This document shows, one piece after another, positions 1 through 64,000 of a stretch of DNA of 64,000 bases. Position 1 is the stretch's first letter. Each line of letters starts with the position of its first letter. The stretch is from Phycisphaeraceae bacterium (GTDB lineage: Bacteria; Planctomycetota; Phycisphaerae; Phycisphaerales; SM1A02). Below the pieces are notes generated by a model that saw only the letters and a list, made by a program, of their open reading frames with translations, was not told the origin of the DNA and did not search any database. The stretch covers positions 1 to 64,000 of the forward strand of contig JAHBWZ010000011.1 of assembly GCA_019636755.1 (NCBI GenBank). The letters run 5' to 3'. A program made the position numbers and the translations under genes.

Positions 1-477
1 CCCCGGCCGTTGCGGCGCCGAAATCTTCGCCGCCCCGCGAGGGGCGGCGGAGGCGTTCGACGTCGTGCGTTTCCGCTCCCCCCTGCGGGCGAGGATTGTT
101 CCTGTCGCTCGCTGTCCACGAGTTCCGCTGCGCTGCACTCGTGGCTACCGACCGTGGCCCCTTCGGGGCCCAAGGCGCGCGCCCATGGTCCCGACGGCGC
201 CACGGTCAGTCGCCGCCGGTGGCAGACGTGGGACACGCGCTCGCGCACGCAGGCGCCAGCGTTCGAGTCGGTGAGCCATGACAACTCGCGAACGTTCCGA
301 GTCGACCGTTCCTGCCCCGCGACCCGTTCGTGCCGTCGCGTTCTTCGAGGTGAACCGATCCGGCTTCGTGGTGAACCGGTCCGGCTCCGGCGTGAGCACG
401 AGCGGCGACTGCTCGACCGGCGCCACGGCCGCGGCTGGACACGGTCGCGCGCAGGACACCGCGGACGTGCCGCCTCC
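1..477. other. No supported gene (left edge)
   Basis: I see no convincing gene here. The open frames on both strands are arginine/alanine/proline-rich products of high GC and match no family I know. Two small structures are visible: an inverted repeat around 117-148 (CACGAG with CTCGTG) and a 21-bp imperfect tandem duplication at 349-390. A gene entering from the left of the window cannot be excluded. Confidence 0.4.
349..390. repeat. 21-bp imperfect tandem duplication
   Basis: Two head-to-tail copies of a 21-base unit (349-369 and 370-390), both beginning GGTGAACCG and differing at a few positions. The repeat lies in DNA without a supported gene. It may be simple slippage; no function is inferred. 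Confidence 0.5.
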
Positions 478-600
478 TCAGCCGCGCGTGGCGAGGACGA
501 CCGGCGCCAGGAGGATGCCCAGCCAGACCAGGCCCTTGACCAGGAAGAAGAGGAAGGCGGCGAGTCCGAGGGTGCGGATCCGGGTGGCGAGGGCGTGCAT
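478..600 (-). CDS. 40-residue single-span membrane protein
   Basis: A very short gene of 40 codons plus stop. The start is ATG at 600 and a GGAG sits about 7 bases upstream on the minus strand. The protein has a short basic N-terminus (His, two Arg, Thr), one long hydrophobic helix over about residues 10-36 containing the string FFLVKGLVWLG, and ends ALATRG-like with an Arg near the end. Small proteins with a central K-G-L-x-W in a hydrophobic helix are common and functionally unassigned in proteobacteria; that resemblance is from memory and unverified. It is divergent from the methyltransferase gene at 816. Hydrophobicity, basic flanks and a proper ribosome binding site make it more likely real than a chance frame, but its function is unknown. 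Confidence 0.6.
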   Translation of the reverse strand: MHALATRIRTLGLAAFLFFLVKGLVWLGILLAPVVLATRG

Positions 601-815
601 GCGGGACTCCGAACAGGGGGGGGGTGAGGGGGCCGCGGCGGATCCGCGGTCTCTGCCTCCCTGGGCGAAGAAACGGCCTCGCTCATGACATGTGGCTGGA
701 CCGCGCAGGCGGTGTCACCTGGCGGTGCCCGTTGACGCCTCTTGCCGGGTGCACCCGCGATCGCGGCCCGGGACGTTCCCGGCCGGGCATGCGGCGGCAC
801 ATCGAGGACCGAATC

Positions 816-1685
816 ATGAGCACGCGAACCATCTCCGTCACCCGCCCCGAGGATCCGTCCGTCCCGGGGGCCGCCTCGCCGCCGCGACGCGGCGGATGCC
901 CGCTCCATGCGATGCGCGACGCGCTGGCCGAGCCGTCGGCGCCGCTCGCCCGGATCGGCATCTTCCTCTATGGACTGCTCGCCTACGCCGCCTTCTTCGG
1001 GACGATCCTGTACGCGATCGGCTTCGTCGGCAACTGGATCGTTCCGAAGTCGATCGACTCCGCGGCGACGCAGGCACCGCTCACGGCGCTCACGATCAAC
1101 GCGCTGCTGCTGAGTCTCTTCGTCGTGCAGCACACGATCATGGCGCGACCCGTCTTCAAGCGGTGGTTCGTCCGGTTCGTGCCCGCGTCCATGGAGCGCA
1201 GCACGTTCGTGCTCCTGGCCAGCGGCTGCCTGATGCTGCTCTTCTGGCAGTGGCAGCCGGTGCCCGACGTGATCTGGTCTGTGCCCGCCGGATCCCTCCA
1301 CGTGGCGCTGTCGGTGCTCTCGCTGGCCGGCTGGGCGACCGTGCTCCTCAGTTCATTCATGGTCAGCCACTTCGATCTCTTCGGGCTGCGCCAGGTGTGG
1401 TTCCGCCTCCGGAACCGGCCGTACCAGCCGGTCGGATTCCGACTGCGGGGCCTCTACCGGTTCGTGCGGCATCCGCTCATGCTCGGCTTCCTCATCGCGT
1501 TCTGGGCGACGCCCACGATGACCGTCGGCCATCTCTTCTTCGCGATCATGACGACGGCCTACATCGCCCTCGGCGTCGCGATGGAAGAGCGTGACCTGGT
1601 CCGGGAGTTCGGCGAGAAGTACCTGTCCTACCGCCGCCAGGTTCCCGCGATCGTCCCGATGCCCGGTCGCCGCATCAAGGGGTAG
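816..1685 (+). CDS. mddA: Membrane methyltransferase, MddA/NnrU-like (probable methanethiol S-methyltransferase)
   Basis: A 289-residue integral membrane protein of the isoprenylcysteine carboxyl methyltransferase superfamily. It best resembles MddA, which methylates methanethiol to dimethyl sulfide using S-adenosylmethionine. Hydrophobic segments lie near residues 45-70, 90-110, 130-145 and 155-180, with another pair after the conserved C-terminal block. That block holds the family signature RHPLMLGFLIAFW followed by EERDLVREFGEKYLSYRRQVP, the usual cofactor-binding region. The start at 816 is preceded by CGAGGA. The N-terminal 35 residues are polar and variable. A long hairpin follows the stop (1742-1783), so the gene is probably monocistronic. 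The alternative call is another small-molecule S- or O-methyltransferase of the same fold. Confidence 0.75.
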   Translation: MSTRTISVTRPEDPSVPGAASPPRRGGCPLHAMRDALAEPSAPLARIGIFLYGLLAYAAFFGTILYAIGFVGNWIVPKSIDSAATQAPLTALTINALLLSLFVVQHTIMARPVFKRWFVRFVPASMERSTFVLLASGCLMLLFWQWQPVPDVIWSVPAGSLHVALSVLSLAGWATVLLSSFMVSHFDLFGLRQVWFRLRNRPYQPVGFRLRGLYRFVRHPLMLGFLIAFWATPTMTVGHLFFAIMTTAYIALGVAMEERDLVREFGEKYLSYRRQVPAIVPMPGRRIKG

Positions 1686-1741
1686 GCGAGGGGAAGGCAT
1701 CGAGATGCGTCCTCGCGCTCCGGCACCGCCTGTGTGCGGCG

Positions 1742-1783
1742 GCATCCGGACGCGTCGCTCCGCCGGAGCGCGCGTCCGGATGC
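1742..1783 (+). terminator. Large GC hairpin after mddA
   Basis: A 13-bp perfect outer stem (1742-1754 with 1771-1783) encloses a further 6-bp stem with a 3-base loop, giving an almost uninterrupted hairpin 57 bases after the mddA stop. No T-tract follows, so it may act as a Rho-independent-like stop or transcript stabiliser in this GC-rich genome. Confidence 0.55.
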
Positions 1784-2001
1784 GTTGCCGTCGGGCGCGG
1801 GCCCGGTCATCGATGATCCGCCCCGCACCCGGGGCATCCGGCGCCGGACGGCACGCGCCGGCCCGCGTGACCGCGTGCCGGGTTCCGCGTATCTTGGCCC
1901 GGCGTGCGTCCGATCGGGAGTTCCAGGCTGCACCGGTGCTCCGCGCGGGAGACCCCGGTCTCCGGCCGCCCGGGTCGGGCGCGGATGCGGGAGCACGGGC
2001 G

Positions 2002-2619
2002 ATGAGCGATCCCGGACCCGACGTCGACGCCGCTCGCGTCCAGGTCACGCAGCTGCTCCGGGCGGCGCCGGACGATCACGCCGCACGGGCGCGGCTGCTG
2101 GAGGAGGTGTACGGCATCCTCCGCACGATCGCGCAGCAGCGGATGCGCGAGGAACGGGCCGGCCACACGCTCCAGGCGACCGCGCTCGTGCACGAGGCAT
2201 TCATCCGGCTCGTCGGCGACGACGACCGCGGCTGGGAGAGCCGCGCACACTTCTTCCGGTCGTGCGCCCAGGCCATGCGCCGGATCCTCATCGATCATGC
2301 GCGCCGGCGCGGCGCGGATAAGCGGGGGGGCGGCGCGCGACCCGTCGGGCTGGAATGTGCGGACCTGGGTGTGGAACACGATCCGCTGGAACTTCTTGCG
2401 CTGGATGACGCGATGACGACACTGGAGGCGGAGGATCCCCGCGCGGCGGAGGTCGTGTCACTGCGATTCTTCTCCGGGCTCTCGGTCGAGGAGACCGCGG
2501 AGATCCTGGGCATCTCGCCGCGGACGGTCATCCGGGAGTGGATCTTCGCGCGGGCGCGGCTCCATGAACTGCTGGCGGGCGCCGCCGGCTCCGGGTCGGG
2601 CGGATCGGGCCGGTCATGA
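2002..2619 (+). CDS. ECF-type RNA polymerase sigma factor
   Basis: A 205-residue sigma factor of the ECF type found next to Ser/Thr kinases in planctomycetes (resembles the TIGR02999 group). Region 2 is visible from about residue 15 to 90: LLEEVYGILRTIAQQRM, then LQATALVHEAFIRLV and AHFFRSCAQAMRRILIDHAR. Region 4 is at about 145-190 with LRFFSGLSVEETAEILGIS and a helix-turn-helix recognition helix. No anti-sigma gene is next to it. The gene overlaps the downstream kinase by ATGA (kinase ATG at 2616, sigma stop at 2617), so the two are translationally coupled and the kinase is the likely regulator of sigma activity. The ATG at 2002 was chosen because homology begins shortly after it; the longer frame is low-complexity. 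Confidence 0.85.
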   Translation: MSDPGPDVDAARVQVTQLLRAAPDDHAARARLLEEVYGILRTIAQQRMREERAGHTLQATALVHEAFIRLVGDDDRGWESRAHFFRSCAQAMRRILIDHARRRGADKRGGGARPVGLECADLGVEHDPLELLALDDAMTTLEAEDPRAAEVVSLRFFSGLSVEETAEILGISPRTVIREWIFARARLHELLAGAAGSGSGGSGRS

Positions 2620-5582
2620 ACGGCGCCGAACGCGTGAAGGTGCTGCTCCAGGACGCGCTCGAACAGCCGCGCGGGCAGCGTGACCGGTTCCTCGAGGCGG
2701 CCTGTGCCGGCGATCCGGTGCTGCGTGCACGGCTCGAGGCGCTCATCCGGTCGCACGAGACCGCGGACGAGTTTCTCGGCGGCGCGACGGGCGGCGTCGG
2801 ACTGCTGCGCATCGCCGGTGTGCGACCGCCCGACGCGCGGGTGGAGCGGCGCGACGACGGTACGCCGGTCCGCATCGGTCGCTACCGCATCCTGCGGCAG
2901 ATCGGGGCAGGCGGCTTCGGGACGGTCCACCTGGCGGAACAGGACACGCCCGTCCGGCGTCGCGTGGCGCTCAAACTGCTGCATCGGGGCGTGGACAGCC
3001 GGGACGTCGTGCAGCGGTTCGAGATCGAACGCCAGGCGCTGGCGCTCATGGATCATCCCGGCATCGCGACCGTGCTCGACGCGGGCATGGCGGAGGACGG
3101 CCGTCCCTTCGTCGTCCTGGAGTACGTGGACGGGAGACCGATCACCACGTTCTGCGACGAAGAGCGCCTGGACGTCCGTCGCCGACTCCAGCTCTTCGAG
3201 CAGGTCTGCCTCGCGGTCCAGCACGCCCACCAGAAGGGCGTGATCCACCGCGACATCAAGCCGAGCAACGTGCTCGTCACCATCGTCGACGGTGAACCGC
3301 GGCCGAAGGTGATCGATTTCGGCATCGCGAAGGCCATCCACGGCCCGCTCTCCGGTGCCGCGGCCGTCACGATCTCCGGACAGATCATCGGCACCCCGCA
3401 GGCCATGCCGCCGGAGCAGGTCGACGGCGACGTCGACACGCGCGCGGACGTGTACGGCCTGGGCGTGATCCTGTACGAACTCCTCGCGGGCGTGCTTCCG
3501 TTCGATCCGGAGCGACTCGGCGGGGCACCGCTGGCCGAACTCCTGCGGATCATCGCATCGGAGGAACCGCCCACCCCCGCGCAGCGGCTGGAAGCCATGG
3601 GATCCTCGGGCGACGCGATCGCCGCCGCGCGATGCACGGACCGCGCCCGCCTGCGCCGCGCTCTGGCCGGTGATCTCTCCTGGATCGTCATGCGCGCAAT
3701 CGCGAAGGATCGCGCGCGCCGCTATCCGACGGCGTACGCGCTCTCCGCCGACATCCGGCGCGCCCTGCACCACGAACCGGTCGAGGCGGGGCCTCCGACG
3801 GGCATGTACCGGCTGATGCGCTTCGCGCGGCGCCACCAGGGCCTGCTGACCGCGGCGGCGGTCGCGGCGCTGGCCCTCGTGGCCGGTCTCATCGTGGCAC
3901 TGGCGATGCTCGTGGAAGCGCGGCAGCAGGAGCGGGTCGCCCTCGCCAGCGCGATGGAGGCGGACGGCGTCACGACGTTCCTGGCCGACCTGCTCGCGTC
4001 GGCCGATCCGCGCGCCGCGGGCCGGTCCGTGCCGCTGCTGGAGGTCCTGGAGGCCGCAGCGCCGGAGATCGATCGCCGGTTCCCCGGCTCGCCCGCGGCC
4101 GCGGCCCGCCTGCATGAGACGGTCGGGCGCGCGTTCCTGGGGCTCGGTCGCCTGGACGAGGCGCGCGACCACCTGGTGCGGGCACGGGCGATCGCCGATG
4201 CGTCGCTGGCGGCGGACCACCCGATCGTGCCGGCGATCCTTCTCTCGCTGGCGCAGGTGTACCGCGAGCGCGGTGAACTCGACCTGGCACTGGAGATCCT
4301 CGAGCGGTTCGACGCGATCACGCCGCCGCCCGCGACGCCGGCAGGAACCACGACCGTCGACGGCGGGAAGGACGCGGCGCCCGATGCGGGAACCCATGTG
4401 CTGCCGGCGGCGCGGCAGCGAGACGCGCGGGCCATCCGCGCCAGCGTGCTGCGCCAGGACGGTCGCTTCGCCGAGGCGGAGGCGATCGCGCGGGCGCTGC
4501 TGGCGGATCGCATCGCGACGACGGGCGAGCGGTCCCTGCCCACGGCGCACATGCGCTCGTTTCTCGGCGGCGTCCTGCTCGACCGCGGCGAGATCGACGC
4601 AGCGGCCGCGGCGTACGCGCAGGTGCACGAGATCCGGCGGGAGGCCCTGGGCGAATCGCATCCCGACACCATCGCCGCGCTGCGCAACCTGGCGGAGGTC
4701 CGGCTGCGCCAGCGGCGCATCGAGGACGCGCTGGCGCTCGCCGGCGCCGCCCTCGCCGCGGCCGGACCGCAACTGGGTGACGACCACCCGGAGACGATGG
4801 CGGCACGGAACGCGCTGGCGGCGGCGATGCTCTCGTCGCAGCGGATGCCGGAGGCCGCCGCGCTCTTCCGCGAGAACCTGGCAAGCCAGCGCCGCGTCCT
4901 CGGTCCGGAGCATCGTGACACGATGGTCACGATGAACAACCTCTCGATCCTCAGCGAGATGCTGGGCGATGCCGGGACGGAATGGACGCTCAAGCAGGAA
5001 CTCCTGCGCATGCGCGAGCGCGTCCTGGGGCCGGACCACCATGACACCATGCTCTCGTCGCTGCTGGTGGCGCGCATGCTGATCCCGAAGGGGGACTTCG
5101 AGGACGCGCTGCCGCTCATCCGCCGGGCGGCCGCCTTCTTCCGCAGATCGGTCGCCCCGGACGATCCGCGTCGCGTCGACGCCCTCGGGCTCCTGGCGCG
5201 GTGCTGCCGGGGGCTCGATCTCGAGACGGAAGCGCAGGAGGCGATGGCGGCGCGGATCGAGGGCCTGCGCGAGGTCGTCGCGCGGTCGGACGCCTCGCCG
5301 CGGGCGCGCCGGACCCTCGCCACGGACCTGCTGGATGCGGAGCCCGCACTGCTGCGTGATCCGACCGAGGCGGCGCGGCTGCTGGCGGCGCTTGCCGCGG
5401 AGTCGCCGGGCGATGCGACGCTGCTCGAACGGCTGGCGGAGGCGCGGCGGCGCTGCGGCGATCTCGACGGCGCGCGCACGGCCGCCGATGCCGCCCGCGC
5501 CGCCGCACCGGACGATGCGGCCCTGCACGCCCGGCTGGAGGCGCTGTCGGTCGATGACGGTGCTGATGGTGATCCGCGCTGA
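2616..5582 (+). CDS. Transmembrane Ser/Thr protein kinase with TPR C-terminus
   Basis: A 988-residue Hanks-type kinase. The kinase domain covers about residues 88-385: glycine loop GAGGFG near 97-102, catalytic lysine K120 in RVALKLL, HRDIKPSN with catalytic D213, and D234 of the DFG motif. The activation segment reads GTPQAMPPEQ in place of the usual GTPxYMSPEQ. One transmembrane helix lies at about 410-432. The extracytoplasmic-side portion (about 450-980) is made of tetratricopeptide repeats of the long TPR_12 style (for example LGESHPDTIAALRNLAEV). It is coupled by an ATGA overlap to the ECF sigma gene. By analogy with planctomycete ECF-kinase pairs, it probably senses a signal through the TPR region and phosphorylates the sigma factor; that link is inference. 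Confidence 0.88.
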   Translation: MNGAERVKVLLQDALEQPRGQRDRFLEAACAGDPVLRARLEALIRSHETADEFLGGATGGVGLLRIAGVRPPDARVERRDDGTPVRIGRYRILRQIGAGGFGTVHLAEQDTPVRRRVALKLLHRGVDSRDVVQRFEIERQALALMDHPGIATVLDAGMAEDGRPFVVLEYVDGRPITTFCDEERLDVRRRLQLFEQVCLAVQHAHQKGVIHRDIKPSNVLVTIVDGEPRPKVIDFGIAKAIHGPLSGAAAVTISGQIIGTPQAMPPEQVDGDVDTRADVYGLGVILYELLAGVLPFDPERLGGAPLAELLRIIASEEPPTPAQRLEAMGSSGDAIAAARCTDRARLRRALAGDLSWIVMRAIAKDRARRYPTAYALSADIRRALHHEPVEAGPPTGMYRLMRFARRHQGLLTAAAVAALALVAGLIVALAMLVEARQQERVALASAMEADGVTTFLADLLASADPRAAGRSVPLLEVLEAAAPEIDRRFPGSPAAAARLHETVGRAFLGLGRLDEARDHLVRARAIADASLAADHPIVPAILLSLAQVYRERGELDLALEILERFDAITPPPATPAGTTTVDGGKDAAPDAGTHVLPAARQRDARAIRASVLRQDGRFAEAEAIARALLADRIATTGERSLPTAHMRSFLGGVLLDRGEIDAAAAAYAQVHEIRREALGESHPDTIAALRNLAEVRLRQRRIEDALALAGAALAAAGPQLGDDHPETMAARNALAAAMLSSQRMPEAAALFRENLASQRRVLGPEHRDTMVTMNNLSILSEMLGDAGTEWTLKQELLRMRERVLGPDHHDTMLSSLLVARMLIPKGDFEDALPLIRRAAAFFRRSVAPDDPRRVDALGLLARCCRGLDLETEAQEAMAARIEGLREVVARSDASPRARRTLATDLLDAEPALLRDPTEAARLLAALAAESPGDATLLERLAEARRRCGDLDGARTAADAARAAAPDDAALHARLEALSVDDGADGDPR

Positions 5583-5583
5583 C

Positions 5584-5609
5584 CCGCGCGCGGCGCTGAC
5601 GGCGCGCGG
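5584..5609 (+). terminator. Possible terminator hairpin after the kinase gene
   Basis: An 8-bp stem, CCGCGCGC at 5584-5591 with GCGCGCGG at 5602-5609, around a 10-base loop directly after the kinase stop. It has no T-tract, so this is a weak call. Confidence 0.3.
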
Positions 5610-5714
5610 TCGTTCACCGGGTCGATCGACTGACCACGTCCTGTCACCAGGGCGCCGCGGCGTGCCGCCCGCGGCACGATCGATGCCGGTCGGCGGGTAG
5701 ACTGGCCGCGCATC

Positions 5715-8700
5715 GTGCACCACGCGTACTTCGATCACTCGGCGCCGTTCCTGCCCGCGGTGGCGGCGTGGCTGGCGGCGCTGCGACCGGGCGGCGGCGG
5801 ACCGGCGGATCGCGGCACCGCGGCGCCGCGCCACGCGGGGGCCGTGGCCGATGTCCCGGCGCTCGGTCGCGTCCTGATCATCGTGCCCGCGCGCCGCGTG
5901 CAGCGCGTCCTGCCCGCGGAACTGCTCCGTTCATCCGCGGGCGGCATCATCGAGTCGCCGGTCATCGTGTCCGTCAGCCAGGTGATCGATGTCCTTGCGC
6001 CGCCGGACCGACCGGTCGCCGGCGATGTCGAACGCCTCATGGCCTGGCACGAGGCGCTGGCGCACGCCGAGGAGTTCCGCGATGCGGCGCGTGCCCTGCT
6101 GGTTCCCGGCGGCGGCTCCGGGCATGAGGATGGATGGGGATCCGGAACACCCGCCGCGCGCCTGGGCATCGCACGGCGCCTGGCGGCCATCGACGCGGAA
6201 CTGGTCCGTGCGGAGATCCCGTACCAGCGTGCCGAGCAGACCGTCCGGGAGAGCATCGGCGCCTCGGAGGCAGCGCGGTGGCGCGCCTGCGCCCGCCTCG
6301 CGGATGCGGCGGTCGCGATCTGTGCGCAGCGCGGGCTGGCCGAGCAGTGGCGCGACCGGGCGTACCGCGCGCAGTGCATCGACGCCGCGGAGGTCCGCGC
6401 CCGGTTCGATCGGATCGTCATCATCGGCGGCGCCGAGTTCCCGGTCATCGAGCGGCGCGCCCTCCGTGCGCTCGCCGACATCGTGACGGTGGCGATCCAC
6501 GTCCCGCCGTGCCTGGTCGGCGCGGCGGAGGCCGGCGCCGCCTTCGATGCATTCGGTGAACCGGTGCCGGAGGCGTGGATCGATCGCAGCGCGGGCCTCG
6601 ACGAGCATGAACTCATCATCGCGGCGGATGCCGAGGCGGCGATCGATGTTGCGCTGCGCGGGCTCGACGCACTCGCCCGGTCGGAGCCCGACCTGTCCAC
6701 CGCGGACGTGACGATCGGGATCACGGAGACGGCGCTTGCGGATCCGCTCGCGCGGCGGGGCCGCGGCGCCGGGCTGGCGATCCGCTGGGCCGGCGGCACG
6801 CCGCTGACCGCGTCGGCGCCGGCGCACCTGGTCCGGCTGCTCGCGGCGTGGATGCAGCGATCGTCCAGGGAGGAGCACCGGGTCCTCGCGGCGCTGCTCC
6901 GCCATCCGCATGCGCCGCGGGCACTCCGCGGGCATGGCGTCGGCCTGGTCGAGGCGAACGACGCCGCGGCGGCGCTCGACGCCGCCTGGCGGGACACGAT
7001 CGACCCGACGCTGGCCTGCGCCGGCGAGTCGGTGCAGCGGCTGCGCGACAGCGTGCGTCGCTGGCTTGCGCCGCTCGGTGATCACGGCGCCCGGTCGGTG
7101 GATGCGCACATGCGGGGCGTGCTGCAGGTCCTGGCGGACGTCTACGGGGGCCTGCCGCAGGTGGGCGGTGATCATCCGCTGGCGCCGCTCTGCGCCGCGG
7201 TGGAGGCGATCGCGGCACTGGCCCGGGATCTGGCCGGCGGGCCCATCGCCGCGCACCGGATGACCGGCGGAGAGGCGCTGCACGTGCTGCTGGAACTCGC
7301 CGCGGACGAGTCGATTCCGGAGACCGAGCGGCCGGAGGCCGTGGAGTCGATGGGCTGGCTGGAACTGCCCTTCGATCCGGCGCCCGCGCTGCTCGTGATC
7401 GGCCTTGATGAAGAGGCGGTGCCCGGCGTCCGTCACATGGACTGGCTGCTTCCCGATCGTCTGCGCCGTGACCTGGGACTGCCGGACGAGCGGCGCGCGC
7501 TGGCGCGGGACATCTGCCGGCTGGCGCAGGCGCGGGCCGGGCGCCGGTGGTTCCGCGCCGTGCACTGCCGGCGCGATGCGCAGGGCGAGCCGCGCCGTCC
7601 GTCGCGCGTGCTGCTTACCGGGCTGGATGATGAGGCGCTGGTCGCGCGGCTGGAACGCCTGTCCGCCGAGGACGCGGCGCATCCGGCGCCGATCGTGCCG
7701 GCGGGATTCGATGTCACGGACGTCCCGGTGGCGGCGGGGTCGTACCGGGCCGGCGGCGCGCCGGACGGCTTCGGCATTCCGGTGCTGACGCGCGACCTGC
7801 TCGAACGGGGCGGCGAAGCGCTCTCCGTGACGGAGTTCCGCCTCTATCTCCAGTGCCCGTATCGCTGGCTCCTGGCGCGCCGGCTCCGCCTGGAGTCCGT
7901 GGAGGACACGGCGGTCGAACTCGATCCGGCGCAGTTCGGAACGCTGGTCCATGCCGTCCTGGAGCGGTTCGGCCGGGACGCGGACCTGGTCCGGTGCGCC
8001 GATGAGGACACCATCCGGAGCGCGATCGGTGACCTGCTGGACGATGAGGCCCGCCGCCTGTTCGGCGGTGATCCCCTTGTCGACGTGCAGCTGCAGGTCG
8101 AGCGCGCCCGGGCGCGCCTCGATGCGTTCGCGTCCCACCAGGCGGCGATGGTGCGTGACGGATGGCGCATCGTGCACTCCGAACTGAGCCTCCGCGACAT
8201 CCCGATGGCGATCGACGGTGAGGATCCGCAGCCGATCAACATGAAGGTGGACCGGATCGACGTGCATGTCGCGACCGGTCGGCTGCGCGTCCTCGACTAC
8301 AAGACGTCCCGGGACCCGCCGGACAAGGCGCACCGGCGCCCGCGCGCCGCGGCGCCGCGCGATCGCTGGACCGATCTTCAACTGCCGCTGTACCGGCACC
8401 TGCTGCCCCGGTCCGACGCGGGCGCGGGGCTGGACGCGTCGGAAGCGGAGATCGAGGTCGGGTACATCCTGCTTCCGGAGGACATCGACGCGGGTGGTCT
8501 CCACCTGGCGACCTGGTCGAACGACGACCAGGTCGAGGCGATCGACCTGGCGCGGACCATCGTGCGCGAGATCCGGACGCTGGACCCGACGACCCTCCGG
8601 CCGGATCCGCGCCTGGCGGCCCGCAGGGATCCGTTTCCGCTCATCTGCCGCAGTGGCGTCCCCGATCTGCAGGATGGCGCCGACGGCGACGGCGCGGGTT

Positions 8701-8735
8701 CGGGCGACGACGGCACCGGGGAGGCCGGCGCATGA
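5715..8735 (+). CDS. AddB/RexB-like PD-(D/E)XK nuclease subunit
   Basis: A 1006-residue protein resembling the inactivated-helicase/nuclease subunit (AddB-like) of a double-strand break repair exonuclease. The N-terminal part is a degenerate helicase-like region without a Walker A (it begins around LGRVLIIVPARRVQRVL). The C-terminal RecB-type nuclease is at about residues 705-960: C714 in LQCPYRWLLARRL, GTLVHAVLERFG, and the metal-binding core with D861 and K863 in VLDYKTSR. In classical AddB, C714 would join a CxxCx(n)C cluster after the nuclease to hold a 4Fe-4S; here only one late cysteine (LICRSG) is seen, so the cluster seems absent. The start is GTG. Its stop overlaps the helicase gene at 8732 (ATGA), so the two are made together. 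Confidence 0.8.
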   Translation: MHHAYFDHSAPFLPAVAAWLAALRPGGGGPADRGTAAPRHAGAVADVPALGRVLIIVPARRVQRVLPAELLRSSAGGIIESPVIVSVSQVIDVLAPPDRPVAGDVERLMAWHEALAHAEEFRDAARALLVPGGGSGHEDGWGSGTPAARLGIARRLAAIDAELVRAEIPYQRAEQTVRESIGASEAARWRACARLADAAVAICAQRGLAEQWRDRAYRAQCIDAAEVRARFDRIVIIGGAEFPVIERRALRALADIVTVAIHVPPCLVGAAEAGAAFDAFGEPVPEAWIDRSAGLDEHELIIAADAEAAIDVALRGLDALARSEPDLSTADVTIGITETALADPLARRGRGAGLAIRWAGGTPLTASAPAHLVRLLAAWMQRSSREEHRVLAALLRHPHAPRALRGHGVGLVEANDAAAALDAAWRDTIDPTLACAGESVQRLRDSVRRWLAPLGDHGARSVDAHMRGVLQVLADVYGGLPQVGGDHPLAPLCAAVEAIAALARDLAGGPIAAHRMTGGEALHVLLELAADESIPETERPEAVESMGWLELPFDPAPALLVIGLDEEAVPGVRHMDWLLPDRLRRDLGLPDERRALARDICRLAQARAGRRWFRAVHCRRDAQGEPRRPSRVLLTGLDDEALVARLERLSAEDAAHPAPIVPAGFDVTDVPVAAGSYRAGGAPDGFGIPVLTRDLLERGGEALSVTEFRLYLQCPYRWLLARRLRLESVEDTAVELDPAQFGTLVHAVLERFGRDADLVRCADEDTIRSAIGDLLDDEARRLFGGDPLVDVQLQVERARARLDAFASHQAAMVRDGWRIVHSELSLRDIPMAIDGEDPQPINMKVDRIDVHVATGRLRVLDYKTSRDPPDKAHRRPRAAAPRDRWTDLQLPLYRHLLPRSDAGAGLDASEAEIEVGYILLPEDIDAGGLHLATWSNDDQVEAIDLARTIVREIRTLDPTTLRPDPRLAARRDPFPLICRSGVPDLQDGADGDGAGSGDDGTGEAGA

Positions 8736-11700
8736 GCGGGCGCGCGCAGGCGTTCGACCCGGGGGCGGACTCGCCGCTGGCGCTGCATGAGCGCGTGCGT
8801 GCCAGCGCCGGGTCCGGCAAGACGTACCGGCTCGCGACGCGCTACACCGGCCTGCTGCTGGCCGGGGAGCGACCGTCCACGATCCTCGCGACGACGTTCA
8901 CGCGGGCGGCGGCGGGCGAGATCCTGCTGCGCGTGATCCGCCGGCTCGTGGAGGCCGCGCGGTCCGGGGAGGTGCGTGAGGCGCTGGCACGGGATCTCCG
9001 GATGCCGGTCTCCACGTCGAGCGTGCACACGGCGATCCGTGCCGTGGTGGCGGACATGGGGCGACTGCAGATCCGCACGCTGGACTCGTTCTTCGCGTCG
9101 ATCTACGTCGGGCTGCGCTCGGCGGCGGGGCAGCCGCCGACGATGCTTGACGAGTCGGAGGTCCGGCGGCTGCGCGAGGAGACGATCGCCCGCGTGCTGG
9201 CCGACGAACAGGATCCGGGGAGTCGGAGGATCGGGCGTCTTGCCCGGGATCTCGCGCGCGGCCGTGCGCCGGCGAGCGTGCGCACGGCGCTGCGCACGCT
9301 GGTCGAGACCCTGCTCGAGATGGCGCCGGATCTCGGCGATGCGGCGTGGGAGAGCATTCACCCGCCGACGCGGCGCTCGGACGATCATCCATCCGATCCG
9401 GCCGCGCTGGCGGCGATGCTCGCGGCGGCGGAGACGTCGGCGGTCGCCGGCGGGACGAGGATTCTCAATGCGTTCCGCGACGACGTCGCTCGGCTGGAGC
9501 GCGGCGAGTGGACGGCCATCCTCGGCAAGGGCATCCTCGCGAAGGTGCTTGCCGGGGAGACCCGCTATGCCCGGGTCGAGATTCCGGCGGGGCTGCTCGA
9601 TGCCTCCCGGTCCGTCCTGGAGGAGATCGAGCGGATCCTCCGCGGGATCCTGCGTGCCAGTCTCGCGGCGACCCACGCACTGCTCGACCGGCTCGACGGC
9701 GCGCAGCGCCGGCGCCTCGCGGAGGACCACGCGATGACGTTCGCCGCGGTGACGCGCGCCGTCGCGGGCATCATGGACGGCGAGGAGTTCTCCATCCTGG
9801 CCTACCGGCTGGATGGCCGGATCTCCCACGTGCTCCTGGACGAGTTCCAGGACACGAGCATCGCGCAGTTCCGCGCGCTTCGACGCCTGCTGGCGGAGAT
9901 CGTCGGCGACGAGACGGTGTTCCGGACGCTCTTCGTCGTGGGCGACGCGAAGCAGTCGATCTACGGATGGCGCGGCGGCGAGCCGGCGCTGCTGGAGGCG
10001 ATCCCGGAACTGCTGCTGGGCGGCGGGGAGGCGTCGGAGCGGATCGTCGATGTCTCGCTCACGCACTCGTGGCGTTCAGCGCCGACGATCATCGACTTCG
10101 TGAACAGGCTCTTCACCGGCATCGCGGGGTGGGGGGATGCGGCGGCGCTGCCGGTCGGCGGCGATCATGGGCCGATCGTCCGCGAGGCGGCCGCGACGTT
10201 CGGGCGCCGGTTCGAACCACACGACACCGAGCGACGGAACCTGCCCGGATCCGTCCGGATCCTGCGCTGCGCGAGGAGCGATCGCGCCGCGCTGGCGGCC
10301 TCCGTCATCCGGGACCTGCATGGACAGGCACCCGCCGCGACCATCGGCGTGCTCGTCCGCTCCCGGCGCGGCGCGACGGAGATGCTGCGCGCCTGCGGCC
10401 CCTCCGGCGCGGACCTGCCGATCGCGTCGCATGTCGCCGGTGATCTCCTCGCATCGCCGCCCGTCGCGGTCGTCTACGACCTGCTGCGCCTGGCGGAGCA
10501 TCCGGATCACGGCGTGGCTGCATTCAACGTGGCGACGAGTCCGATCGCGTCCATCGCCGGCTTCCGGTCGGCGGCCGAGGCGGCGGATCGCGTTGCACGT
10601 CGCCGGGCCTCGCGCCGCATCCGGGTGGAGATCGATCGGGCGGGCCTGCCGGACTTCGTCGCCGCGGCGGCGCGGAAGGCGGCGGCGTGCGCGCGGCTCG
10701 ACGATCGCCAGCGCCTGGCGGAACTCGTACGCCTCGCGGAGCAGCCGGTGCCGGGCGGCGCGGTGCGACCGGTCACGGACCTGCTGCGCCGGATCGAGAC
10801 CGCCACGCTGACCGACGCGCGGGTCGCGCCGATCCGGCTCATGACGATCCACGGCGCCAAGGGGCTGGAGTTCGACGCCGTCGTGCTGCCGCAGCTGGAG
10901 GATCCGATCGTCCGACCGGACACCTTCGCCTGGGAGCGCGACCGGCTGATCGGCCCGGTGACGCGCATCACGCCGTGGCTCGGCCGGGAGATCCGGACGC
11001 TGATCCCGGAGACCGCGGACCTGCACGACGACACGGCGCGCCGGCAGCTGGTGGATGCGATGTCCCTGCTGTACGTCGCGGTGACGCGCGCGCGGCAGCG
11101 GCTGGAGATCATCGTGACCGAGGGCGCGGCCCAGGACGGACATGCACCCACGCTGGAACGCATGGTCCTCCGCGCCGTGCGCGACGCGGGTCGCGCGGGC
11201 GATGATGCCGCCGCCGTGCCGTTCGAATCGGTCGACGCGGGCGTCGACGCGACGATCATCCTGGAGTCCGGCGACCGGCACTGCCTGGCGGCGGTCCCCG
11301 GCGGCGCGATGGTGACGCGACCGCCGGCGCCGTGTCGCCCGGCCCTGCCCGCGGCGCAGGCACCAAGGATCATGCCCCGCGCGTCCGCGCCGTCGGCGCA
11401 CGGAGGCGGCGGTCGACGGCGCCCGCGGCTGCGGGATGCCGTCGCGCTGCGCTCCGACGCGGCGCTCGTGCACGGGACGCTGGTCCATGCGGCGATGGAG
11501 GCGATCGAGTGGCTGCCGCGCGAGGGTGACTGCGAGCACCTGCTTCCGCGCGAGCGCCTCGCAGCGATCATGCGCCGCGCGGTTCCGCCGGCGGACGCCG
11601 ACACGATCGACCGGGCGATCATGCAGACGTGGCAGGCGCTCCGCGCCGACCCGATCCGTGCGATCTTCGATCGAGCGCGGATGTCCGGTACGCCTGTCGT

Positions 11701-11986
11701 GCATCGGGAGTGGCGTTTCACCCGGTGCGTGGACGGCGCCATGCAGAGCGGCTCCATCGATCGCCTCGCCTGCGAGACCGGGGCCGATGGCCGGTGCGTG
11801 TCGGCGGAGATCATCGACTTCAAGACGGACCAGCTCCATGGACCGGCCGGCGCGGCCGCGGAGGCGTACGCGGCCCAGGTCCGCGACTATGCCGAGGTCG
11901 TCGCGCGCGCGTCCGGTGTGCCGATGTCGCGGATCGCGCGGCGCATCGCGTTCGTCACCGCCGGTGTCGTGGTCGATCTCCACTGA
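8732..11986 (+). CDS. AddA/RecB-like UvrD-family helicase-nuclease subunit
   Basis: A 1084-residue superfamily 1A helicase with a C-terminal nuclease, the catalytic partner of the preceding AddB-like protein. Walker A is RASAGSGKT with K30 and T31. Walker B is LLDEFQD (D370, E371), followed by VGDAKQSIYGWRGGEP (motif III) and later IRLMTIHGAKGLEFDAVVLP (motif V) and LLYVAVTRARQRLEI (motif VI). The nuclease core near residue 1029 reads IIDFKTDQ (D1029, K1031), with GSIDRLAC before it. Together with AddB it would process DNA ends for RecA-dependent repair. The family normally also recognises a Chi-like sequence; which one cannot be told here. Length is typical for AddA. Confidence 0.85.
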   Translation: MSGRAQAFDPGADSPLALHERVRASAGSGKTYRLATRYTGLLLAGERPSTILATTFTRAAAGEILLRVIRRLVEAARSGEVREALARDLRMPVSTSSVHTAIRAVVADMGRLQIRTLDSFFASIYVGLRSAAGQPPTMLDESEVRRLREETIARVLADEQDPGSRRIGRLARDLARGRAPASVRTALRTLVETLLEMAPDLGDAAWESIHPPTRRSDDHPSDPAALAAMLAAAETSAVAGGTRILNAFRDDVARLERGEWTAILGKGILAKVLAGETRYARVEIPAGLLDASRSVLEEIERILRGILRASLAATHALLDRLDGAQRRRLAEDHAMTFAAVTRAVAGIMDGEEFSILAYRLDGRISHVLLDEFQDTSIAQFRALRRLLAEIVGDETVFRTLFVVGDAKQSIYGWRGGEPALLEAIPELLLGGGEASERIVDVSLTHSWRSAPTIIDFVNRLFTGIAGWGDAAALPVGGDHGPIVREAAATFGRRFEPHDTERRNLPGSVRILRCARSDRAALAASVIRDLHGQAPAATIGVLVRSRRGATEMLRACGPSGADLPIASHVAGDLLASPPVAVVYDLLRLAEHPDHGVAAFNVATSPIASIAGFRSAAEAADRVARRRASRRIRVEIDRAGLPDFVAAAARKAAACARLDDRQRLAELVRLAEQPVPGGAVRPVTDLLRRIETATLTDARVAPIRLMTIHGAKGLEFDAVVLPQLEDPIVRPDTFAWERDRLIGPVTRITPWLGREIRTLIPETADLHDDTARRQLVDAMSLLYVAVTRARQRLEIIVTEGAAQDGHAPTLERMVLRAVRDAGRAGDDAAAVPFESVDAGVDATIILESGDRHCLAAVPGGAMVTRPPAPCRPALPAAQAPRIMPRASAPSAHGGGGRRRPRLRDAVALRSDAALVHGTLVHAAMEAIEWLPREGDCEHLLPRERLAAIMRRAVPPADADTIDRAIMQTWQALRADPIRAIFDRARMSGTPVVHREWRFTRCVDGAMQSGSIDRLACETGADGRCVSAEIIDFKTDQLHGPAGAAAEAYAAQVRDYAEVVARASGVPMSRIARRIAFVTAGVVVDLH

Positions 11987-12243
11987 CTGCGTCGGTCGCC
12001 TCCGGCGGGCGCCGGGCAGGGCGGCACGGACGGAGGGCGGCCCGGATCCGCGCCTCGCAGCGCCACGGGCGGGTCCGGTGCAGGGCGTGGACAGGACCGG
12101 GGCGGTCCGGTAGGGTGCGGTGATCGGAAGGGGCGCGATCGACGATGTGCCCCTTGTCCTCCGCCCGCCAGGGGCCATCGGCGGCACCGTCGAAGATGCC
12201 GCCGGGGGCCGACGGCCCCGCAGAATCCTGCTGGAGAAACGTG
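11987..12243. other. Intergenic region before the dockerin-like gene
   Basis: 257 bases without a supported gene. A short perfect hairpin (GGGGCC at 12205-12210, GGCCCC at 12214-12219, 3-base loop) lies in the presumed 5' leader, about 25 bases before the start at 12244. I see no convincing sigma-70-like promoter. Confidence 0.4.
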
Positions 12244-13746
12244 ATGCGTGGAGATGCGATGACGCGATGTGGCCGCGGCGCGGTGCCGACCGCGCTGGGC
12301 GTCCTGACACTTGTCGCCGGCGGCGCCCGGGCAGGCGTGCCGGACTGGACGGTCTCCGTCCTCGTCAAGCAGGGCGACACGTTCGGGGAGTACGGAACGG
12401 TCTCGAACATCAACGACGTCAGCGTCAATGACGACGGAAGCTGGCTGGTCGACGTCACTCTGACCGGTGGATCCGCGTCCGGCGCGCTGATCCGGGACGG
12501 CGTGGTGTGGCTGGCGGTGGGTGACCTGATCGACCCGGACAAGGCGCAGGTTACGGCGCTGACGAACATCCTGAAGAGCCTCAACAACGCCGGAGACGTG
12601 GCGTTCCGGCCCAGTCTCTCCGGCACGCCGAACTCCGGCATCTATCGGAACCTGACGCCGCTGCTCGTGCAGGGCCAGGTCTCCGGGTCCGATCGATTCT
12701 CGCCCGGCACGCCCTACATCGGGTTCTTCAGGGCCCGCGTGAACGACCGCGGTCGCGTCTTCGCGATTGCGACGGTGAACGATCCCGGGCTGACCGGGAC
12801 GGTGCACCGCGCCCTGGTCTGGCTGGATGTCGATCCGAAGACCGGCGACGTCACCGAGGACGTCCTCTTCCGCAAGTTCGATCCGATCCCCGGGGCGGAG
12901 GCCGGCGTGGAGTTCGACGATGCCGGCACGGATGCGGCGAGGTTCGCGATCAACAACAGTTCTGACGCCTGGTTCGTGGCGTCGTTCCTCAACGCCACGA
13001 CCGCGACGAACGCGGCGATCTTCGTGAACGACCAGATGGTCGTCCGGAAGGGCGATCCCGCGCCGATCGAGGGCGAGACGTTCAACAACATCAGCACCAG
13101 CACGCGGGGTCACATGAATGCCTCGCGGCAGTACGTCTTCCACGGGACGATCTCGGGCCAGCCGAGCGGATCGAACACCTTCCTGATCGTCGGAGACGGG
13201 AACCGCCGGAACGACAACGCGATCTTCTTCCGCCAGGGCGATCCCGCGCCCGAGGTCGCCGGCGAGACGATCATCGGCTTCGGGACCGGCGCGCAGCCGC
13301 GCATCACGGATGCCGGGCGCGTCGTGTGGTATGGACAGCTCTCCGGCGCCGCCGCCACCAACCACGGGCTGTTCGTGGACGACCGGCTCGTGCTCCGCAG
13401 GGGCGACACGATTCCCGATCACGGCGTGCTCACCACGGTCGGCGGAACGACGTCGACGAGCAACGGCATCGTCAAGGCATTCTCGACAAGCAACAGCGGG
13501 CAGCACGTCATCGTGCGCGTCGTGTTCGACGCCGGGCCGCGCGCCGCACTCCTGGTGTCATTCGACAGCAAGTGCGGACCCGCCGATCTGAACTGCGACG
13601 GACTCGTCAACGTCCAGGACCTGCTGCTCCTGCTGGCGGCCTGGGGCGACTGTCCCAGGGGCCTCGGGACCTGTCTCGGCGATATCGACGGCGACGGGGT
13701 GGTCGGATTCTCCGACCTGTCGATCCTGCTCGCGAACTGGAGCTGA
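12244..13746 (+). CDS. Secreted protein with C-terminal dockerin-like repeats
   Basis: A 500-residue exported protein of unknown specific function. The start at 12244 has GGAG 7 bases upstream. The signal peptide runs to about residue 30 (ALGVLTLVAGGARAG). The body holds repeated beta-rich blocks of the kind VxxGDxxP: VLVKQGDTFGEYG, VVRKGDPAPIEGETF, FFRQGDPAPEVAGETI and VLRRGDTIPDHG. These are spaced about 60-110 residues apart and suggest a propeller or repeated beta-sheet unit. The end is a pair of Ca-binding dockerin type I-like repeats, ADLNCDGLVNVQDLLLLLAAWGDC and GDIDGDGVVGFSDLSILLANW. Such repeats in planctomycetes are thought to act in protein-protein contact or surface attachment rather than in cellulosomes. 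A 12-bp hairpin follows the gene. Confidence 0.75.
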   Translation: MRGDAMTRCGRGAVPTALGVLTLVAGGARAGVPDWTVSVLVKQGDTFGEYGTVSNINDVSVNDDGSWLVDVTLTGGSASGALIRDGVVWLAVGDLIDPDKAQVTALTNILKSLNNAGDVAFRPSLSGTPNSGIYRNLTPLLVQGQVSGSDRFSPGTPYIGFFRARVNDRGRVFAIATVNDPGLTGTVHRALVWLDVDPKTGDVTEDVLFRKFDPIPGAEAGVEFDDAGTDAARFAINNSSDAWFVASFLNATTATNAAIFVNDQMVVRKGDPAPIEGETFNNISTSTRGHMNASRQYVFHGTISGQPSGSNTFLIVGDGNRRNDNAIFFRQGDPAPEVAGETIIGFGTGAQPRITDAGRVVWYGQLSGAAATNHGLFVDDRLVLRRGDTIPDHGVLTTVGGTTSTSNGIVKAFSTSNSGQHVIVRVVFDAGPRAALLVSFDSKCGPADLNCDGLVNVQDLLLLLAAWGDCPRGLGTCLGDIDGDGVVGFSDLSILLANWS

Positions 13747-13764
13747 GCGCGGCGGCAGGAGACC

Positions 13765-13796
13765 AGCGGCACCGGGACGGCGCGCCCGGTGCCGCT
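13765..13796 (+). terminator. Hairpin terminator after dockerin-like gene
   Basis: A perfect 12-bp stem, 13765-13776 with 13785-13796, and an 8-base loop, 18 bases after the stop codon. No clear T-tract. Confidence 0.55.
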
Positions 13797-13988
13797 GTGC
13801 TGCGCCGGGTCCCGGCGCCGACGCCTCCGCCGGACGCGGAGCACCTTGCCCCGGCATCACCGGTCCTCCGGGCGGGCCGGGTCGCGAGGCGCTGCGCGCC
13901 ACCTGATACCATCCCGGCCCCGGCGGAGCGGTCGCCATGCGTCCGTCGCCGCACTTCACTCCGCCACCTCCGAGTTCCCTGCGCGGCC

Positions 13989-15692
13989 ATGTCAACGACC
14001 TCCTCTTCCGACGCCACTCCCGTTCCGCCCACGCCTGCGCAGACCCTGACGATCAACGGGCGGGCGTGCACCTTCCAGCCGGGACAGAACGTGCTCCAGG
14101 TCGCGCTGGATCACGAGATCGGGATTCCGCACTACTGCTACCACCCGTCCCTGTCGGTGGTCGCCAACTGCCGCATCTGTCTCGCCGAGGTCTGGCAGCC
14201 GAACCCGAGGACCGGAGCGCTCGAGCCGCTCCCGAAACTGGTCCCCACGTGCCAGACGCCGGCGGCCCCGGGCCAGGTCATCTACACGGACAGCCCGAAG
14301 GCGATCGCCAACCAGAAGTCGGTGATGGAGTACCTGCTGATCAACCATCCGGTGGACTGCCCGGTCTGCGACCAGGCGGGCGAGTGCCATCTCCAGGATT
14401 ACTCCTATCAGTACGGTCGCGGCCAGGCACGATTCCGGGAGCAGAAGATCAAGCAGCCGAAGAAGGACATCGGCCCGCACGTGCTTCTGTACTCCGATCG
14501 CTGCATCATGTGCACGCGCTGCGTCCGGTTCACGCACGAGATCACGGGGACGAAGGAACTCATGGTCGACGGGCGCGGCGCGATGGAGCAGATCGACGTC
14601 TTCCCCGGCATCGCGCTGGACAATGAACTCTCCGGGAACGTGATCGACCTCTGCCCGGTCGGGGCTCTCCTGGACAAGGACTTCCTCTTCCAGCAGCGCG
14701 TGTGGCTGCTGAAGAAGACGCCGTCCATCGACGGCATCACCGCGTCCGGAGACAACATCTCCATCGAGCACAACGACGGGCGCGTGTACCGCATCAAGCC
14801 TCGCGTCAATCCCGAAGTGAACCGCTTCTGGATCACCGACGAGGTCCGCTACGGCTGGAAGTTCGTGCATGACGAGGCCCGCCTGCGCATGCCGGTCCTG
14901 CGGGGCGAAGAGTCCATGCCGTCGGAGGAGGCGCCGCTGGCGTGGGAATCCGCGCTGGACCGCGTGCTCGACCGGCTCGGCGCGTCCCGTCGCATCCTGC
15001 TCATGGCCAGCCCGATGCTCTCCTGCGAGGACGTGTGGCTGCTGGCGGAGGCGCTGCGCGCCTGCTCCACCGCGGCGATCGACGCGGCGGTCGGACCGGT
15101 GCTGCGCGTCGGCGAGGACCGCGTCTTCAGGGACGGATTCAGGCTCTGCGCCGAGAAGGCGCCGAACGCCCGCGGCGTCCGTCGCGTCCTCGGCGCATTC
15201 GGCGATCGCGGCTTTTCGCCGGTCATGGAGTTCGATGCCGCGGTCGCGGCCCTTGGACGCGGCGGGCACGACCTGGTGGTGCTGACCGGGAACTACCCCA
15301 GCGCCTGGGCGACCGGGGATCTGCTCGGGGCGATCCCCGGCGCCGCGTTCGTGACCCTGCTGGACACGCTGCCCGGCCGGCTGCTCGCGCGGGCCGACGT
15401 CCTGCTCCCGTGCGCCACCTGGGTGGAGAAGGCCGGCACGTTCGAGAATCACGACGGTCGGCTCCAGGCGTTCGAGCGCGCGATCGCGCCGATCGACTAC
15501 GTCAAGAGCGAGGCACAGATCGCCGTCGATCTCGTGGCCCGGCAGCGCGGCGAGCGACCCCGCGCCTACAACCCCGCGCAGGTGCGTCAGCGCATGTCGG
15601 TCGAATCGGGCCTCGAGGCGATGATCGGCGTCGCCGCGATCCGCAGCCACGAGCCGGTCATCGAGTCCGACATGGAACTCATTCCGCTCTGA
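13989..15692 (+). CDS. nuoG: NADH-quinone oxidoreductase subunit G-like iron-sulfur protein
   Basis: A 567-residue NuoG-type subunit of complex I, the electron-input arm. The N-terminal 2Fe-2S ferredoxin domain has C50, C61, C64 and C88. The histidine-ligated 4Fe-4S site has H120, C124, C127 and C133 (DCPVCDQAGECHLQD). The next cluster has C172, C175, C178 and C222 (CIMCTRC, then DLCPVGAL). The rest (about 235-567) is a shortened molybdopterin-oxidoreductase-like domain. E. coli NuoG is about 900 residues, so this one is short at the C-terminus. No other nuo gene is in the window, so this copy is an orphan or the operon is split. The ATG at 13989 was chosen because the ferredoxin fold begins about 18 residues later; the upstream extension is a shadow of the previous gene. 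Confidence 0.88.
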   Translation: MSTTSSSDATPVPPTPAQTLTINGRACTFQPGQNVLQVALDHEIGIPHYCYHPSLSVVANCRICLAEVWQPNPRTGALEPLPKLVPTCQTPAAPGQVIYTDSPKAIANQKSVMEYLLINHPVDCPVCDQAGECHLQDYSYQYGRGQARFREQKIKQPKKDIGPHVLLYSDRCIMCTRCVRFTHEITGTKELMVDGRGAMEQIDVFPGIALDNELSGNVIDLCPVGALLDKDFLFQQRVWLLKKTPSIDGITASGDNISIEHNDGRVYRIKPRVNPEVNRFWITDEVRYGWKFVHDEARLRMPVLRGEESMPSEEAPLAWESALDRVLDRLGASRRILLMASPMLSCEDVWLLAEALRACSTAAIDAAVGPVLRVGEDRVFRDGFRLCAEKAPNARGVRRVLGAFGDRGFSPVMEFDAAVAALGRGGHDLVVLTGNYPSAWATGDLLGAIPGAAFVTLLDTLPGRLLARADVLLPCATWVEKAGTFENHDGRLQAFERAIAPIDYVKSEAQIAVDLVARQRGERPRAYNPAQVRQRMSVESGLEAMIGVAAIRSHEPVIESDMELIPL

Positions 15693-15754
15693 CCTCGAAT
15701 CGCCCGACGTGAGCAGAGGCGAACCAGGACCGCTGATCGGCAGGGAGGTCCGCC

Positions 15755-16687
15755 GTGCACGCGGGTCGTGAACCGGCTGCGCCCGGACCATGGGGCCGGC
15801 GGGACGCGGACTGGATCCGATTCGCGCGGCCGCTTTCACTGGTCGTCGCGGAAACGGTCTTCACGGTCCTCCTGCTGTATCCGCTGGTCGCGCTCGGGTC
15901 CGCGTTCGTCATCGGCGGCATGCTGCACCTGCTGGCGGCGGCGGCGGGCGCGCCCCTGGCGCCGGCGACGCACGTCCAGGTCAGTCTGCTCGCGGGCGCC
16001 TTCGCCGGTGCCTTCATCGTCCAGCGGCTGGCCCGCGGAAACTTCGTCCGTTGCGTGGATCTCTCGCCGGAAGCGGTCCGTGTCCGCTTCGTCGCCGGTG
16101 TGCGCGAGATTCCGGCCGACGACGTGGTCCTGGTCGCAAGCGGCTCGATCTACCGGACCGCCTCCGACGCGGCGGCGGCGGGCGGCGGGCCGGAGGAGCG
16201 CGGGCATGACACGGAGGCGCCGGCGGACGCGCCATCGCCACAGGCGCCTGACGCGGATCCGGGGACCGTCGTGAGAGTCGGGCGATCTTCGACGGTGCCC
16301 GTTCTCCTGGTGCATCGCGGTGGACGGGTCGGGTTCTCGCTCCCCTCGGACGACGAGGAGGACTTCCTGGAAGCGGCGCGACTGGCCCTGGGCGATATTC
16401 CCGTGATCCGGTGGGACGGTGATGTGGAGTCGCTCACGCAGACGGCGCTCGATCCCGACGCGACCCGGTTCGTGTCCCGGGCGCTGCTGCGGAGCGCCCT
16501 CGTCCACCTGCTCTTCGGAACGGCGCTGGTCGTCGCCGGCGCCGCGGCGACCGTCGGCGCGGTGACGGGATCCGTCTGGAAGGTGGTCGGCTGGATGGCG
16601 CAGCCCGTGATGGTCGGCGGTGCGACGATGGTCGTCGCCGCCGTCCGGCGCCTGCGCGTGGCCGGACGACTCCCGCGCCGGCCGTGA
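15755..16687 (+). CDS. Uncharacterised membrane protein, four predicted helices
   Basis: A 310-residue protein I do not recognise. GTG start with AGGGAGG about 7 bases upstream. Two hydrophobic segments near residues 28-62 and 72-90 form an N-terminal hairpin. A soluble middle domain follows (about 95-235), containing an Ala/Gly/Asp/Pro-rich linker at about 135-170 and a beta-rich stretch (TVPVLLVHRGGRVGFSLP). Two more helices lie at about 240-270 and 275-297. The arrangement resembles PH-like membrane proteins of the YcxB/DUF type, but that is a guess. It sits 62 bases after nuoG on the same strand and ends convergent with the HtrA protease gene. Confidence 0.6.
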   Translation: MHAGREPAAPGPWGRRDADWIRFARPLSLVVAETVFTVLLLYPLVALGSAFVIGGMLHLLAAAAGAPLAPATHVQVSLLAGAFAGAFIVQRLARGNFVRCVDLSPEAVRVRFVAGVREIPADDVVLVASGSIYRTASDAAAAGGGPEERGHDTEAPADAPSPQAPDADPGTVVRVGRSSTVPVLLVHRGGRVGFSLPSDDEEDFLEAARLALGDIPVIRWDGDVESLTQTALDPDATRFVSRALLRSALVHLLFGTALVVAGAAATVGAVTGSVWKVVGWMAQPVMVGGATMVVAAVRRLRVAGRLPRRP

Positions 16688-16740
16688 CGTGAGCGCGCGC
16701 AGCCACTGTCCTGGAACGTCGACCCCGGCGCCCGCGGCGC

Positions 16741-18369
16741 TCACTCCGGTCGGACGACCACGGCCCGCGTCTCGGCGCCGCGCTGGACGCGCAGCACCAG
16801 GCCGCGGTCGCGCGTCATCGTGCGGATGGCCTCCTGCAGGTCCCCGACCGATGTGATCGCGGCGGATCCCGCCTGGAGAATCACGTCGCCCGGGCGGAGT
16901 CCGGCGCGCTCGGCGGCGCTGCCGGTGGCGATCTCGACGATGACGACACCCTCGGTGGACTCCAGGCGGTAGCGGCGCTGAAGGTCCGGCGTGATCGACT
17001 GGACGGTGAGGCCGAGATCGATTCGCCCCGCGGTGCCGTTCCGTTCGACCGGTGTCCGCGACAGCACGGTCGGCGCGGGACGGGTGCCGAGCATGACGGT
17101 GGCCCCGGAGCGCCGCCCTTCGCGGATGTAGTCGAGGCGGACGGTCGATCCCGGGAGTCGATCGGCGATCGCGTTGAGCAGGTCGCGCTGGCTGCGCACC
17201 GGCCGGCCGTCGACGGCAAGGATGACGTCCATCGTCCGCAGTCCCGCGCGGGCGGCCGGTCCGTCGGTGACGAGATCGACCACGAGCACGCCGTCGGGCG
17301 GATCCACGCCGAGACCGTGCGCGATGTCGGGCGTGAGCGGCTGCATGACGATGCCGAGCCAGCCGCGATCGACGCGTCCCTCGCGGACGATGCCGTCGAG
17401 GACGCGCTCCACGATCTCGCTCGGGACGGCGAACCCGATGCCGACGTTCCCGCCGCCGCGCGTCGTGATCGCCGTGTTGATGCCGATGACTTCGCCGCGC
17501 AGATTCACCAGCGGTCCGCCGGAGTTCCCGGGATTGATCGCCGCATCCGTCTGGATGAAGTTCTCGAACGTGGTCAGCCCGATGTCCGCGCGCCCGATGG
17601 CGCTGACGATGCCGCTCGTCACCGTGTGCGACAGTCCGAACGGGTTGCCGATCGCCACCACCCAGTCACCGGCCTCCAGCGCCCGCGAGTCGCCGAGCGG
17701 CGCGAAGGCGAGGTCGGTCGCATCGATGCGGAGGACGGCGAGGTCGGTCTCCGGGTCCGTCCCGATCACCGTCCCCGGGTACTCGCGGCCGTCGGTCAGT
17801 CGCACCGAGATCTCGTTCGCGCCGGCGACGACGTGGTTGTTGGTCACGATGGTGCCATCGTTGCCCACGATGACACCGCTTCCGCTGCTGCGCCGTTCGC
17901 GCGGGCCGCCGGGGGCGGGCCCGCCGAAGAAGCGGCGGAAGAACTCTTCGTCCGGATCCATCGGCCCGATGCCGCCGCGGCGGTCGCCGGCGGCGGATCG
18001 TTCGACGGTGGAGATGAACACGACCGCCGGGCTGACGCGGCGCGCCACGCTGCGGAACGCGGCCGAGAGGCTCTCCGCCGCGCGGAGCACCTCCGCGGAG
18101 AGCGGCTCCTCGTCAGCGCCGTCCTGTACGGCCAGGGCCGGCGCGCCGTGGATCCCGATCACCAGGCCGAGCAGCAGGAGGGCGGGGAGGGCGCGACGGC
18201 AGGCGCCGCGCCCGCCGGACCGCCCGCGTGATGCGGTCACGGGGGACCCGTGTGGCGGAAGCGTGGCCTGGGCGGTCACGCGTGCCGAGGGATGCGGGAA
18301 GGCCGGTGCGGAAGGATGTGCCCCGGAGAGTTCCGTGACGTGGCGGGAGGCGGATGCGACATGGATCAT
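16741..18369 (-). CDS. HtrA/DegP-family serine protease with two PDZ domains
   Basis: A periplasmic trypsin-like protease for misfolded envelope proteins. Counting from the upstream ATG at 18426 (561 residues), the catalytic triad is H198 (TNNHVVAG), D228 (TDLAVLRI) and S302 (GNSGGPL). Two PDZ domains follow at about 345-440 and 465-555. A short insertion rich in Phe, Arg and Gly (EEFFRRFFGG) precedes the protease, as in DegQ-type proteins. A hydrophobic export segment (ALPALLLLGLVIGI, then APALA) lies at about 80-100, unusually far from any ATG start. The true start could be ATG 18426, ATG 18369 or GTG 18240; the last would give a standard signal peptide. None has a good ribosome binding site. 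The gene is divergent from that at 18459. Confidence 0.88.
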   Translation of the reverse strand: MIHVASASRHVTELSGAHPSAPAFPHPSARVTAQATLPPHGSPVTASRGRSGGRGACRRALPALLLLGLVIGIHGAPALAVQDGADEEPLSAEVLRAAESLSAAFRSVARRVSPAVVFISTVERSAAGDRRGGIGPMDPDEEFFRRFFGGPAPGGPRERRSSGSGVIVGNDGTIVTNNHVVAGANEISVRLTDGREYPGTVIGTDPETDLAVLRIDATDLAFAPLGDSRALEAGDWVVAIGNPFGLSHTVTSGIVSAIGRADIGLTTFENFIQTDAAINPGNSGGPLVNLRGEVIGINTAITTRGGGNVGIGFAVPSEIVERVLDGIVREGRVDRGWLGIVMQPLTPDIAHGLGVDPPDGVLVVDLVTDGPAARAGLRTMDVILAVDGRPVRSQRDLLNAIADRLPGSTVRLDYIREGRRSGATVMLGTRPAPTVLSRTPVERNGTAGRIDLGLTVQSITPDLQRRYRLESTEGVVIVEIATGSAAERAGLRPGDVILQAGSAAITSVGDLQEAIRTMTRDRGLVLRVQRGAETRAVVVRPE

Positions 18370-18458
18370 GCGGGGATTGTTCGCGCCCTGCGGTACCTTG
18401 TCGAGCGGCGTTGCCCGTCGCCGCATGGCGCATCGATCGGACGGGAGCGTGGTCAGCG

Positions 18459-19322
18459 ATGCCGGAGACGCGATCGGATGACGACCCGGGCCACGGTGCC
18501 GGCCGGCGCGAGCCGTCCGAAGCGGCGTCGCCTCGGCTGGACGAGGTCGGCGGGCGCGCCGGGACGGAGGCGCCCCGGGCTGGCGCGGACCTGGCGTGGA
18601 TGGTGCTGCTCGGCCGGTGGATGGAGGTGGCGCAGGCGGCGGTCGCGCTGCCGCCCGATGCCGAGGGCCGCGCGTGGCGGGCGTCGATTCCGTCGGTCAT
18701 CGAACTGCAGGCGGTGACGTTCGCGCTCGCGGACCTGGCGTCACTGGCGCCGGAGGACCGTGCGGTCGGCCGTGATCGCGCCGCGTTCCTCATCGAGCGC
18801 GCGGCGGCGCGCCTGGACGCCGCCTGGCGGGGTGTCCCGATGCCGGCGCCGGTGCTCGAGATGCTCTCGGATGCATCGCTGGCGCTGGCGTGGTCGGCGT
18901 ATGTCGGCGCGACGGAACTGATGTGGCCCGGTCCCGGCGAGTTCATCATGCCGCCGGTGCAGGTCCCCGCGGATCCGTCGGGGACGCTGCTGGTCATGCA
19001 GCCGGGCACCATCGTGTTTCCCGGTCAGCCCGTGGCATGGTGGGTGGGGCGCGACGGGTCGGATCTCGAGCGGCATCTCTCCGCGTGCGCGTCCGCCGTG
19101 ACCGATCGACCGCGCCAGGTCTACCGGGTCTGGAACGATGACGGTCGGTTCGCCGGCGATGAGATGCGGTTCGTCCTGGAGGAGCCGGCGGCGGGCATGC
19201 CGCTGCTCGTGCCGATCACGGTCGACGGCGAATGCGTCGGCGCCCTGCGCGCCGACCCGGTCCAGTGGCTGGCCGCCCAGCGCGCCGCCGGCGTCCGCGC
19301 GGATCGCGGCGCGACGGCGTGA
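18459..19322 (+). CDS. Uncharacterised soluble protein
   Basis: A 287-residue protein I cannot assign. The ATG at 18459 has GGGAG about 12 bases upstream. The first 50 residues are polar and low-complexity. An alpha-helical region follows (about 50-140, WMVLLGRWMEVAQAAVALP and later LIERAAARLDAAWRG), then a beta-rich half with LLVMQPGTIVFPGQPVAWW, VYRVWNDDGRF and MPLLVPITVDGECVGALR. No signal peptide, membrane helix or known catalytic motif is visible. It is divergent from the HtrA gene and convergent with the PrpD-like gene, so context gives no functional hint. Confidence 0.55.
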   Translation: MPETRSDDDPGHGAGRREPSEAASPRLDEVGGRAGTEAPRAGADLAWMVLLGRWMEVAQAAVALPPDAEGRAWRASIPSVIELQAVTFALADLASLAPEDRAVGRDRAAFLIERAAARLDAAWRGVPMPAPVLEMLSDASLALAWSAYVGATELMWPGPGEFIMPPVQVPADPSGTLLVMQPGTIVFPGQPVAWWVGRDGSDLERHLSACASAVTDRPRQVYRVWNDDGRFAGDEMRFVLEEPAAGMPLLVPITVDGECVGALRADPVQWLAAQRAAGVRADRGATA

Positions 19323-19348
19323 CCTGGTCCGATCGGCCGGCCTGCGGC

Positions 19349-20935
19349 CTATTCCAGCGGCGCACGGTCCAGCAGCGGGACATCGAAGAGTCCGCGGAGT
19401 TCGTCGGCCGACAGCGCGCCGATGCCGGTGAGACGGCGCGTGATCGGCCCGGGGTCCGCCAGCGCGATCCGACCGAGCAGGTCGAACTTGTGTGCGAGGA
19501 TGCCGTCGAGGTCCGCGGTCGTGTTCCGGGCGTGTCCGGCCGGATACATGACCAGTCCGCTGTCGAACGTCCGCCCGTCGTTCATGCGCACCCGGAGAGA
19601 CGTCGGGATGCCGTCGGGGTACCGGGCGTCGTACTCGGCGCCGCCGTGGCGGAACTCGATCCGTGCCATCAGCGCCCGCGTGGACGGATGCACGATCGCC
19701 TCCGGGCCGTAGTCGAACGGATCGAGCATGAGCGCCTTCCAGAGCGCGTCGTTGGACGGGGCGATGGTGCCGGTTCCCGATGCTGCGGCCCGCTCGATCG
19801 CCTTGCGGAGCAGCGTGGCGACGATGTACGCCATGGAGTGGTCGGCGGACTGCCGTGTCCGCGGATCCTTCTTCGCGGGATCGCCGATGATCCCGAACGC
19901 CGGCTCGTAGGCGAGGATCTCGATCCGGTCGATGCGGTCCGCCGCGGTGAGCAGGTCCGGGTGCGCTTCGATCAGGTTGAGAAGGCCCTGGAGGGCGCCC
20001 GCGGACTGGTGCTCGTAGAGGCCCAGTTTGAAGTGCATGCCCATGACCGCGAAGTCATCGCCGGAATGGGAGAGCACGAGATCGAACGGACTGTCCCCGG
20101 TGGTCCGGACGAACTGCCGGAACATCGACTCCGGGTTCCGGAAGATGTCGCGCGGCCCGAGGAATCCGCGCATCGACCGCTTCATGCCGAGGACCGCCGC
20201 CTCCGTGCTGATCGCGGCCGAGGCGCCCTTGGAGTCCGACAGCTGCTTGCCGGCGCGGATCGCCCGCCACGGTATGTGGTGCGCGACGAACATGCCGATG
20301 GCGGACTCGATCTGCTCCGGCGTCGCACCGAGCATGGCGCCGTAGGTCGCCGCCGACGCGATCGCACCGTGCACGACGTGGTCGATCCGGTACGTCTTCA
20401 GGCTGAAGACCTCGGCGAGGCGCCCCCGGATCTCATCCAGCAGGATCATGCCCCGCAGGGCCGCGGCACCGTCGAGACCACCGACCTGGGCGGCGGCGAT
20501 CGGGACGGCATAGAAGTCGTTGTGGCCGAACTCGCCCGCGGTATGCCCGAGGGCCGGTCGATAGCCGAAGTTCGTGCCGTTGGAGTCCCACTCGCGCACG
20601 GCCGCGGCGTTGGCGACGATGGCCTTCTCGGGCAGCACGCGCGCCGGACTCCCGAAGACCGTGGCGCCGGATGCGTCGGGAATGCCGAGCGCCTCGCTGC
20701 GCAGGAGCGTCGGCGCATTCGTCCGCAGCGCGAGTGCCGAGAGACCGCAGAGCACGCTGTCGGCGAAGAACCGGATCGTCTGACGGCGGACGGCATCGCC
20801 GGGCCCCCCGGATCCGCCCGCCATGAAGCGCACCGCGAACTCGCCGATCCCGAGCGCCTGGTTCGTGGAGCGAGGCAGGGTGACGGTGGTCGAAGCGGAT
20901 GGTGCGGCGGGCGTGGTCGGCGCGACGACGGTCAT
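19349..20935 (-). CDS. prpD: MmgE/PrpD family protein (2-methylcitrate dehydratase-like)
   Basis: A 528-residue enzyme of the MmgE/PrpD family, whose best-known member dehydrates 2-methylcitrate in propionate breakdown; related members act on citrate or iminodisuccinate. Family blocks seen include VREWDSNGTNFGYRPA near the N-terminus, GHNDFYAVPIAAAQ, VHGAIASAATYGAMLG, KGASAAISTEAAVLGMK and RQSADHSMAYIVATLL. No prpB or prpC is next to it, so the substrate is uncertain. The start at 20935 is supported by GAGAGG about 7 bases upstream; an in-frame ATG at 20953 is the alternative. The stop lies 26 bases from the stop of the convergent unknown gene. Confidence 0.8.
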   Translation of the reverse strand: MTVVAPTTPAAPSASTTVTLPRSTNQALGIGEFAVRFMAGGSGGPGDAVRRQTIRFFADSVLCGLSALALRTNAPTLLRSEALGIPDASGATVFGSPARVLPEKAIVANAAAVREWDSNGTNFGYRPALGHTAGEFGHNDFYAVPIAAAQVGGLDGAAALRGMILLDEIRGRLAEVFSLKTYRIDHVVHGAIASAATYGAMLGATPEQIESAIGMFVAHHIPWRAIRAGKQLSDSKGASAAISTEAAVLGMKRSMRGFLGPRDIFRNPESMFRQFVRTTGDSPFDLVLSHSGDDFAVMGMHFKLGLYEHQSAGALQGLLNLIEAHPDLLTAADRIDRIEILAYEPAFGIIGDPAKKDPRTRQSADHSMAYIVATLLRKAIERAAASGTGTIAPSNDALWKALMLDPFDYGPEAIVHPSTRALMARIEFRHGGAEYDARYPDGIPTSLRVRMNDGRTFDSGLVMYPAGHARNTTADLDGILAHKFDLLGRIALADPGPITRRLTGIGALSADELRGLFDVPLLDRAPLE

Positions 20936-21111
20936 GGATGGCCTCTCAGACATGGGGGGGACCAAGATACCCGCCGCCGCGCGGGGCCGGGGCCGCGACA
21001 GCAGCGCGTCCGGGCGAGGCGGATCGATGGCGGGCCGAGGGCGGCCCGCCCGGGCCGACCCCGACCCGCGTCCCGGCGGAGGCGGACCCGCGCCGCGACA
21101 ATGCCGGGGCG

Positions 21112-23496
21112 ATGCACGATGACCGCACAGCGCCGTCCGCACCACGGGCCCGCCGGCTCGCCGATGCGCTCAGTCCCTACCTGCGGCAGCACGCCGGCAA
21201 CCCGGTCGACTGGTATCCATGGAGCGACGAGGCGATCGAGCGCGCCCGCCGCGAGGATCGTCCGATCTTCCTTTCCGTCGGGTACGCCACCTGCTACTGG
21301 TGCCACGTCATGGAGCGTGAGGTCTTCGAACACGAAGGCATCGCGCGCCTCATGAACGATCGGCTGATCTCGATCAAGGTGGATCGCGAGGAACGCCCGG
21401 ACATCGATGCGATCTACATGACGGCGACCCAGCTGCTGACCGGGCAGGGCGGCTGGCCGAACAGCGTGTTCCTCACGCCGGACCTGAAGCCGTTCTTCGC
21501 AGGCACGTACTTCGGCGCCGAGGACCGCCACGGCCGTCCCGGGTTCGGGACGATCGTGACGCTGATCGACGAGGCATGGCGCCGCCGGCGCGCGGAGGTC
21601 GAGTCGACGGCCGGGCACGTGTTCCGGTTGCTGCAGTCGGCGCTCGGTGATGTCCCGCGCGCGGACGCGACGGACTCGCCGCGGCGCCGTCCCGGCGGCC
21701 TGTCACAGGCGCAGGTCGACGCGATCGTGTCCGGCACCGTCGACACCCTGGTCCGCCGCGCCGACCCGGCGCACGGCGGCTTCGGTGGCGCCCCGAAGTT
21801 TCCCGCGGAATCGGCGGATCTCCTGCTGCTGGACGTGGGCATGTACCGCGGAGATCCGTCGCTCCGGGCACTCGTTCGCGCGGCGCTGGACGGCATGAGC
21901 GCGGGCGGCATTCACGACCACGTGGGCGGCGGATTCCACCGGTACGCCGTCGATGCCGCGTGGCAGGTGCCGCATTTCGAGAAGATGCTCTACACGCAGG
22001 CGCAGATGGCTCTCGTGTGCCTGGCCATGCATGAAGCGACGGGTGACCGCCGCGATGCCGATGTCGCCCGGGGCATCTTCCGGTTCGTCGACGACACGCT
22101 CACGGCGGAGAGCGGCGCGTTCCTGTCCGGGATGGACGCGGAGACCGACGGCGTGGAGGGCGCGTTCCATGCCTGGACGGCGCGGGAGATCCGCGATGTC
22201 CTGGGCGCCGCCGACGCCGCGGTGTTCCTCCGCGGGTACCAGATCGCGGAGATCCCGGCGTTTCCGGGGCATCCGCATCCGGAGGGCGGCGTCCTGGTCC
22301 GGAGCGGACCCGGCGCCGACGACCCGGCGCGGACGCCGGACCTGCGCCCGATGCTGGACCGCCTGTTCGAGGCGCGCCGCCGGCGCCCCTGTCCGCGGAT
22401 CGATGACAAGGTGGTGATCGCGTGGAACGGCCTGATGATCATGGCGCTTGCGCAGGGGGCGCGCGTCCTGCACGATCCGGCGCTGGCGGCGCGGGCGTTC
22501 CGTGCCGGCCGGTTCCTCCGCGACTGCATGCGGTCGGCGGACGGAGGACTGCTTCGCTGCCTGCGCGGCGACGTGACGGACGGGCGAGCGGCGCCCGGTG
22601 CACCCGAGGGATATCTCGAGGACGCCGCCGCGCTGGCGCGCGCGTACATCGCGCTCGCGGGCATCGATCCCGCGCCCCGGGATCGCGCCGGATGGATGGC
22701 GTCGGCGGAGGCCCTCCTGCACCTGGCGGAGGAACGGTTCCGGGATCCTCGGACCGGTCTCTGGTTCGCCGCGCGCGCGAGGCCCGACCTGCTGGTGCGC
22801 GGGTGGGATCTCAGCGACGGTGCGACGCCCTCCGGCAGCGCGATCATGGCGCACGCGATGGTGGACATGGCGGAACGGTCGCCGCAGGCGGAACAGGCGA
22901 CGTGGGCGGATCGCGCCGGGGGACTGCTGGAAGTCGCCGTCGCTCACCTCGGCGACGATGTCCCGGGCGCCGTCCACCTGGTCCACGCGCTGCACCGCTG
23001 GTCGCGGCTGGCGCGTGTGGCCGCGCGAGGCGCCTCCGGGTCGCTCGAGTCGGACTCGCGGGTGACGCTCTCGGCGCGCCGGATCCTGTCGCCGGACAGC
23101 GCGGCCCCGGGCGGCCCGGTGCTGATCGGAATCCGGATGGAGATCGAGCCAGGCTGGCACTGCGTGGCGGGCCGCGCGGGTGACCCGCCGCTCTCTGCGC
23201 TTCAGGTGACGATCGGGCAGCGCCCCCGCGACGGGGTCGGCGCCGTTGCACCACGCGCCATCCAGTCGCTGGTCGGTCCGGAGCCCGAGCGGATCACCCG
23301 CCCGGGCGACGGAGACGCATCCGATGAATCGGTGTACCGCGGTGCCGTCGAACTGCGCGCATCGGTGCGTCCTGCGACGGACGATGGCGCCGGGGACGCG
23401 GCACCGTTCGTGGTCAGCGTGGTCTTCCGGGTGTGCAGTGACAAGGGGGCGTGTCTGGCGCCGTCGACCTGGACGGGGGTCGTCTCCGCGACCTGA
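21112..23496 (+). CDS. DUF255 (YyaL/SSP411-like) thioredoxin-fold protein with DsbD-like C-terminus
   Basis: A 794-residue protein. The N-terminal DUF255 thioredoxin-like domain has PYLRQHAGNPVDWYPW and a CxxC at C61-C64 (GYATCYWCHVME; the family usually has CHWC). The middle (about 200-610) is an alpha/alpha-toroid like that of glycosidases or epimerases, with GGFGGAPKFP and VGGGFHRYAVDAAWQVPHFEKML. The last about 130 residues look like the periplasmic DsbD N-terminal/DUF fold, with GWHCVAG (C684) and VCSDKGACLAPS (C775, C781). The family's role is unsettled; a redox function is implied by the cysteines. The start ATG was chosen close to homology; the longer frame is a shadow of the PrpD upstream region. 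It converges with fbp. Confidence 0.8.
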   Translation: MHDDRTAPSAPRARRLADALSPYLRQHAGNPVDWYPWSDEAIERARREDRPIFLSVGYATCYWCHVMEREVFEHEGIARLMNDRLISIKVDREERPDIDAIYMTATQLLTGQGGWPNSVFLTPDLKPFFAGTYFGAEDRHGRPGFGTIVTLIDEAWRRRRAEVESTAGHVFRLLQSALGDVPRADATDSPRRRPGGLSQAQVDAIVSGTVDTLVRRADPAHGGFGGAPKFPAESADLLLLDVGMYRGDPSLRALVRAALDGMSAGGIHDHVGGGFHRYAVDAAWQVPHFEKMLYTQAQMALVCLAMHEATGDRRDADVARGIFRFVDDTLTAESGAFLSGMDAETDGVEGAFHAWTAREIRDVLGAADAAVFLRGYQIAEIPAFPGHPHPEGGVLVRSGPGADDPARTPDLRPMLDRLFEARRRRPCPRIDDKVVIAWNGLMIMALAQGARVLHDPALAARAFRAGRFLRDCMRSADGGLLRCLRGDVTDGRAAPGAPEGYLEDAAALARAYIALAGIDPAPRDRAGWMASAEALLHLAEERFRDPRTGLWFAARARPDLLVRGWDLSDGATPSGSAIMAHAMVDMAERSPQAEQATWADRAGGLLEVAVAHLGDDVPGAVHLVHALHRWSRLARVAARGASGSLESDSRVTLSARRILSPDSAAPGGPVLIGIRMEIEPGWHCVAGRAGDPPLSALQVTIGQRPRDGVGAVAPRAIQSLVGPEPERITRPGDGDASDESVYRGAVELRASVRPATDDGAGDAAPFVVSVVFRVCSDKGACLAPSTWTGVVSAT

Positions 23497-23517
23497 GCCC
23501 GCGGTCGTGCCGCCCGG

Positions 23518-24558
23518 TCAGGCGGGTACGGCGGGCGCGGGCGGCGGCGTCTCACCCGCGAGGAACGCTCGAAGGATGTCCACCTGGTCCTCGCTGCCGA
23601 GGATGACGGTCGTCCGCTGATGCAGGTCGAAGGGGCGGATCAGGAGCGTGCGCTCGGACCCGCTCAGGGCGACGCCGCCGGCCTGTTCGATGATCATCGC
23701 CATCGGATTCGCTTCATACATGAGCCGGAGCTTGCCGCCGGGATGGGGCCGGGTCGGCGGATAGATGAAGATCCCGCCCTTGATGAGCGTGCGATGGACG
23801 TCGGCGACCATCGACCCGATGTAGCGGCTGGAGTACCCGCTCGTGTGGCAGTAGCGCAGGTAGCGCTGGTACGGCTCCGGAAAGGCGTCGAGATACGCCT
23901 CGTTGATCGAGTAGATCCTCGTGCCCGAGGGAATCCGGATGCGCCGCTGGACCAGCACGAACGATCCGATCGACTGGTCCAGCACGAACATGTCCACGCC
24001 GTTGCCGGTCGTGACCACGAAGACGACCGACGAACCGTACAGGATGTACCCCGCGGCGACCTGCCGGAAACCCGGCTGGAGATGGTGCGGGACCTCCCGC
24101 GGGGCGCGCCGTTCATTGCGGAGAATGCTGAAGATCGTCCCGACGCCGACGCAGACGTCCAGGTTGGAGGATCCGTCCAGCGGATCGAAGAGCACGCAGT
24201 AGCGACCACCCTCGGCCCGGTCGCGCAGAAGGACCGGCTGCTCGTCCTCCTCCGAGGCAAGCACGGCGATGTTCGCGCGGTCGCCGAGGCAGCGCATGAT
24301 GATCTCGTTGGCGATCACGTCCAGCTTCTGCTGCCGCTCGCCGTGGAGGTTGTGATCGCCGTGCTCGCCGAGCACGTCCTCGATCCGGGCGCGTCGCACC
24401 TTGTTCGCGATGGTCTTCGCCGCCAGCGAGATCGCCGAGAGGATCCAGGAGAACTCGCCGGTGGCGCCGGGATGCCGGCGCTCCTCCGCGAGGATGTGGC
24501 TCTGGAGCGAGGCGAGGTTGTCCCGCGTGTAGCGCGGCTCGAACTGCGGCGGCGTCAT
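23518..24558 (-). CDS. fbp: Fructose-1,6-bisphosphatase, class 1
   Basis: A 346-residue class 1 FBPase, hydrolysing fructose 1,6-bisphosphate to fructose 6-phosphate in gluconeogenesis. Visible signatures are VLASEEDEQP (metal site), LFDPLDGSSNLDVCVGVGTIF (the family signature region), the SGYSSRYIGSMVADVHRTL block and KGGIFIYPPTRPHPGGKLRL with YEANPMAMIIEQAGG near the C-terminus. Length is typical. The ATG at 24558 precedes the first homologous residues (TRDNLASLQSHIL); the long upstream frame is spurious. It is divergent from the SYLF lipoprotein gene. Confidence 0.93.
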   Translation of the reverse strand: MTPPQFEPRYTRDNLASLQSHILAEERRHPGATGEFSWILSAISLAAKTIANKVRRARIEDVLGEHGDHNLHGERQQKLDVIANEIIMRCLGDRANIAVLASEEDEQPVLLRDRAEGGRYCVLFDPLDGSSNLDVCVGVGTIFSILRNERRAPREVPHHLQPGFRQVAAGYILYGSSVVFVVTTGNGVDMFVLDQSIGSFVLVQRRIRIPSGTRIYSINEAYLDAFPEPYQRYLRYCHTSGYSSRYIGSMVADVHRTLIKGGIFIYPPTRPHPGGKLRLMYEANPMAMIIEQAGGVALSGSERTLLIRPFDLHQRTTVILGSEDQVDILRAFLAGETPPPAPAVPA

Positions 24559-24693
24559 GACCCGTGCAAGGTATCCGCGGCCCCCGCCCCGCGGGCGCAC
24601 GGGATCGCGGCGCTCCGGGCGCCCCGGCGGGCACCGGTATACTGCCGCCCGATGGCGGGGGGGGCCCGCCCGGACGACCCGAGGAATCCACCC

Positions 24694-25293
24694 ATGCCCG
24701 CGACCTCGCGCTGCCGCACCTGCCGTCCCGCCGTTCCCCTGTCCGCCGTCGCGATCCTGCTCGCCGCGCTGGGCGGGTGCACCGCCGGCGGGTCCACGCC
24801 CGCGGAGAAGCGGGCGTCGATCATGCGGACGCACGATGAGACGATGGCCATGCTCCATCGCGAGCGACCGGAGACGCAGGAACTGGTCCGGATCGCGGCG
24901 GGTCACGGCGTCTTCTCGAACATCGGCGCCAAGCTGCTCTTCATCAGCGCGGGCGGCGGGTACGGCGTGGTCGAGGATCACGCGACCGGTCGGCGCACCT
25001 TCATGCGGATGGGCGAGGCGGGCGTCGGCCTGGGCCTGGGCATCAAGGACTTCCGCGCCGCCTTCATCTTCCACGACGCGGAGACGCTCAACCGCTTCGT
25101 CACGAGCGGCTGGGATTTCGGCGCGGAAGCCGACGCCGCGCTGAAGGCCACGGATCGCGGCGGTGCGGTGTCGGCGGCCGGTTCGGTGCAGCGCGGCATG
25201 TCCGTCTACCAGTTCACCGAGACAGGCGTCGCGCTCTCTGCCACGGTGCAGGGCACGAAGTACTGGCCGTACCACGAGCTCAACGCGGAGTGA
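24694..25293 (+). CDS. SYLF/Ysc84-domain lipoprotein
   Basis: A 199-residue predicted lipoprotein. The signal sequence ends in a lipobox, LLAALGGC, around residue 29. The body resembles the SYLF (Ysc84, lipid-binding) domain: GVFSNIGAKLLFISAGGGYGVV, GRRTFMRMGEAGVGLGLGIKDF and AAFIFHDAETLNRFV. Bacterial SYLF proteins are outer-membrane-associated lipoproteins of poorly known role. The ATG at 24694 has GAGGA upstream; an earlier ATG at 24652 is possible. The stop overlaps the GTG start of the next gene (GTGA at 25290), so it is translationally coupled to the glycosyltransferase fusion. Confidence 0.75.
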   Translation: MPATSRCRTCRPAVPLSAVAILLAALGGCTAGGSTPAEKRASIMRTHDETMAMLHRERPETQELVRIAAGHGVFSNIGAKLLFISAGGGYGVVEDHATGRRTFMRMGEAGVGLGLGIKDFRAAFIFHDAETLNRFVTSGWDFGAEADAALKATDRGGAVSAAGSVQRGMSVYQFTETGVALSATVQGTKYWPYHELNAE

Positions 25294-26813
25294 CCCGGGC
25301 TCCCGGCTCCGGCAGCCGAGGCACGGCGGCGCTCCGCGAGCGCGTGGTGCTTTATGCGCGACTGCCGGTGGCCGGCCTGGTCAAGACCCGCCTGATTCCC
25401 GCCCTCGGCCCGGACGGTGCCGCCGCGCTGCATGGAGACCTTCTGGCGCTCATGCTGGACGTGCTCCGGCGGTGGTGCACGGAACCGGGACGCGACATCG
25501 AGTTCCGCTTCACGGGCGGTGATGCCGCCGCCGCCCTGGCCTGCCTGCCCGACCCGTTGCGGGATCATCCGCGCGTGCGCTGCGTCGAGCAGGGAGACGG
25601 TGATCTCGGCGATCGCATGGCGCGCGGGTTCGACGATGCCCGCGCGGACGGCGTGGACCGGGCCGCTGCCATCGGCGCCGACTGCCCCACGCTGACGGAA
25701 CTGGTCCTGGAGCGCGCCCTCCGCCGGCTCGATCGATCGGATGTCGTCGTCGTGCCCGCGGCCGACGGCGGGTACTGCCTGCTGGGCGTGCGCACTCCCG
25801 GGGTGTCGCGGTCGTCGGCGCTCCTGCGCGGCATCGACTGGGGGACGGACCGGGTATGTGCGCAGACGCGGGAGCGCGCCAGGTCCGCCGGACTGCGCAC
25901 CGCCCTGCTGGAGACGCGATGGGACGTCGATCGGCCGGAGGACGTCGAGCGCTGCCGTCCGCTGCTCGAGCCGGGCGTGCCGCGTCCGGCCGCGAGCGTG
26001 ATCATCGCCGCCCGGAATGAGAGCGCGTGGGTGGCGGAGGCCGTGGCGTCCGCACGCCGGGAGCCGGACAGCGAAGTCATCGTGGTCGACGGCGCGAGCG
26101 AGGACGACACCGCGCGGTGCGCGGCGGCCGCCGGAGCGCGGGTGGTGACCGTTACCGGGCGTGCCGTCGGACGCGGCGCGCAGATGGCCGCCGGCGCGGC
26201 GCTCGCGCGGGCACCGCTCCTCGTCTTCGTGCATGCGGACACGCGGCTGCCGCCGGGATGGCTGCGCGCCGCCCGCGAAGTGCTGAGCGCGCCCGGGTCG
26301 CGATCGACGGTTGCCGGCGCGTTCCGGTTCCGCCTGGACGATCCGTCGCGGTGGGCACGCGTGCTGGAACGACTGACGGCACTGCGCCTCGCACTGGGCG
26401 GCACACCCGGGGGCGACCAGTGCCTGTTCATCGCGCGCGAGGACTACGAGCGCCTCGGCGGCTTCGCGTCCGTGCCGATCCTGGAAGACCTTCTCTTCGC
26501 GCGGCGCATCCGCCGCGCGGGGCGGCTGCGCGTCGCGGGGCCCGCGGCCGTGACCAGCGCGCGGGCGTGGCGCTCGGGCGGCTGGATCCGCGTGTCGCTC
26601 GCCAACCGGCTGGTCGTCCTGGGCGCCTGGCTCGGCGTGGATGGTGGTCGGCTGTCCGCATTCCGGGCCGGCCGGATTCACCATGGCATGATCCGGAGGG
26701 ACAGGCTCCGACAGGGCATGCTCCGGCTCGGCACGGTGGACCGCGGGGATCCCGCGTGTGGAGCGCCGGCGTCCGTCGACCCGTCGGCGCCGGGCGCTGA
26801 AGACGGCAAGTAA
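25290..26813 (+). CDS. Fusion of DUF2064 transferase and family 2 glycosyltransferase
   Basis: A 507-residue two-domain protein. Residues about 15-225 match the CofC-like nucleotidyltransferase fold of DUF2064 (TIGR04282 type): ERVVLYARLPVAGLVKTRL, GDRMARGFDDA, AIGADCPTLTE, PAADGGYCLLGV. Residues about 230-465 match the TIGR04283-type GT-A glycosyltransferase: ASVIIAARNESAWV, VIVVDGASEDDTA, RGAQMAAGAALA, LLVFVHADTRLPPGW and GGTPGGDQCLFIARED, with the usual acidic cluster HADT near 315-318 and LEDLLFARRIRRAGR. These two families are often neighbouring genes linked to a radical-SAM/selenoprotein context; here they are one chain. The GTG start overlaps the upstream SYLF gene stop. A promoter for the next gene starts only about 5 bases after this stop. 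Confidence 0.82.
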   Translation: MTRAPGSGSRGTAALRERVVLYARLPVAGLVKTRLIPALGPDGAAALHGDLLALMLDVLRRWCTEPGRDIEFRFTGGDAAAALACLPDPLRDHPRVRCVEQGDGDLGDRMARGFDDARADGVDRAAAIGADCPTLTELVLERALRRLDRSDVVVVPAADGGYCLLGVRTPGVSRSSALLRGIDWGTDRVCAQTRERARSAGLRTALLETRWDVDRPEDVERCRPLLEPGVPRPAASVIIAARNESAWVAEAVASARREPDSEVIVVDGASEDDTARCAAAAGARVVTVTGRAVGRGAQMAAGAALARAPLLVFVHADTRLPPGWLRAAREVLSAPGSRSTVAGAFRFRLDDPSRWARVLERLTALRLALGGTPGGDQCLFIAREDYERLGGFASVPILEDLLFARRIRRAGRLRVAGPAAVTSARAWRSGGWIRVSLANRLVVLGAWLGVDGGRLSAFRAGRIHHGMIRRDRLRQGMLRLGTVDRGDPACGAPASVDPSAPGAEDGK

Positions 26814-26817
26814 CCCC

Positions 26818-26845
26818 TTGTAAATACAGACGTTCCGTGTACGCT
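26818..26845 (+). promoter_or_regulatory. Putative promoter of first paralogue
   Basis: TTGTAA at 26818-26823, 16-base spacer, TACGCT at 26840-26845. The same spacing recurs upstream of the other two copies of this gene family (see 28294 and 35319), which makes chance less likely. The spacer stretch is AT-rich relative to the surroundings. Confidence 0.5.
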
Positions 26846-26891
26846 TGGCGGACGGCGATCCGCGTGTGCGGCGACGCCCCAGGAGGGATTC

Positions 26892-28124
26892 ATGTCGAGC
26901 TGGCTTCGAAGCGTGCGGTGTGGTGTTGTTCTGGCGACCTGTGGAATCGCCGGCGTGGCGTCGGCCCAGTCCGACCGCGTCAGTGCGTCGGAGAAGGGGT
27001 CGCTGCTGGTCTGGTCGAAGGTGGAGGTGATCAGGGCGACGGCTCCTGAGAGCGTGCAGGGCGATGGGCTGGTCGACACGCCGATCCTGCTCGTCCAGGA
27101 CACGATCATCTCCCTGACGAACGACTTCCCGGAGGACGTGGCGTTTCAGATGTATTTCATCCAGGGGGACAACACGAACCCGCTGGGCTACTGGCAGGTG
27201 TCGGACGTCGGCATCGAGCTGACGCGTGACCAGCCGGTCTACTGGTCGGCCGCGACGGGCCTGGGAACGGTGAACGTGACGCCGTGGACCGTGCTCGGGC
27301 CGGGGATCCAGGATGGAAACCGGATCACCTACCGCGGCATGATCGTGGGCTGGGCGGTGGACCGCGTGACGAATCGCCCGATCCGGCACAACCACCTGGC
27401 CGGGCAGGGCACGGTGGTGAACTACCCTCGCGCCGGCGCCTACGAGTACAGCACGTTCGCGTTCGCCGCGAACCAGGGCACCCAGGGCCAGGCGCTGCCG
27501 ATCGCGCCCGGACCCGACGGCTCGATCGCGATGACGCTGGGGACGGACTACGCCCCGTCGTATGCACAACTGCTGCTCAACTTCCAGGCGACGGGCTCCA
27601 GCGCGTGGAGTTCGAACAGCGCGATGGTGGTGAGCGACACGAGCGTGACGCTGCACCCGATGGACTGGGACCTGCGCGAGAACACCAGTGCCCGCCCGGT
27701 GGTGACGAAGGCGCAGTACGACGTGTGGAACGAGAACGAGGTCAAGTTCTCCGGCGCGTACCGGTGCATCCTGTGCTGGGACCAGACGCTGCTGAGCGAG
27801 TACGGTGTTCCGAATCACTTCAGCGTCGGATCGCTGCAGACGAACCACGGCAAGGCGCGGATCGACGGCGTGGCGAGCCCGCTGTGCGACGGGATCCCGT
27901 CGGCGGGCGACGTGTCGGTGGCGGCGTCGCTGCTGGGGATCTCGGTGCGGCACCTCACGATCGACGGTGAGTACGCGACGTCGGCCAGCAGCCTCGTGGG
28001 CATGGGCCAGGAGAACGCGGTGATCCGGTACTTCCCGGGCAGCGGCCCGCCGGACGAGTCGCCGCAGGGCGCCGCGCCGGCCGCGTCGTTCGACCGGATG
28101 ATGAAGTCGATCACGACGCGGTAA
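26892..28124 (+). CDS. Secreted protein of uncharacterised VSASEKGSLL family, copy 1
   Basis: A 410-residue exported protein. AGGAGGG lies just upstream of ATG 26892. The signal peptide covers about residues 1-25 (ending VASAQ). The mature protein begins with DRVSASEKGSLLVWSKVEV (28-46), then a variable stretch (47-66), then the conserved block QDTIISLTNDFPEDVAFQMYF through IQGDNTNPLGYWQVSDVG. Next come a conserved aromatic/Gly-rich region and a CxxC (C292, C295; YRCILCWD) with a third cysteine at C332 (SPLC). It ends with VIRYFPGSGPPDES. No enzyme motif is recognised; the sequence looks beta-rich. The next copy is 243 bases away, and the region after both stops is identical for about 70 bases. 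Confidence 0.75.
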   Translation: MSSWLRSVRCGVVLATCGIAGVASAQSDRVSASEKGSLLVWSKVEVIRATAPESVQGDGLVDTPILLVQDTIISLTNDFPEDVAFQMYFIQGDNTNPLGYWQVSDVGIELTRDQPVYWSAATGLGTVNVTPWTVLGPGIQDGNRITYRGMIVGWAVDRVTNRPIRHNHLAGQGTVVNYPRAGAYEYSTFAFAANQGTQGQALPIAPGPDGSIAMTLGTDYAPSYAQLLLNFQATGSSAWSSNSAMVVSDTSVTLHPMDWDLRENTSARPVVTKAQYDVWNENEVKFSGAYRCILCWDQTLLSEYGVPNHFSVGSLQTNHGKARIDGVASPLCDGIPSAGDVSVAASLLGISVRHLTIDGEYATSASSLVGMGQENAVIRYFPGSGPPDESPQGAAPAASFDRMMKSITTR

Positions 28125-28154
28125 GCCGGGCCATCCCGGAGACCGCGCATCGAA

Positions 28155-28201
28155 CATGCTGACCGCCCCCGGGCCTCACCCGCCCGGGGGCGGTCAGCAT
28201 G
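28155..28201 (+). terminator. Perfect long hairpin terminator after copy 1
   Basis: A 20-bp perfect stem (28155-28174 with 28182-28201) and a 7-base loop begins about 30 bases after the copy 1 stop. The inner arms are GC-rich and the outer arms read CATGCTGAC and its complement. The inner part is shared with the hairpin after copy 2. Confidence 0.65.
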
Positions 28202-28293
28202 TGGCCACGGGGTTGCGGGGCACGCATGAGATTCCGGGGCCCGATCCCGCGTTCCCGGTTCAGGAGAGCCCGGGCAACCGCCAGCTTAACCGG

Positions 28294-28321
28294 TTGTGAT
28301 TCCGAGGCTTCCGGGTACCAT
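28294..28321 (+). promoter_or_regulatory. Putative promoter of second paralogue
   Basis: TTGTGA at 28294-28299, a 16-base spacer, then TACCAT at 28316-28321. It matches the shared TTGTRA-N16-TANNNT pattern of copies 1 and 3. Confidence 0.4.
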
Positions 28322-28322
28322 C

Positions 28323-28348
28323 GTGGCTGCCGCCACGCAGGCAGCCAC
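28323..28348 (+). promoter_or_regulatory. Leader hairpin before copy 2
   Basis: A perfect 9-bp inverted repeat, 28323-28331 with 28340-28348, with an 8-base loop. It sits between the putative promoter and the ribosome binding site of copy 2, so it would lie in the mRNA leader. Copies 1 and 3 lack it; a regulatory role is only a guess. Confidence 0.4.
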
Positions 28349-28366
28349 AGGACAGGAGGAGAAGGC

Positions 28367-30031
28367 ATGTCAGCAGGGGTTCGTTTCGCAGGGTGTGTCG
28401 TTGCGCTCACACTGGCCGGCATGGCCGGTATGGCGTCGGCCCAGTCCGACCGCGTCAGCGCGTCGGAGAAGGGGTCGCTGCTGGTCTGGTCGAAGGTGGA
28501 GGTTGTGCTTGCGCAGCCGATGCCGGCTTCGACTGTTGTCACGATCCCGGTTGACGAGGTCTTCAGCAACTTCGGGCTCGGCAACGCCGGCAACGAACAT
28601 ATCGTGACCGACCTGGCGGCGGCCGCGGGCGGAATCCCGGGAAGCGCCGTCACGATCACCGGCATCGGATGGGACCTCAACATCGAGACGTTCGGCGCGA
28701 GTTGGCGGAGCGAGGCCCGGATCGCGTTCATGGACAACCTGGGATCTCCTCCGGCCACCACCCTGGCACCCGGCGTCGCGGACAACTCTCCATCGCCACC
28801 CGGTGGTACGGACTACTCGTCGAACGGGATCGTCGTCCTCGCAGACGTCTTCCAGCCTGACATCCTTCTCGCCGACGGCGTCCTGGACCTCGAGTTCTTC
28901 GAGTCGTTTGTCGACGATGCGAACGGTCCGGACGCGGTCCTCAATGGCACGATCGATGTTCAGGTCAACTCCATGCCGCCAGGCGATCCCACGCTCGTCC
29001 AGGACACGATCATCTCCCTGACGAACGACTTCCCGGAGGACGTGGCGTTCCAGATGTACTTCATCCAGGGGGACAACACGAACCCGCTGGGCTACTGGCA
29101 GGTGTCGGACGTCGGCATCGAGCTGACGCGTGACCAGCCGGTGTACTGGTCGGCGGCGACGGGCCTTGGCACGGTGAACGTGACGCCGTGGACGGTGCTG
29201 GGTCCGGGGATCCAGGACGGGAACACGACGATCTACCGCGGCATGATCGTGGGCTGGGCGGTGGACCGGGTGACGAACCGTCCGATCCGTCACAACCACC
29301 TGGCCGGTCAGGGGACGGTGGTGAACTACGCCGACGCGAGCGCGTACGAATACAGCACGTGGGCGTTCGCGGCGAACCAGGGAACACAGGGCCAGCCGCT
29401 GCCGATCGCGCCGGGTCCGGACGGGTCGATCGCGATGACGCTGGGGACGGACTACGCGCCGTCGTACGCGCAGCTCCTGCTGAACTTCCAGGCGACGGGC
29501 GCAGGCGCGTGGAGTTCTCCGGGCAGCATGGTGGTGAGCGACACGAGCGTGACGCTGCACCCGATGGACTGGGACCTGCGCGAGAACGCGGGCGCTCCGC
29601 CGGTGATCACGAAGGCGCAGTACGACGTGTGGAACGAGAACGAGGTGAAGTTCTCCGGTGCGTACCGGTGCATCATCTGCTGGGACCAGACGCTGCTGAG
29701 CGGGTACGGCCTGCCGAACCACTTCGGGGTGGGGACGCTGCAGACGAACCACGGCAAGGCGCGGATCGACGGCGTGGCGAGCCCGCTGTGCGACCACTTC
29801 AACTCCGGACCGCCGATTCTCTCGGTGGCGACATCGCTGCTGGGGATCGGGGTGCGTCACCTGTCGATCGACAGCGAGTACGCGACGGCCGCGAGCAGCC
29901 TGGTGGGGATGGGGCAGGAGAACGCGGTGATCCGGTACTTCCCGGGCAGCGGCCCGCCGGATGAGTCACCGCAGAGTGGATCGCCGGTGGTGTCGTTCGA
30001 CCGGATGATGAAGTCGATCACGACGCGGTAA
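28367..30031 (+). CDS. Secreted protein of VSASEKGSLL family, copy 2 with inserted domain
   Basis: A 554-residue homologue of copy 1. AGGAGGAGAAGG precedes ATG 28367. Signal peptide and conserved SASEKGSLLVWSKVEV are as in copy 1. Between residues about 47 and 210 an extra domain replaces the short variable segment of copy 1. It contains the stretches VVTIPVDEVFSNFG, VTITGIGWDLNIETFGASW, RSEARIAFMDN and LDLEFFESFVDDANGPD, giving a beta-rich look. From LVQDTIISLTNDF onward it is near-identical to copy 1, including YRCIICWD and SPLC. The first about 48 codons after the signal are also almost identical in DNA. A stem-loop precedes the ribosome binding site. The protein has no known catalytic motif. 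Confidence 0.75.
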   Translation: MSAGVRFAGCVVALTLAGMAGMASAQSDRVSASEKGSLLVWSKVEVVLAQPMPASTVVTIPVDEVFSNFGLGNAGNEHIVTDLAAAAGGIPGSAVTITGIGWDLNIETFGASWRSEARIAFMDNLGSPPATTLAPGVADNSPSPPGGTDYSSNGIVVLADVFQPDILLADGVLDLEFFESFVDDANGPDAVLNGTIDVQVNSMPPGDPTLVQDTIISLTNDFPEDVAFQMYFIQGDNTNPLGYWQVSDVGIELTRDQPVYWSAATGLGTVNVTPWTVLGPGIQDGNTTIYRGMIVGWAVDRVTNRPIRHNHLAGQGTVVNYADASAYEYSTWAFAANQGTQGQPLPIAPGPDGSIAMTLGTDYAPSYAQLLLNFQATGAGAWSSPGSMVVSDTSVTLHPMDWDLRENAGAPPVITKAQYDVWNENEVKFSGAYRCIICWDQTLLSGYGLPNHFGVGTLQTNHGKARIDGVASPLCDHFNSGPPILSVATSLLGIGVRHLSIDSEYATAASSLVGMGQENAVIRYFPGSGPPDESPQSGSPVVSFDRMMKSITTR

Positions 30032-30071
30032 GCCGGGCCATCCCGGAGACCGCGCATCGAACATGCTGACC

Positions 30072-30103
30072 GCCCCCGGGCCTCACCCGCCCGGGGGCAT
30101 TTT
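30072..30103 (+). terminator. Intrinsic terminator after copy 2
   Basis: A 10-bp GC stem (30072-30081 with 30089-30098), 7-base loop, followed by ATTTTC. The 70 bases from the copy 2 stop through this stem are identical to those after copy 1 (28122-28191). Confidence 0.7.
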
Positions 30104-30118
30104 CACGTCCGGACGCGA

Positions 30119-31249
30119 TCACGTGCGGGCGGCGAAGCGCACGACGTTGATCGGCGGGAGGTGCGCCGTCACGTGCGACCACGACGTACCGCCGTCTTCG
30201 CTGATCCAGAGCGAACCGGTGGTCGATCCGAACGCGATGATCTCACCGCTGTCATCCACGGCCAGCGCGTGGCGATAGACAAGGTCCCATGCATCGCCGG
30301 ACGGCAGTCCTTTCGAGATGGCCGTGAAGGACCGGCCGCCGTCGCGCGTCCGGAGGACGACCAGTCGGCCGTCGACCGGGATGCGCTTCTCGTCCTTCTG
30401 TGCCGGGACGAACCACGCGGTGTCGGGATCGCGCGGATGGACGGCGACGGCGAACCCGAAGCCGCTCGGCGCGGGCGGGCCGCATTCGACAAAGGTATCG
30501 GCGCCGTCGTCCGAACGGAAGATGCCGTTGTGGTGCTGGACCCAGATGCGGTCCGGCGCGGCGGGACAGCGCACCAGGAGGTGCGGATCCTGGATGCCGG
30601 GGTCGTACGCCTTCTCCGGTGGCATGTAGTCGGCGCGGAGTCCGCTGCCGACGACCCGCCACGACCCGCCGTCGTCGTCGCTGCGCCAGATGCCGCCGCA
30701 GGAGACGCCGACCAGCAGGGAGCGCGGCGCGCGCGGGTCCGGCGCGATCGAATGGATGCCCGCCTCGTCGTAGCCGCCGCCGAACCAGCCGAGGCGCTCC
30801 TCGCGATTCCAGAGCGACCGGTTCAGGGCCCACGTCGCGCCCCCGTCATGGCTGCGGAAGAGACCGCCGGGAATGGTGCCGCACCAGAGCGATCGGTCGC
30901 CCGGTGCGCCCGCCGGCGCGAGTTCCCAGATCATGTCCAGTTTCCAGGGCGTCGGCCGACCCGTGTTCGGGTTGGGCGGCATGGTGATGCCGTCCGGCAT
31001 CGGCGGGTACTCGGGAACGGAAGTCTCCTGGAACGCCGCGGCGCCGCGCGCACGACGGTGGAGTTTCACGCCGAAGTGACCGAGGCGCAGCGCGGCGACG
31101 GTGTCGCCGGTGCGCCCATCGGAAAGCACCATCGTGACCGGGTCGCCCGCGAACGCATGGTCGACCGCGCGCCAGGTGCCGGCATCGCGGCGGAAGGTGA
31201 AGAGTCCCTTGCGGGTTCCGACGAGAATGGGGGACGGCGAGTTCGTCAT
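30119..31249 (-). CDS. BNR/sialidase-like repeat beta-propeller protein
   Basis: A 376-residue protein built from BNR-type repeats of the form S-x-D-G-G-x-T/S-W: FRSHDGGATWAL, WRSDDDGGSWRV, FRSDDGADTFVEC, LRTRDGGRSFTAI and WISEDGGTSWSHV, spaced about 45-65 residues. This is the signature of sialidase-like six- or seven-bladed propellers, also used in non-enzymatic proteins (Vps10/YVTN-like). No Arg triad of true sialidases is recognised. There is no clear signal peptide; the start MTNSPSPILVGTRKGLF suggests a cytoplasmic protein. It lies 55 bases downstream of the MoaD/ThiS-like gene on the same strand, a pairing that recurs in other bacteria from memory. Confidence 0.8.
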   Translation of the reverse strand: MTNSPSPILVGTRKGLFTFRRDAGTWRAVDHAFAGDPVTMVLSDGRTGDTVAALRLGHFGVKLHRRARGAAAFQETSVPEYPPMPDGITMPPNPNTGRPTPWKLDMIWELAPAGAPGDRSLWCGTIPGGLFRSHDGGATWALNRSLWNREERLGWFGGGYDEAGIHSIAPDPRAPRSLLVGVSCGGIWRSDDDGGSWRVVGSGLRADYMPPEKAYDPGIQDPHLLVRCPAAPDRIWVQHHNGIFRSDDGADTFVECGPPAPSGFGFAVAVHPRDPDTAWFVPAQKDEKRIPVDGRLVVLRTRDGGRSFTAISKGLPSGDAWDLVYRHALAVDDSGEIIAFGSTTGSLWISEDGGTSWSHVTAHLPPINVVRFAART

Positions 31250-31304
31250 GGCATGGGTCCGGGGTCGGCCCGGGCAGGTGTTCGCGGCGAGGCAGGCCGC
31301 CGGG

Positions 31305-31574
31305 TCAGCCGCCGGAGAGGGCCTGCATGATGTCCAGCGCCTCGTCGTCGGCGATCCGGTCGGTCAGCGCCGCGCGGTCGCGGATCGGGCGCCCTCCGAC
31401 GAAGAGCGTGACGTGTCTGCGGAGTTCGCCCTGGTCGTCCATCACGTAGCCCCGGATCTGCGGGTGCCGCGCGAAGTACGCATCGAGGACGGCGCGAGCG
31501 GTCGCGCCGTCGGCGTGCTCGGTCGGCGCGTCGACGTGGCGGGCGAGAACCGGGGTGACACGGACGATCGGAAC
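31305..31574 (-). CDS. Small MoaD/ThiS-like ubiquitin-fold protein
   Basis: An 89-residue protein with a beta-grasp appearance: IVRVTPVLARHVDAP, the helical VLDAYFARHPQIRGYV, then ELRRHVTLFVGGRPIRDRAAL and a C-terminal SGG. The terminal Gly-Gly is what sulfur-carrier proteins of the MoaD/ThiS type need for activation. The start is uncertain. Homology-like sequence begins at a GTT codon (31574) with GGAGA 7 bases upstream, but GTT is not a standard start. Standard in-frame starts are ATG 31703, GTG 31691 or TTG 31664, which would add an arginine/proline-rich extension. It precedes the BNR propeller gene in the same operon. Confidence 0.65.
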   Translation of the reverse strand, partial: VPIVRVTPVLARHVDAPTEHADGATARAVLDAYFARHPQIRGYVMDDQGELRRHVTLFVGGRPIRDRAALTDRIADDEALDIMQALSGG

Positions 31575-31791
31575 GGGGTGGTCTCCGAGAGGGCGTTCAG
31601 TGCGCGCCCGTGCGGACGGGTTGCCGCGGTGAAGAACGGTACGTGGACCCGGCGCGGTCCGCAACCGACCGCGGCGGACCGGCGGGTACACTGCGTTCCG
31701 CATGTGTCCAGGCCGTCTGCGTTCAGGTGCCGTGCGGCCAGCATGGCGCGTCCATGCCGAGTCGGGTCCGCAGCGAGGATGGCCGAAGGTC

Positions 31792-33378
31792 ATGCCGTTC
31801 CCGGTCCGGACCACCGGATCCGGTCGGTCGTCAGGTGTCGCGGTGCTCGCCTCCGCGCTGGTGATCGCGATAGGGATCGGAGGGTCCGGATGCGGGGAGG
31901 GCGCCCCTGATGCGGCCGGCGATCCTCCGGAGCATGCACCATCAACCGGCGCGATGACGCCCGATGCGGCCGCGCGCCGACCCGTCCAGCCCTCCGCGGG
32001 GGATGTCGGCACACCTCCGGCGCCGAGCCGTCCACAGGACCTCGGTCCTGACACGCGGTCGCGTGTGGAGTCGCTCCGGGCGCGGATCGAGGCCGAGCCG
32101 CGGAATGGCGACGCATGGCTGGATCTCGGCCGCCTCTTCCACGCGGCGCGGGAGTTCGATGCCGCGGCGCGGTGCTACGCCGCGTCCGATGCCCTGCTTC
32201 GCGACGCCGGCTCCGCCTATCTGCGCGCCCTGGTACTCGAACGGCTCAACCGGCGCGACGAGGCGGTTCCGCTGCTGCGAACGGCGATCGATCGGGATCC
32301 GATGCTCTCGACCGCCCGTTGGCACCTTGCGACGGCAATGCTGGAGTCCGGTGACATCGAGCGCGCGCTGGCAGAGGCGCGCGGTGCGATCACCGCCTGG
32401 CCCGATGACCCGGTTGCGCCGATCCTGCTGGCACGCGGCCTGCTCCAGGACGATCGGCCCGCCGAGGCGGCGGCGGTGCTGGAGGACTTCATCAGGACCC
32501 GGCCGGGTGACCGGCGAGCGCGGTGGCTGCTGGGCGTTGCGTACCGCGCGCTGGGGCGCGGCGAGGACGCCGCGCGGGAACAGGCGCTGGGACGTGGGGC
32601 GGGTGCGGACGGCTGGCCCGATCCGCTTCTGGACAGCGTCCGACGCCTCGTGACGCCGGACCGGGCGGCGCAGGTCGAGGCGATCGAGATGCTCCGGGCC
32701 GGCCGTGTGGACGAGGCCATCGTCGCGCTCCAGGCGGTGGTCCGGAAGGATGACCGGGATCTCGAAGCGCAGATCAATCTCGGCACAGCGCTCCGCCGCG
32801 CCATGCGACTGGACGAGGCCATCGAGGTGCTTGAGCACGCCATCCGGATCAACGAGACGCACGAGATGGCGCACTTCCACCTCGCGGGCGCGTGGAGGCA
32901 GAAGGCGATGCCGCGCGCGGATGTCCGGCCGGATGCGGCGATGCTGCAGCACGCGCTGGTGCACGTCGAAGACGTGATCCGTCTGAAGCCGACGTTCGCG
33001 CCGGGTCATGGACTGCGCGGCGAGATCCTGACGCTGATGGTCCGGCTGGACGAGGCACTGGAGAGCTACGCCGTGGCGGCGCGCCTCGATGATGCGAGTC
33101 CGCTCTGGCCGAATCGCCGCGGGATGATCCTGCTGGCGCTCGGCCGGTCGGAGTTGGCGGCGCTTGAGTTCAGGCTGCAGGGCGCCCGCGCTCCCATGGA
33201 TGCGCAGGCACGGCTTCACGAGGGAACCGCGTGGTTCCGCGCGGGGCGGCTTTCGGACGCGATGGCCGCGATCGACCAGGGCCTGGCGCTGGCGCCGGAG
33301 GACGCCGCGCTGCGTGCGCTGCAGGCGCAGGTCGATGCCGCGCGCGCCGCGGCGCCGGGGGGGGCGCCGGGCGGATGA
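31792..33378 (+). CDS. TPR-repeat lipoprotein
   Basis: A 528-residue exported protein. Signal segment SGVAVLASALVIAIGIGGSGC ends in a lipobox cysteine. After an Ala/Pro-rich linker, about ten TPR units run from about residue 75 to the C-terminus (for example AWLDLGRLFHAAREFDAAARCY, AQINLGTALRRAMRLDEAIEVL, AWFRAGRLSDAMAAIDQGLAL). TPRs provide protein-binding surfaces. The stop overlaps the ATG of the FG-GAP/ASPIC gene (ATGA at 33375), so the two products are probably made in equal amounts and may bind each other. The ATG at 31792 was chosen because it begins the signal sequence; the frame extends to 31702. Confidence 0.78.
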   Translation: MPFPVRTTGSGRSSGVAVLASALVIAIGIGGSGCGEGAPDAAGDPPEHAPSTGAMTPDAAARRPVQPSAGDVGTPPAPSRPQDLGPDTRSRVESLRARIEAEPRNGDAWLDLGRLFHAAREFDAAARCYAASDALLRDAGSAYLRALVLERLNRRDEAVPLLRTAIDRDPMLSTARWHLATAMLESGDIERALAEARGAITAWPDDPVAPILLARGLLQDDRPAEAAAVLEDFIRTRPGDRRARWLLGVAYRALGRGEDAAREQALGRGAGADGWPDPLLDSVRRLVTPDRAAQVEAIEMLRAGRVDEAIVALQAVVRKDDRDLEAQINLGTALRRAMRLDEAIEVLEHAIRINETHEMAHFHLAGAWRQKAMPRADVRPDAAMLQHALVHVEDVIRLKPTFAPGHGLRGEILTLMVRLDEALESYAVAARLDDASPLWPNRRGMILLALGRSELAALEFRLQGARAPMDAQARLHEGTAWFRAGRLSDAMAAIDQGLALAPEDAALRALQAQVDAARAAAPGGAPGG

Positions 33379-35273
33379 GCCGCGCTGCGCACGCGTGGGT
33401 GGTCGCGCTTGCCTGCACGGCGGCGGGATGCGATCGCGGCGATGCGGAGCCTTCGCCGGCAGTCTCCGATTCCGGGCGCGCGTCCAGGCTCGCACCTGGA
33501 CCGGTGGATCCGCGGCCGGAGCCGGGCGGCTCGCCGCTGGCCGGCGCCCGTGAGACGGAGGCCGCCGATCCGTGGTTCGTCGAGGAGGCTGCCTCGCGCG
33601 GCATTCACTTCCGGCATGTCTCCGGACAGGCGGGCGCCTACCTGATCCCGGAGATCATGGCCGGCGGCGCCGCGGCGATCGACGCGGACGGCGATGGCTG
33701 GCTGGATCTCTACTGCGTGCAGTCGGGCACGCTGGCGCTGGCCGCGGGTCCGACGGATGGGACCGACGAAGCGGTTCCGCCGCGACCGCGCAACCGGCTG
33801 TACAGGAACCTGGGCGCGGCGGGATTCGTCGATGTGACCGAGGGAAGCGGTGCGGACGATGCCGGGTACGGCATCGGATGCGCTTCGGCCGACTTCGATG
33901 GCGACGGGCGTCCCGATCTGTACGTCACGAACGTCGGTGCGAACGTCCTGCTCCGTAACGTCAGCACCAGCGCCGGCACCAGCGCCGGCACCAGCGCCGG
34001 AAGAGGGGACACGATCCGATTCGCGGATCACTCGGCCGCGGCCGGAGTCGATCACGCAGGCTTCGGCGCTGGCGCGGCGTTCTTCGATGGTGACGGCGAC
34101 GGGCACCTGGACCTCTTCGTGGTGAACTACCTGCTCTGGTCGCCCGCAACGGAACGGGCGTGCTACGACGACGCCGGAAAGCGGGACTACTGCAGCCCGG
34201 GCGCCTACAACGCGCCGGCGCCCGACGTGCTCTATCGCAATCGCGGTGACGGGACCTTCGAGGACGTTTCGGATGCCGCCGGAATCTCGGCGATCGCCGG
34301 AACCGGGCTGGGCATCGTCTGCGTGGACTTCACCGGAGACGGGCTGCCGGATGTCTTCATCGCGAACGACGGCATGCCTGACCGGCTGTGGGTGAACCTC
34401 GGCGGGATGCGGTTCCGTGACGAGGCTCTGCCGCGGGGATGCGCTGTCGATGAGAGCGGCGTCGCGAAGGCGGGCATGGGCGTCGCGGTTGCAGACCTGC
34501 ATGGCCAGGGCCGGTTCGACCTCATCGTCTGCAACCTCGTGCGCGAGACCGACTCACTCTTCCGCAACGACGGTGCGTGGTTCACGGACATCACGGCGCG
34601 AAGCGGCGTGGCGGGGGTGAGCCGCCACTTCACGCGGTTCGGCGTCGGCTTCGTCGACTTCGACAACGACGGCGAGTCGGATCTCTTCATGGCCTGCGGC
34701 CGCGTCGCGCGGGCGGAGCCCCTGTACGCGACGGACCCGTACGCGGAGCCGGATCTCCTGTTGCGCGGGCTGGGTGGCGGGCGGTTCGCGGAGCAGCTGC
34801 CGCGGGGCGGTTCACTGCCCGCGCGATACGGTGCCGGACGCGCGGCGGTATTCGGCGACTTCGACAACGATGGCGCCGTCGACATCGTCGTCATCCAGCG
34901 CGACGCGCCGCTGGTCTATCTCAGGAACGTCGCATCGGGCGGTCGCGCCTGGCTCATCGTCCGGGCGATCGACGGGCGCGGGCGCGACGCGATCGGGTCG
35001 ATCGTCACCGTGCATGCCGGGGACCGGTCCTGGCGGCGGCCGGTGCTCACCGCGTCCGGCTACCTCTCGGGACAGGACCCGCGGGTGCACTTCGGACTGG
35101 GCGATCATCGAACCGTGGATGCGATCGAGATCCGCTGGCCGGATGGCGCCGTCGAGCGGCTGGATCGACCGTCCGGAATCCCGGTCGACCGGCTCCTCAT
35201 CGCGCGGCGCGGATCGCCGGAGACATGGGACGTGCCGGACGACGCCCGGGCCGCGCACGTTTCCGGACGCTGA
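33375..35273 (+). CDS. FG-GAP/VCBS and ASPIC/UnbV repeat protein (lipoprotein)
   Basis: A 632-residue extracytoplasmic protein. A signal segment with a possible lipobox (ACTAAGC) is at the N-terminus. Calcium-binding FG-GAP repeats of the DxDGDGxxDL type occur throughout: AIDADGDGWLDLY, ADFDGDGRPDLYV, FFDGDGDGHLDLFVVNY, VDFDNDGESDLF and GDFDNDGAVDIVV. These form an integrin-alpha-like propeller. The C-terminus (about 520-610) is an ASPIC/UnbV domain, with RRPVLTASGYLSGQDPRVHFGLG and IEIRWPDGAVERL. A 12-base triplicated repeat encodes a Ser-Thr-Ala-Gly stretch (33961-34000). It is translationally coupled to the preceding TPR lipoprotein. Such proteins are surface-exposed; a specific ligand is unknown. 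Confidence 0.82.
   Translation: MSRAAHAWVVALACTAAGCDRGDAEPSPAVSDSGRASRLAPGPVDPRPEPGGSPLAGARETEAADPWFVEEAASRGIHFRHVSGQAGAYLIPEIMAGGAAAIDADGDGWLDLYCVQSGTLALAAGPTDGTDEAVPPRPRNRLYRNLGAAGFVDVTEGSGADDAGYGIGCASADFDGDGRPDLYVTNVGANVLLRNVSTSAGTSAGTSAGRGDTIRFADHSAAAGVDHAGFGAGAAFFDGDGDGHLDLFVVNYLLWSPATERACYDDAGKRDYCSPGAYNAPAPDVLYRNRGDGTFEDVSDAAGISAIAGTGLGIVCVDFTGDGLPDVFIANDGMPDRLWVNLGGMRFRDEALPRGCAVDESGVAKAGMGVAVADLHGQGRFDLIVCNLVRETDSLFRNDGAWFTDITARSGVAGVSRHFTRFGVGFVDFDNDGESDLFMACGRVARAEPLYATDPYAEPDLLLRGLGGGRFAEQLPRGGSLPARYGAGRAAVFGDFDNDGAVDIVVIQRDAPLVYLRNVASGGRAWLIVRAIDGRGRDAIGSIVTVHAGDRSWRRPVLTASGYLSGQDPRVHFGLGDHRTVDAIEIRWPDGAVERLDRPSGIPVDRLLIARRGSPETWDVPDDARAAHVSGR
33965..34003 (+). repeat. In-frame 12-base tandem repeat
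   Basis: Three head-to-tail copies of CACCAGCGCCGG-like units encode repeated T-S-A-G within the ASPIC gene at 33375. The unit is a multiple of 3, so the frame is kept; the number of copies could vary between strains. Confidence 0.7.
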
Positions 35274-35318
35274 CGGCGCCGGGCCGGTCGATTCCGGTGT
35301 CTGGCGTTCCATAAGTCG

Positions 35319-35346
35319 TTGTAAATAATGCGGCTGCCGCTATTCT
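35319..35346 (+). promoter_or_regulatory. Putative promoter of third paralogue
   Basis: TTGTAA at 35319-35324, 16-base spacer, TATTCT at 35341-35346. The most sigma-70-like of the three matching elements (see 26818 and 28294), located 50 bases before the start. Confidence 0.55.
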
Positions 35347-35395
35347 CGACCGGGTGGTCCGTGCGGTGCATGGACCGCGCAGGAGGGAATCGCCC

Positions 35396-36628
35396 ATGGG
35401 ACGCATGCCTCATTCCATGATCGCCGCCACCGCGCTGGGCGTGCTTGCCGGCGTGGCCGCCGCGCAGCAGGATCGCGTGAGCGCCTCGGAGAAGGGCTCA
35501 CTGCTGGTGTGGTCGCAGGTGGAGGTGTGGACCTCCCTTGCCCCGCCTGACCAGACGATCGCGGGTGAGGGGCTGGTCCCCGCGCCGTTCGTCGTGAAGG
35601 ACACGTTCATCAGCCTGACGAACGATTTCCCGGAGGACGTGGCGTTCCAGATGTACTTCATCCAGGGGGACAACACGAACCCGCTGGGCTACTGGCAGGT
35701 GTCCGACGTCGGCATCGAACTGACGCGTGACCAGCCGGTCTCCTGGTCGGCGGCCACGGGCCTCGGCACCGTCAACGTGACGCCGTGGCCGGTCCTCGGG
35801 CCTGGCATCCAGGACGGGAACACGACGATCTACCGCGGCATGATCATGGGCTGGGCGGTGGACCGCGTGACGAATCTCCCGATCCGTCACAATCACCTGG
35901 CCGGGCAGGGAACGGTGGTCGATTACCGCGTCGGCGCGGCGTTCGAATACAACACCTGGGCGTTCGCCGCCATCCAGGGTGTGCAGGGCGGCCCGCTCCC
36001 GGTGGCGATCGAACCAGACGGTTCAGTGACGCTGGCGCTGGGCACCAACTACGCCCCGTCCTACGCCCAGCTGCTGCTCAGTTTCCAGGCGTCGGGCTCC
36101 ACCGCGTGGAGCACGCCGCAGTACCTCTACGTGGCCGATACCGGCCTGGCGCTCCATCCGATGGACTGGGATCTCCGCGAGAACGGGGACTCCCCGCCGG
36201 TGCTCACGAAGGCGCAGTTCGACGTCTGGAACGAGAACGAGGTCAAGTTCTCCGGCGCGTACCGCTGCATCCTGTGCTGGGACTACGCGCTCCTCTCTTC
36301 CTACGACGTGCCGAATCACTTCCAGGTCGGCGCGCTCCAGACGAATCATGGCAAGGCGCGGATCGACGGCGTCGCGAGTCCGCTGTGCGAGCTCCTGAAC
36401 GGTGCCGGCAGCGGCTCCGTTCCGACGGTCGCGACGTCGCTGCTGGGCGTGGCCACGCGCATCCTGAGCGGTGACTTCCCGGAGACCGCGGCCTCCAGTC
36501 TCGTGGGCATGGGGCAGGAATCGGCCGTCATCCGGTACTTCCCGGGCAGCGGTCCGCCCGATGAAGCGCCCGGCGGCGCTTCCCCACGGACTGCTGGCGG
36601 CGCGGTGCACGGGATGCTGCAGCGCTGA
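35396..36628 (+). CDS. Secreted protein of VSASEKGSLL family, copy 3
   Basis: A 410-residue exported homologue of copies 1 and 2, the same length as copy 1 but more divergent in DNA. AGGAGGG precedes ATG 35396; ATG 35405 is possible. The signal peptide ends near VAAAQ. Conserved blocks are DRVSASEKGSLLVWSQVEV, NDFPEDVAFQMYF and IQGDNTNPLGYWQVSDVG, then YRCILCWD (CxxC), SPLC and VIRYFPGSGPPDEAP. The variable segment between residues about 45 and 65 differs from copies 1 and 2. It lies about 7 kb from copy 1 with the BNR/MoaD and TPR/ASPIC genes between. A 12-bp hairpin follows. No function is known; see copy 1. Confidence 0.75.
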   Translation: MGRMPHSMIAATALGVLAGVAAAQQDRVSASEKGSLLVWSQVEVWTSLAPPDQTIAGEGLVPAPFVVKDTFISLTNDFPEDVAFQMYFIQGDNTNPLGYWQVSDVGIELTRDQPVSWSAATGLGTVNVTPWPVLGPGIQDGNTTIYRGMIMGWAVDRVTNLPIRHNHLAGQGTVVDYRVGAAFEYNTWAFAAIQGVQGGPLPVAIEPDGSVTLALGTNYAPSYAQLLLSFQASGSTAWSTPQYLYVADTGLALHPMDWDLRENGDSPPVLTKAQFDVWNENEVKFSGAYRCILCWDYALLSSYDVPNHFQVGALQTNHGKARIDGVASPLCELLNGAGSGSVPTVATSLLGVATRILSGDFPETAASSLVGMGQESAVIRYFPGSGPPDEAPGGASPRTAGGAVHGMLQR

Positions 36629-36673
36629 CGCCTGCCGCTGGCGCACCGGCCACGATCGCGGGTGACTTTCGAC

Positions 36674-36704
36674 GCCGCCCCGGGGCATGCCGCCCCGGGG
36701 CGGC
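36674..36704 (+). terminator. Hairpin terminator after copy 3
   Basis: A perfect 12-bp stem (36674-36685 with 36693-36704) around a 7-base loop, 45 bases after the stop codon. No T-tract. Confidence 0.55.
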
Positions 36705-36845
36705 GGTCGTTCCGCTGTCGATGCGTCGAGCGGCGCAGGAAATGCTCAAGTCGCCCGCCCGCGGATGGCCGATAACGCACTCCACGACCCCGGGCCGCGG
36801 GCCGCCTTCGTCGGCCTCGCCGCCCGGATCGGGAGGAGCGTCTTC

Positions 36846-38321
36846 ATGCACCGGATCACGATCGCCGGGCTCGCCGTCTCGGGCCTGTTCAGCCTCGCCC
36901 CTGTCTCGACCATCGCCGCGCAGGACCTGCCGTCGCAGGACGAACTCCGCCGGCTCCGGCAGGAGATGGATGAGGTCCGGGCGGAGAACGCCCGCATGCG
37001 CAGCGAACTCAACCAGATCGCCAGCGCCCAGCGGTCGGACTGGCTGACCGAGAAGCGCGCCGAGGAGATCCGCGCCATCGTCCGCGAGGTGATGGAGGAT
37101 GTCGATGCGCGCGCTTCGTTCCAGAACGGTCTGACCGCGGGATGGGACCGGCACTTCTTCCTCGCCAGTCCCGGCGGTGAGTTCCGGCTCCAGGTGGACG
37201 GGCAGGTGCAGACGCGCGCCATCATGAACCACAAGAGTTCGCCCCTCAATGACAACTGGCGATACGGGTTCGAACTGAGCCGGGCGCGACTCAACTTCTC
37301 CGGGAACGTGATCAAGCCGGAGATCGAGTACCTCATCCAGATGGACTTCACGCGGAATGAGCCGGGACTGGTGACAGGCCTGTACTTCCTTCGCGATGCG
37401 TGGATCCGGTACCGGCTCAACGACGACTGGGCCGTCCGGGCGGGCCAGTTCAAGCTCGCCTTCAACCGGGAGGAACTGGTCTCGAGCGCGCGGCAGCTCG
37501 CGGTCGAGCGGACGCTGCTCAATGAGACCTTCAACCTGGGACGGTCGCCCGGCGTGGAGCTGAGCTGGGCGAAGGGGACCACCAGCCTGGCGCTCCAGCT
37601 GACCAACGGCGCCGTGGACTCGTTCCAGCCTCCGCAGGTGCAGAGCGGCGGTGGACTCAATCCCACCAACAAGAAGGCGCTGGAGCGGGACACCGAGTTC
37701 GCGGTCACCGCGCGCTGGGAGGAACTGCTCGCCGGCCGATGGAGCCAGTTCGACGACATGACGGCGCCGCCCGGTGAGGACTTCGGGCTGCTCTTCGGCC
37801 TCGCCGCGCACTACCAGCAGATCGAATGGGATCGCCAGTTCTCGATCCGGGAGAACGAGGTCAAGTGGCTCGCCCTGACCGCGGACATCTCCGCGGAGTG
37901 GAGCGGCGCGAGCCTGTTCGCCTCCGCCACCTATCACTACACGGACAACCTCTTCGGCATCACCGATTACATCGGCTTCGTGGTCCAGGGCGGCTGGTAC
38001 GTTTCCGATCGCGTGGAACTCTTCGCCCGCTACGAGTACGGGCATGGCGAGTACCCGTTCCCCATCACCGCCTCCTTGACCAGCAGCATGCAGATCCTCA
38101 CCGCCGGCATGAACTGGTACATCGACGGGCACGACCTCAAGCTCACCACGGACGTGGGCGTGAACCTGTCGCGCATCGGCCAGAACTGGGCAGGCGGAAG
38201 CAACACCGTCGGCCAGTCAGACTTCGGGGCGCCCGGTGACATCACGGGCTGGCGGAACATGCAGCAGTTCGAGGACAGCGTGCAGGTGGTCTTCCGGGCC
38301 CAGCTCCAGTTGCTCTTCTGA
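36846..38321 (+). CDS. Outer-membrane porin (phosphate-selective porin O/P-like) with N-terminal coiled coil
   Basis: A 491-residue exported protein. GGAGG precedes ATG 36846. Signal peptide residues 1-25 (ending IAAQ). Residues about 28-60 form a short coiled coil (ELRRLRQEMDEVRAENARM and so on), which often attaches planctomycete porins to the cell wall. The rest is a beta-barrel of the OprO/OprP-like type: FELSRARLNFSGNVIKPEIEY, LRDAWIRYRLNDDWAVRAGQFKLAF, WELSWAKG-type strands, and the final aromatic-ended strand VQVVFRAQLQLLF. Barrel strands alternate polar and hydrophobic residues. Solute specificity cannot be told. Its Phe-terminated last strand is the usual outer-membrane assembly signal, indicating a two-membrane envelope. 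Confidence 0.8.
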   Translation: MHRITIAGLAVSGLFSLAPVSTIAAQDLPSQDELRRLRQEMDEVRAENARMRSELNQIASAQRSDWLTEKRAEEIRAIVREVMEDVDARASFQNGLTAGWDRHFFLASPGGEFRLQVDGQVQTRAIMNHKSSPLNDNWRYGFELSRARLNFSGNVIKPEIEYLIQMDFTRNEPGLVTGLYFLRDAWIRYRLNDDWAVRAGQFKLAFNREELVSSARQLAVERTLLNETFNLGRSPGVELSWAKGTTSLALQLTNGAVDSFQPPQVQSGGGLNPTNKKALERDTEFAVTARWEELLAGRWSQFDDMTAPPGEDFGLLFGLAAHYQQIEWDRQFSIRENEVKWLALTADISAEWSGASLFASATYHYTDNLFGITDYIGFVVQGGWYVSDRVELFARYEYGHGEYPFPITASLTSSMQILTAGMNWYIDGHDLKLTTDVGVNLSRIGQNWAGGSNTVGQSDFGAPGDITGWRNMQQFEDSVQVVFRAQLQLLF

Positions 38322-38438
38322 GGCGGGTCCTCTGCGCCTGCGCCGGGCCGTTCTGTACCGCCGATCCTGCCCGCCTGGGTCGGGCCGGCGGCGCTCGGGG
38401 GCGCCGGTCACGTCCCGACGTACGGATGAGTCCGGTGC

Positions 38439-39764
38439 TCAGCCGTCGGCGCGGCGCCGGATCGAGATCGCCGACGACGGACTGACGAGCACCTCCCAGA
38501 TGAGCGCGATGTCGTCGGCGTGCATCCGGATGCAGCCCATGGAACTGGCGGTGCCGATCGAGTCCGGTTCGATCGTGCCGTGCAGGCCGTAGCCCTGCAC
38601 GTTCGCCAGGTGCGGTTCATCGCCGACGAGGCCGATCCAGTGTTCGCCGATCGGGTTCTTCGGGTCATCCGGCAGGAACCGTTCGCGCGTCCGGGGATTG
38701 ACCCACTCCGGGTTGATGAGCTTGGACCCGGGGCGGACCCGGAACCGGCCTTCCGGCGTTCCGTCTTCGGCGCCGAGCCCGACATCGAAACTCCGGACGA
38801 ACACGGGGTCCAGTTCGTCGCCCAGCCAGAGATCGAGCCGGTACGCCGTCTTGTCGACGACGGCATGGAACGGCCCGGTCACGACCTTGAGGCGCCGGCC
38901 CGCGGCGACCGCCGACGGTGACCGGATGCCGTTGACGCGCTGGATGAAGCGCCAGTCGGTCTGGACGCCGAGTTTCCTGGGCAGCGCCGAGAGCGCATCG
39001 CCGCGCTCGACGACATACGCGATGGCATAGGGGTCGCCCTCGAGCAGTTCGCCGGAGAACACCAGTCGCTCGTTCAGCTCCGCAAGCCGCGCGCGCACAC
39101 GCGCCGCGTCCTCGGCGGGGAGGCGCCCCGAGCGCAACGCGAGCGAGAGTGTGCGCCGCCCGTCGACCGGTCGATTCCGCGCGATCTCATCAAGTCCCTG
39201 GCGGACGCGATCCAGTTCGCGCTGCACCTCGCGGGAGATCTCGCGCGCTTCCGGAACGCCGGAAGGCGGCGTGCCCGCGCCGGTCGTTCGGGAGGGCCCG
39301 CCCGATGCGGTCCGTGCGCGCGGCGACCCACCCGGCGGCGTGGCGGTCCCGGGGTCGACCGGTGGAGATGCCGGCGATGCATCGGCGGCGCCCTGCGTCG
39401 AAGGACGCTCGCCGGATCCGCCGGGCGCCTCGTCGCGCGTCGGCAGGGCAAGCATGGCGCTGCGCGCGTCGCGCCCGAGCGGCGGTGGCGCGGTCGGCTC
39501 GGTGGCGGTGGTGCCCGCCCGTTGCCCGGCCTGACCTGGCCCGTCGCCCGCCGCGGCCCCCGGGTCTCCGCCGAGGGACAGGCGGGTGTCGTCCTCCGGG
39601 TGGTCGGGCGGAAGCGGCGTCGGCCAGAGCCGGACCACGAGAATCACGATGAGCGCGAGGCCGACCACGGCGAGCAGCGGTCGGCCCCGGAAGCGGGGAC
39701 GGGCGCGACGGTAGGTGTACGAGTTGCGGCGGACCGGGCGGACGCTCTGACTCGGAAGGGCCAT
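38439..39764 (-). CDS. Membrane-anchored L,D-transpeptidase (YkuD) with LysM-like region
   Basis: A 441-residue protein. One transmembrane helix near residues 29-46 (LLAVVGLALIVILVVRLW), then a long Pro/Gly/Ala/Thr-rich linker to about 160, a coiled-coil or helical stretch (EISREVQRELDRVRQGLDEI), a LysM-like module (YVVERGDALSALPRKLGV) and a YkuD catalytic domain. The active-site signature is HGTIEPDSIGTASSMGCIRM, with the nucleophilic cysteine in GCIRM. L,D-transpeptidases make 3-3 cross-links in peptidoglycan or link proteins to it. The presence of this enzyme is consistent with planctomycetes possessing peptidoglycan. No ribosome binding site stands out before ATG 39764. Confidence 0.85.
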   Translation of the reverse strand: MALPSQSVRPVRRNSYTYRRARPRFRGRPLLAVVGLALIVILVVRLWPTPLPPDHPEDDTRLSLGGDPGAAAGDGPGQAGQRAGTTATEPTAPPPLGRDARSAMLALPTRDEAPGGSGERPSTQGAADASPASPPVDPGTATPPGGSPRARTASGGPSRTTGAGTPPSGVPEAREISREVQRELDRVRQGLDEIARNRPVDGRRTLSLALRSGRLPAEDAARVRARLAELNERLVFSGELLEGDPYAIAYVVERGDALSALPRKLGVQTDWRFIQRVNGIRSPSAVAAGRRLKVVTGPFHAVVDKTAYRLDLWLGDELDPVFVRSFDVGLGAEDGTPEGRFRVRPGSKLINPEWVNPRTRERFLPDDPKNPIGEHWIGLVGDEPHLANVQGYGLHGTIEPDSIGTASSMGCIRMHADDIALIWEVLVSPSSAISIRRRADG

Positions 39765-39840
39765 GGCGGCATCGTACGGCGCCCGTGGGCCGGTGCACGG
39801 CGGGGTTCCTGCCGCGCCGTCGCCCGGTCCGCGGTCCCGC

Positions 39841-40491
39841 TCAGGATGGCGATGCGGAGGGGCGGGTGGCGCAGAGGCGCCGATCCGTCACCACCCAGTC
39901 CACAGCCGCATCGAGCGGGCCGGCCGGAACGTGGTCGACGATCTGTCCATCGAAGGCGAGACCGGCCGTCACGGCGCCCCGGCGAAGCCTGGACAGGAAG
40001 CGGTCGTAGAACCCGCCACCGCGACCGAGGCGGTGTCCCTGGACATCGAACGCGAGGCCCGGAACGACGACGAGATCGATCTGCGTCGGCACCACGGGGC
40101 GGCCGCCGACCGGCGAGCGGACGCCATGATCGTCGGCCTCGAAGATGCGGTCATCGATCGAGGAGATCTCCACCGCCTCCATGTCCCGTCTCGACCAGTT
40201 GACACGCGGTGCGCACACCGTGATGCCCGCCTGGAACGCCCGCAGCGCGAGCGACGTCGTGTCGACCTCCGCGGCGAGCGGCAGGTAGATCATGACGGTC
40301 GAGGCATGGCGGAACGCTTCCAGCGAGCCGAGGCGCGCACACGCCGCCACGGATCCGGTGCGCCGGTCCTCGCCGGACATCGCGTCCAGCGTCTGTCGCA
40401 TGGCACGGCGGAGTGCACGCTTCTGGTCGTCAAGTTCGGCGGGCATCATCGGGAAGGGATCTCGCACGGGACCGGAGCCCGAGGTCATCAT
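39841..40491 (-). CDS. fau: 5-formyltetrahydrofolate cyclo-ligase
   Basis: A 216-residue enzyme of the YgfA/Fau family, converting 5-formyltetrahydrofolate to 5,10-methenyltetrahydrofolate with ATP. Recognisable motifs: KRALRRAMRQTLDAM near the N-terminus, VMIYLPLAAEVDT, IDLVVVPGLAFDVQGHRLGRGGGFYDRFLSR (substrate/Mg-ATP binding) and VTAGLAFDGQIVDHVP. The length is typical. The start is uncertain: ATG 40491 is chosen, with ATG 40488, 40449 and 40446 as in-frame alternatives, none with a clear ribosome binding site. It is divergent from glmS. Confidence 0.85.
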   Translation of the reverse strand: MMTSGSGPVRDPFPMMPAELDDQKRALRRAMRQTLDAMSGEDRRTGSVAACARLGSLEAFRHASTVMIYLPLAAEVDTTSLALRAFQAGITVCAPRVNWSRRDMEAVEISSIDDRIFEADDHGVRSPVGGRPVVPTQIDLVVVPGLAFDVQGHRLGRGGGFYDRFLSRLRRGAVTAGLAFDGQIVDHVPAGPLDAAVDWVVTDRRLCATRPSASPS

Positions 40492-40676
40492 CGGCCGGTC
40501 GCCGGTCGGACTGGCCCGGATTCGGACAGAAGGCCGAACGGGATGCAGCCGACCTGCGTAGCGTCGGGCCATCGATCCGCGGACCCCGGCATCGCCCGGA
40601 TGCCGTGCTCCCGCCGACCTGCCTCCGCCGCATCCTCCATAATCCAGTCCTTGCCATCCGGCGGGGGAACGAACCT

Positions 40677-42524
40677 ATGTGTGGAATCGTCGCCTATATC
40701 GGACGGAAACCCGCCGTGCCCATCCTTCTCGAGGGACTGAAGCGGCTCGAGTACCGCGGGTACGACTCGGCGGGCATCGCCGTCCTGGGCCAGTGCGGGC
40801 TGTCGGTGGTCAAGGCGCTGGGTCGCGTCCGTCGGCTGGAGTCCCTGCTCGAGGAGCGTCCGCCCCTGGCCGGATCACTGGGCATCGCGCACACGCGGTG
40901 GGCCACGCACGGCGAGCCGAGCGACCGCAACGCACACCCCCATACCGACGGTCCGACCGAGGATGCCGGCGGCCACGGGATCGCGCTGATTCACAACGGC
41001 ATCATCGAGAATCACGCGTCGCTCAAGCGATACCTGCTCGAGAAGGGACACGTGTTCCGATCGGAGACGGACACCGAGGTCCTGGTGCACCTCGTCAGCG
41101 AGCTCTACCAGGGCGACATCGAGAACGCGGTCCGATCCGCCCTGCGGGAGGTCACCGGCGCGTACGCGATCGCGGTGCTCTGCGAGGAGGAGCCGGATCG
41201 CCTGGTCGTCGCACGGAAGGGCTCGCCGCTGATGGTCGGCGTCGGGAAGGACGAGTACATCGTCGCCTCGGACTCCAGTGCGATCGTGGCACACACGACG
41301 CAGGCGTTCACGCTGGACGATTACACCGTTGCCACGCTGACGCGAGATTCCTTCCGGACCACCACGCTCGACAACGTGCCGATCACGCCGGAGATCCGCG
41401 AACTCGAGTTCAGCCTGGAGCAGATCGAACTGGGCGGGTTCGAGCATTTCATGCTCAAGGAGATCGCTGAGCAGCCGCATGCGCTGCGGCAGTGTCTCAA
41501 GGGCCGGATCGACACCCGAGAGGGCCAGGTCGTGCTCGGCGGTGTCAGCCAGTACGCCCGTGAACTGGTCCGTGCACGGAGGATCGTCTTCCTGGGCCAG
41601 GGAACCGCGCTCCATGCCGGCATGATCAGCGAGTACATCATCGAGGACCTCGCCAAGATCCCGGCCGAGTACGACTTCGCCAGCGAGTTCCGCTACCGCA
41701 ATCCGCTCGTGGAGGAAGGCACGATCGTCGTCGCGATCAGCCAGTCCGGCGAGACCGCGGATACGCTCGCCGCACTCCGGGAGGCGAAGGCACGCGGGGC
41801 GCTCGCACTGGGCATCGTGAACGTGGTGGGCTCCTCGATCGCCCGCGAGACGGACGCCGGAGTGTACCTGCGCGTCGGCCCGGAGATCGGCGTGGCATCG
41901 ACGAAGGCGTTCGTCGGCCAGCTCGCGGTGGCGACGCTGCTCGGCGCGTTCATCGGGCGTCGCCGATTCCTCTCCCAGGACGTCGTGTCACGCCTCCTGG
42001 ACGAATTGCAGGCGATGCCGGACCGCCTCGAGCAGGCGGTCGCCCTGAGCGATCACATCCGGGAGGCTGCGGCGCGGTATGTCGACCGCGAGAACTGGCT
42101 CTTTCTGGGGCGCGGATGCAACTATCCCGTGGCCCTCGAAGGGGCGCTGAAACTGAAGGAGATCTCGTACATTCACGCCGAGGGCATGCCCGCGGCGGAG
42201 ATGAAGCACGGTCCCATCGCGCTGATCGACGAGGGCATGCCCGTCGTCTTCGTCGCGACGCACAACAGCCAGTACGAGAAGGTCCTCTCGAACATCGAGG
42301 AGGTCCGTTCCCGGGGCGGTCACGTGATCGCCGTCGCGACGGAGGGCGACACGCACCTGCCCTCCCTCTGCGAGGAGATCTTCTTCGTCCCCGATGTGCC
42401 CGAGCAGCTCCAGCCGATGCTGACGGTGGTGCCGCTCCAGCTTCTGGCGTATCACGCCGCCGTTCTCCGCGGCAAGGACGTGGACAAGCCGCGGAACCTG
42501 GCGAAGAGCGTGACGGTGGAGTGA
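40677..42524 (+). CDS. glmS: Glutamine--fructose-6-phosphate aminotransferase
   Basis: A 615-residue isomerising glucosamine-6-phosphate synthase, first step toward UDP-GlcNAc for peptidoglycan and lipid A. The N-terminal glutaminase begins MCGIVAYIGRK, with the nucleophilic Cys next to the initiator Met, and RLEYRGYDSAG and THGEPSDRNAHPH follow. The C-terminal half has two SIS domains with CxxxxxS-type sugar-binding segments such as VVAISQSGETADTLAALREAK and YIHAEGMPAAEMKHGPIALID, ending KSVTVE. Length is normal. I see no glmS ribozyme-like leader; the 185-base divergent gap to fau must hold both promoters. Confidence 0.95.
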   Translation: MCGIVAYIGRKPAVPILLEGLKRLEYRGYDSAGIAVLGQCGLSVVKALGRVRRLESLLEERPPLAGSLGIAHTRWATHGEPSDRNAHPHTDGPTEDAGGHGIALIHNGIIENHASLKRYLLEKGHVFRSETDTEVLVHLVSELYQGDIENAVRSALREVTGAYAIAVLCEEEPDRLVVARKGSPLMVGVGKDEYIVASDSSAIVAHTTQAFTLDDYTVATLTRDSFRTTTLDNVPITPEIRELEFSLEQIELGGFEHFMLKEIAEQPHALRQCLKGRIDTREGQVVLGGVSQYARELVRARRIVFLGQGTALHAGMISEYIIEDLAKIPAEYDFASEFRYRNPLVEEGTIVVAISQSGETADTLAALREAKARGALALGIVNVVGSSIARETDAGVYLRVGPEIGVASTKAFVGQLAVATLLGAFIGRRRFLSQDVVSRLLDELQAMPDRLEQAVALSDHIREAAARYVDRENWLFLGRGCNYPVALEGALKLKEISYIHAEGMPAAEMKHGPIALIDEGMPVVFVATHNSQYEKVLSNIEEVRSRGGHVIAVATEGDTHLPSLCEEIFFVPDVPEQLQPMLTVVPLQLLAYHAAVLRGKDVDKPRNLAKSVTVE

Positions 42525-42527
42525 TCC

Positions 42528-42563
42528 GGGCCGCGCGTGCCGCGTGGGCCGCGCGTGCCGCGT
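42528..42563. repeat. 18-bp perfect tandem duplication
   Basis: Two perfect head-to-tail copies of an 18-base unit (42528-42545 and 42546-42563) in the 49 bases between the convergent stops of glmS and the ASPIC gene. It contains a CGCGCG core. Confidence 0.8.
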
Positions 42564-42573
42564 GATGATCCGC

Positions 42574-44322
42574 TCATCGCGTGACGTGGAGCCTTCGGCT
42601 GAAGTCGTCGCCGGAGAGATCGCGCCCGGTGATCGCGCCGTCGGGCCATCGGATCCGCAGCGCGGCGCCGCTCCAGGACGCGGGAATCCCGAAGTGTGCC
42701 GCCGGCGGGCCGGAGGACTGGAACCCGCCTCCGAAGATCCAGCGGGTCTGCCGCTCGTCGCCGCTGCTGAGCGTGACCGTCGCGCCCAGCGCCCGGCGGT
42801 TCCCGGGATTCCGCCCGTCATCGAGCGAAACGACGAGCCAGCGCCGGTCCCCGTGCGGCGTCGGACCGGCGAGCAGGCGCACCGGCGCGTTCAGTTCGCC
42901 GACGACGATGTCGATGGCCCCGTTCCCGTCGAGATCGGCGAAGACGGCGACGCGGTCGCGGCCCGGGCGTCTGAGCCAGGACTCCGGATCGCCGGATTCG
43001 ACACGGACGAACCGGCGTGCCTCGCGACGGAACACGAGCGGCGGCTGCTCATACTCGCTGTCCATCGTCTCCCGCTTCGCCTCCGGATAGACATGCCCGT
43101 TGAAACTGACCAGGTCCTCTGCACCGTCGAGATCGAGGTCCACGAAGGCGGCGGACCAGCCGAGGAACGGATGACTGATCTGACCCAGTCCCCATCGCCG
43201 GGTCTGGTCCTCGAAGAACCCTTCCGGGAGGTTGACGTGCAGCGTGTTCGTATCGCTGGAGAAGTTCGTGGTGAAGACATCCGGTCGCCCGTTCCCGGTC
43301 ACGTCTCCGATCGCGATGCCCATCGTCGCCTGGTCGTTCCCGTCGAAGTTCGATGCGATGCCGCTGGCGACGCCGATGTCGCGGAATCGCCACTCGCCCT
43401 CGTTCCGGAAGAGGAAGTTGGCCATCGAGTCGTTGCCGACGAAGATGTCCGGACGGCCGTCGCCGTCGAAGTCGAGGATGACCGCGCCGAGTCCGTACGC
43501 CGGACGGGGCGGAAGGCAGCCGGCGTCCGCCGTGACATCCCGGAAGCGACCGTCGCCCTCGTTGCGGTAGAGCACATCATGTTCCGCCGTGAGTCCGTGC
43601 GGGCCTCCCATGACGGTCTGTTCCTTGTACCGGGCGCGCGGCGGAGGTCGTTCGTGATCGAAGACGAGGTAGTTCACGACGTACAGGTCGAGCAGCCCGT
43701 CGAGATCGAGATCGCCGAACGCGGCGCTCGTCGCCCACCGCGGGTCGTTCACGCCGGACTCCGCGGCAGACTCGATGAATCGACCCGGCGCGTGCTGCCG
43801 GAACAGCGCGTTGGGGCCGTAGCAGCAGACGAAGACATCCTCACGGCCATCCGCGTCGACGTCCGCGGTCGCAGCGCCGAAGGACCAGCGCGTGTGCACC
43901 AGCCCCGACGGCCCGGTCACGTCCTCGAATCGCAGGCCTCCGAGATTCCGGAAGAGGCGGCTGCCCGGACCGTCTTCCGGCGCCGGAACCGTCGCGCCGT
44001 TCGCGATGAACAGGTCGAGGTGACCGTCGTCGTCGTAGTCGAAGAGCGCGAGGCCGCCGCCGTTGACTTCCAGGATCTCCCGCGCGGGGCGATCGCCGCT
44101 CACCATGCGCACGGACAGGCCGCTCTCCGCGGTGACGTCACGGAGTTCGAACCCGGGCGCCGGTGGATGGACGACCCCGCTGCGAGCGGGTGCCCGTTCC
44201 GCGGCGTCCGCGGATGACCGGTCGTTGCCATCGTCCCGCTTCGCGCACCCGCCGAGCAGCAGCGCGATCAGGATCACGAGGCGGGGTGGAGAAGCGGGGA
44301 GCCGCGGTGCGCTGTCGTTCAC
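42574..44322 (-). CDS. FG-GAP/VCBS and ASPIC/UnbV repeat lipoprotein
   Basis: A 582-residue predicted surface lipoprotein. The GTG start at 44322 overlaps the TPR gene stop (GTGA), giving a signal sequence (VILIALLLGGC) with a lipobox. FG-GAP repeats: LFDYDDDGHLDLFIANG, ADVDADGREDVFVCCYG, GDLDLDGLLDLYVVNYL, LDFDGDGRPDIFVGND, VDLDLDGAEDLVSFNG and ADLDGNGAIDIVVG. The C-terminal ASPIC/UnbV domain has WIFGGGFQSSGPPAAHFGI and LRIRWPDGAITGR. It is the same type as the gene at 33375, and the same pairing with a TPR lipoprotein is present on the opposite strand. Convergent with glmS. Confidence 0.8.
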   Translation of the reverse strand: MNDSAPRLPASPPRLVILIALLLGGCAKRDDGNDRSSADAAERAPARSGVVHPPAPGFELRDVTAESGLSVRMVSGDRPAREILEVNGGGLALFDYDDDGHLDLFIANGATVPAPEDGPGSRLFRNLGGLRFEDVTGPSGLVHTRWSFGAATADVDADGREDVFVCCYGPNALFRQHAPGRFIESAAESGVNDPRWATSAAFGDLDLDGLLDLYVVNYLVFDHERPPPRARYKEQTVMGGPHGLTAEHDVLYRNEGDGRFRDVTADAGCLPPRPAYGLGAVILDFDGDGRPDIFVGNDSMANFLFRNEGEWRFRDIGVASGIASNFDGNDQATMGIAIGDVTGNGRPDVFTTNFSSDTNTLHVNLPEGFFEDQTRRWGLGQISHPFLGWSAAFVDLDLDGAEDLVSFNGHVYPEAKRETMDSEYEQPPLVFRREARRFVRVESGDPESWLRRPGRDRVAVFADLDGNGAIDIVVGELNAPVRLLAGPTPHGDRRWLVVSLDDGRNPGNRRALGATVTLSSGDERQTRWIFGGGFQSSGPPAAHFGIPASWSGAALRIRWPDGAITGRDLSGDDFSRRLHVTR

Positions 44323-45293
44323 TCGGGAAACCTCGTGGCCGCGGCGCCCTCCGGGCCGGTGGGCGGGTAGTGTCGTGCGCGGAGGCGCTCGAACGTCGAC
44401 ATCGCCGCGGCAGCGCCGGCCTCGTCGCCCAGGCGCGTCAGCACCCGGGCCAGCTTGTAGTGGCTCTCGTAGTGATCCGGGTAGAGCGCCACCGCCCGGA
44501 GCAATTCGCCGCGCGCCGCCTCCGCGTCGCCACGGAGCAGGTGGATGTCGGCGAGCCGGACGCGCGCCTTCGCCTCGTCCCGGGCGCTGTCCGCGCCCGC
44601 CGCCGGCGCGCCGGTGCCCTGCCGGCGCGCGGCGGCCTCGTGGATCAGCCGGATGGAGGCATGGAGCAGGCGTTCCGCCTCGTCGAGGCCGTCGCGTTCC
44701 AGCGCCACGAGGGCCAGTGCGAAGTGCGTGTCCGCGGCGTCCGCATCGAGGTCGAGGTGGCGTCGAAACGCGGTCTCCGCCAGGGCGGGATCCCCCGCCT
44801 GGAACGCGGCCCACCCGAGGAAGTACCACCCAGGGGAGAAGTGCGGGGCGGATCGAGTCGCCGCGAGGAGGTGGGGCAGGGCCGCCTGCGACCGTTTCTC
44901 CCGGTGCAGTGAGAGCCCGATCAGGAACTCGGCGACGCCATCGTCCGGCGCCGCCGCGAGAAGCCGGCGCGCCCGGAGCCGGGCGGCGGCGAACTGGCCC
45001 TGTTCGATCTGCCGGAATGCCAGGGCGTATTCGCCGGACAGGACGCGGCTCTCTGCGGAGGCCCCGGCGTCCGCCGAGGAGGCCTGGGGGGGCGGAGGGC
45101 GATCGCAGCCGGCCGCCAGGAACAGGGTCGCGACCGTCGCCGCGAGCCAGGCGACTCCCCGGGCGCCGGGAGCGCCGGCCCGGACACGGGGCCTCCAGAG
45201 TCCCGCCGTCGCGCCCGGAGGCACCGCGCGGGCAGGGTCCGTGCCGCCGGGTCGATGCAGTGCGTCCGGGAAGAGGGTGGATGGTCGCGCCAT
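44319..45293 (-). CDS. TPR-repeat lipoprotein
   Basis: A 324-residue predicted lipoprotein, partner of the ASPIC gene downstream. The export segment (ARGVAWLAATVATLFLAAGC) ends in a lipobox about 60 residues from ATG 45293, so a nearer start (such as GTG) is possible. TPR units run from about residue 80 to the end: FRQIEQGQFAAARLRARRLL, WYFLGWAAFQAGDPALAETAF, FALALVALERDGLDEAERLL, ADIHLLRGDAEAARGELLRAV and YKLARVLTRLGDEAGAA. The stop overlaps the start of the ASPIC gene by one codon, so the two are translationally coupled, matching the pair at 31792/33375. Confidence 0.75.
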   Translation of the reverse strand: MARPSTLFPDALHRPGGTDPARAVPPGATAGLWRPRVRAGAPGARGVAWLAATVATLFLAAGCDRPPPPQASSADAGASAESRVLSGEYALAFRQIEQGQFAAARLRARRLLAAAPDDGVAEFLIGLSLHREKRSQAALPHLLAATRSAPHFSPGWYFLGWAAFQAGDPALAETAFRRHLDLDADAADTHFALALVALERDGLDEAERLLHASIRLIHEAAARRQGTGAPAAGADSARDEAKARVRLADIHLLRGDAEAARGELLRAVALYPDHYESHYKLARVLTRLGDEAGAAAAMSTFERLRARHYPPTGPEGAAATRFPE

Positions 45294-45757
45294 GAGCGGC
45301 GGGCGTTCCCCGGGCAGGTCCGGGAGTGTCCGCACCGGTCGCCCATGAAGCCGGCGGGCGTGCCCGTGGAATTGCTGGTGCTGCGTCATTCTGCCGGGGG
45401 AGTGCTGGATCGGTCGCGATATCACGGTATTCTGGTCGCCGGGGTTGTGCCGGCCGTTCGGATGGTGCAACCCTGATGGTGGGGCGGGTGGTATCGATGG
45501 ACTCCGACGCTGGCGTGTCGAGGCGCGGGCGGGTGATCGGTCACCCGGGTCCCGTCAGGCCGCCGGGACGGAGCCTGTCCCATCGGGTCGGAACGCGTGG
45601 TCCATCGGGCCTGCGCGTCCGGACCGACGCTCGGCTGTCAGGACTCGACGTGTTCATACTCGGCACCTCATCCGACCAGCACCCCGGGCTCCGGGGCGGC
45701 GTGCGCATCGGGTGCCCGGATCCACCGACTTCAGCGCCCGCCCCAAGGAACACCCCC
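45294..45757. other. Divergent intergenic region without supported gene
   Basis: 464 bases between the divergent TPR gene and the di-haem oxidoreductase gene. TATTCT at 45428-45433 could be a -10 element but has no convincing -35, and CATACT near 45655 is similarly weak. Open frames here are extensions of the flanking genes. No RNA structure is evident. Confidence 0.4.
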
Positions 45758-47494
45758 ATGCCCGCCCCGTCCACGCGCGCCGATGAGTCACATGATCCGA
45801 GCCTGGTGGCGACGCCTGCGCGTCGCCATCGCGCTCTGCCGGCCCTGCTCGCGGCACCGCTCGCGTGTACCGCGGTCGCGCTGGCCGGTCCTCCGGAACT
45901 GCAGCCCCGGATGAGCGATCCGCTCGCCGGGCTGACGGCGCTGCAGCTCGACCGGTTCCTCGCGGGGCGCAATGACTACCTCCACACATTCAGCGTCGAA
46001 GAGGGGCTCGGTCCGATCTTCAACAAGGAATCCTGCGGGAATTGCCACAACAACCCGATCGGCGGCACCGGCTCGCAGACCGTGACGCGCTTCGGCGCCA
46101 CGGACAAGAAGGGCAAGGGCTTCGATCCGCTCGCGTGGGCGGGTGGGCCGCTGCTCCAGAGCCAGGCGATCGAGATCGGCTGCGAAGAAGTCGTGCCCGC
46201 ATTCGCGACCGTGACGACCTTCCGCGTCACCAACGGCATGCTCGGATACGGCCTCGTCGAGGCCATTCCGGATGCCGACCTGCTGGCGAACGAACTCTCT
46301 CCGCCGGCGCCGTTCATCAGCGGGCGCGCCCACATCGCGCCGGTGCTGGAGAACCCGGGCGAGACGCGCGTCGGCCGCTTCGGCTGGAAGGCGCAGCTCG
46401 CCACGGTGCTCAGTTTCTCCGGCGACGCGTCAGGCAACGAGGTCGGCATCACGAACCGCCTGCTTCCGCACGAGCAGGAAGCGAACGGGCCCGGCGGCAA
46501 GGGTGCGGTGATTCCCTGCGATACCGTCGCGGATCCGGAAGACGGGCCGGACGGTGAGGGTATGGACTTCATCGATCGGATCACGGACTTCCAGCGGTTC
46601 CTGGCGGCACCGCCGCAGACGCCGAAGTCCGGCATGACCGGCGAAGCGCACTTCCTGGCGGTCGGCTGCGGATACTGCCACACGCCGTCATTCGTGACGG
46701 CCGACGACCCGTCGCTCGAGGACGCCATCCGGAACCAGGCGATCCGGCCCTACTCGGATTTCCTGCTGCACGACATGGGGATCAACGCGGACTTCTTCCC
46801 GCAGGGAGACGCGGGCGAACGGGAAATGCGCACGCCACCGCTCTGGGGGCTGCGGGTTCGCGATCCGCTCTGGCACGACGGCCGGTTCGGCGGCGGCACG
46901 TTCGAGGAGCGGGTCGACCTCGCAATCCAGGCGCATGGAGGCTTCGGCAGCGAAGCGATCCAGGTGGTTGCCAATTTCAACGCGCTGATGCCCTCGGAGA
47001 AGACCGAGCTCTACCGGTTCCTCGACTCGCTCGGACGGCGCGAGTTCGACGCCGACGGTGACGGGGACGTCCTCATGGCGGACTTCCTCAGCTTCGTGGA
47101 CTGCCTTGCGGGCGGAACCTCGGACCCGGATGACCCGTGTGCTGTGCACGATCTCGACGGGGACGGCGTGATCGATCTCTCCGACTTCGCCGGATTCGTC
47201 GTCGCATGGGACGGCGCGTTCACCGACTGCAACGAGAACGGCATTCTGGACCTCGCGGACATCGTCTACGGCACCAGTGTCGATGCCGACGGCGACTGGA
47301 TCCCGGACGAGTGCCAGGCGGCGCCATGCCCGGGCGACCTCACCGGCTCCGGCGACGTCGGGCTCGGCGACCTGCTCCAGCTCCTGGCCAACTGGGGGCC
47401 CTGCCCCGGCTGTCCGGCGGATCTGGACGAAAGCGACGAGGTCGACTTCAACGACCTTCTCCTGCTTCTGACATACTGGGGCCCGTGCCCCTGA
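45758..47494 (+). CDS. Di-haem oxidoreductase (DUF1111) with dockerin-like C-terminus
   Basis: A 578-residue exported protein. ATG 45758 has AAGGA upstream. Signal segment at about 20-45 (LPALLAAPLACTAVALA). The catalytic part belongs to the DUF1111 family of putative di-haem peroxidase-like c-type cytochromes: CxxCH motifs CGNCH at C93 and CGYCH at C304, with the family blocks FNKESCGNCHNNP, TDFQRFLAAPPQTPKSG, LLHDMGINADFFPQGDAG and REMRTPPLWGLRVRDPLWHDGRF. The last about 130 residues carry two sets of dockerin-like Ca loops, for example FDADGDGDVLMADFLSF, HDLDGDGVIDLSDFAGF and GDLTGSGDVGLGDLLQLLANW. A signal peptide plus c-type haems puts it in the periplasm or at the surface. Substrate is unknown. 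Confidence 0.85.
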   Translation: MPAPSTRADESHDPSLVATPARRHRALPALLAAPLACTAVALAGPPELQPRMSDPLAGLTALQLDRFLAGRNDYLHTFSVEEGLGPIFNKESCGNCHNNPIGGTGSQTVTRFGATDKKGKGFDPLAWAGGPLLQSQAIEIGCEEVVPAFATVTTFRVTNGMLGYGLVEAIPDADLLANELSPPAPFISGRAHIAPVLENPGETRVGRFGWKAQLATVLSFSGDASGNEVGITNRLLPHEQEANGPGGKGAVIPCDTVADPEDGPDGEGMDFIDRITDFQRFLAAPPQTPKSGMTGEAHFLAVGCGYCHTPSFVTADDPSLEDAIRNQAIRPYSDFLLHDMGINADFFPQGDAGEREMRTPPLWGLRVRDPLWHDGRFGGGTFEERVDLAIQAHGGFGSEAIQVVANFNALMPSEKTELYRFLDSLGRREFDADGDGDVLMADFLSFVDCLAGGTSDPDDPCAVHDLDGDGVIDLSDFAGFVVAWDGAFTDCNENGILDLADIVYGTSVDADGDWIPDECQAAPCPGDLTGSGDVGLGDLLQLLANWGPCPGCPADLDESDEVDFNDLLLLLTYWGPCP

Positions 47495-47609
47495 CCGAAT
47501 CCTGACCATTCTCCGCCACGGGCCGCGCACCTCGGAGGAGTCCCGGCGCCCGGCCGACGGAAACAGCCCTATACGGCCGATCCGGCCTCACTCGAAGGAG
47601 CCTCGCATC

Positions 47610-50048
47610 ATGAAGAAGCTGTACGGAGCGATCCCGATTCTCGCCGCGGCGGGATTCATCGCGCCGGCGCACGGACAGGCCTGGGTGACGTTCGTCAACC
47701 AGACCTCGACCCGTATGCCGACGAGCCTGAACAACCCGTCGCTCAGCACGGCTGACGTGGAGGAGAAGGACTACGCCTGGGGCGACGTGGACGGTGACGG
47801 CGATCTCGATCTCGTCAACGTCCGCAAGCAGCCGTTCACCTCGACCGGCAAGAAGGTCAACGTCCTGTTCATGAACGAGGGCACCGCGGAAGGGCACTCG
47901 ATCAACGGCGTGCTCGTCGATCGGACCTCGCTCTATGCCACGGAGTCGAGCATCGGCGGCGACCAGGGATTCAACACGCCGACCAACGACCGGGATGTCA
48001 TCCTGGTCGACGTCGACATGGACGGCTGGCTGGACATCGTCACCGCGACGACGCTCACGGACAACCAGGCGAAGCACCTGTCGCATCCCCGGATCTACAT
48101 GAACAAGGGGCTCGTGAGCGGCTCGTGGGCGGGGTTCCGCTACGAAGATGCGCGGATACCGCTGATGCATCCGACCGCCGGGCCGCGGTTCTGCTCCGTG
48201 TCGGGCGGCGACCTGACCGGGAACGGCTATCCCGATCTCTACTTCGGCGACTACGACTCCGGCGGCGCGCAGATCTTCGACTACAACAACAAGCTGCTGA
48301 TCAATGACGGTGCCGGCTTCTTCACCGACCAGAGCGAGTCCCGCCTGACCAGCGAGATGCGGCTGGCGGCCTTCGGTGCGGCGAGCGTGATCGCGGATAT
48401 GAACGGCAACGGCGTGCTGGACGTCGTCAAGCAGACGTCGCTCAACGCACCGACGCACGTCGCCATCACCTACAACAACCCGAACAATCCCGGGTTCTTC
48501 AACGACTACCACACGATCTACAACAACGCACCGTATTTCGTGTACGTCGGCGACCTGAACAACAACGGCGCCATGGACATTCTGGTGATCGATGACGGCA
48601 CCGATCGCGTGATGTTCCAGACCGGTGTCGTCAACGGCCGCGCGCAGTGGACAACCAAGACCCTGCCTGCGACGACGAACGGTTTCGGCGGAAACGCGCT
48701 CATCATCGACCTCAACAACGACGGCTTCCAGGACCTGATCATCACGGACGTCGACGTCGATATCCCCGGATGCAGCCGGAGGACGCAGATCTACCGCAAT
48801 CTCGGGAACGGTGCGGCACCGGACTTCTCAGAGATCGGCGAGGTCATCCCGTTCAACATGTCGAGCGGTGTCCATGACATCGCCGCATTCGACATCGACG
48901 GTGACGGCTGGATCGACATGGTGGTCGGGCGCTGCAGCACGACCGAGGTCTACGTCAACCAGCCGCCCGCGGGCGTCAATACGACGTATCCGCAGGGGAT
49001 CCCTGGGTTCATCGAGCCGGGAACGCCGAAGGAGTTCCTGATCCAGTTCACGCCCATCGGCGCGGTGCAGCTGGTGCCGGGGACCGGCCGCCTGTACACC
49101 GCGATGCCTGGCGACCCGTTCTCCTTCACGATGATGGAGGACCTCGGCGGGAACCTCTACCGCGGAACGCTCCCCGCCGTCGACTGCCCGGAGCAGATCC
49201 GGTTCTACGTCACCGTCCAGGCAACCAACGGCGCGACCTTCCGCGACCCGCGGACCGCGCCGGGGACGACCTACGTCGCGCGGGCGGCCGAGGGGACCGA
49301 GATCGCCATCCGGGTCGAGGTCGACGGCGACGTGTCCGACTGGACGGTCTACAGCTCGAACCTCACTGCAGGCGCCTGGGAGGCGGCGATCCCGAACGGG
49401 ACGATCAACAACGGTGTCTTCGCCGCGCCGCCGTCCGACGCCAGCAGCGCGGGCAGTTCATATGCCTTCGTGACTGAGAACGGCCCGCCCGGTGGCGCGG
49501 CCGGTGCCAACGACGTTGACGGTGGCCCGACCTATCTCGAGTCGCCGACCTTCAGCCTCGAAGGCACGGACGGCATCGTCTCCTACAGCCGCTGGTTCTA
49601 CTGCAGCACGGCAGGCCAGAGCACGGAGGACTTCCTCTGGGTCGAGATCTCCAACAACAACGGTGCCTCGTGGACGGAGGTGACGGCGCATCGGACAGGC
49701 GGGACGAGTTCAGCCTGGGAGGACGTGTTCTTCACGGTCGGTGACTGGATTGCGCCCACCGCGGCGATGAAGGTCCGGTTCGTGACGTCGGACAACCCGA
49801 ACAACTCCGTGACGGAGGCGGGGATCGACAATTTCCAGGTCGAGATCTTCGTCTGTGGCGAGAAGGCGCCGTGCATCGGCGACCTCGACGACTCCGGCGC
49901 GGTGGAGTTCAACGACGTGCTTCAGCTCCTTGCCGCCTGGGGACCGTGCGGTGGCAAGGGAGGCTGCCCGGCCGACCTTGACGGTTCCGGCACCGTGGAG
50001 TTCGGCGACCTGCTCATCCTGCTTGCAGCATGGGGACCGTGCGACTGA
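47610..50048 (+). CDS. Secreted VCBS/FG-GAP protein with dockerin-like C-terminus
   Basis: An 812-residue exported protein. Signal peptide residues 1-23 (LYGAIPILAAAGFIAPAHGQ). FG-GAP repeats follow: WGDVDGDGDLDLVNV, VDVDMDGWLDIVTA, GDLTGNGYPDLYFGDY, ADMNGNGVLDVV, GDLNNNGAMDILVI, IDLNNDGFQDLIITD and FDIDGDGWIDMVVG, so a propeller of about seven blades is likely. The C-terminal half (about 470-745) is beta-rich and unassigned, with a possible MAM-like or Ig-like stretch (YLESPTFSLEGTDGIVSYS to VGDWIAPTAAMKVRFVTSD). The end has two dockerin-like repeats (GDLDDSGAVEFNDVLQLLAAW, ADLDGSGTVEFGDLLILLAAW). A strong intrinsic terminator follows at 50078. No enzymatic motif is visible. Confidence 0.8.
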   Translation: MKKLYGAIPILAAAGFIAPAHGQAWVTFVNQTSTRMPTSLNNPSLSTADVEEKDYAWGDVDGDGDLDLVNVRKQPFTSTGKKVNVLFMNEGTAEGHSINGVLVDRTSLYATESSIGGDQGFNTPTNDRDVILVDVDMDGWLDIVTATTLTDNQAKHLSHPRIYMNKGLVSGSWAGFRYEDARIPLMHPTAGPRFCSVSGGDLTGNGYPDLYFGDYDSGGAQIFDYNNKLLINDGAGFFTDQSESRLTSEMRLAAFGAASVIADMNGNGVLDVVKQTSLNAPTHVAITYNNPNNPGFFNDYHTIYNNAPYFVYVGDLNNNGAMDILVIDDGTDRVMFQTGVVNGRAQWTTKTLPATTNGFGGNALIIDLNNDGFQDLIITDVDVDIPGCSRRTQIYRNLGNGAAPDFSEIGEVIPFNMSSGVHDIAAFDIDGDGWIDMVVGRCSTTEVYVNQPPAGVNTTYPQGIPGFIEPGTPKEFLIQFTPIGAVQLVPGTGRLYTAMPGDPFSFTMMEDLGGNLYRGTLPAVDCPEQIRFYVTVQATNGATFRDPRTAPGTTYVARAAEGTEIAIRVEVDGDVSDWTVYSSNLTAGAWEAAIPNGTINNGVFAAPPSDASSAGSSYAFVTENGPPGGAAGANDVDGGPTYLESPTFSLEGTDGIVSYSRWFYCSTAGQSTEDFLWVEISNNNGASWTEVTAHRTGGTSSAWEDVFFTVGDWIAPTAAMKVRFVTSDNPNNSVTEAGIDNFQVEIFVCGEKAPCIGDLDDSGAVEFNDVLQLLAAWGPCGGKGGCPADLDGSGTVEFGDLLILLAAWGPCD

Positions 50049-50077
50049 CGCGCGGGCTGACTCGATTCGGATTCCTG

Positions 50078-50113
50078 CACGGCGCCGCTCGCATGAGCGG
50101 CGCCGTGTCTTTT
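50078..50113 (+). terminator. Strong intrinsic terminator
   Basis: A perfect 13-bp stem (50078-50090 with 50095-50107), 4-base GCAT loop, followed by TCTTTT. This is the best classical terminator in the window, 30 bases after the VCBS-dockerin stop. Confidence 0.8.
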
Positions 50114-50210
50114 GCCCCGGGTTCGACGAGGGCGTCGAAGTCCACCGGCGTCCGGTATCATGCCGCCCGCGCTGTTCCTGTCTGCGGCGCCCGTGATCCG
50201 GAGTTCACCC

Positions 50211-51224
50211 GTGCCGGCCACTCCCTATGCCGCTGCCTGCCAGACGGCGTTCTCCTGTCCCACCGATCGATCGGAGATCGCAGCGAGAGTGGCGCACATG
50301 GTGGCGATGGCGGAGCATGCGATCGTCGGGTACGAGCCGTTCTTCGATGTGCGGCTGATCGTCTTCCCGGAGTTCGCCCATGCGGCGCCGGTCTACGGCT
50401 CGATCGCGGCGCTGCGGGAGAAACTCGCGGTCGAACTGCCCGGCGATCTCATCGACCCGTACGTGCGCGTCGCCCGGAAGTACGGGTGCTGGATCCAGAC
50501 CGGCTCGTTCATCGAGCGTGATGCACGCTGGCCGGACGCGCTCTTCAACTCGACCATGCTCATCGGGCCCGACGGGCCGCTGGCCCGGTACCGGAAGGTC
50601 AACCCATGGATCCCATGGGAACTCCACGCCAGTCCGCTTGACATCCCCGGATATCCCGATGACCCGTTTCCCGTGGTGGCCACCGACATCGGCCGGATCG
50701 GGACCGCCATCTGCTACGACTGGCTCTTCCCGGAGACGATCCGCGCGCTGGCATTCCGCGGTGCGGAGGTCCTCGTCCGCGTCTCGGCATACATGGACCC
50801 GTGGGGTGCGACGGCGCCGATGGACTGGTGGACGCTCTTCAATCGGGCGCGCGCCGTCGAGAACACGGCGATCGTCGTTGCGGCGAACCAGGGCGCTCAC
50901 CTCGACGGATACCCGCCGTTCTCCTGGCCGGGCGGCAGCATGATCGTGGACTGGGATGGCCGGGTGATGGCCCAGGCGGACCCCGGGCCGGGAGAGAAGA
51001 TCGTGGTGGGACCGATCGACGTGGCGTCGCTGCGGCGGGAGCGGGACCGGCGGATCGGTCACGACATGCGCGCGCACCTGCGGACCGGAATGCCGGGCGG
51101 CCGCGGCGTGCTGTCGCCCGCGGGGCTGCAGGAGATCACCGCAGCGACGGTCCGCGCCAGGATCGCCGCGGCGCGCGCCGCGCTCCGCGATGGATGCAGC
51201 GGAGCCACGGAAGTGAACCAATGA
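50211..51224 (+). CDS. Carbon-nitrogen hydrolase (nitrilase superfamily)
   Basis: A 337-residue nitrilase-family hydrolase. The catalytic triad is visible: Glu in LIVFPEFAHA, Lys in YRKVNPWIPWE and Cys in GTAICYDWLFPETI. The substrate could be a nitrile or an amide; the FPEFAH and YRKVNPW contexts fit amidases (such as formamidase or omega-amidase-like members) as well as nitrilases, so no substrate is assigned. The GTG at 50211 has GGAG 7 bases upstream and the protein then starts PATPYAAACQTAF, as in the family; longer in-frame starts are not favoured. It overlaps the next gene by ATGA at 51221, forming an operon with the TPR/FG-GAP fusion and ArgR. Confidence 0.82.
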   Translation: MPATPYAAACQTAFSCPTDRSEIAARVAHMVAMAEHAIVGYEPFFDVRLIVFPEFAHAAPVYGSIAALREKLAVELPGDLIDPYVRVARKYGCWIQTGSFIERDARWPDALFNSTMLIGPDGPLARYRKVNPWIPWELHASPLDIPGYPDDPFPVVATDIGRIGTAICYDWLFPETIRALAFRGAEVLVRVSAYMDPWGATAPMDWWTLFNRARAVENTAIVVAANQGAHLDGYPPFSWPGGSMIVDWDGRVMAQADPGPGEKIVVGPIDVASLRRERDRRIGHDMRAHLRTGMPGGRGVLSPAGLQEITAATVRARIAAARAALRDGCSGATEVNQ

Positions 51225-54200
51225 AGCAACCACGACGCCACCTTCCGGCCATCGCCGTCGCCGTCCTCGCCGCGCTCGGGGCCGTCGGCTGCCGACGGTC
51301 CGAGCCATCGCCCGCACCGCCGCCGAAGCCGCCGGCCGTGACCGCGGCAGAGATGCAGCAGAACGACATCGCGGTCGGACTCATGGGCCAGTACCGGTAC
51401 GACGAGGCCCTGGCGATCTTCAGGGAACTCGCCGACGCGCATCCGGGGCATCCGGAACTGCACGTCAATCTGGCCATTGCCACGCTCAATCGGCAGGAGG
51501 AGCAGGACGAGCAGGCGGCCATCGGGATACTCCGGCGCGTGCTGTCCGGGGCGCCGGCGCATGCGCGGGCCAGGTACGTCCTGGCGCTCCTTCTGTTCCG
51601 CAACGGCGAGAACGAGGAAGCGGAGACGCTGCTCAGGGCGGTGGCCGCGCAGGATCCGACCGACGGCTACGTGCAGTACTTCCTGGGGCAGGTGATCGAG
51701 TCACGCGATCCGCCCGCCGCGGAAGCGGCGTACCGCGAAGCACTGCGACTCGAGCCGTATCTGCGCAGCGCGGCATTCCGCCTCTCGAGCATCCTCCGGC
51801 GGGCAGGAGACGATCGGGAGGCGGAGCAGTTCCTGGACCTGTTCATCCGCCTGGAGTCCAATCCCCGCGCGCGCACGGCGAGGTACGTGTACTCCGAGAT
51901 GGGCACCATGGCCGATGCGATGGCGCTCGGGCCGTCGCCGGCGGCGCGGCGACCCCGGCCTGCAGGCGGACTCTTCGAACCGCCGGTGCCGATCCCGGTC
52001 GACGCTGACGACGTGGTGTGGCGACCGGCGGCGGACGGCGCGCCACCGTCCATCAGCGCGTGCGATCCGACGGGTGACGGGCGCCTGCTCATCTTCATCG
52101 CTGACGCGGTCAGGGATGCCGACGACGCCAACGCGGTGCTCGTGGCCGAGGCGCCGGATCGATTCAGGCTGGATCGCACCAGCATCCTGTCGAAGGTGAC
52201 CCAGGTGCGCGCGGCGCTCTTCGGCGACTACGACAACGACGGGCTCATCGACGTCTATCTGTGCCGGCGCGGCCCCAATCAGCTCTGGCGACGGGACGGC
52301 GATGGCGACTGGTGGAACGGGGCGTGGATCGATGTCACCGGGACTTCCATGACCGACGGGGGCGTGTTCGACACCATCGACGGCGTCTTCGCCGACCTGG
52401 ATCACGACGGAGATCTCGATCTTCTCCTGGCGAATGCCGACGGGCCGACCGTCCTGCTCTCGAACAACCGGGACGGCACATTCCGCCGGCTCGGCGCGGA
52501 GCACGGCCTGGACTTCTCTGCCGCCGGTGCACATCGCGTCCTGGCGGCGGATCTCGACGGCGATCGCGACCTGGACTTCATCGTCCTCCGCGCGTCAGGA
52601 CGGCATGAGGTCTGGCGGAACGACAGGCTCTGGACCTGGTCCCGCGATGTCGCGTTCGCGGCCTTCGAGGCATCGCCCGCGCGTACGGTCGTTGCCGCGG
52701 ATCCGGACGCGACGGGGCGCATGGAACTCGTTGCCGTGGAGGCATCCGGGCACGCCGTCCGCTGGTCGTGGGACGGCACCGGACTGGTCCGATCGCCCAT
52801 CGGCGCCGTCGCCACGACGCCGGTCGACTTCGCGGTGCTGGATATCACCGGTGACGGCGCGCCCGGTGTGCTCGTGCCGGATGGCGAACAGTGGCGGGTC
52901 GTGGATCCATCCGCCGGCGCGGGTGACGGGCAGGTGTCCGTGTCCGCACGCGGCGTGTGGGCGCCGGTGCTGCTGGATCCTGCCCGTGGACCTGCGATCG
53001 TCGGGATGGACCCGGGTGGCCCGCCGCGCCTCTGGCGGGCGGGGGATGGACGACACCCGTTCACGGCCGTGCGGCTGCTCGGCCGTGACGATCCAGGGAA
53101 CTCGCTCCGGACGAACGCCGCGGGCATCGGCGCGCAGGCGCAGGCGCGCGTCGGTGGTCGCTGGGTCGCGCTCCCCGGAATCAGCGCGACTTCGCTCCCG
53201 GGTCAGTCCTACGGCCCGGCGGCGGTCGGCCTGGCCGGGTTCGAGGCACTGGACCTCGTGCGGATCGACTGGCCTGACGGCGTGTTCCAGACGGAGGTCG
53301 CGGGCGTGGCGCCCGGCGTCTCCGATCCGCCGCGACTGTTCAGCGCCGGGCGCACGACGGTCATCGCCGAGACGCAGCGCCAGGTCTCCAGCTGCCCGGT
53401 GCTGTTCGCCTGGGACGGGTCCCGATTCGTATTCATCAGCGACGTCCTGGGCGTGGGTGGCATGGGGTACCTGCTCGAACCCGGCGTGTATGCGGAGCCG
53501 CGCCCATGGGAACGGTTCCAGTTCCCGCCGGGCCTTCCGGTCGCGCGGGATGGGCGCATCGCGATCAAGCTCGCGGAGCCGATGGAGGAGACGCTCTATC
53601 TCGATGCCCTGACGATGGTCGCCTACGACCTTCCTGAAGGATGGTCGCTGGTGCTCGACGAGCGCATGCAGACCGGGTTGCCGACCGTGACGGGCGAGAC
53701 GCGTTTCTATCGAGAGGAACGGCGAATCACCCGGGCCGTCGACGCCGACGGCCGTACCGTGACGACACGCCTCCGGGAATCCGACGGCGTCGCGCCCGGA
53801 CTTCCGGAGTCCGATCGGCGGTTCATCGGTCTGCTCAGTCGGCCGCAGGTCCTGACGATGGAGTTCGACGGGCCGCTGGATCGCTGGACCGACCCGTCGG
53901 CCGAGTCGATGCTCATCATCGACGGCTGGGTGGAGTATCCCTACTCGCAGACCATGTTCGCAGCATGGCAGGCCGGCGTTGTGTACGAAGCCCCGACGGT
54001 CGAAGCCCGTCGCGCCGACGGCGCGTGGATCCCGGTGCTCGAGAAGTTCGGGTATCCCGCCGGGTTTCCACGGCGCATGTCGGTGGCGCTGGAGGGCCTG
54101 CCCGAGGGCTGCACCGCGCTGCGCCTGACGACGACACAGGAGATCTACTTCGATCGAGTCGTCGTGGCGGGCGCGGAGACGCCGCCTGATGACCTTGTGG

Positions 54201-54661
54201 TCCATCGCCTCACCGCGGCGGAAGCGCGCGTCGCCAGCATCGGCTTCCCCCACCGCAGCGATGGTCCGCAGCGACGGCCGCAGTACGACTACGAGCGTCG
54301 CGCGGGCGCGTGGGACACGCGGATCCAGCGGGGCTGGTACACCGAGCCCGGTCCCGCGCTCCCCCTGGTCGCCGCGGTCGACGGGGCGCTTGCCATTATC
54401 GGCCCCGGGGACGAGGTCCACGTGGAGTTCGAGGCACCCGCGTCGCCGACCCCCGGATTCGAGCGGACATTCGTCCTGGAGTGCCATGGCTGGTGCAAGG
54501 ACATGGATCTCTTCACGCGACACGGAGAAACCGTCGAACCACTTCCTGTGCAGACCATGCCCGACCCATCTCGCCCGGTGCTCCCGGGGGGCGCCCGCTC
54601 CGCCGCGGCGCTCCATGAGCAGTTCAACCGCCGATTCCAGTCCGGTCGGGCGGGGCGGTGA
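51221..54661 (+). CDS. TPR plus FG-GAP fusion lipoprotein
   Basis: An 1146-residue protein with a lipobox cysteine C24 (AALGAVGC). Residues about 40-215 hold TPR units (GQYRYDEALAIFRELADAHP, FLGQVIESRDPPAAEAAYREAL). From about 260 to 690 are FG-GAP repeats (GDYDNDGLIDVYLC, ADLDHDGDLDLLLAN, ADLDGDRDLDFIVL, LDITGDGAPGVLV). An ASPIC/UnbV-like segment follows at about 630-700 with VRIDWPDGVFQTEV. The C-terminal domain from about 725 begins with CPVLFAWDGSRFVFISDVLG and carries LAEPMEETLYLDALTMVAYD; similar C-terminal domains occur in other TPR/FG-GAP proteins (from memory). It combines in one chain what the neighbouring loci keep as TPR-lipoprotein and ASPIC genes. It overlaps the nitrilase gene (ATGA) and ArgR begins 4 bases after its stop. 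Confidence 0.78.
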   Translation: MKQPRRHLPAIAVAVLAALGAVGCRRSEPSPAPPPKPPAVTAAEMQQNDIAVGLMGQYRYDEALAIFRELADAHPGHPELHVNLAIATLNRQEEQDEQAAIGILRRVLSGAPAHARARYVLALLLFRNGENEEAETLLRAVAAQDPTDGYVQYFLGQVIESRDPPAAEAAYREALRLEPYLRSAAFRLSSILRRAGDDREAEQFLDLFIRLESNPRARTARYVYSEMGTMADAMALGPSPAARRPRPAGGLFEPPVPIPVDADDVVWRPAADGAPPSISACDPTGDGRLLIFIADAVRDADDANAVLVAEAPDRFRLDRTSILSKVTQVRAALFGDYDNDGLIDVYLCRRGPNQLWRRDGDGDWWNGAWIDVTGTSMTDGGVFDTIDGVFADLDHDGDLDLLLANADGPTVLLSNNRDGTFRRLGAEHGLDFSAAGAHRVLAADLDGDRDLDFIVLRASGRHEVWRNDRLWTWSRDVAFAAFEASPARTVVAADPDATGRMELVAVEASGHAVRWSWDGTGLVRSPIGAVATTPVDFAVLDITGDGAPGVLVPDGEQWRVVDPSAGAGDGQVSVSARGVWAPVLLDPARGPAIVGMDPGGPPRLWRAGDGRHPFTAVRLLGRDDPGNSLRTNAAGIGAQAQARVGGRWVALPGISATSLPGQSYGPAAVGLAGFEALDLVRIDWPDGVFQTEVAGVAPGVSDPPRLFSAGRTTVIAETQRQVSSCPVLFAWDGSRFVFISDVLGVGGMGYLLEPGVYAEPRPWERFQFPPGLPVARDGRIAIKLAEPMEETLYLDALTMVAYDLPEGWSLVLDERMQTGLPTVTGETRFYREERRITRAVDADGRTVTTRLRESDGVAPGLPESDRRFIGLLSRPQVLTMEFDGPLDRWTDPSAESMLIIDGWVEYPYSQTMFAAWQAGVVYEAPTVEARRADGAWIPVLEKFGYPAGFPRRMSVALEGLPEGCTALRLTTTQEIYFDRVVVAGAETPPDDLVVHRLTAAEARVASIGFPHRSDGPQRRPQYDYERRAGAWDTRIQRGWYTEPGPALPLVAAVDGALAIIGPGDEVHVEFEAPASPTPGFERTFVLECHGWCKDMDLFTRHGETVEPLPVQTMPDPSRPVLPGGARSAAALHEQFNRRFQSGRAGR

Positions 54662-54664
54662 CGC

Positions 54665-55132
54665 ATGGCAAGGGCAGGCGATCGAGATCAGCGGCAGGAC
54701 GCCATCCGGGAGCTGGTGGTCCGCAACGAGATCCACAGCCAGGATGAAATGGGTGCGTTGCTGGCGACGGAAGGCATCACCGTGACCCAGGCCACCCTCT
54801 CCCGCGACCTGCGCGAGATGGGGGTCCGCAAGCAGGGCGGGCTCTATCGGCTTCCGGAACTCCCCAAGGAGGCGATCCGCCGCCGACGGAGGGTGTTCCG
54901 GGAGCTGGCCGGAATGGTCCAGACCGTCTCACGGGGCGGGACCATCGTGGTGCTCCGTGCCCGCGTCGGCCAGGCGCCGGCCCTGGCCCTGGCCGTCTAT
55001 CAGGGAGAGTTCGTCGAGGTGATCGGTGCGGTGGCCGATGTAAACACGGTCCTCGTGGCGTGCGGGACTGCGGCACAGGCTCGCACGTTTGCGCGAGGCG
55101 TCGACGAGGCGATCGTGTTGCGCGGCCTCTGA
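54665..55132 (+). CDS. argR: Arginine repressor
   Basis: A 155-residue ArgR-type transcriptional regulator of arginine biosynthesis and breakdown. The N-terminal winged helix-turn-helix has IRELVVRNEIHSQDEMGALL and GITVTQATLSRDLREMGVRK, where SR of TLSRDL is the family DNA-contact motif. The C-terminal oligomerisation/arginine-binding region has GEFVEVIGAVADVNTVLVACGT and ends with helix AQARTFARGVDEAIVL. In E. coli the arginine-binding Asp residues sit in the GTIAGDDT segment; here the corresponding GAVADVNT retains only one Asp, so arginine sensing may differ. It lies 3 bases after the fusion lipoprotein, an unusual neighbour for argR, with no arg biosynthesis genes in view. Confidence 0.85.
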   Translation: MARAGDRDQRQDAIRELVVRNEIHSQDEMGALLATEGITVTQATLSRDLREMGVRKQGGLYRLPELPKEAIRRRRRVFRELAGMVQTVSRGGTIVVLRARVGQAPALALAVYQGEFVEVIGAVADVNTVLVACGTAAQARTFARGVDEAIVLRGL

Positions 55133-55294
55133 GCGGGCGATCGAGGGCGCAAGTCCGCGGCCGGGCGGCCACGGCGCGACCGCGAACGGGCGCCGGCGGC
55201 ATGAATAACGGCTGAAAGTACGCAATCTTCGAAGTGCCTCACGGGGTTCGGCGTGTTGCGATCGCGAATAGTCGCTGTATAGTCCGAGAACGTC
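55133..55294 (+). promoter_or_regulatory. Promoter region of the cytochrome gene
   Basis: TTGCGA at 55256-55261, a 16-base spacer and TATAGT at 55278-55283 form a good sigma-70-like promoter. The ATG at 55295 is only 12 bases after the -10, so the transcript could be nearly leaderless; no ribosome binding site is visible before the ATG. Confidence 0.55.
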
Positions 55295-58168
55295 ATGGCA
55301 GCCATACCAGAAACTCGCGTGCCGCCCCCGGGCCGGAAGAGGTACGTCCCGGCCGTCGGGCCGAAGCTCAAGAAGCTTCTCGCCGTCGTCTTCGCGCTCT
55401 TCGCCCTGCTGGTGGTGAACTCCGTCTACCTGCTGAGCGTGACGATCGCGGGCGTGCGGTTTCAGAATTGGTTCTACCTGAACATGTTCCTGCTGCACCT
55501 GGTGCTCGGCCTCGCCATCGTGGTGCCGGTCATCGTGTTCGGGGTGCTCCACATCCGCAATGCCAGGAACCGTCCGAACCGCCGGGCGATCCGGGCGGGG
55601 TATGCCCTCTTCGCGGCGGCGATCCTCATTCTGCTGTCCGGGTTCGTGCTGACCCGCGTGGATCTCTTCGGCCTCCGTTTCGAGGTGAACCAGCCCACGC
55701 TGCGGGGGGTCGCGTACTGGATGCACGTGCTCTGTCCGGCACTGGCGATCTGGCTCTTCGTGCTGCATCGACTGGCCGGGCGCCGCATCCGGTGGCGGGT
55801 CGGGCTCGCCTGGAGCGCGGTCGCCGCGGTCTTCGCCGGCGGCATGCTGATCCTGCAGGCGCAGGACCCCAGGGCCTGGGACGTGGTCGGACCCGAGTCG
55901 GGCGAGCGGTACTTCTTTCCTTCGCTCGCCCGGACATCGACCGGCAACTTCATCCCTGCGGAGGTGCTCGACAACAGCGATTACTGCATGGAGTGCCACC
56001 GGGATGTCCACGACCAGTGGACGCACAGCGTGCACCGGTTCGCGTCGTTCAATAACCCGGCGTACCTCTTCAGCGTGAAGGAGACGCGCCGGGACATGAT
56101 GGCGCGGGACGGGAACGTCCACGGCGCCCGCTTCTGCGCGGGCTGTCACGACCCCGTCCCGTTCTTCAGCGGCGCCTTCGACCATCCCCGCTTCGATGAT
56201 CCCGAATACGACCTTGCCGGTGACCCGATGGCCATGGCGGGCATCACCTGTTCGGTCTGCCATGCGATCTCGAATGTCAACAGTGTCCGGGGAAACGCGG
56301 ACTACACGATCGACGAGCCGATTCACTACCCGTTCACGTACAGCAGCAATCCATTCTTCCGATGGATCAACCGGCAGCTCATCAAGGCCAAGCCTGAATT
56401 CCACAAGGCCACGTTCCTGAAGCCGCTTCACCGGACGACGGAGTTCTGCAGCACCTGCCACAAGGTCCACCTCCCGGAGGAACTCAACGCGTACAAGTGG
56501 CTGCGCGGCCAGAATCACCACGATGCCTTCTGGCTCAGTGGTGTGTCCGGATACGGCGTGACCTCGTTCTACTACCCTCCGCAGGCCGAGCCCAACTGCA
56601 ATCAGTGCCACATGCCCCTCCGGGAGGTGAGTCCGGCGCCGAACTTCAGCGCGCGCGTCCGCGATGACTCCGGCGTGCCGAAGACGCTTGACCACATGTT
56701 CCCCTCCGCCAACACGGCGATTCCGTTCCTGCTCAGAGACCAGATGCGGGATGCGGACGCCGCGATCGAGGCGCACAAGGCGTTCAACGAGGGTGTCATG
56801 CGACTCGACATCTTCGGGCTCCGCCGCGGGGGTCGAATCGACTCCGAGATCATCGCACCGATCCGCCCGGAGGTTCCAGCGCTCGAGCGAGGCGGAACCT
56901 ACCTGCTCGAGACCGTGATCCGCACCGTCAGGATGGGACATGTCTTCACGCAGGGGACCGCCGATTCCAACGAAGTCTGGATGGAAGTGACGGTGCGGAC
57001 CGGGGGAGAAGTGATCGGTGCCAGCGGCTGGCGCGATCCGCGCGATGAATCGGTCGATCCCTGGTCACACTTCGTGAACGTGTTCATGCTTGATCGGGAC
57101 GGCAACCGGATCAACCGGCGGAACGCGGAAGACATATTCGTTCCGCTCTACAACAACCAGATCCCGCCGGGCGCGGCGGCGGTCGTGCACTATCGTCTCC
57201 AGGTGCCGCCCGACACCGTCGACCCGGTCGAAGTGCATGTGCGACTCCTGTACCGCAAGTTCGATACCGAGTACATGCGACTCGTGCATGGGGGGGACGA
57301 TTCGTATCGGAATGAACTGCCGATCATGGTGCTCGCCGAGGATCGCGTGACGTTTCCGGTCGAGGGCCGCGACCACATGGTCCGGAATGCGGAGTCCCCG
57401 ATCGAGCGGTGGCAGCGCTGGAACGACTACGGCATCGGACTGCTGCTGAAGGGTCAGTCGGGCGAACTGCGGCAGGCGCTTGCCGCGTTCCAGGAAGTCG
57501 AGCGGCTCGGTCGGCCGGATGGTCCGCTCAACCAGGCCCGCACCTACATCCGCGAGGGACTGATCCAGACGCACGCACCGGAGGCACTCCGCCGGGCGCT
57601 GGAGTTCAACCCGCCCGCCAACGAGTGGTCCGTGCTCTGGTTCGGTTCGGAGGTGGCCATGCGGAACGGAGATTTCGACCGGGCGATCGCCAACCTCCGG
57701 GACATCATCCGGGGCGGATTCCGCCAGGCCCACGGCCGTGGATTTGACTTCTCGAAGGACTACCGGGTGCACATCTCACTCGGGAATGCGCTGTACCAGC
57801 GTGCGCTCCAGGAGCGCGGCGAACGTCGGGACGCGATGATGCGGGAGGCCGTCGAGGCATTCGAGACCGCACTCGGCTATGAGCCCGAGGATCTCTCTGC
57901 GCACTACGGCATCGCACAGGCCTTCGCCGCGCTGGGAGAGACGGTCCTCGAGGAGAAGCACCGCGCGCTCCACGCGAAGTACAAGCCGGATGACAATGCA
58001 CGGGACTACGCCGTTGCACGCGCGCGGCTCCAGTATCCAGCGGCGAATCATGCGGCCGAAGCAGTGGTGATCTACGACCTGCAGCGGGCCGGGGCCATCG
58101 GTCTGCCTGACCTGGTCGCGCGTCTGTCCCGTGCAAGGAGCCTGGCCGATGACGACACACGGAACTGA
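55295..58168 (+). CDS. Membrane pentahaem cytochrome c with TPR C-terminus
   Basis: A 957-residue protein. The N-terminal about 190 residues hold five hydrophobic segments (27-49, 60-85, 101-120, 139-160, 168-188), with histidines H68, H86, H144 and H158 near the helices. Five CxxCH motifs follow: CMECH (231-235), CAGCH (281-285), CSVCH (319-323), CSTCH (385-389) and CNQCH (435-439), each able to hold a c-type haem; further His residues could be distal ligands. From about 540 to 700 the chain is beta-rich. The last about 260 residues contain TPR-like units (LGNALYQRALQERGERRDAM, YGIAQAFAALGETVLEEK). This suggests electron transfer across or at the outside of a membrane, with TPRs for partner binding. 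The stop overlaps the next gene by 20 bases. Confidence 0.85.
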   Translation: MAAIPETRVPPPGRKRYVPAVGPKLKKLLAVVFALFALLVVNSVYLLSVTIAGVRFQNWFYLNMFLLHLVLGLAIVVPVIVFGVLHIRNARNRPNRRAIRAGYALFAAAILILLSGFVLTRVDLFGLRFEVNQPTLRGVAYWMHVLCPALAIWLFVLHRLAGRRIRWRVGLAWSAVAAVFAGGMLILQAQDPRAWDVVGPESGERYFFPSLARTSTGNFIPAEVLDNSDYCMECHRDVHDQWTHSVHRFASFNNPAYLFSVKETRRDMMARDGNVHGARFCAGCHDPVPFFSGAFDHPRFDDPEYDLAGDPMAMAGITCSVCHAISNVNSVRGNADYTIDEPIHYPFTYSSNPFFRWINRQLIKAKPEFHKATFLKPLHRTTEFCSTCHKVHLPEELNAYKWLRGQNHHDAFWLSGVSGYGVTSFYYPPQAEPNCNQCHMPLREVSPAPNFSARVRDDSGVPKTLDHMFPSANTAIPFLLRDQMRDADAAIEAHKAFNEGVMRLDIFGLRRGGRIDSEIIAPIRPEVPALERGGTYLLETVIRTVRMGHVFTQGTADSNEVWMEVTVRTGGEVIGASGWRDPRDESVDPWSHFVNVFMLDRDGNRINRRNAEDIFVPLYNNQIPPGAAAVVHYRLQVPPDTVDPVEVHVRLLYRKFDTEYMRLVHGGDDSYRNELPIMVLAEDRVTFPVEGRDHMVRNAESPIERWQRWNDYGIGLLLKGQSGELRQALAAFQEVERLGRPDGPLNQARTYIREGLIQTHAPEALRRALEFNPPANEWSVLWFGSEVAMRNGDFDRAIANLRDIIRGGFRQAHGRGFDFSKDYRVHISLGNALYQRALQERGERRDAMMREAVEAFETALGYEPEDLSAHYGIAQAFAALGETVLEEKHRALHAKYKPDDNARDYAVARARLQYPAANHAAEAVVIYDLQRAGAIGLPDLVARLSRARSLADDDTRN

Positions 58169-60029
58169 CCGGGGGCACGGGCAGAACGTCCCGGCATCCG
58201 CGGACGAATACGTCGCCGCCGATGACGCGATCATCGGCCGCGCGTTCCGCTGGTCCCTGGTCGGGTTCGCGGTTCTCGCCGCCGCGATCGTCACGGTGCT
58301 CATGCTCCGGCGGGATCCGACGCCGGAGTCGAAGGTGATCGACCGCGGCACGATCGTTCCGGCCGAGGATCTCGCGCCTTCCCGGGACGCGATGCCCGTG
58401 ATCCGGTTCACGGACATCACGGAGGCCGCGGGCATCACCTTCCGGCAGTATGGTGGCGCGACCGGGGAGAAGCTGCTGCCGGAGACCATGGGCGGCGGCG
58501 TGGCGTTCCTCGACTACGACAACGACGGTCGACCGGATCTTCTCCTGGTCAACGGGATGGACTGGCCGGACCGTCCGCCGACGGGGCGTCGATATCACTC
58601 GGCGCTCTATCGCAACCTCGGAGACGGGCGCTTCCGGGAGGTGACCGACGAGGTCGGCCTGGACTTCGAACTGCAGGGGATGGGCATCGCCGTCGGTGAC
58701 TACGACGCGGACGGCAATGTCGATGTCTACCTCACGGCGGTCGGCCCCAACCGGCTTCTCGGCAACAGCGGGGGACGGTTCGAGGACCGGACGGCCGAGG
58801 CAGGCGTCGCCGGTGGCGACCGCGACTGGTCGACCAGTGCGGGGTTCGTCGACTATGACCGGGACGGCGCCCTGGATCTTTTCGTGTGCAACTACGTCGA
58901 GTGGTCGCGCGAGATCGATCTCCGCCTGAACTTCTCGCTCAACGGCGTCGATCGTGCGTATGGGCCACCGACGCTGTATCGCGGCACGAATTCCGTTCTC
59001 TATCGCAACGCCGGGGGCAGTCGATTCATCGACGTCTCCGCGCATGCCGGCATTCATGTGATCAATCCGGCCCAGGGCGCGCCGATGGGCAAGGGGCTGG
59101 CGGTCATCTTCCGCGACATCGACGACGACGGCTGGATGGACATCCTTGTCGCGAACGATACGGTGCAGAACTTCCTGTTCCGGAACATGAAGGACGGGAC
59201 CTTCACGGAGGTCGGAACCCGCGCGGGCGTGGCGTTCGACCCGATGGGGACGGCAACCGGGGCGATGGGCATCGACGTTGAGGAATTCGCCAACGACGGT
59301 CGACTGGCGATCGGCATCGGGAATTTCGCGAACGAGGCAACATCGTTCTTCGTGCAGTCGCCGGACCGTCCATGGCAGTTTGCGGACACGGCCGGTGCGG
59401 AGGGCGTCGGCTCGCCGAGCAGGCTCCGCCTCTCCTTCGGGCTGTTCTTCTTCGACGCGGATCTGGACGGCCGGCCCGACCTGCTCCAGGCAAACGGCCA
59501 CATCGAGGATGAGATCAACGAAGTCCAGCCAAGCCAGACGTACCGGCAACCGGCCCAGCTCTTCTGGAACCGCGGGCCCGAGCATCGCGCGTGCTACACG
59601 GTCATGCCCGACGACCGCACCGGTGACCTCGGGCGACCGATCGTCGGGCGCGGCGCTGCCTACGCGGACATCGATGGCGACGGGGATCTCGATGTCATCC
59701 TCACACAGGTGGATGGACCTCCGCTGCTGCTCCGCAACGACCAGGCGACCGGGCACCACTGGCTGCGCGTCCGGCTCCGCGGCGATGACGGCAATCCCGC
59801 CGGCATCGGCGCGCGGATCGAACTGACCGCGGGTGGCGTCACGCAACGGCGGGTCGTGATGCCGACGCGGAGTTACCTGTCGCAGGTCGAGCCGCTCGCG
59901 ACGTTCGGGCTCGGGTCGACGGCGGCCGTGGACACCGTCGAAGTCGTATGGCCGGATGGTGCCCGACAGCGCGTCGATGTCCCGGGCGTCGACCGCGAGA
60001 TCGAAGTGCGGCGGCAGCGCGAGGGATAG
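58149..60029 (+). CDS. Membrane-anchored FG-GAP/ASPIC protein
   Basis: A 626-residue protein. ATG 58149 has AAGGAG 8 bases upstream and lies inside the previous gene (overlap of 20 bases). An N-terminal transmembrane helix is at about 31-50 (WSLVGFAVLAAAIVTVLML). FG-GAP repeats: LDYDNDGRPDLLLVNG, GDYDADGNVDVYLTAVG, VDYDRDGALDLFVCNY, RDIDDDGWMDILVAND, FDADLDGRPDLLQANG and ADIDGDGDLDVILT. The C-terminus is an ASPIC/UnbV domain with MPTRSYLSQVEPLATFGLG and VEVVWPDGARQRV. It is coupled to the pentahaem-TPR cytochrome, the fourth TPR/FG-GAP pairing in the window and the only one tied to haems. It is anchored by a helix rather than a lipid. Confidence 0.82.
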   Translation: MTTHGTDRGHGQNVPASADEYVAADDAIIGRAFRWSLVGFAVLAAAIVTVLMLRRDPTPESKVIDRGTIVPAEDLAPSRDAMPVIRFTDITEAAGITFRQYGGATGEKLLPETMGGGVAFLDYDNDGRPDLLLVNGMDWPDRPPTGRRYHSALYRNLGDGRFREVTDEVGLDFELQGMGIAVGDYDADGNVDVYLTAVGPNRLLGNSGGRFEDRTAEAGVAGGDRDWSTSAGFVDYDRDGALDLFVCNYVEWSREIDLRLNFSLNGVDRAYGPPTLYRGTNSVLYRNAGGSRFIDVSAHAGIHVINPAQGAPMGKGLAVIFRDIDDDGWMDILVANDTVQNFLFRNMKDGTFTEVGTRAGVAFDPMGTATGAMGIDVEEFANDGRLAIGIGNFANEATSFFVQSPDRPWQFADTAGAEGVGSPSRLRLSFGLFFFDADLDGRPDLLQANGHIEDEINEVQPSQTYRQPAQLFWNRGPEHRACYTVMPDDRTGDLGRPIVGRGAAYADIDGDGDLDVILTQVDGPPLLLRNDQATGHHWLRVRLRGDDGNPAGIGARIELTAGGVTQRRVVMPTRSYLSQVEPLATFGLGSTAAVDTVEVVWPDGARQRVDVPGVDREIEVRRQREG

Positions 60030-60098
60030 GTCGGCGGGCGATGTCGGCGGCGTGCATCGCGCGGCAGGCATCACGTGGCAGGCATGGGCGCCCGTCCC

Positions 60099-60416
60099 CT
60101 ATCGAAGGCGGCGCAAGCCCATCTCGAAGTCTCCCTCGGGCACGGGGCGGAGCCATGCGACGGTGACCGGCGCGTTCAGCGGGGTTCCCGCCGGAAGCAG
60201 CCGGAGCAGGATGCCGGTCGTGCCGGTCGGCACTGGCAGGCGCGTCCGGAGCCGGAATCCGCCGTTCGAGGCATCCACCACAGCGAGCCGCAGCACCGTC
60301 ATCGGATCGTGGATCCAGATGAGCGTCGCTTCGCCGGGGAACGGCACCCGGTCGCGGTGACGGCGCTCGCCCGGGACGTCGTCCAGCGACCGATGCAGGG
60401 CCGACTCTCTGAGCAT
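60099..60416 (-). CDS. PilZ-like domain protein
   Basis: A 105-residue protein that resembles PilZ cyclic-di-GMP-binding domains: RRHRDR at residues 18-23 (Arg-rich motif RxxxR), VVDASNGG at about 46-53 (D48 and S50, the DxSxxG motif), and beta-strands between. No effector domain is attached. ATG 60416 was chosen because it gives a plausible start close to the RxxxR; no ribosome binding site is visible, and an extended frame starts at 60656. It is antiparallel to the ASPIC gene before it and divergent from the disordered protein. The sequence fits PilZ but the fold is not proven. Confidence 0.6.
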   Translation of the reverse strand: MLRESALHRSLDDVPGERRHRDRVPFPGEATLIWIHDPMTVLRLAVVDASNGGFRLRTRLPVPTGTTGILLRLLPAGTPLNAPVTVAWLRPVPEGDFEMGLRRLR

Positions 60417-60622
60417 GATGCCACGGTGGGATACGGCCCTCGCCCGGGGCCGGGGATCCCAGGCCCGCCACCGGCTGCCCCTGCGGCTGGGACGACCTGT
60501 GCGGACGGTCGGGCTCCCCGCAGGCGACGTCGAGTCCGGGAAGTCGGCGGGGAAACCTTCGAGGCCGGACGACGGCGGACCGATGGAAGAGAGTCCCGCA
60601 TGTCCTGCGGGAGCCACGGTCC

Positions 60623-62053
60623 ATGACCCCTGACACGAACAAGTCCGGCCCCACATCGACGACGATCGGCACCCCCGGGAGCCGGGTCGCCGATCCGGCC
60701 CACCCGGAGGCGGTCAGGCGGGATGGGCGCGAGGCCGGACCAGGCGAAGTCGCGCGCCCGGGCCCGTCGAATGCCGGGGACGCGTCGAGTGCCGGGGACG
60801 CACGCGACTCTGACGCCGACGTCGGATCCACGGCCGACGATGACTGCGGCCGTCTCGACGACGCGATCGCGAACCTGCATGACCTTGCCGGCATGCTGGG
60901 CGTGCGGGCCGACGCTCAGGACGAGCAGGAGGACGGGCCCGAAGGCGGCCGGCCGGATGCACCCGGACCGGACGGGGCTCGGCACGAGGACCCGGATGTC
61001 CCGGAGAACGCGCCTGACTCCGTCGAGGGGGCGTTGTCGGGGACAGTCGAAGACCTTGCCGCGATGATCGACGCCCTGCTCAGGGAGGGTGCCGAACCAC
61101 CCCCCGCCCCGAGTGCCTCGACCGGCGATGGCGTTGAATCCGCCGCGACCGCCGAGGCCGTGGAGACGCCGGTGCCGGCAGCGCGCAATGCGGCCCCACC
61201 GCCCGGAAGGGTGCGCCATCCGCAGGGCGCCCAGGCCACGTCGACGTCCACCGGCGGTGGGCCTGCCGCGTCGCCGTCGCCGCCCGGCGACGACGATGCG
61301 GAGAGAACCGCAGAACTCGCGCGTGAACTCGCGCTCGCCGACCTGGACCGCGAACTCGCCGACGGGGTCGATTCGATCATCGACGGAAGCTTCGAGTCCG
61401 TGACGCGCCTGCTCGATCAGATCTTCGACGCCTCCGTGGTCAGTCCGGACGAGGACGAGGCGACCGCGGAGGCGCTCGCTTTCGAGATCGAAGCCGGGGC
61501 GCTCCTCGCGGACGAGTCGTTCGCGCGGGGCGGATTCGACGCCGACGCATCCGGGACCGGGGACGAGGTCGACGCGCCGGAATCAGGGGACGGGCGTCCG
61601 GATGCTTCACCGGCGGCCGGGCCCGGCGCGGCAGGGCCGTGGATGGACGACGATGCCACGCCGGGCATCGACCTTCTCGGCGAAGTGGTCGAAGCCGCGG
61701 AAGTGGATGTCTCTGCCCGCGAAGACGACGTCGCCGCGCCCGCGGCCAGTCCCCGCGCGCCCCGAAGCGACGGGCCTGCGGGTGGCTCGTCCGGCGAGCC
61801 CGCCCGTCCGCCCACCGGACCCGGTCTGGTCGACGCTCGACCGGCGTCATCGCCGGGGTCGCGTCCCGCCGGCCGTAGTGCGTCCCGACGCCCGACGGTC
61901 GCGGTGACGGCGCTGCTGGTGCCGATGCTGGTCGCCCTGAGCGCGCCGCTTCGCCTGGTCCCGCCCAGCGTGCGACCGGTGGTCGACTGGCTCGCGATCT
62001 CGCTCGCGCTCTGGGCGCCGATCGTCTGGCTGGCGGTCCTTCTCAAGGGCTGA
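60623..62053 (+). CDS. Acidic, disordered protein with C-terminal membrane segments
   Basis: A 476-residue protein I cannot assign. Residues 1-410 are of low complexity, rich in Asp, Glu, Ala, Gly, Pro and Ser, with short helical stretches (for example DDAIANLHDLAGMLGVRADAQ, ERTAELARELALADLDRELADGV and DSIIDGSFESVTRLLDQIFD). Two hydrophobic segments lie at the very C-terminus (about 425-445, 455-474; VTALLVPMLVALS and WLAISLALWAPIVWLAVLL). It looks like a tail-anchored protein with a long disordered cytoplasmic region. Base composition is as GC-rich as its neighbours. The short helical repeats around an L-D-x-x-L pattern could be interaction motifs. A function is not suggested. Confidence 0.6.
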   Translation: MTPDTNKSGPTSTTIGTPGSRVADPAHPEAVRRDGREAGPGEVARPGPSNAGDASSAGDARDSDADVGSTADDDCGRLDDAIANLHDLAGMLGVRADAQDEQEDGPEGGRPDAPGPDGARHEDPDVPENAPDSVEGALSGTVEDLAAMIDALLREGAEPPPAPSASTGDGVESAATAEAVETPVPAARNAAPPPGRVRHPQGAQATSTSTGGGPAASPSPPGDDDAERTAELARELALADLDRELADGVDSIIDGSFESVTRLLDQIFDASVVSPDEDEATAEALAFEIEAGALLADESFARGGFDADASGTGDEVDAPESGDGRPDASPAAGPGAAGPWMDDDATPGIDLLGEVVEAAEVDVSAREDDVAAPAASPRAPRSDGPAGGSSGEPARPPTGPGLVDARPASSPGSRPAGRSASRRPTVAVTALLVPMLVALSAPLRLVPPSVRPVVDWLAISLALWAPIVWLAVLLKG

Positions 62054-62207
62054 TCATCCGTCCTCGACCGGCGCGGTCCGACCCCCTTCGGCCGTCTGCG
62101 GCTCACGTCGAGGCCACTTGGCAGCGTTCGAACGCCGCCGTATCCTGCGGGGCTTGCCCGTTCCCGGGACACCCACACCGCCTCCCCAGACCCTGCAGGC
62201 ACGCGCC

Positions 62208-62687
62208 ATGAGCACTGTTCAGACCACGTTGATCCTCCTCAAGCCGGATGCCGTGCAGCGCGGACTGATGGGGCGCATCATCGATCGATTCGAGTCCAAG
62301 GGCCTCCAGATCGTCGGTGCGAAGTTGATGCAGATCCCGCGTTCCCTTGCGGAGCGGCACTACGAGGCCCACCGCAGCCGCCCGTTCTACCCGGGACTCG
62401 TCCGCTTCATGACCAGTTCGCCCGTGATGGCGCTCGCGGTCCGCGGTGTGAACTCGGTGGCGATCTGCCGCAGACTCATGGGCGCGACCTTCGGATCGAA
62501 TGCCGAACCCGGCACCATCCGCGGCGATTTCGGCGTCTCGAACAGCTTCAACCTCATCCACGGCTCCGACAGCCCTGAAGCCGCCGTTCGGGAACTGGAA
62601 CTGTTCTTCGCACCGGGCGAGGTCGTCGACTGGACCCGGGGCGCCGACGCCTGGGTCTATGACCTTTCCTCCGGCACGCCGGAGTGA
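62208..62687 (+). CDS. ndk: Nucleoside-diphosphate kinase
   Basis: A 159-residue NDK that transfers phosphate from ATP to nucleoside diphosphates through a phosphohistidine. Active-site His is H118 in NLIHGSDS. Conserved K12 (LILLKPDAVQRG), the family blocks FESKGLQIVGAKLM, RSRPFYPGLVRFM and GATFGSNAEPGTIRGDFG are present. Length is slightly above the usual 140-150. The ATG at 62208 begins the family sequence; the frame extends upstream without support. Confidence 0.94.
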   Translation: MSTVQTTLILLKPDAVQRGLMGRIIDRFESKGLQIVGAKLMQIPRSLAERHYEAHRSRPFYPGLVRFMTSSPVMALAVRGVNSVAICRRLMGATFGSNAEPGTIRGDFGVSNSFNLIHGSDSPEAAVRELELFFAPGEVVDWTRGADAWVYDLSSGTPE

Positions 62688-62823
62688 CCCGGCGACCGGC
62701 GGATCGCCCCGGATCGGCGCGGATTCCGCGCGGTCCGCGCCCGCGCGCCCGCGGGCCCGCGCCGCGGCGTTCTGAATCTGCAAGAAGGGGCCGCTCGATT
62801 CGTTGGCGACGGGTCGAGATGGG

Positions 62824-62854
62824 TTGAACACTTCCGGTGTCTTCACCGTATAAG
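62824..62854 (+). promoter_or_regulatory. Possible promoter of the sigma-factor gene
   Basis: TTGAAC at 62824-62829 and TATAAG at 62849-62854, spaced 19 bases, about 70 bases before the sigma gene. The -10 is good but the spacing is longer than the usual 16-18, so this is tentative. Confidence 0.3.
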
Positions 62855-62925
62855 ACGACCTGTTCCGGCCGGTGCGAGCGCCAAGGCGTATCGCTTCGGT
62901 TTCTCTCTCCAGCGGGGATCTCTCC

Positions 62926-63978
62926 ATGCTCCACTCCGTCATCGGATCAAACTCGCCTTTCGATCGCGTCCGCCGACGGCGCGGGCTCGCCGGCCCGGCA
63001 CTGGCCGGCGCCCCGAGCCACGGTCCGGCGCTGTCCGCGGAGGACGAGGCGCTTCTCAAGGAAGTGCTGGCGGAGCCCATGGACTACATCGACGGACCGG
63101 AATACCACGATCCGGACGCCGAGCGGAAGATCTACGCGGAGGCGCCGGAGGTGCGCAAGCCCGACGTCTCCTGGTACCGCCCGCTCATGGACGATGTCAT
63201 CGCGGGCAGCCGTCGTGATCCGGCGCGGCAGAGCACCTCGGTGCTGCTGACGGCTGAGCAGGAGCGGATCATCTTCCGCCAGTTCAATTACGCGCGTCAC
63301 CGCGTCCGTGAACTCCAGAAGGAGATCGGCGCTCAGGGGCCGACGGACGCGCAGGCACGGGAGCTTCTGCGCTGGTTCCGCACGGCGGACCGCTACCGGG
63401 AGCAGATCGCCGAGACGAACCTCGCGCTCGTGCTCGCGATGGCGAAGCGGACCCGGATGAGCGAGGTCGACTTCGCCGACCTGGTCAGCGAAGGCAACAT
63501 GGCGCTCCTGCGATCCGTCGACAAGTTCGACTGCAACCGGGGCTTCAAGTTCAGTACGTACGCGTGCCGCGCGATCCTCAAGGCGTTCTCCCGGCAGGGC
63601 ATGAAGCTGAGCAAGTACCGGCAGCGGTTTCCCACGGACTTCGACCCGGCGCTCGAGAAGTCGAATCACCTCGAAACGGTCCGCGAGCAGCATGTCCGGG
63701 AGAGCGCTGACGAGGTGAAGTACGTCTTCCTCAACAACGATGCGCAGCTGACGCCCGTGGAGCGGACGGTGATCCATCATCGCTTCGGCCTCGGCGGGAC
63801 CACGCCGGCGGATCCGCTGACGCTGGAGCAGGTCGGGCAGATCATCGGTGTCACCAAGGAGCGCGTCCGGCAGATCCAGAACAAGGCGCTGGAGAAGCTC
63901 CGGTTCCACCTGGAGGAGAATGCAACGCTCCCGGATGAGCCGGCCGACGAGGAACTGCCGGGCGTCTCGACCAACTGA
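62926..63978 (+). CDS. RNA polymerase sigma factor, sigma-70 family
   Basis: A 350-residue sigma factor of the RpoD/RpoS-like type. Region 2 lies around residues 160-225 (NLALVLAMAKRTRMSEVDFADLVSEGNMALLR, SVDKFDCNRGFKFSTYACRAI), including the promoter -10 recognition helix. Region 4 near 280-335 has QLTPVERTVIHHRFGLGG, LTLEQVGQIIGVTKERVRQIQNKALEKLR. The N-terminal about 110 residues are not a normal region 1.1/1.2 and carry a conserved-looking block DYIDGPEYHDPDAERKIYAE. Region 3 is short. At 350 residues it is much smaller than RpoD (about 600), so it is more likely a group 2 or 3 alternative sigma. The ATG at 62926 is supported by the start of the Met-Leu-His sequence and AGCGGGGATC upstream. 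Confidence 0.85.
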   Translation: MLHSVIGSNSPFDRVRRRRGLAGPALAGAPSHGPALSAEDEALLKEVLAEPMDYIDGPEYHDPDAERKIYAEAPEVRKPDVSWYRPLMDDVIAGSRRDPARQSTSVLLTAEQERIIFRQFNYARHRVRELQKEIGAQGPTDAQARELLRWFRTADRYREQIAETNLALVLAMAKRTRMSEVDFADLVSEGNMALLRSVDKFDCNRGFKFSTYACRAILKAFSRQGMKLSKYRQRFPTDFDPALEKSNHLETVREQHVRESADEVKYVFLNNDAQLTPVERTVIHHRFGLGGTTPADPLTLEQVGQIIGVTKERVRQIQNKALEKLRFHLEENATLPDEPADEELPGVSTN

Positions 63979-64000
63979 CCGCGCGCCACCGCGGCCTCCG

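What the first reader, a model, noticed from the sequence alone, without database searches (positions are those of the whole stretch)
31792..60029. Four TPR/FG-GAP (ASPIC) pairings, with a natural fusion as Rosetta stone
TPR lipoprotein and ASPIC/FG-GAP genes are coupled by ATGA at 33375 and GTGA at 44319-44322. A pentahaem cytochrome-TPR gene overlaps an ASPIC gene by 20 bases at 58149-58168, and at 51221-54661 both modules are in one 1146-residue chain. Independent repetition plus the fusion supports a physical TPR/FG-GAP complex outside the cytoplasm. The overlaps are seen directly; the complex itself is inference.
Basis: partly seen in the sequence, partly recalled or inferred. Interest (0 to 1): 0.68.

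Follow-up and report, generated by a model that had tools for sequence, protein, structure and literature searches.

The report
Propeller–TPR pairs beside membrane haem protein
In this planctomycete, and in distant bacteria from several phyla, genes for a helical docking protein and a propeller protein are kept side by side, or fused, next to a membrane multi-haem electron-transfer protein, which points to an undescribed electron-transfer assembly in the cell envelope whose job is still unknown.

Summary
In detail: ATGA at 33375, GTGA at 44322-44319, a 20-base overlap at 58149-58168 and a 1146-residue TPR/FG-GAP fusion at 51221-54661. The pairings are not independent repeats: three of the four (and pair A in some relatives) belong to one syntenic cluster with a nitrilase, a di-haem oxidoreductase, another FG-GAP protein and a five-haem membrane cytochrome. 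In 31 related genomes 36 of 112 called non-fusion ASPIC genes touch a TPR gene; 0 of 128 control genes are TPR. The link is clade-specific: 31 of 31 testable genes in one ASPIC clade, 0 of 58 outside the linked clades, with one exception (L139) among genes not in the tree. Adjacency survives five changes of gene order on the tree and spans several phyla. The window fusion is no strict Rosetta stone: fusions form a separate clade and no split orthologue was seen. Better evidence: the TPR module sits on the cytochrome, at either end of ASPIC proteins, or on a 4Fe-4S protein in a second operon here. Best reading: an envelope redox assembly in which TPR docks ASPIC propellers to a multi-haem cytochrome. 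Contact and substrate are inferred. Seven literature queries showed no description.

The parts
31792..33378 (+). TPR lipoprotein of pair A
   Evidence: PF13432 94.6 bits on the longer ORF 31702-33378; hydrophobic N-terminus with Cys
33375..35273 (+). ASPIC/FG-GAP lipoprotein of pair A, ATGA overlap with the TPR gene
   Evidence: PF13517 119.1 bits, PF07593 68.1 bits on the ORF 33231-35273; junction; lipobox-like N-terminus
42574..44322 (-). ASPIC/FG-GAP lipoprotein of pair B, GTGA overlap
   Evidence: PF13517 140.7, PF07593 44.0 bits on the ORF 42574-44829; lipobox LGGC
44319..45470 (-). TPR protein of pair B (longest ORF; an LAAGC lipobox-like stretch lies inside, seen by eye; the rule did not reach it)
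   Evidence: PF13432 45.5 bits; conserved beside the ASPIC gene in relatives
45758..47494 (+). di-haem oxidoreductase, cluster member (ORF opens at 45326)
   Evidence: PF06537 111 bits on the ORF 45326-47494; same cluster in six relatives and L057
47610..50048 (+). second FG-GAP protein without ASPIC, 812 aa, cluster member
   Evidence: PF13517 87.2 bits; conserved beside the di-haem gene
50112..51224 (+). carbon-nitrogen hydrolase (nitrilase family; longest ORF, true start probably later)
   Evidence: PF00795 126.8 bits; ATGA overlap with the fusion at 51221-51224
51221..54661 (+). TPR + FG-GAP + ASPIC-like + unassigned C-terminal part, one chain of 1146 aa, lipobox-like N-terminus
   Evidence: PF14559 and PF13517; model: helices 42-212, CRTAC1-like 248-719, beta-rich from about 720; N-terminus
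54665..55132 (+). ArgR-like regulator inside the cluster
   Evidence: PF01316 63.6 bits; an ArgR gene in the same slot in L073
55295..58168 (+). membrane cytochrome: five predicted N-terminal helices, five CxxCH, beta domain, C-terminal TPR
58149..60029 (+). ASPIC/FG-GAP protein with an N-terminal hydrophobic anchor, 20-base overlap with the cytochrome gene
   Evidence: PF13517 106.7, PF07593 73.2 bits on the ORF 58131-60029; N-terminus

Best explanation
The TPR and ASPIC/FG-GAP genes encode a coupled envelope module that serves a membrane-bound multi-haem electron-transfer assembly. The cytochrome (five N-terminal helices, five c-type haem sites, C-terminal TPR) and its ASPIC partner are anchored in the cytoplasmic membrane facing out; many of the TPR/ASPIC pairs and most of the TPR-ASPIC fusions look like lipoproteins. 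The TPR superhelix is the docking part that holds an ASPIC propeller against the redox subunits; which subunit carries the TPR is interchangeable. Shown: genes, overlaps, conserved cluster, clade-specific adjacency, changes of gene order with adjacency kept, relocation of the TPR module. Predicted by simple rules or models: N-terminal signals, helices. Inferred: contact between the chains, the direction of electron flow, and the substrate.
For: Cluster conserved in relatives and across phyla, e.g. six co-directional genes nitrilase-fusion-cytochrome-ASPIC-ASPIC-TPR in Thioalkalivibrio sp. XN8 with three 4-base overlaps. 36 of 112 called non-fusion ASPIC genes touch a TPR gene against 0 of 128 control genes; 7 of 16 more in loci that the gene caller missed. 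By clade in the 31-genome set: TPR clade 29 of 32 labelled TPR, plus L147 (TPR gene 50 bp upstream) and L128 (uncalled TPR ORF, E 1e-23), one cut by a contig end; cytochrome clade 15 of 15 testable; outside 0 of 58. Pfam on 69 same-strand neighbours of the outside genes lists no TPR family among the 25 shown, which include all matched by two or more. Five changes of gene order inside the TPR clade. TPR on other chains. Lipobox-like N-termini in 66 of 86 fusions and 38 of 58 TPR-labelled ASPIC proteins, against 5 of 128 control genes.
Against: No contact was tested; co-transcription or a shared pathway would give the same genomics. Four of 35 fusion loci with at least 6 kb on both sides show no ASPIC, cytochrome or TPR gene (L037, L054, L084, L088). 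In G077 and G093 the cytochrome and the (distant) fusions lie on different contigs. L139 is an ASP33-type ASPIC gene without a TPR neighbour; L096_16683 is another. In L191, L043 and L122 a cytochrome/ASPIC pair shows no TPR in the stretch seen. TPR is a promiscuous domain. Only 5 of 81 genomes of the class hold a fusion match and 3 of 81 a cytochrome match at E<=1e-60, so it is an accessory trait.
Confidence: 0.55

Rival explanations
1. The TPR/ASPIC proteins are assembly or maturation factors (as BamB propeller and BamD TPR lipoproteins serve beta-barrel assembly; recalled) that insert or mature the cytochrome or an outer-membrane partner, without being part of the working complex.
For: Propeller plus TPR lipoproteins is the architecture of such factors (recalled); many chains look like lipoproteins.
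Against: TPR is covalently part of the cytochrome in the 12 aligned orthologues (one of them cut) and of the fusion in 74 of 75 called chains, which suits a stable subunit better than a transient helper.
Confidence: 0.25
2. Shared pathway without contact: the genes are co-regulated parts of one process, for example uptake or oxidation of one nitrogenous substrate, acting in sequence.
For: The nitrilase lies next to the fusion in 16 of 35 loci with full flanks, and an ArgR-like gene lies inside the cluster.
Against: Four-base overlaps, changes of order with adjacency kept, and relocation of the TPR module are more than a shared pathway needs.
Confidence: 0.3
3. Chance or promiscuity: TPR and FG-GAP are common domains and meet by accident; the fusion is one accident.
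For: Both families are common; at least 38 TPR frames in this genome.
Against: P about 1e-7 in this genome alone; 36/112 against 0/128, Fisher 3e-14; 0 of 58 in the other ASPIC clades.
Confidence: 0.02
4. A mobile island that travels as a block: adjacency is inherited hitch-hiking.
For: Patchy distribution (5 of 81 in the class) over several phyla.
Against: Gene order and module position vary while partners stay together. Mobility genes were not searched for.
Confidence: 0.08

Closest known systems
CRTAC1 / UnbV-ASPIC family (PF07593, PF13517; mouse CRTAC1 structure 9etn)
   Same: Propeller plus ASPIC domain; the fusion model aligns to 9etn_A over 248-719 with Z 31.6, rmsd 3.0, 435 residues
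   Different: Bacterial, lipoprotein-like or membrane-anchored chains coupled to TPR and multi-haem cytochromes; the family names seen give no function
Hydrazine-synthase-like clusters with a CRTAC1 gene (PMC12758564; one section and one passage read)
   Same: An FG-GAP gene annotated CRTAC1 lies beside genes for homologues of HZS subunits, in members of several clades including Planctomycetota; one of our relatives (G001) has a propeller-CCP protein with a weak hit to HZS-beta (E 0.042) beside its ASPIC gene
   Different: The cytochrome and the 812-aa FG-GAP protein of the window show no HZS hit; that paper's main text has no occurrence of TPR or tetratricopeptide
MamA and PilF (TPR proteins)
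   Same: TPR fold of the fusion and of the cytochrome tail
   Different: Shared fold only; NCBIfam MamA score far below its cut-off
Multi-haem cytochromes of the c554/MtrC kind and MccSep (PDB 9wt8)
   Same: Haem-binding part matches weakly
   Different: Below Pfam cut-offs in the window protein; the membrane helices and TPR tail lie outside the matched part

Membership tests
UnbV_ASPIC (PF07593) | Score over the curated cut-off, 23.4 bits, for the three separate ASPIC genes | tested here: met
   Window genes 33375, 42574 and 58149: 68.1, 44.0, 73.2 bits
UnbV_ASPIC (PF07593) | Same, for the fusion 51221-54661 | tested here: not met
   No hit at E<=0.01; some related fusions do score and the fold matches CRTAC1
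Rosetta-stone pair (fusion of two genes that are separate elsewhere) | Split orthologues of the window fusion exist | tested here: not met
   74 of 75 called fusion chains match the profile from its TPR part on, one is cut by a contig end; one search listed the best 80 of 255 loci only. Five complete distant relatives keep TPR (L210, L212, L213, L214 by profile; L211 by Pfam); L215 begins at a run of N
Rosetta-stone pair (fusion of two genes that are separate elsewhere) | For the cytochrome/ASPIC partners: TPR as a part of different chains in different genomes | tested here: met
   TPR on the cytochrome, on the ASPIC C-terminus (L046, L069), on the ASPIC N-terminus (L042)
Tetratricopeptide repeat | Pfam TPR over cut-off in the cytochrome tail | tested here: inconclusive
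   26.8 bits against 32.7; the family profile matches designed TPR proteins, E 2e-29; predicted helical repeats
Hydrazine synthase complex | Similarity of window proteins to HZS chains | tested here: inconclusive
   No HZS hit for the 812-aa FG-GAP protein or the cytochrome; the other window proteins were not searched against the PDB by sequence
c-type cytochrome | CxxCH motifs conserved in orthologues | tested here: met
   Five CxxCH, their Cys and His invariant in 12 sequences
Membrane b-type cytochrome domain | Haem b bound by conserved His of the N-terminal helices | not testable with these tools
   Invariant H68, H86, H144, H158; binding is inference

The most novel reading that the evidence does not exclude
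An undescribed, widespread envelope electron-transfer complex (nitrilase - TPR/ASPIC fusion - five-haem membrane cytochrome - ASPIC, with TPR/ASPIC lipoprotein pairs and at times a di-haem oxidoreductase), built on a TPR-to-ASPIC docking principle in which the TPR part can sit on any subunit.
Probability: 0.4. Interest if true: 0.75.

Novelty: new variant of a known kind. Interest (0 to 1): 0.58.

Why it matters
For ASPIC/CRTAC1 propellers and the TPR proteins beside them, the family libraries and papers seen here give no role. A clade-specific, cross-phylum link to a membrane multi-haem cytochrome gives them a testable one, and hosts whose records are not MAGs (Thioalkalivibrio sp. XN8, Wenzhouxiangella sediminis) make it testable at the bench.

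Tried and rejected
Rejected: chance co-occurrence; the idea that TPR goes with every ASPIC protein; the fusion as a direct fusion of one of the window's pairs. Hydrazine synthase as the identity of this cluster found no support (no hit for two window proteins; a weak hit in a neighbour gene of a relative), but it is not excluded.

Led nowhere: Rfam on the window (0 matches); literature. Seven searches were answered. (FG-GAP + tetratricopeptide + cytochrome terms) held no paper. Of the rest I saw listings (15 of 37 papers) and, in detail, one section and one passage of PMC12758564 and passages of PMC3909097; none described this cluster.

Limits: genes come from my own codon-usage caller, and its start sites are guesses. 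It failed on low-GC loci: 18 of 119 relative loci gave no ASPIC gene, 13 of them (GC 0.42-0.46) fetched for an ASPIC match; plain ORFs rescued 16 more ASPIC ORFs (one, L025, probably a cut fusion), 7 with TPR, but these are not in the tree. Five of 80 named loci gave no fusion call. Named loci were chosen by fusion patterns, so only the 31-genome set is unbiased for the TPR statistic. MAG names (e.g. 'Halobacteria') may be mis-binned. The 128 control genes come from 9 regions of 20 kb in six genomes that I placed by hand. My TPR profile misses some TPRs: the 4Fe-4S protein of L002, L211, and 10 of 75 fusions. The rule for a hydrophobic N-terminus is weak: 44 of 128 control genes pass it. In the careful tree the second cytochrome-linked group (L002, L046, L191) and three unlinked rows (L001, L068, L123) branch at a weakly supported fork (85/86), so the 115-row clade is not recovered as such there.
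Full report
Observation. The window is G000:C3:1-64000 of a 4.1-Mb genome in 20 contigs. Two relatives that carry the cluster are probably named: L085 and L107, both Phycisphaerales records, have the contig lengths of our G007 and G004 contigs. PF07593 itself does not score in the window's fusion, but the predicted fold of residues 248-719 is that of CRTAC1.

One cluster, not four events. In relatives the same genes recur as a block: nitrilase - fusion - five-haem cytochrome - ASPIC, with FG-GAP/di-haem oxidoreductase and the TPR/ASPIC pair B on the far side (G001, G002, G005, G006, G013, G017; in G002 the contig ends after the TPR gene, and no nitrilase was called in G001), and pair A beside the nitrilase in G004 and G007. 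A planctomycete MAG (L057) has pair B, di-haem, FG-GAP, nitrilase, fusion, cytochrome and ASPIC in a row. A pattern scan found 255 loci encoding a relative of the fusion in the GTDB-based collection; the best 80 were kept. By record titles these are 36 Pseudomonadota, 33 Planctomycetota, 4 Acidobacteriota and 7 others or unassigned. Of 75 loci with a called fusion, 35 have at least 6 kb on both sides; of these 30 hold a separate ASPIC gene, 25 a relative of the cytochrome (22 close ones), 24 a separate TPR gene, 16 an adjacent nitrilase, and 4 none of ASPIC, cytochrome or TPR. In Thioalkalivibrio sp. XN8 six genes run head to tail with three 4-base overlaps.

PF07593 rings in 25 of 31 genomes. 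I fetched every place listed there (the window covers its own) and called 125 ASPIC genes, 13 of them fusions. Of 112 others, 36 touch a TPR gene. By position: upstream 32 of 108, downstream 6 of 107; two genes up 7 of 99, two down 0 of 92; three up 5 of 85, three down 4 of 76. The same profile finds TPR in 0 of 128 genes of nine control regions (Fisher 3e-14). Loci missed by the caller add 16 ASPIC ORFs, 7 with a TPR neighbour, and one clear exception of the TPR-linked type (L139).

The link follows phylogeny. In a tree of 264 rows (FastTree) all ASPIC genes labelled with a TPR or cytochrome neighbour fall in one clade of 115 (58 TPR, 49 cytochrome, 5 unknown, 3 none). In the 31-genome set: TPR clade 29 of 32, and two of the other three have a TPR neighbour on inspection (L147; L128), the third being cut by a contig end; cytochrome clade 15 of 15 testable, one unknown; outside 0 of 58, four unknown. 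Pfam on 69 complete same-strand neighbours of the outside genes lists no TPR family among the 25 families shown of 75; these include every family matched by two or more members, so a single TPR match could be hidden. In a careful tree of 43 chosen rows the window-type TPR and cytochrome clades group together at 99/98 and the fusions stand apart at 100/100, while the second cytochrome-linked group (L002, L046, L191) and three unlinked rows are not resolved from them. The separate genes therefore share ancestry, and the fusion family is an older or independent coupling.

Changes of order. Over all 67 rows of the TPR clade the TPR gene lies upstream in 46, downstream in 14, on both sides in 2, and was not called beside 5 (of which L128 has an uncalled TPR ORF, L042 carries TPR in its own chain, two are at contig ends, and L096_16683 lacks one); the FastTree tree needs 5 changes of order; 13 of 51 upstream and 7 of 17 downstream same-strand TPR-bearing neighbours overlap by exactly 4 bases. 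TPR subfamily follows ASPIC subfamily: 44 pairs TPR32/ASP33, 15 TPR44/ASP42, 5 TPR44/ASP33.

The TPR module moves. In the 12 aligned orthologues, one of them cut, TPR ends the cytochrome. In L046 and L069 the cytochrome lacks it and the ASPIC protein carries it at its C-terminus; in L042 it is at the N-terminus of an ASPIC protein. In a second operon of this genome (G000:C14, L002) a five-haem cytochrome without TPR is preceded by a protein with Fer4_5 and 4Fe-4S domains that ends in TPR, and followed by ASPIC. Against this, in L191, L043, L062 and L122 neither the cytochrome nor the ASPIC chain shows TPR by my profile; L191 and L043 are short contigs (4.4 and 8.2 kb), and in L062 a TPR gene lies two genes from the cytochrome. 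This is better evidence for a coupled assembly than the window's fusion, for which no split orthologue was seen: 74 of 75 called chains match the fusion profile from its TPR part on, and five complete distant relatives keep TPR.

Location and parts. By crude rules, not a trained predictor: lipobox-like N-termini in 66 of 86 fusions, 38 of 58 TPR-labelled ASPIC proteins, 21 of 61 TPR partners, 6 of 62 unlinked ASPIC proteins and 5 of 128 control genes; a merely hydrophobic N-terminus in 35 of 61 TPR partners, 42 of 43 ASPIC partners of the cytochrome, 48 of 62 unlinked ASPIC proteins and 44 of 128 control genes. The cytochrome model (mean pLDDT 73.0) has five N-terminal helices, a beta domain and helical repeats 705-920; the Cys and His of five CxxCH and four His of the helices are invariant in 12 sequences. 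That c-type haem is attached outside the cytoplasm is established knowledge. The fusion model (mean pLDDT 74.7, pTM 0.54) shows TPR helices, a CRTAC1-like part and a C-terminal beta-rich part, without a reliable statement on how they pack.

Mechanism and confidence. I commit to a TPR-docked ASPIC propeller assembly serving a membrane multi-haem cytochrome (0.55). Contact, electron route and substrate are inference. The nitrilase and the ArgR-like gene hint at a nitrogenous substrate or its regulation, but only weakly.

Against it. The trait is patchy: 5 of 81 genomes of the class have a fusion match and 3 of 81 a cytochrome match at E<=1e-60. In G077 and G093 the cytochrome and the distant fusions lie on different contigs. 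Four full-flank fusion loci lack all partners nearby.

Prior knowledge. Of the papers seen, PMC12758564 (one section and one passage) reports an FG-GAP gene annotated CRTAC1 beside genes for homologues of hydrazine synthase subunits, and PMC3909097 (passages) lists TPR and ASPIC domains in Poribacteria without linking them in what I saw. The searches are listed under Tried and rejected; most papers of subscription journals are not in that library.

Noticed in passing
window 54665-55132: ArgR-like regulator (PF01316, PF02863) between the fusion and the cytochrome; an ArgR gene sits in the same slot in L073, and a 154-aa gene not scanned in L080.
   Followed up: partly
L009:4761-7439 (-): 892-aa beta-propeller plus CCP_MauG protein convergent with the ASPIC gene of pair B in G001, with a weak hit to hydrazine synthase beta (5c2v_B, E 0.042; CCP_MauG just under its cut-off).
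   Followed up: partly
L079:20410-23151 and L212:749-3682: Chains with ten CxxCH next to ASPIC genes, in a Desulfobacteraceae MAG (cut by the locus end) and in a genome of the window's class.
   Followed up: no
L108:6395-10186, L123:3953-7561, L138:3980-7723: Proteins of about 1200-1260 aa with two PF07593 matches in one frame and no TPR neighbour by profile.
   Followed up: no
window 26892-28124, 28199-30031, 35354-36628: Three genes sharing a DRVSASEKGSLL stretch near the N-terminus, so probably paralogues; the one at 35354 lies between pair A and a Porin_O_P gene (36687-38321).
   Followed up: no
L008:8405-8803, L010:7875-8267, L014:4906-5298, L018:7158-7556: A 130-132-aa gene with one CxxCH upstream of the cluster in several relatives; the L008 copy is a 2Fe-2S ferredoxin (PF00111), so the motif there is unlikely to bind haem.
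   Followed up: partly
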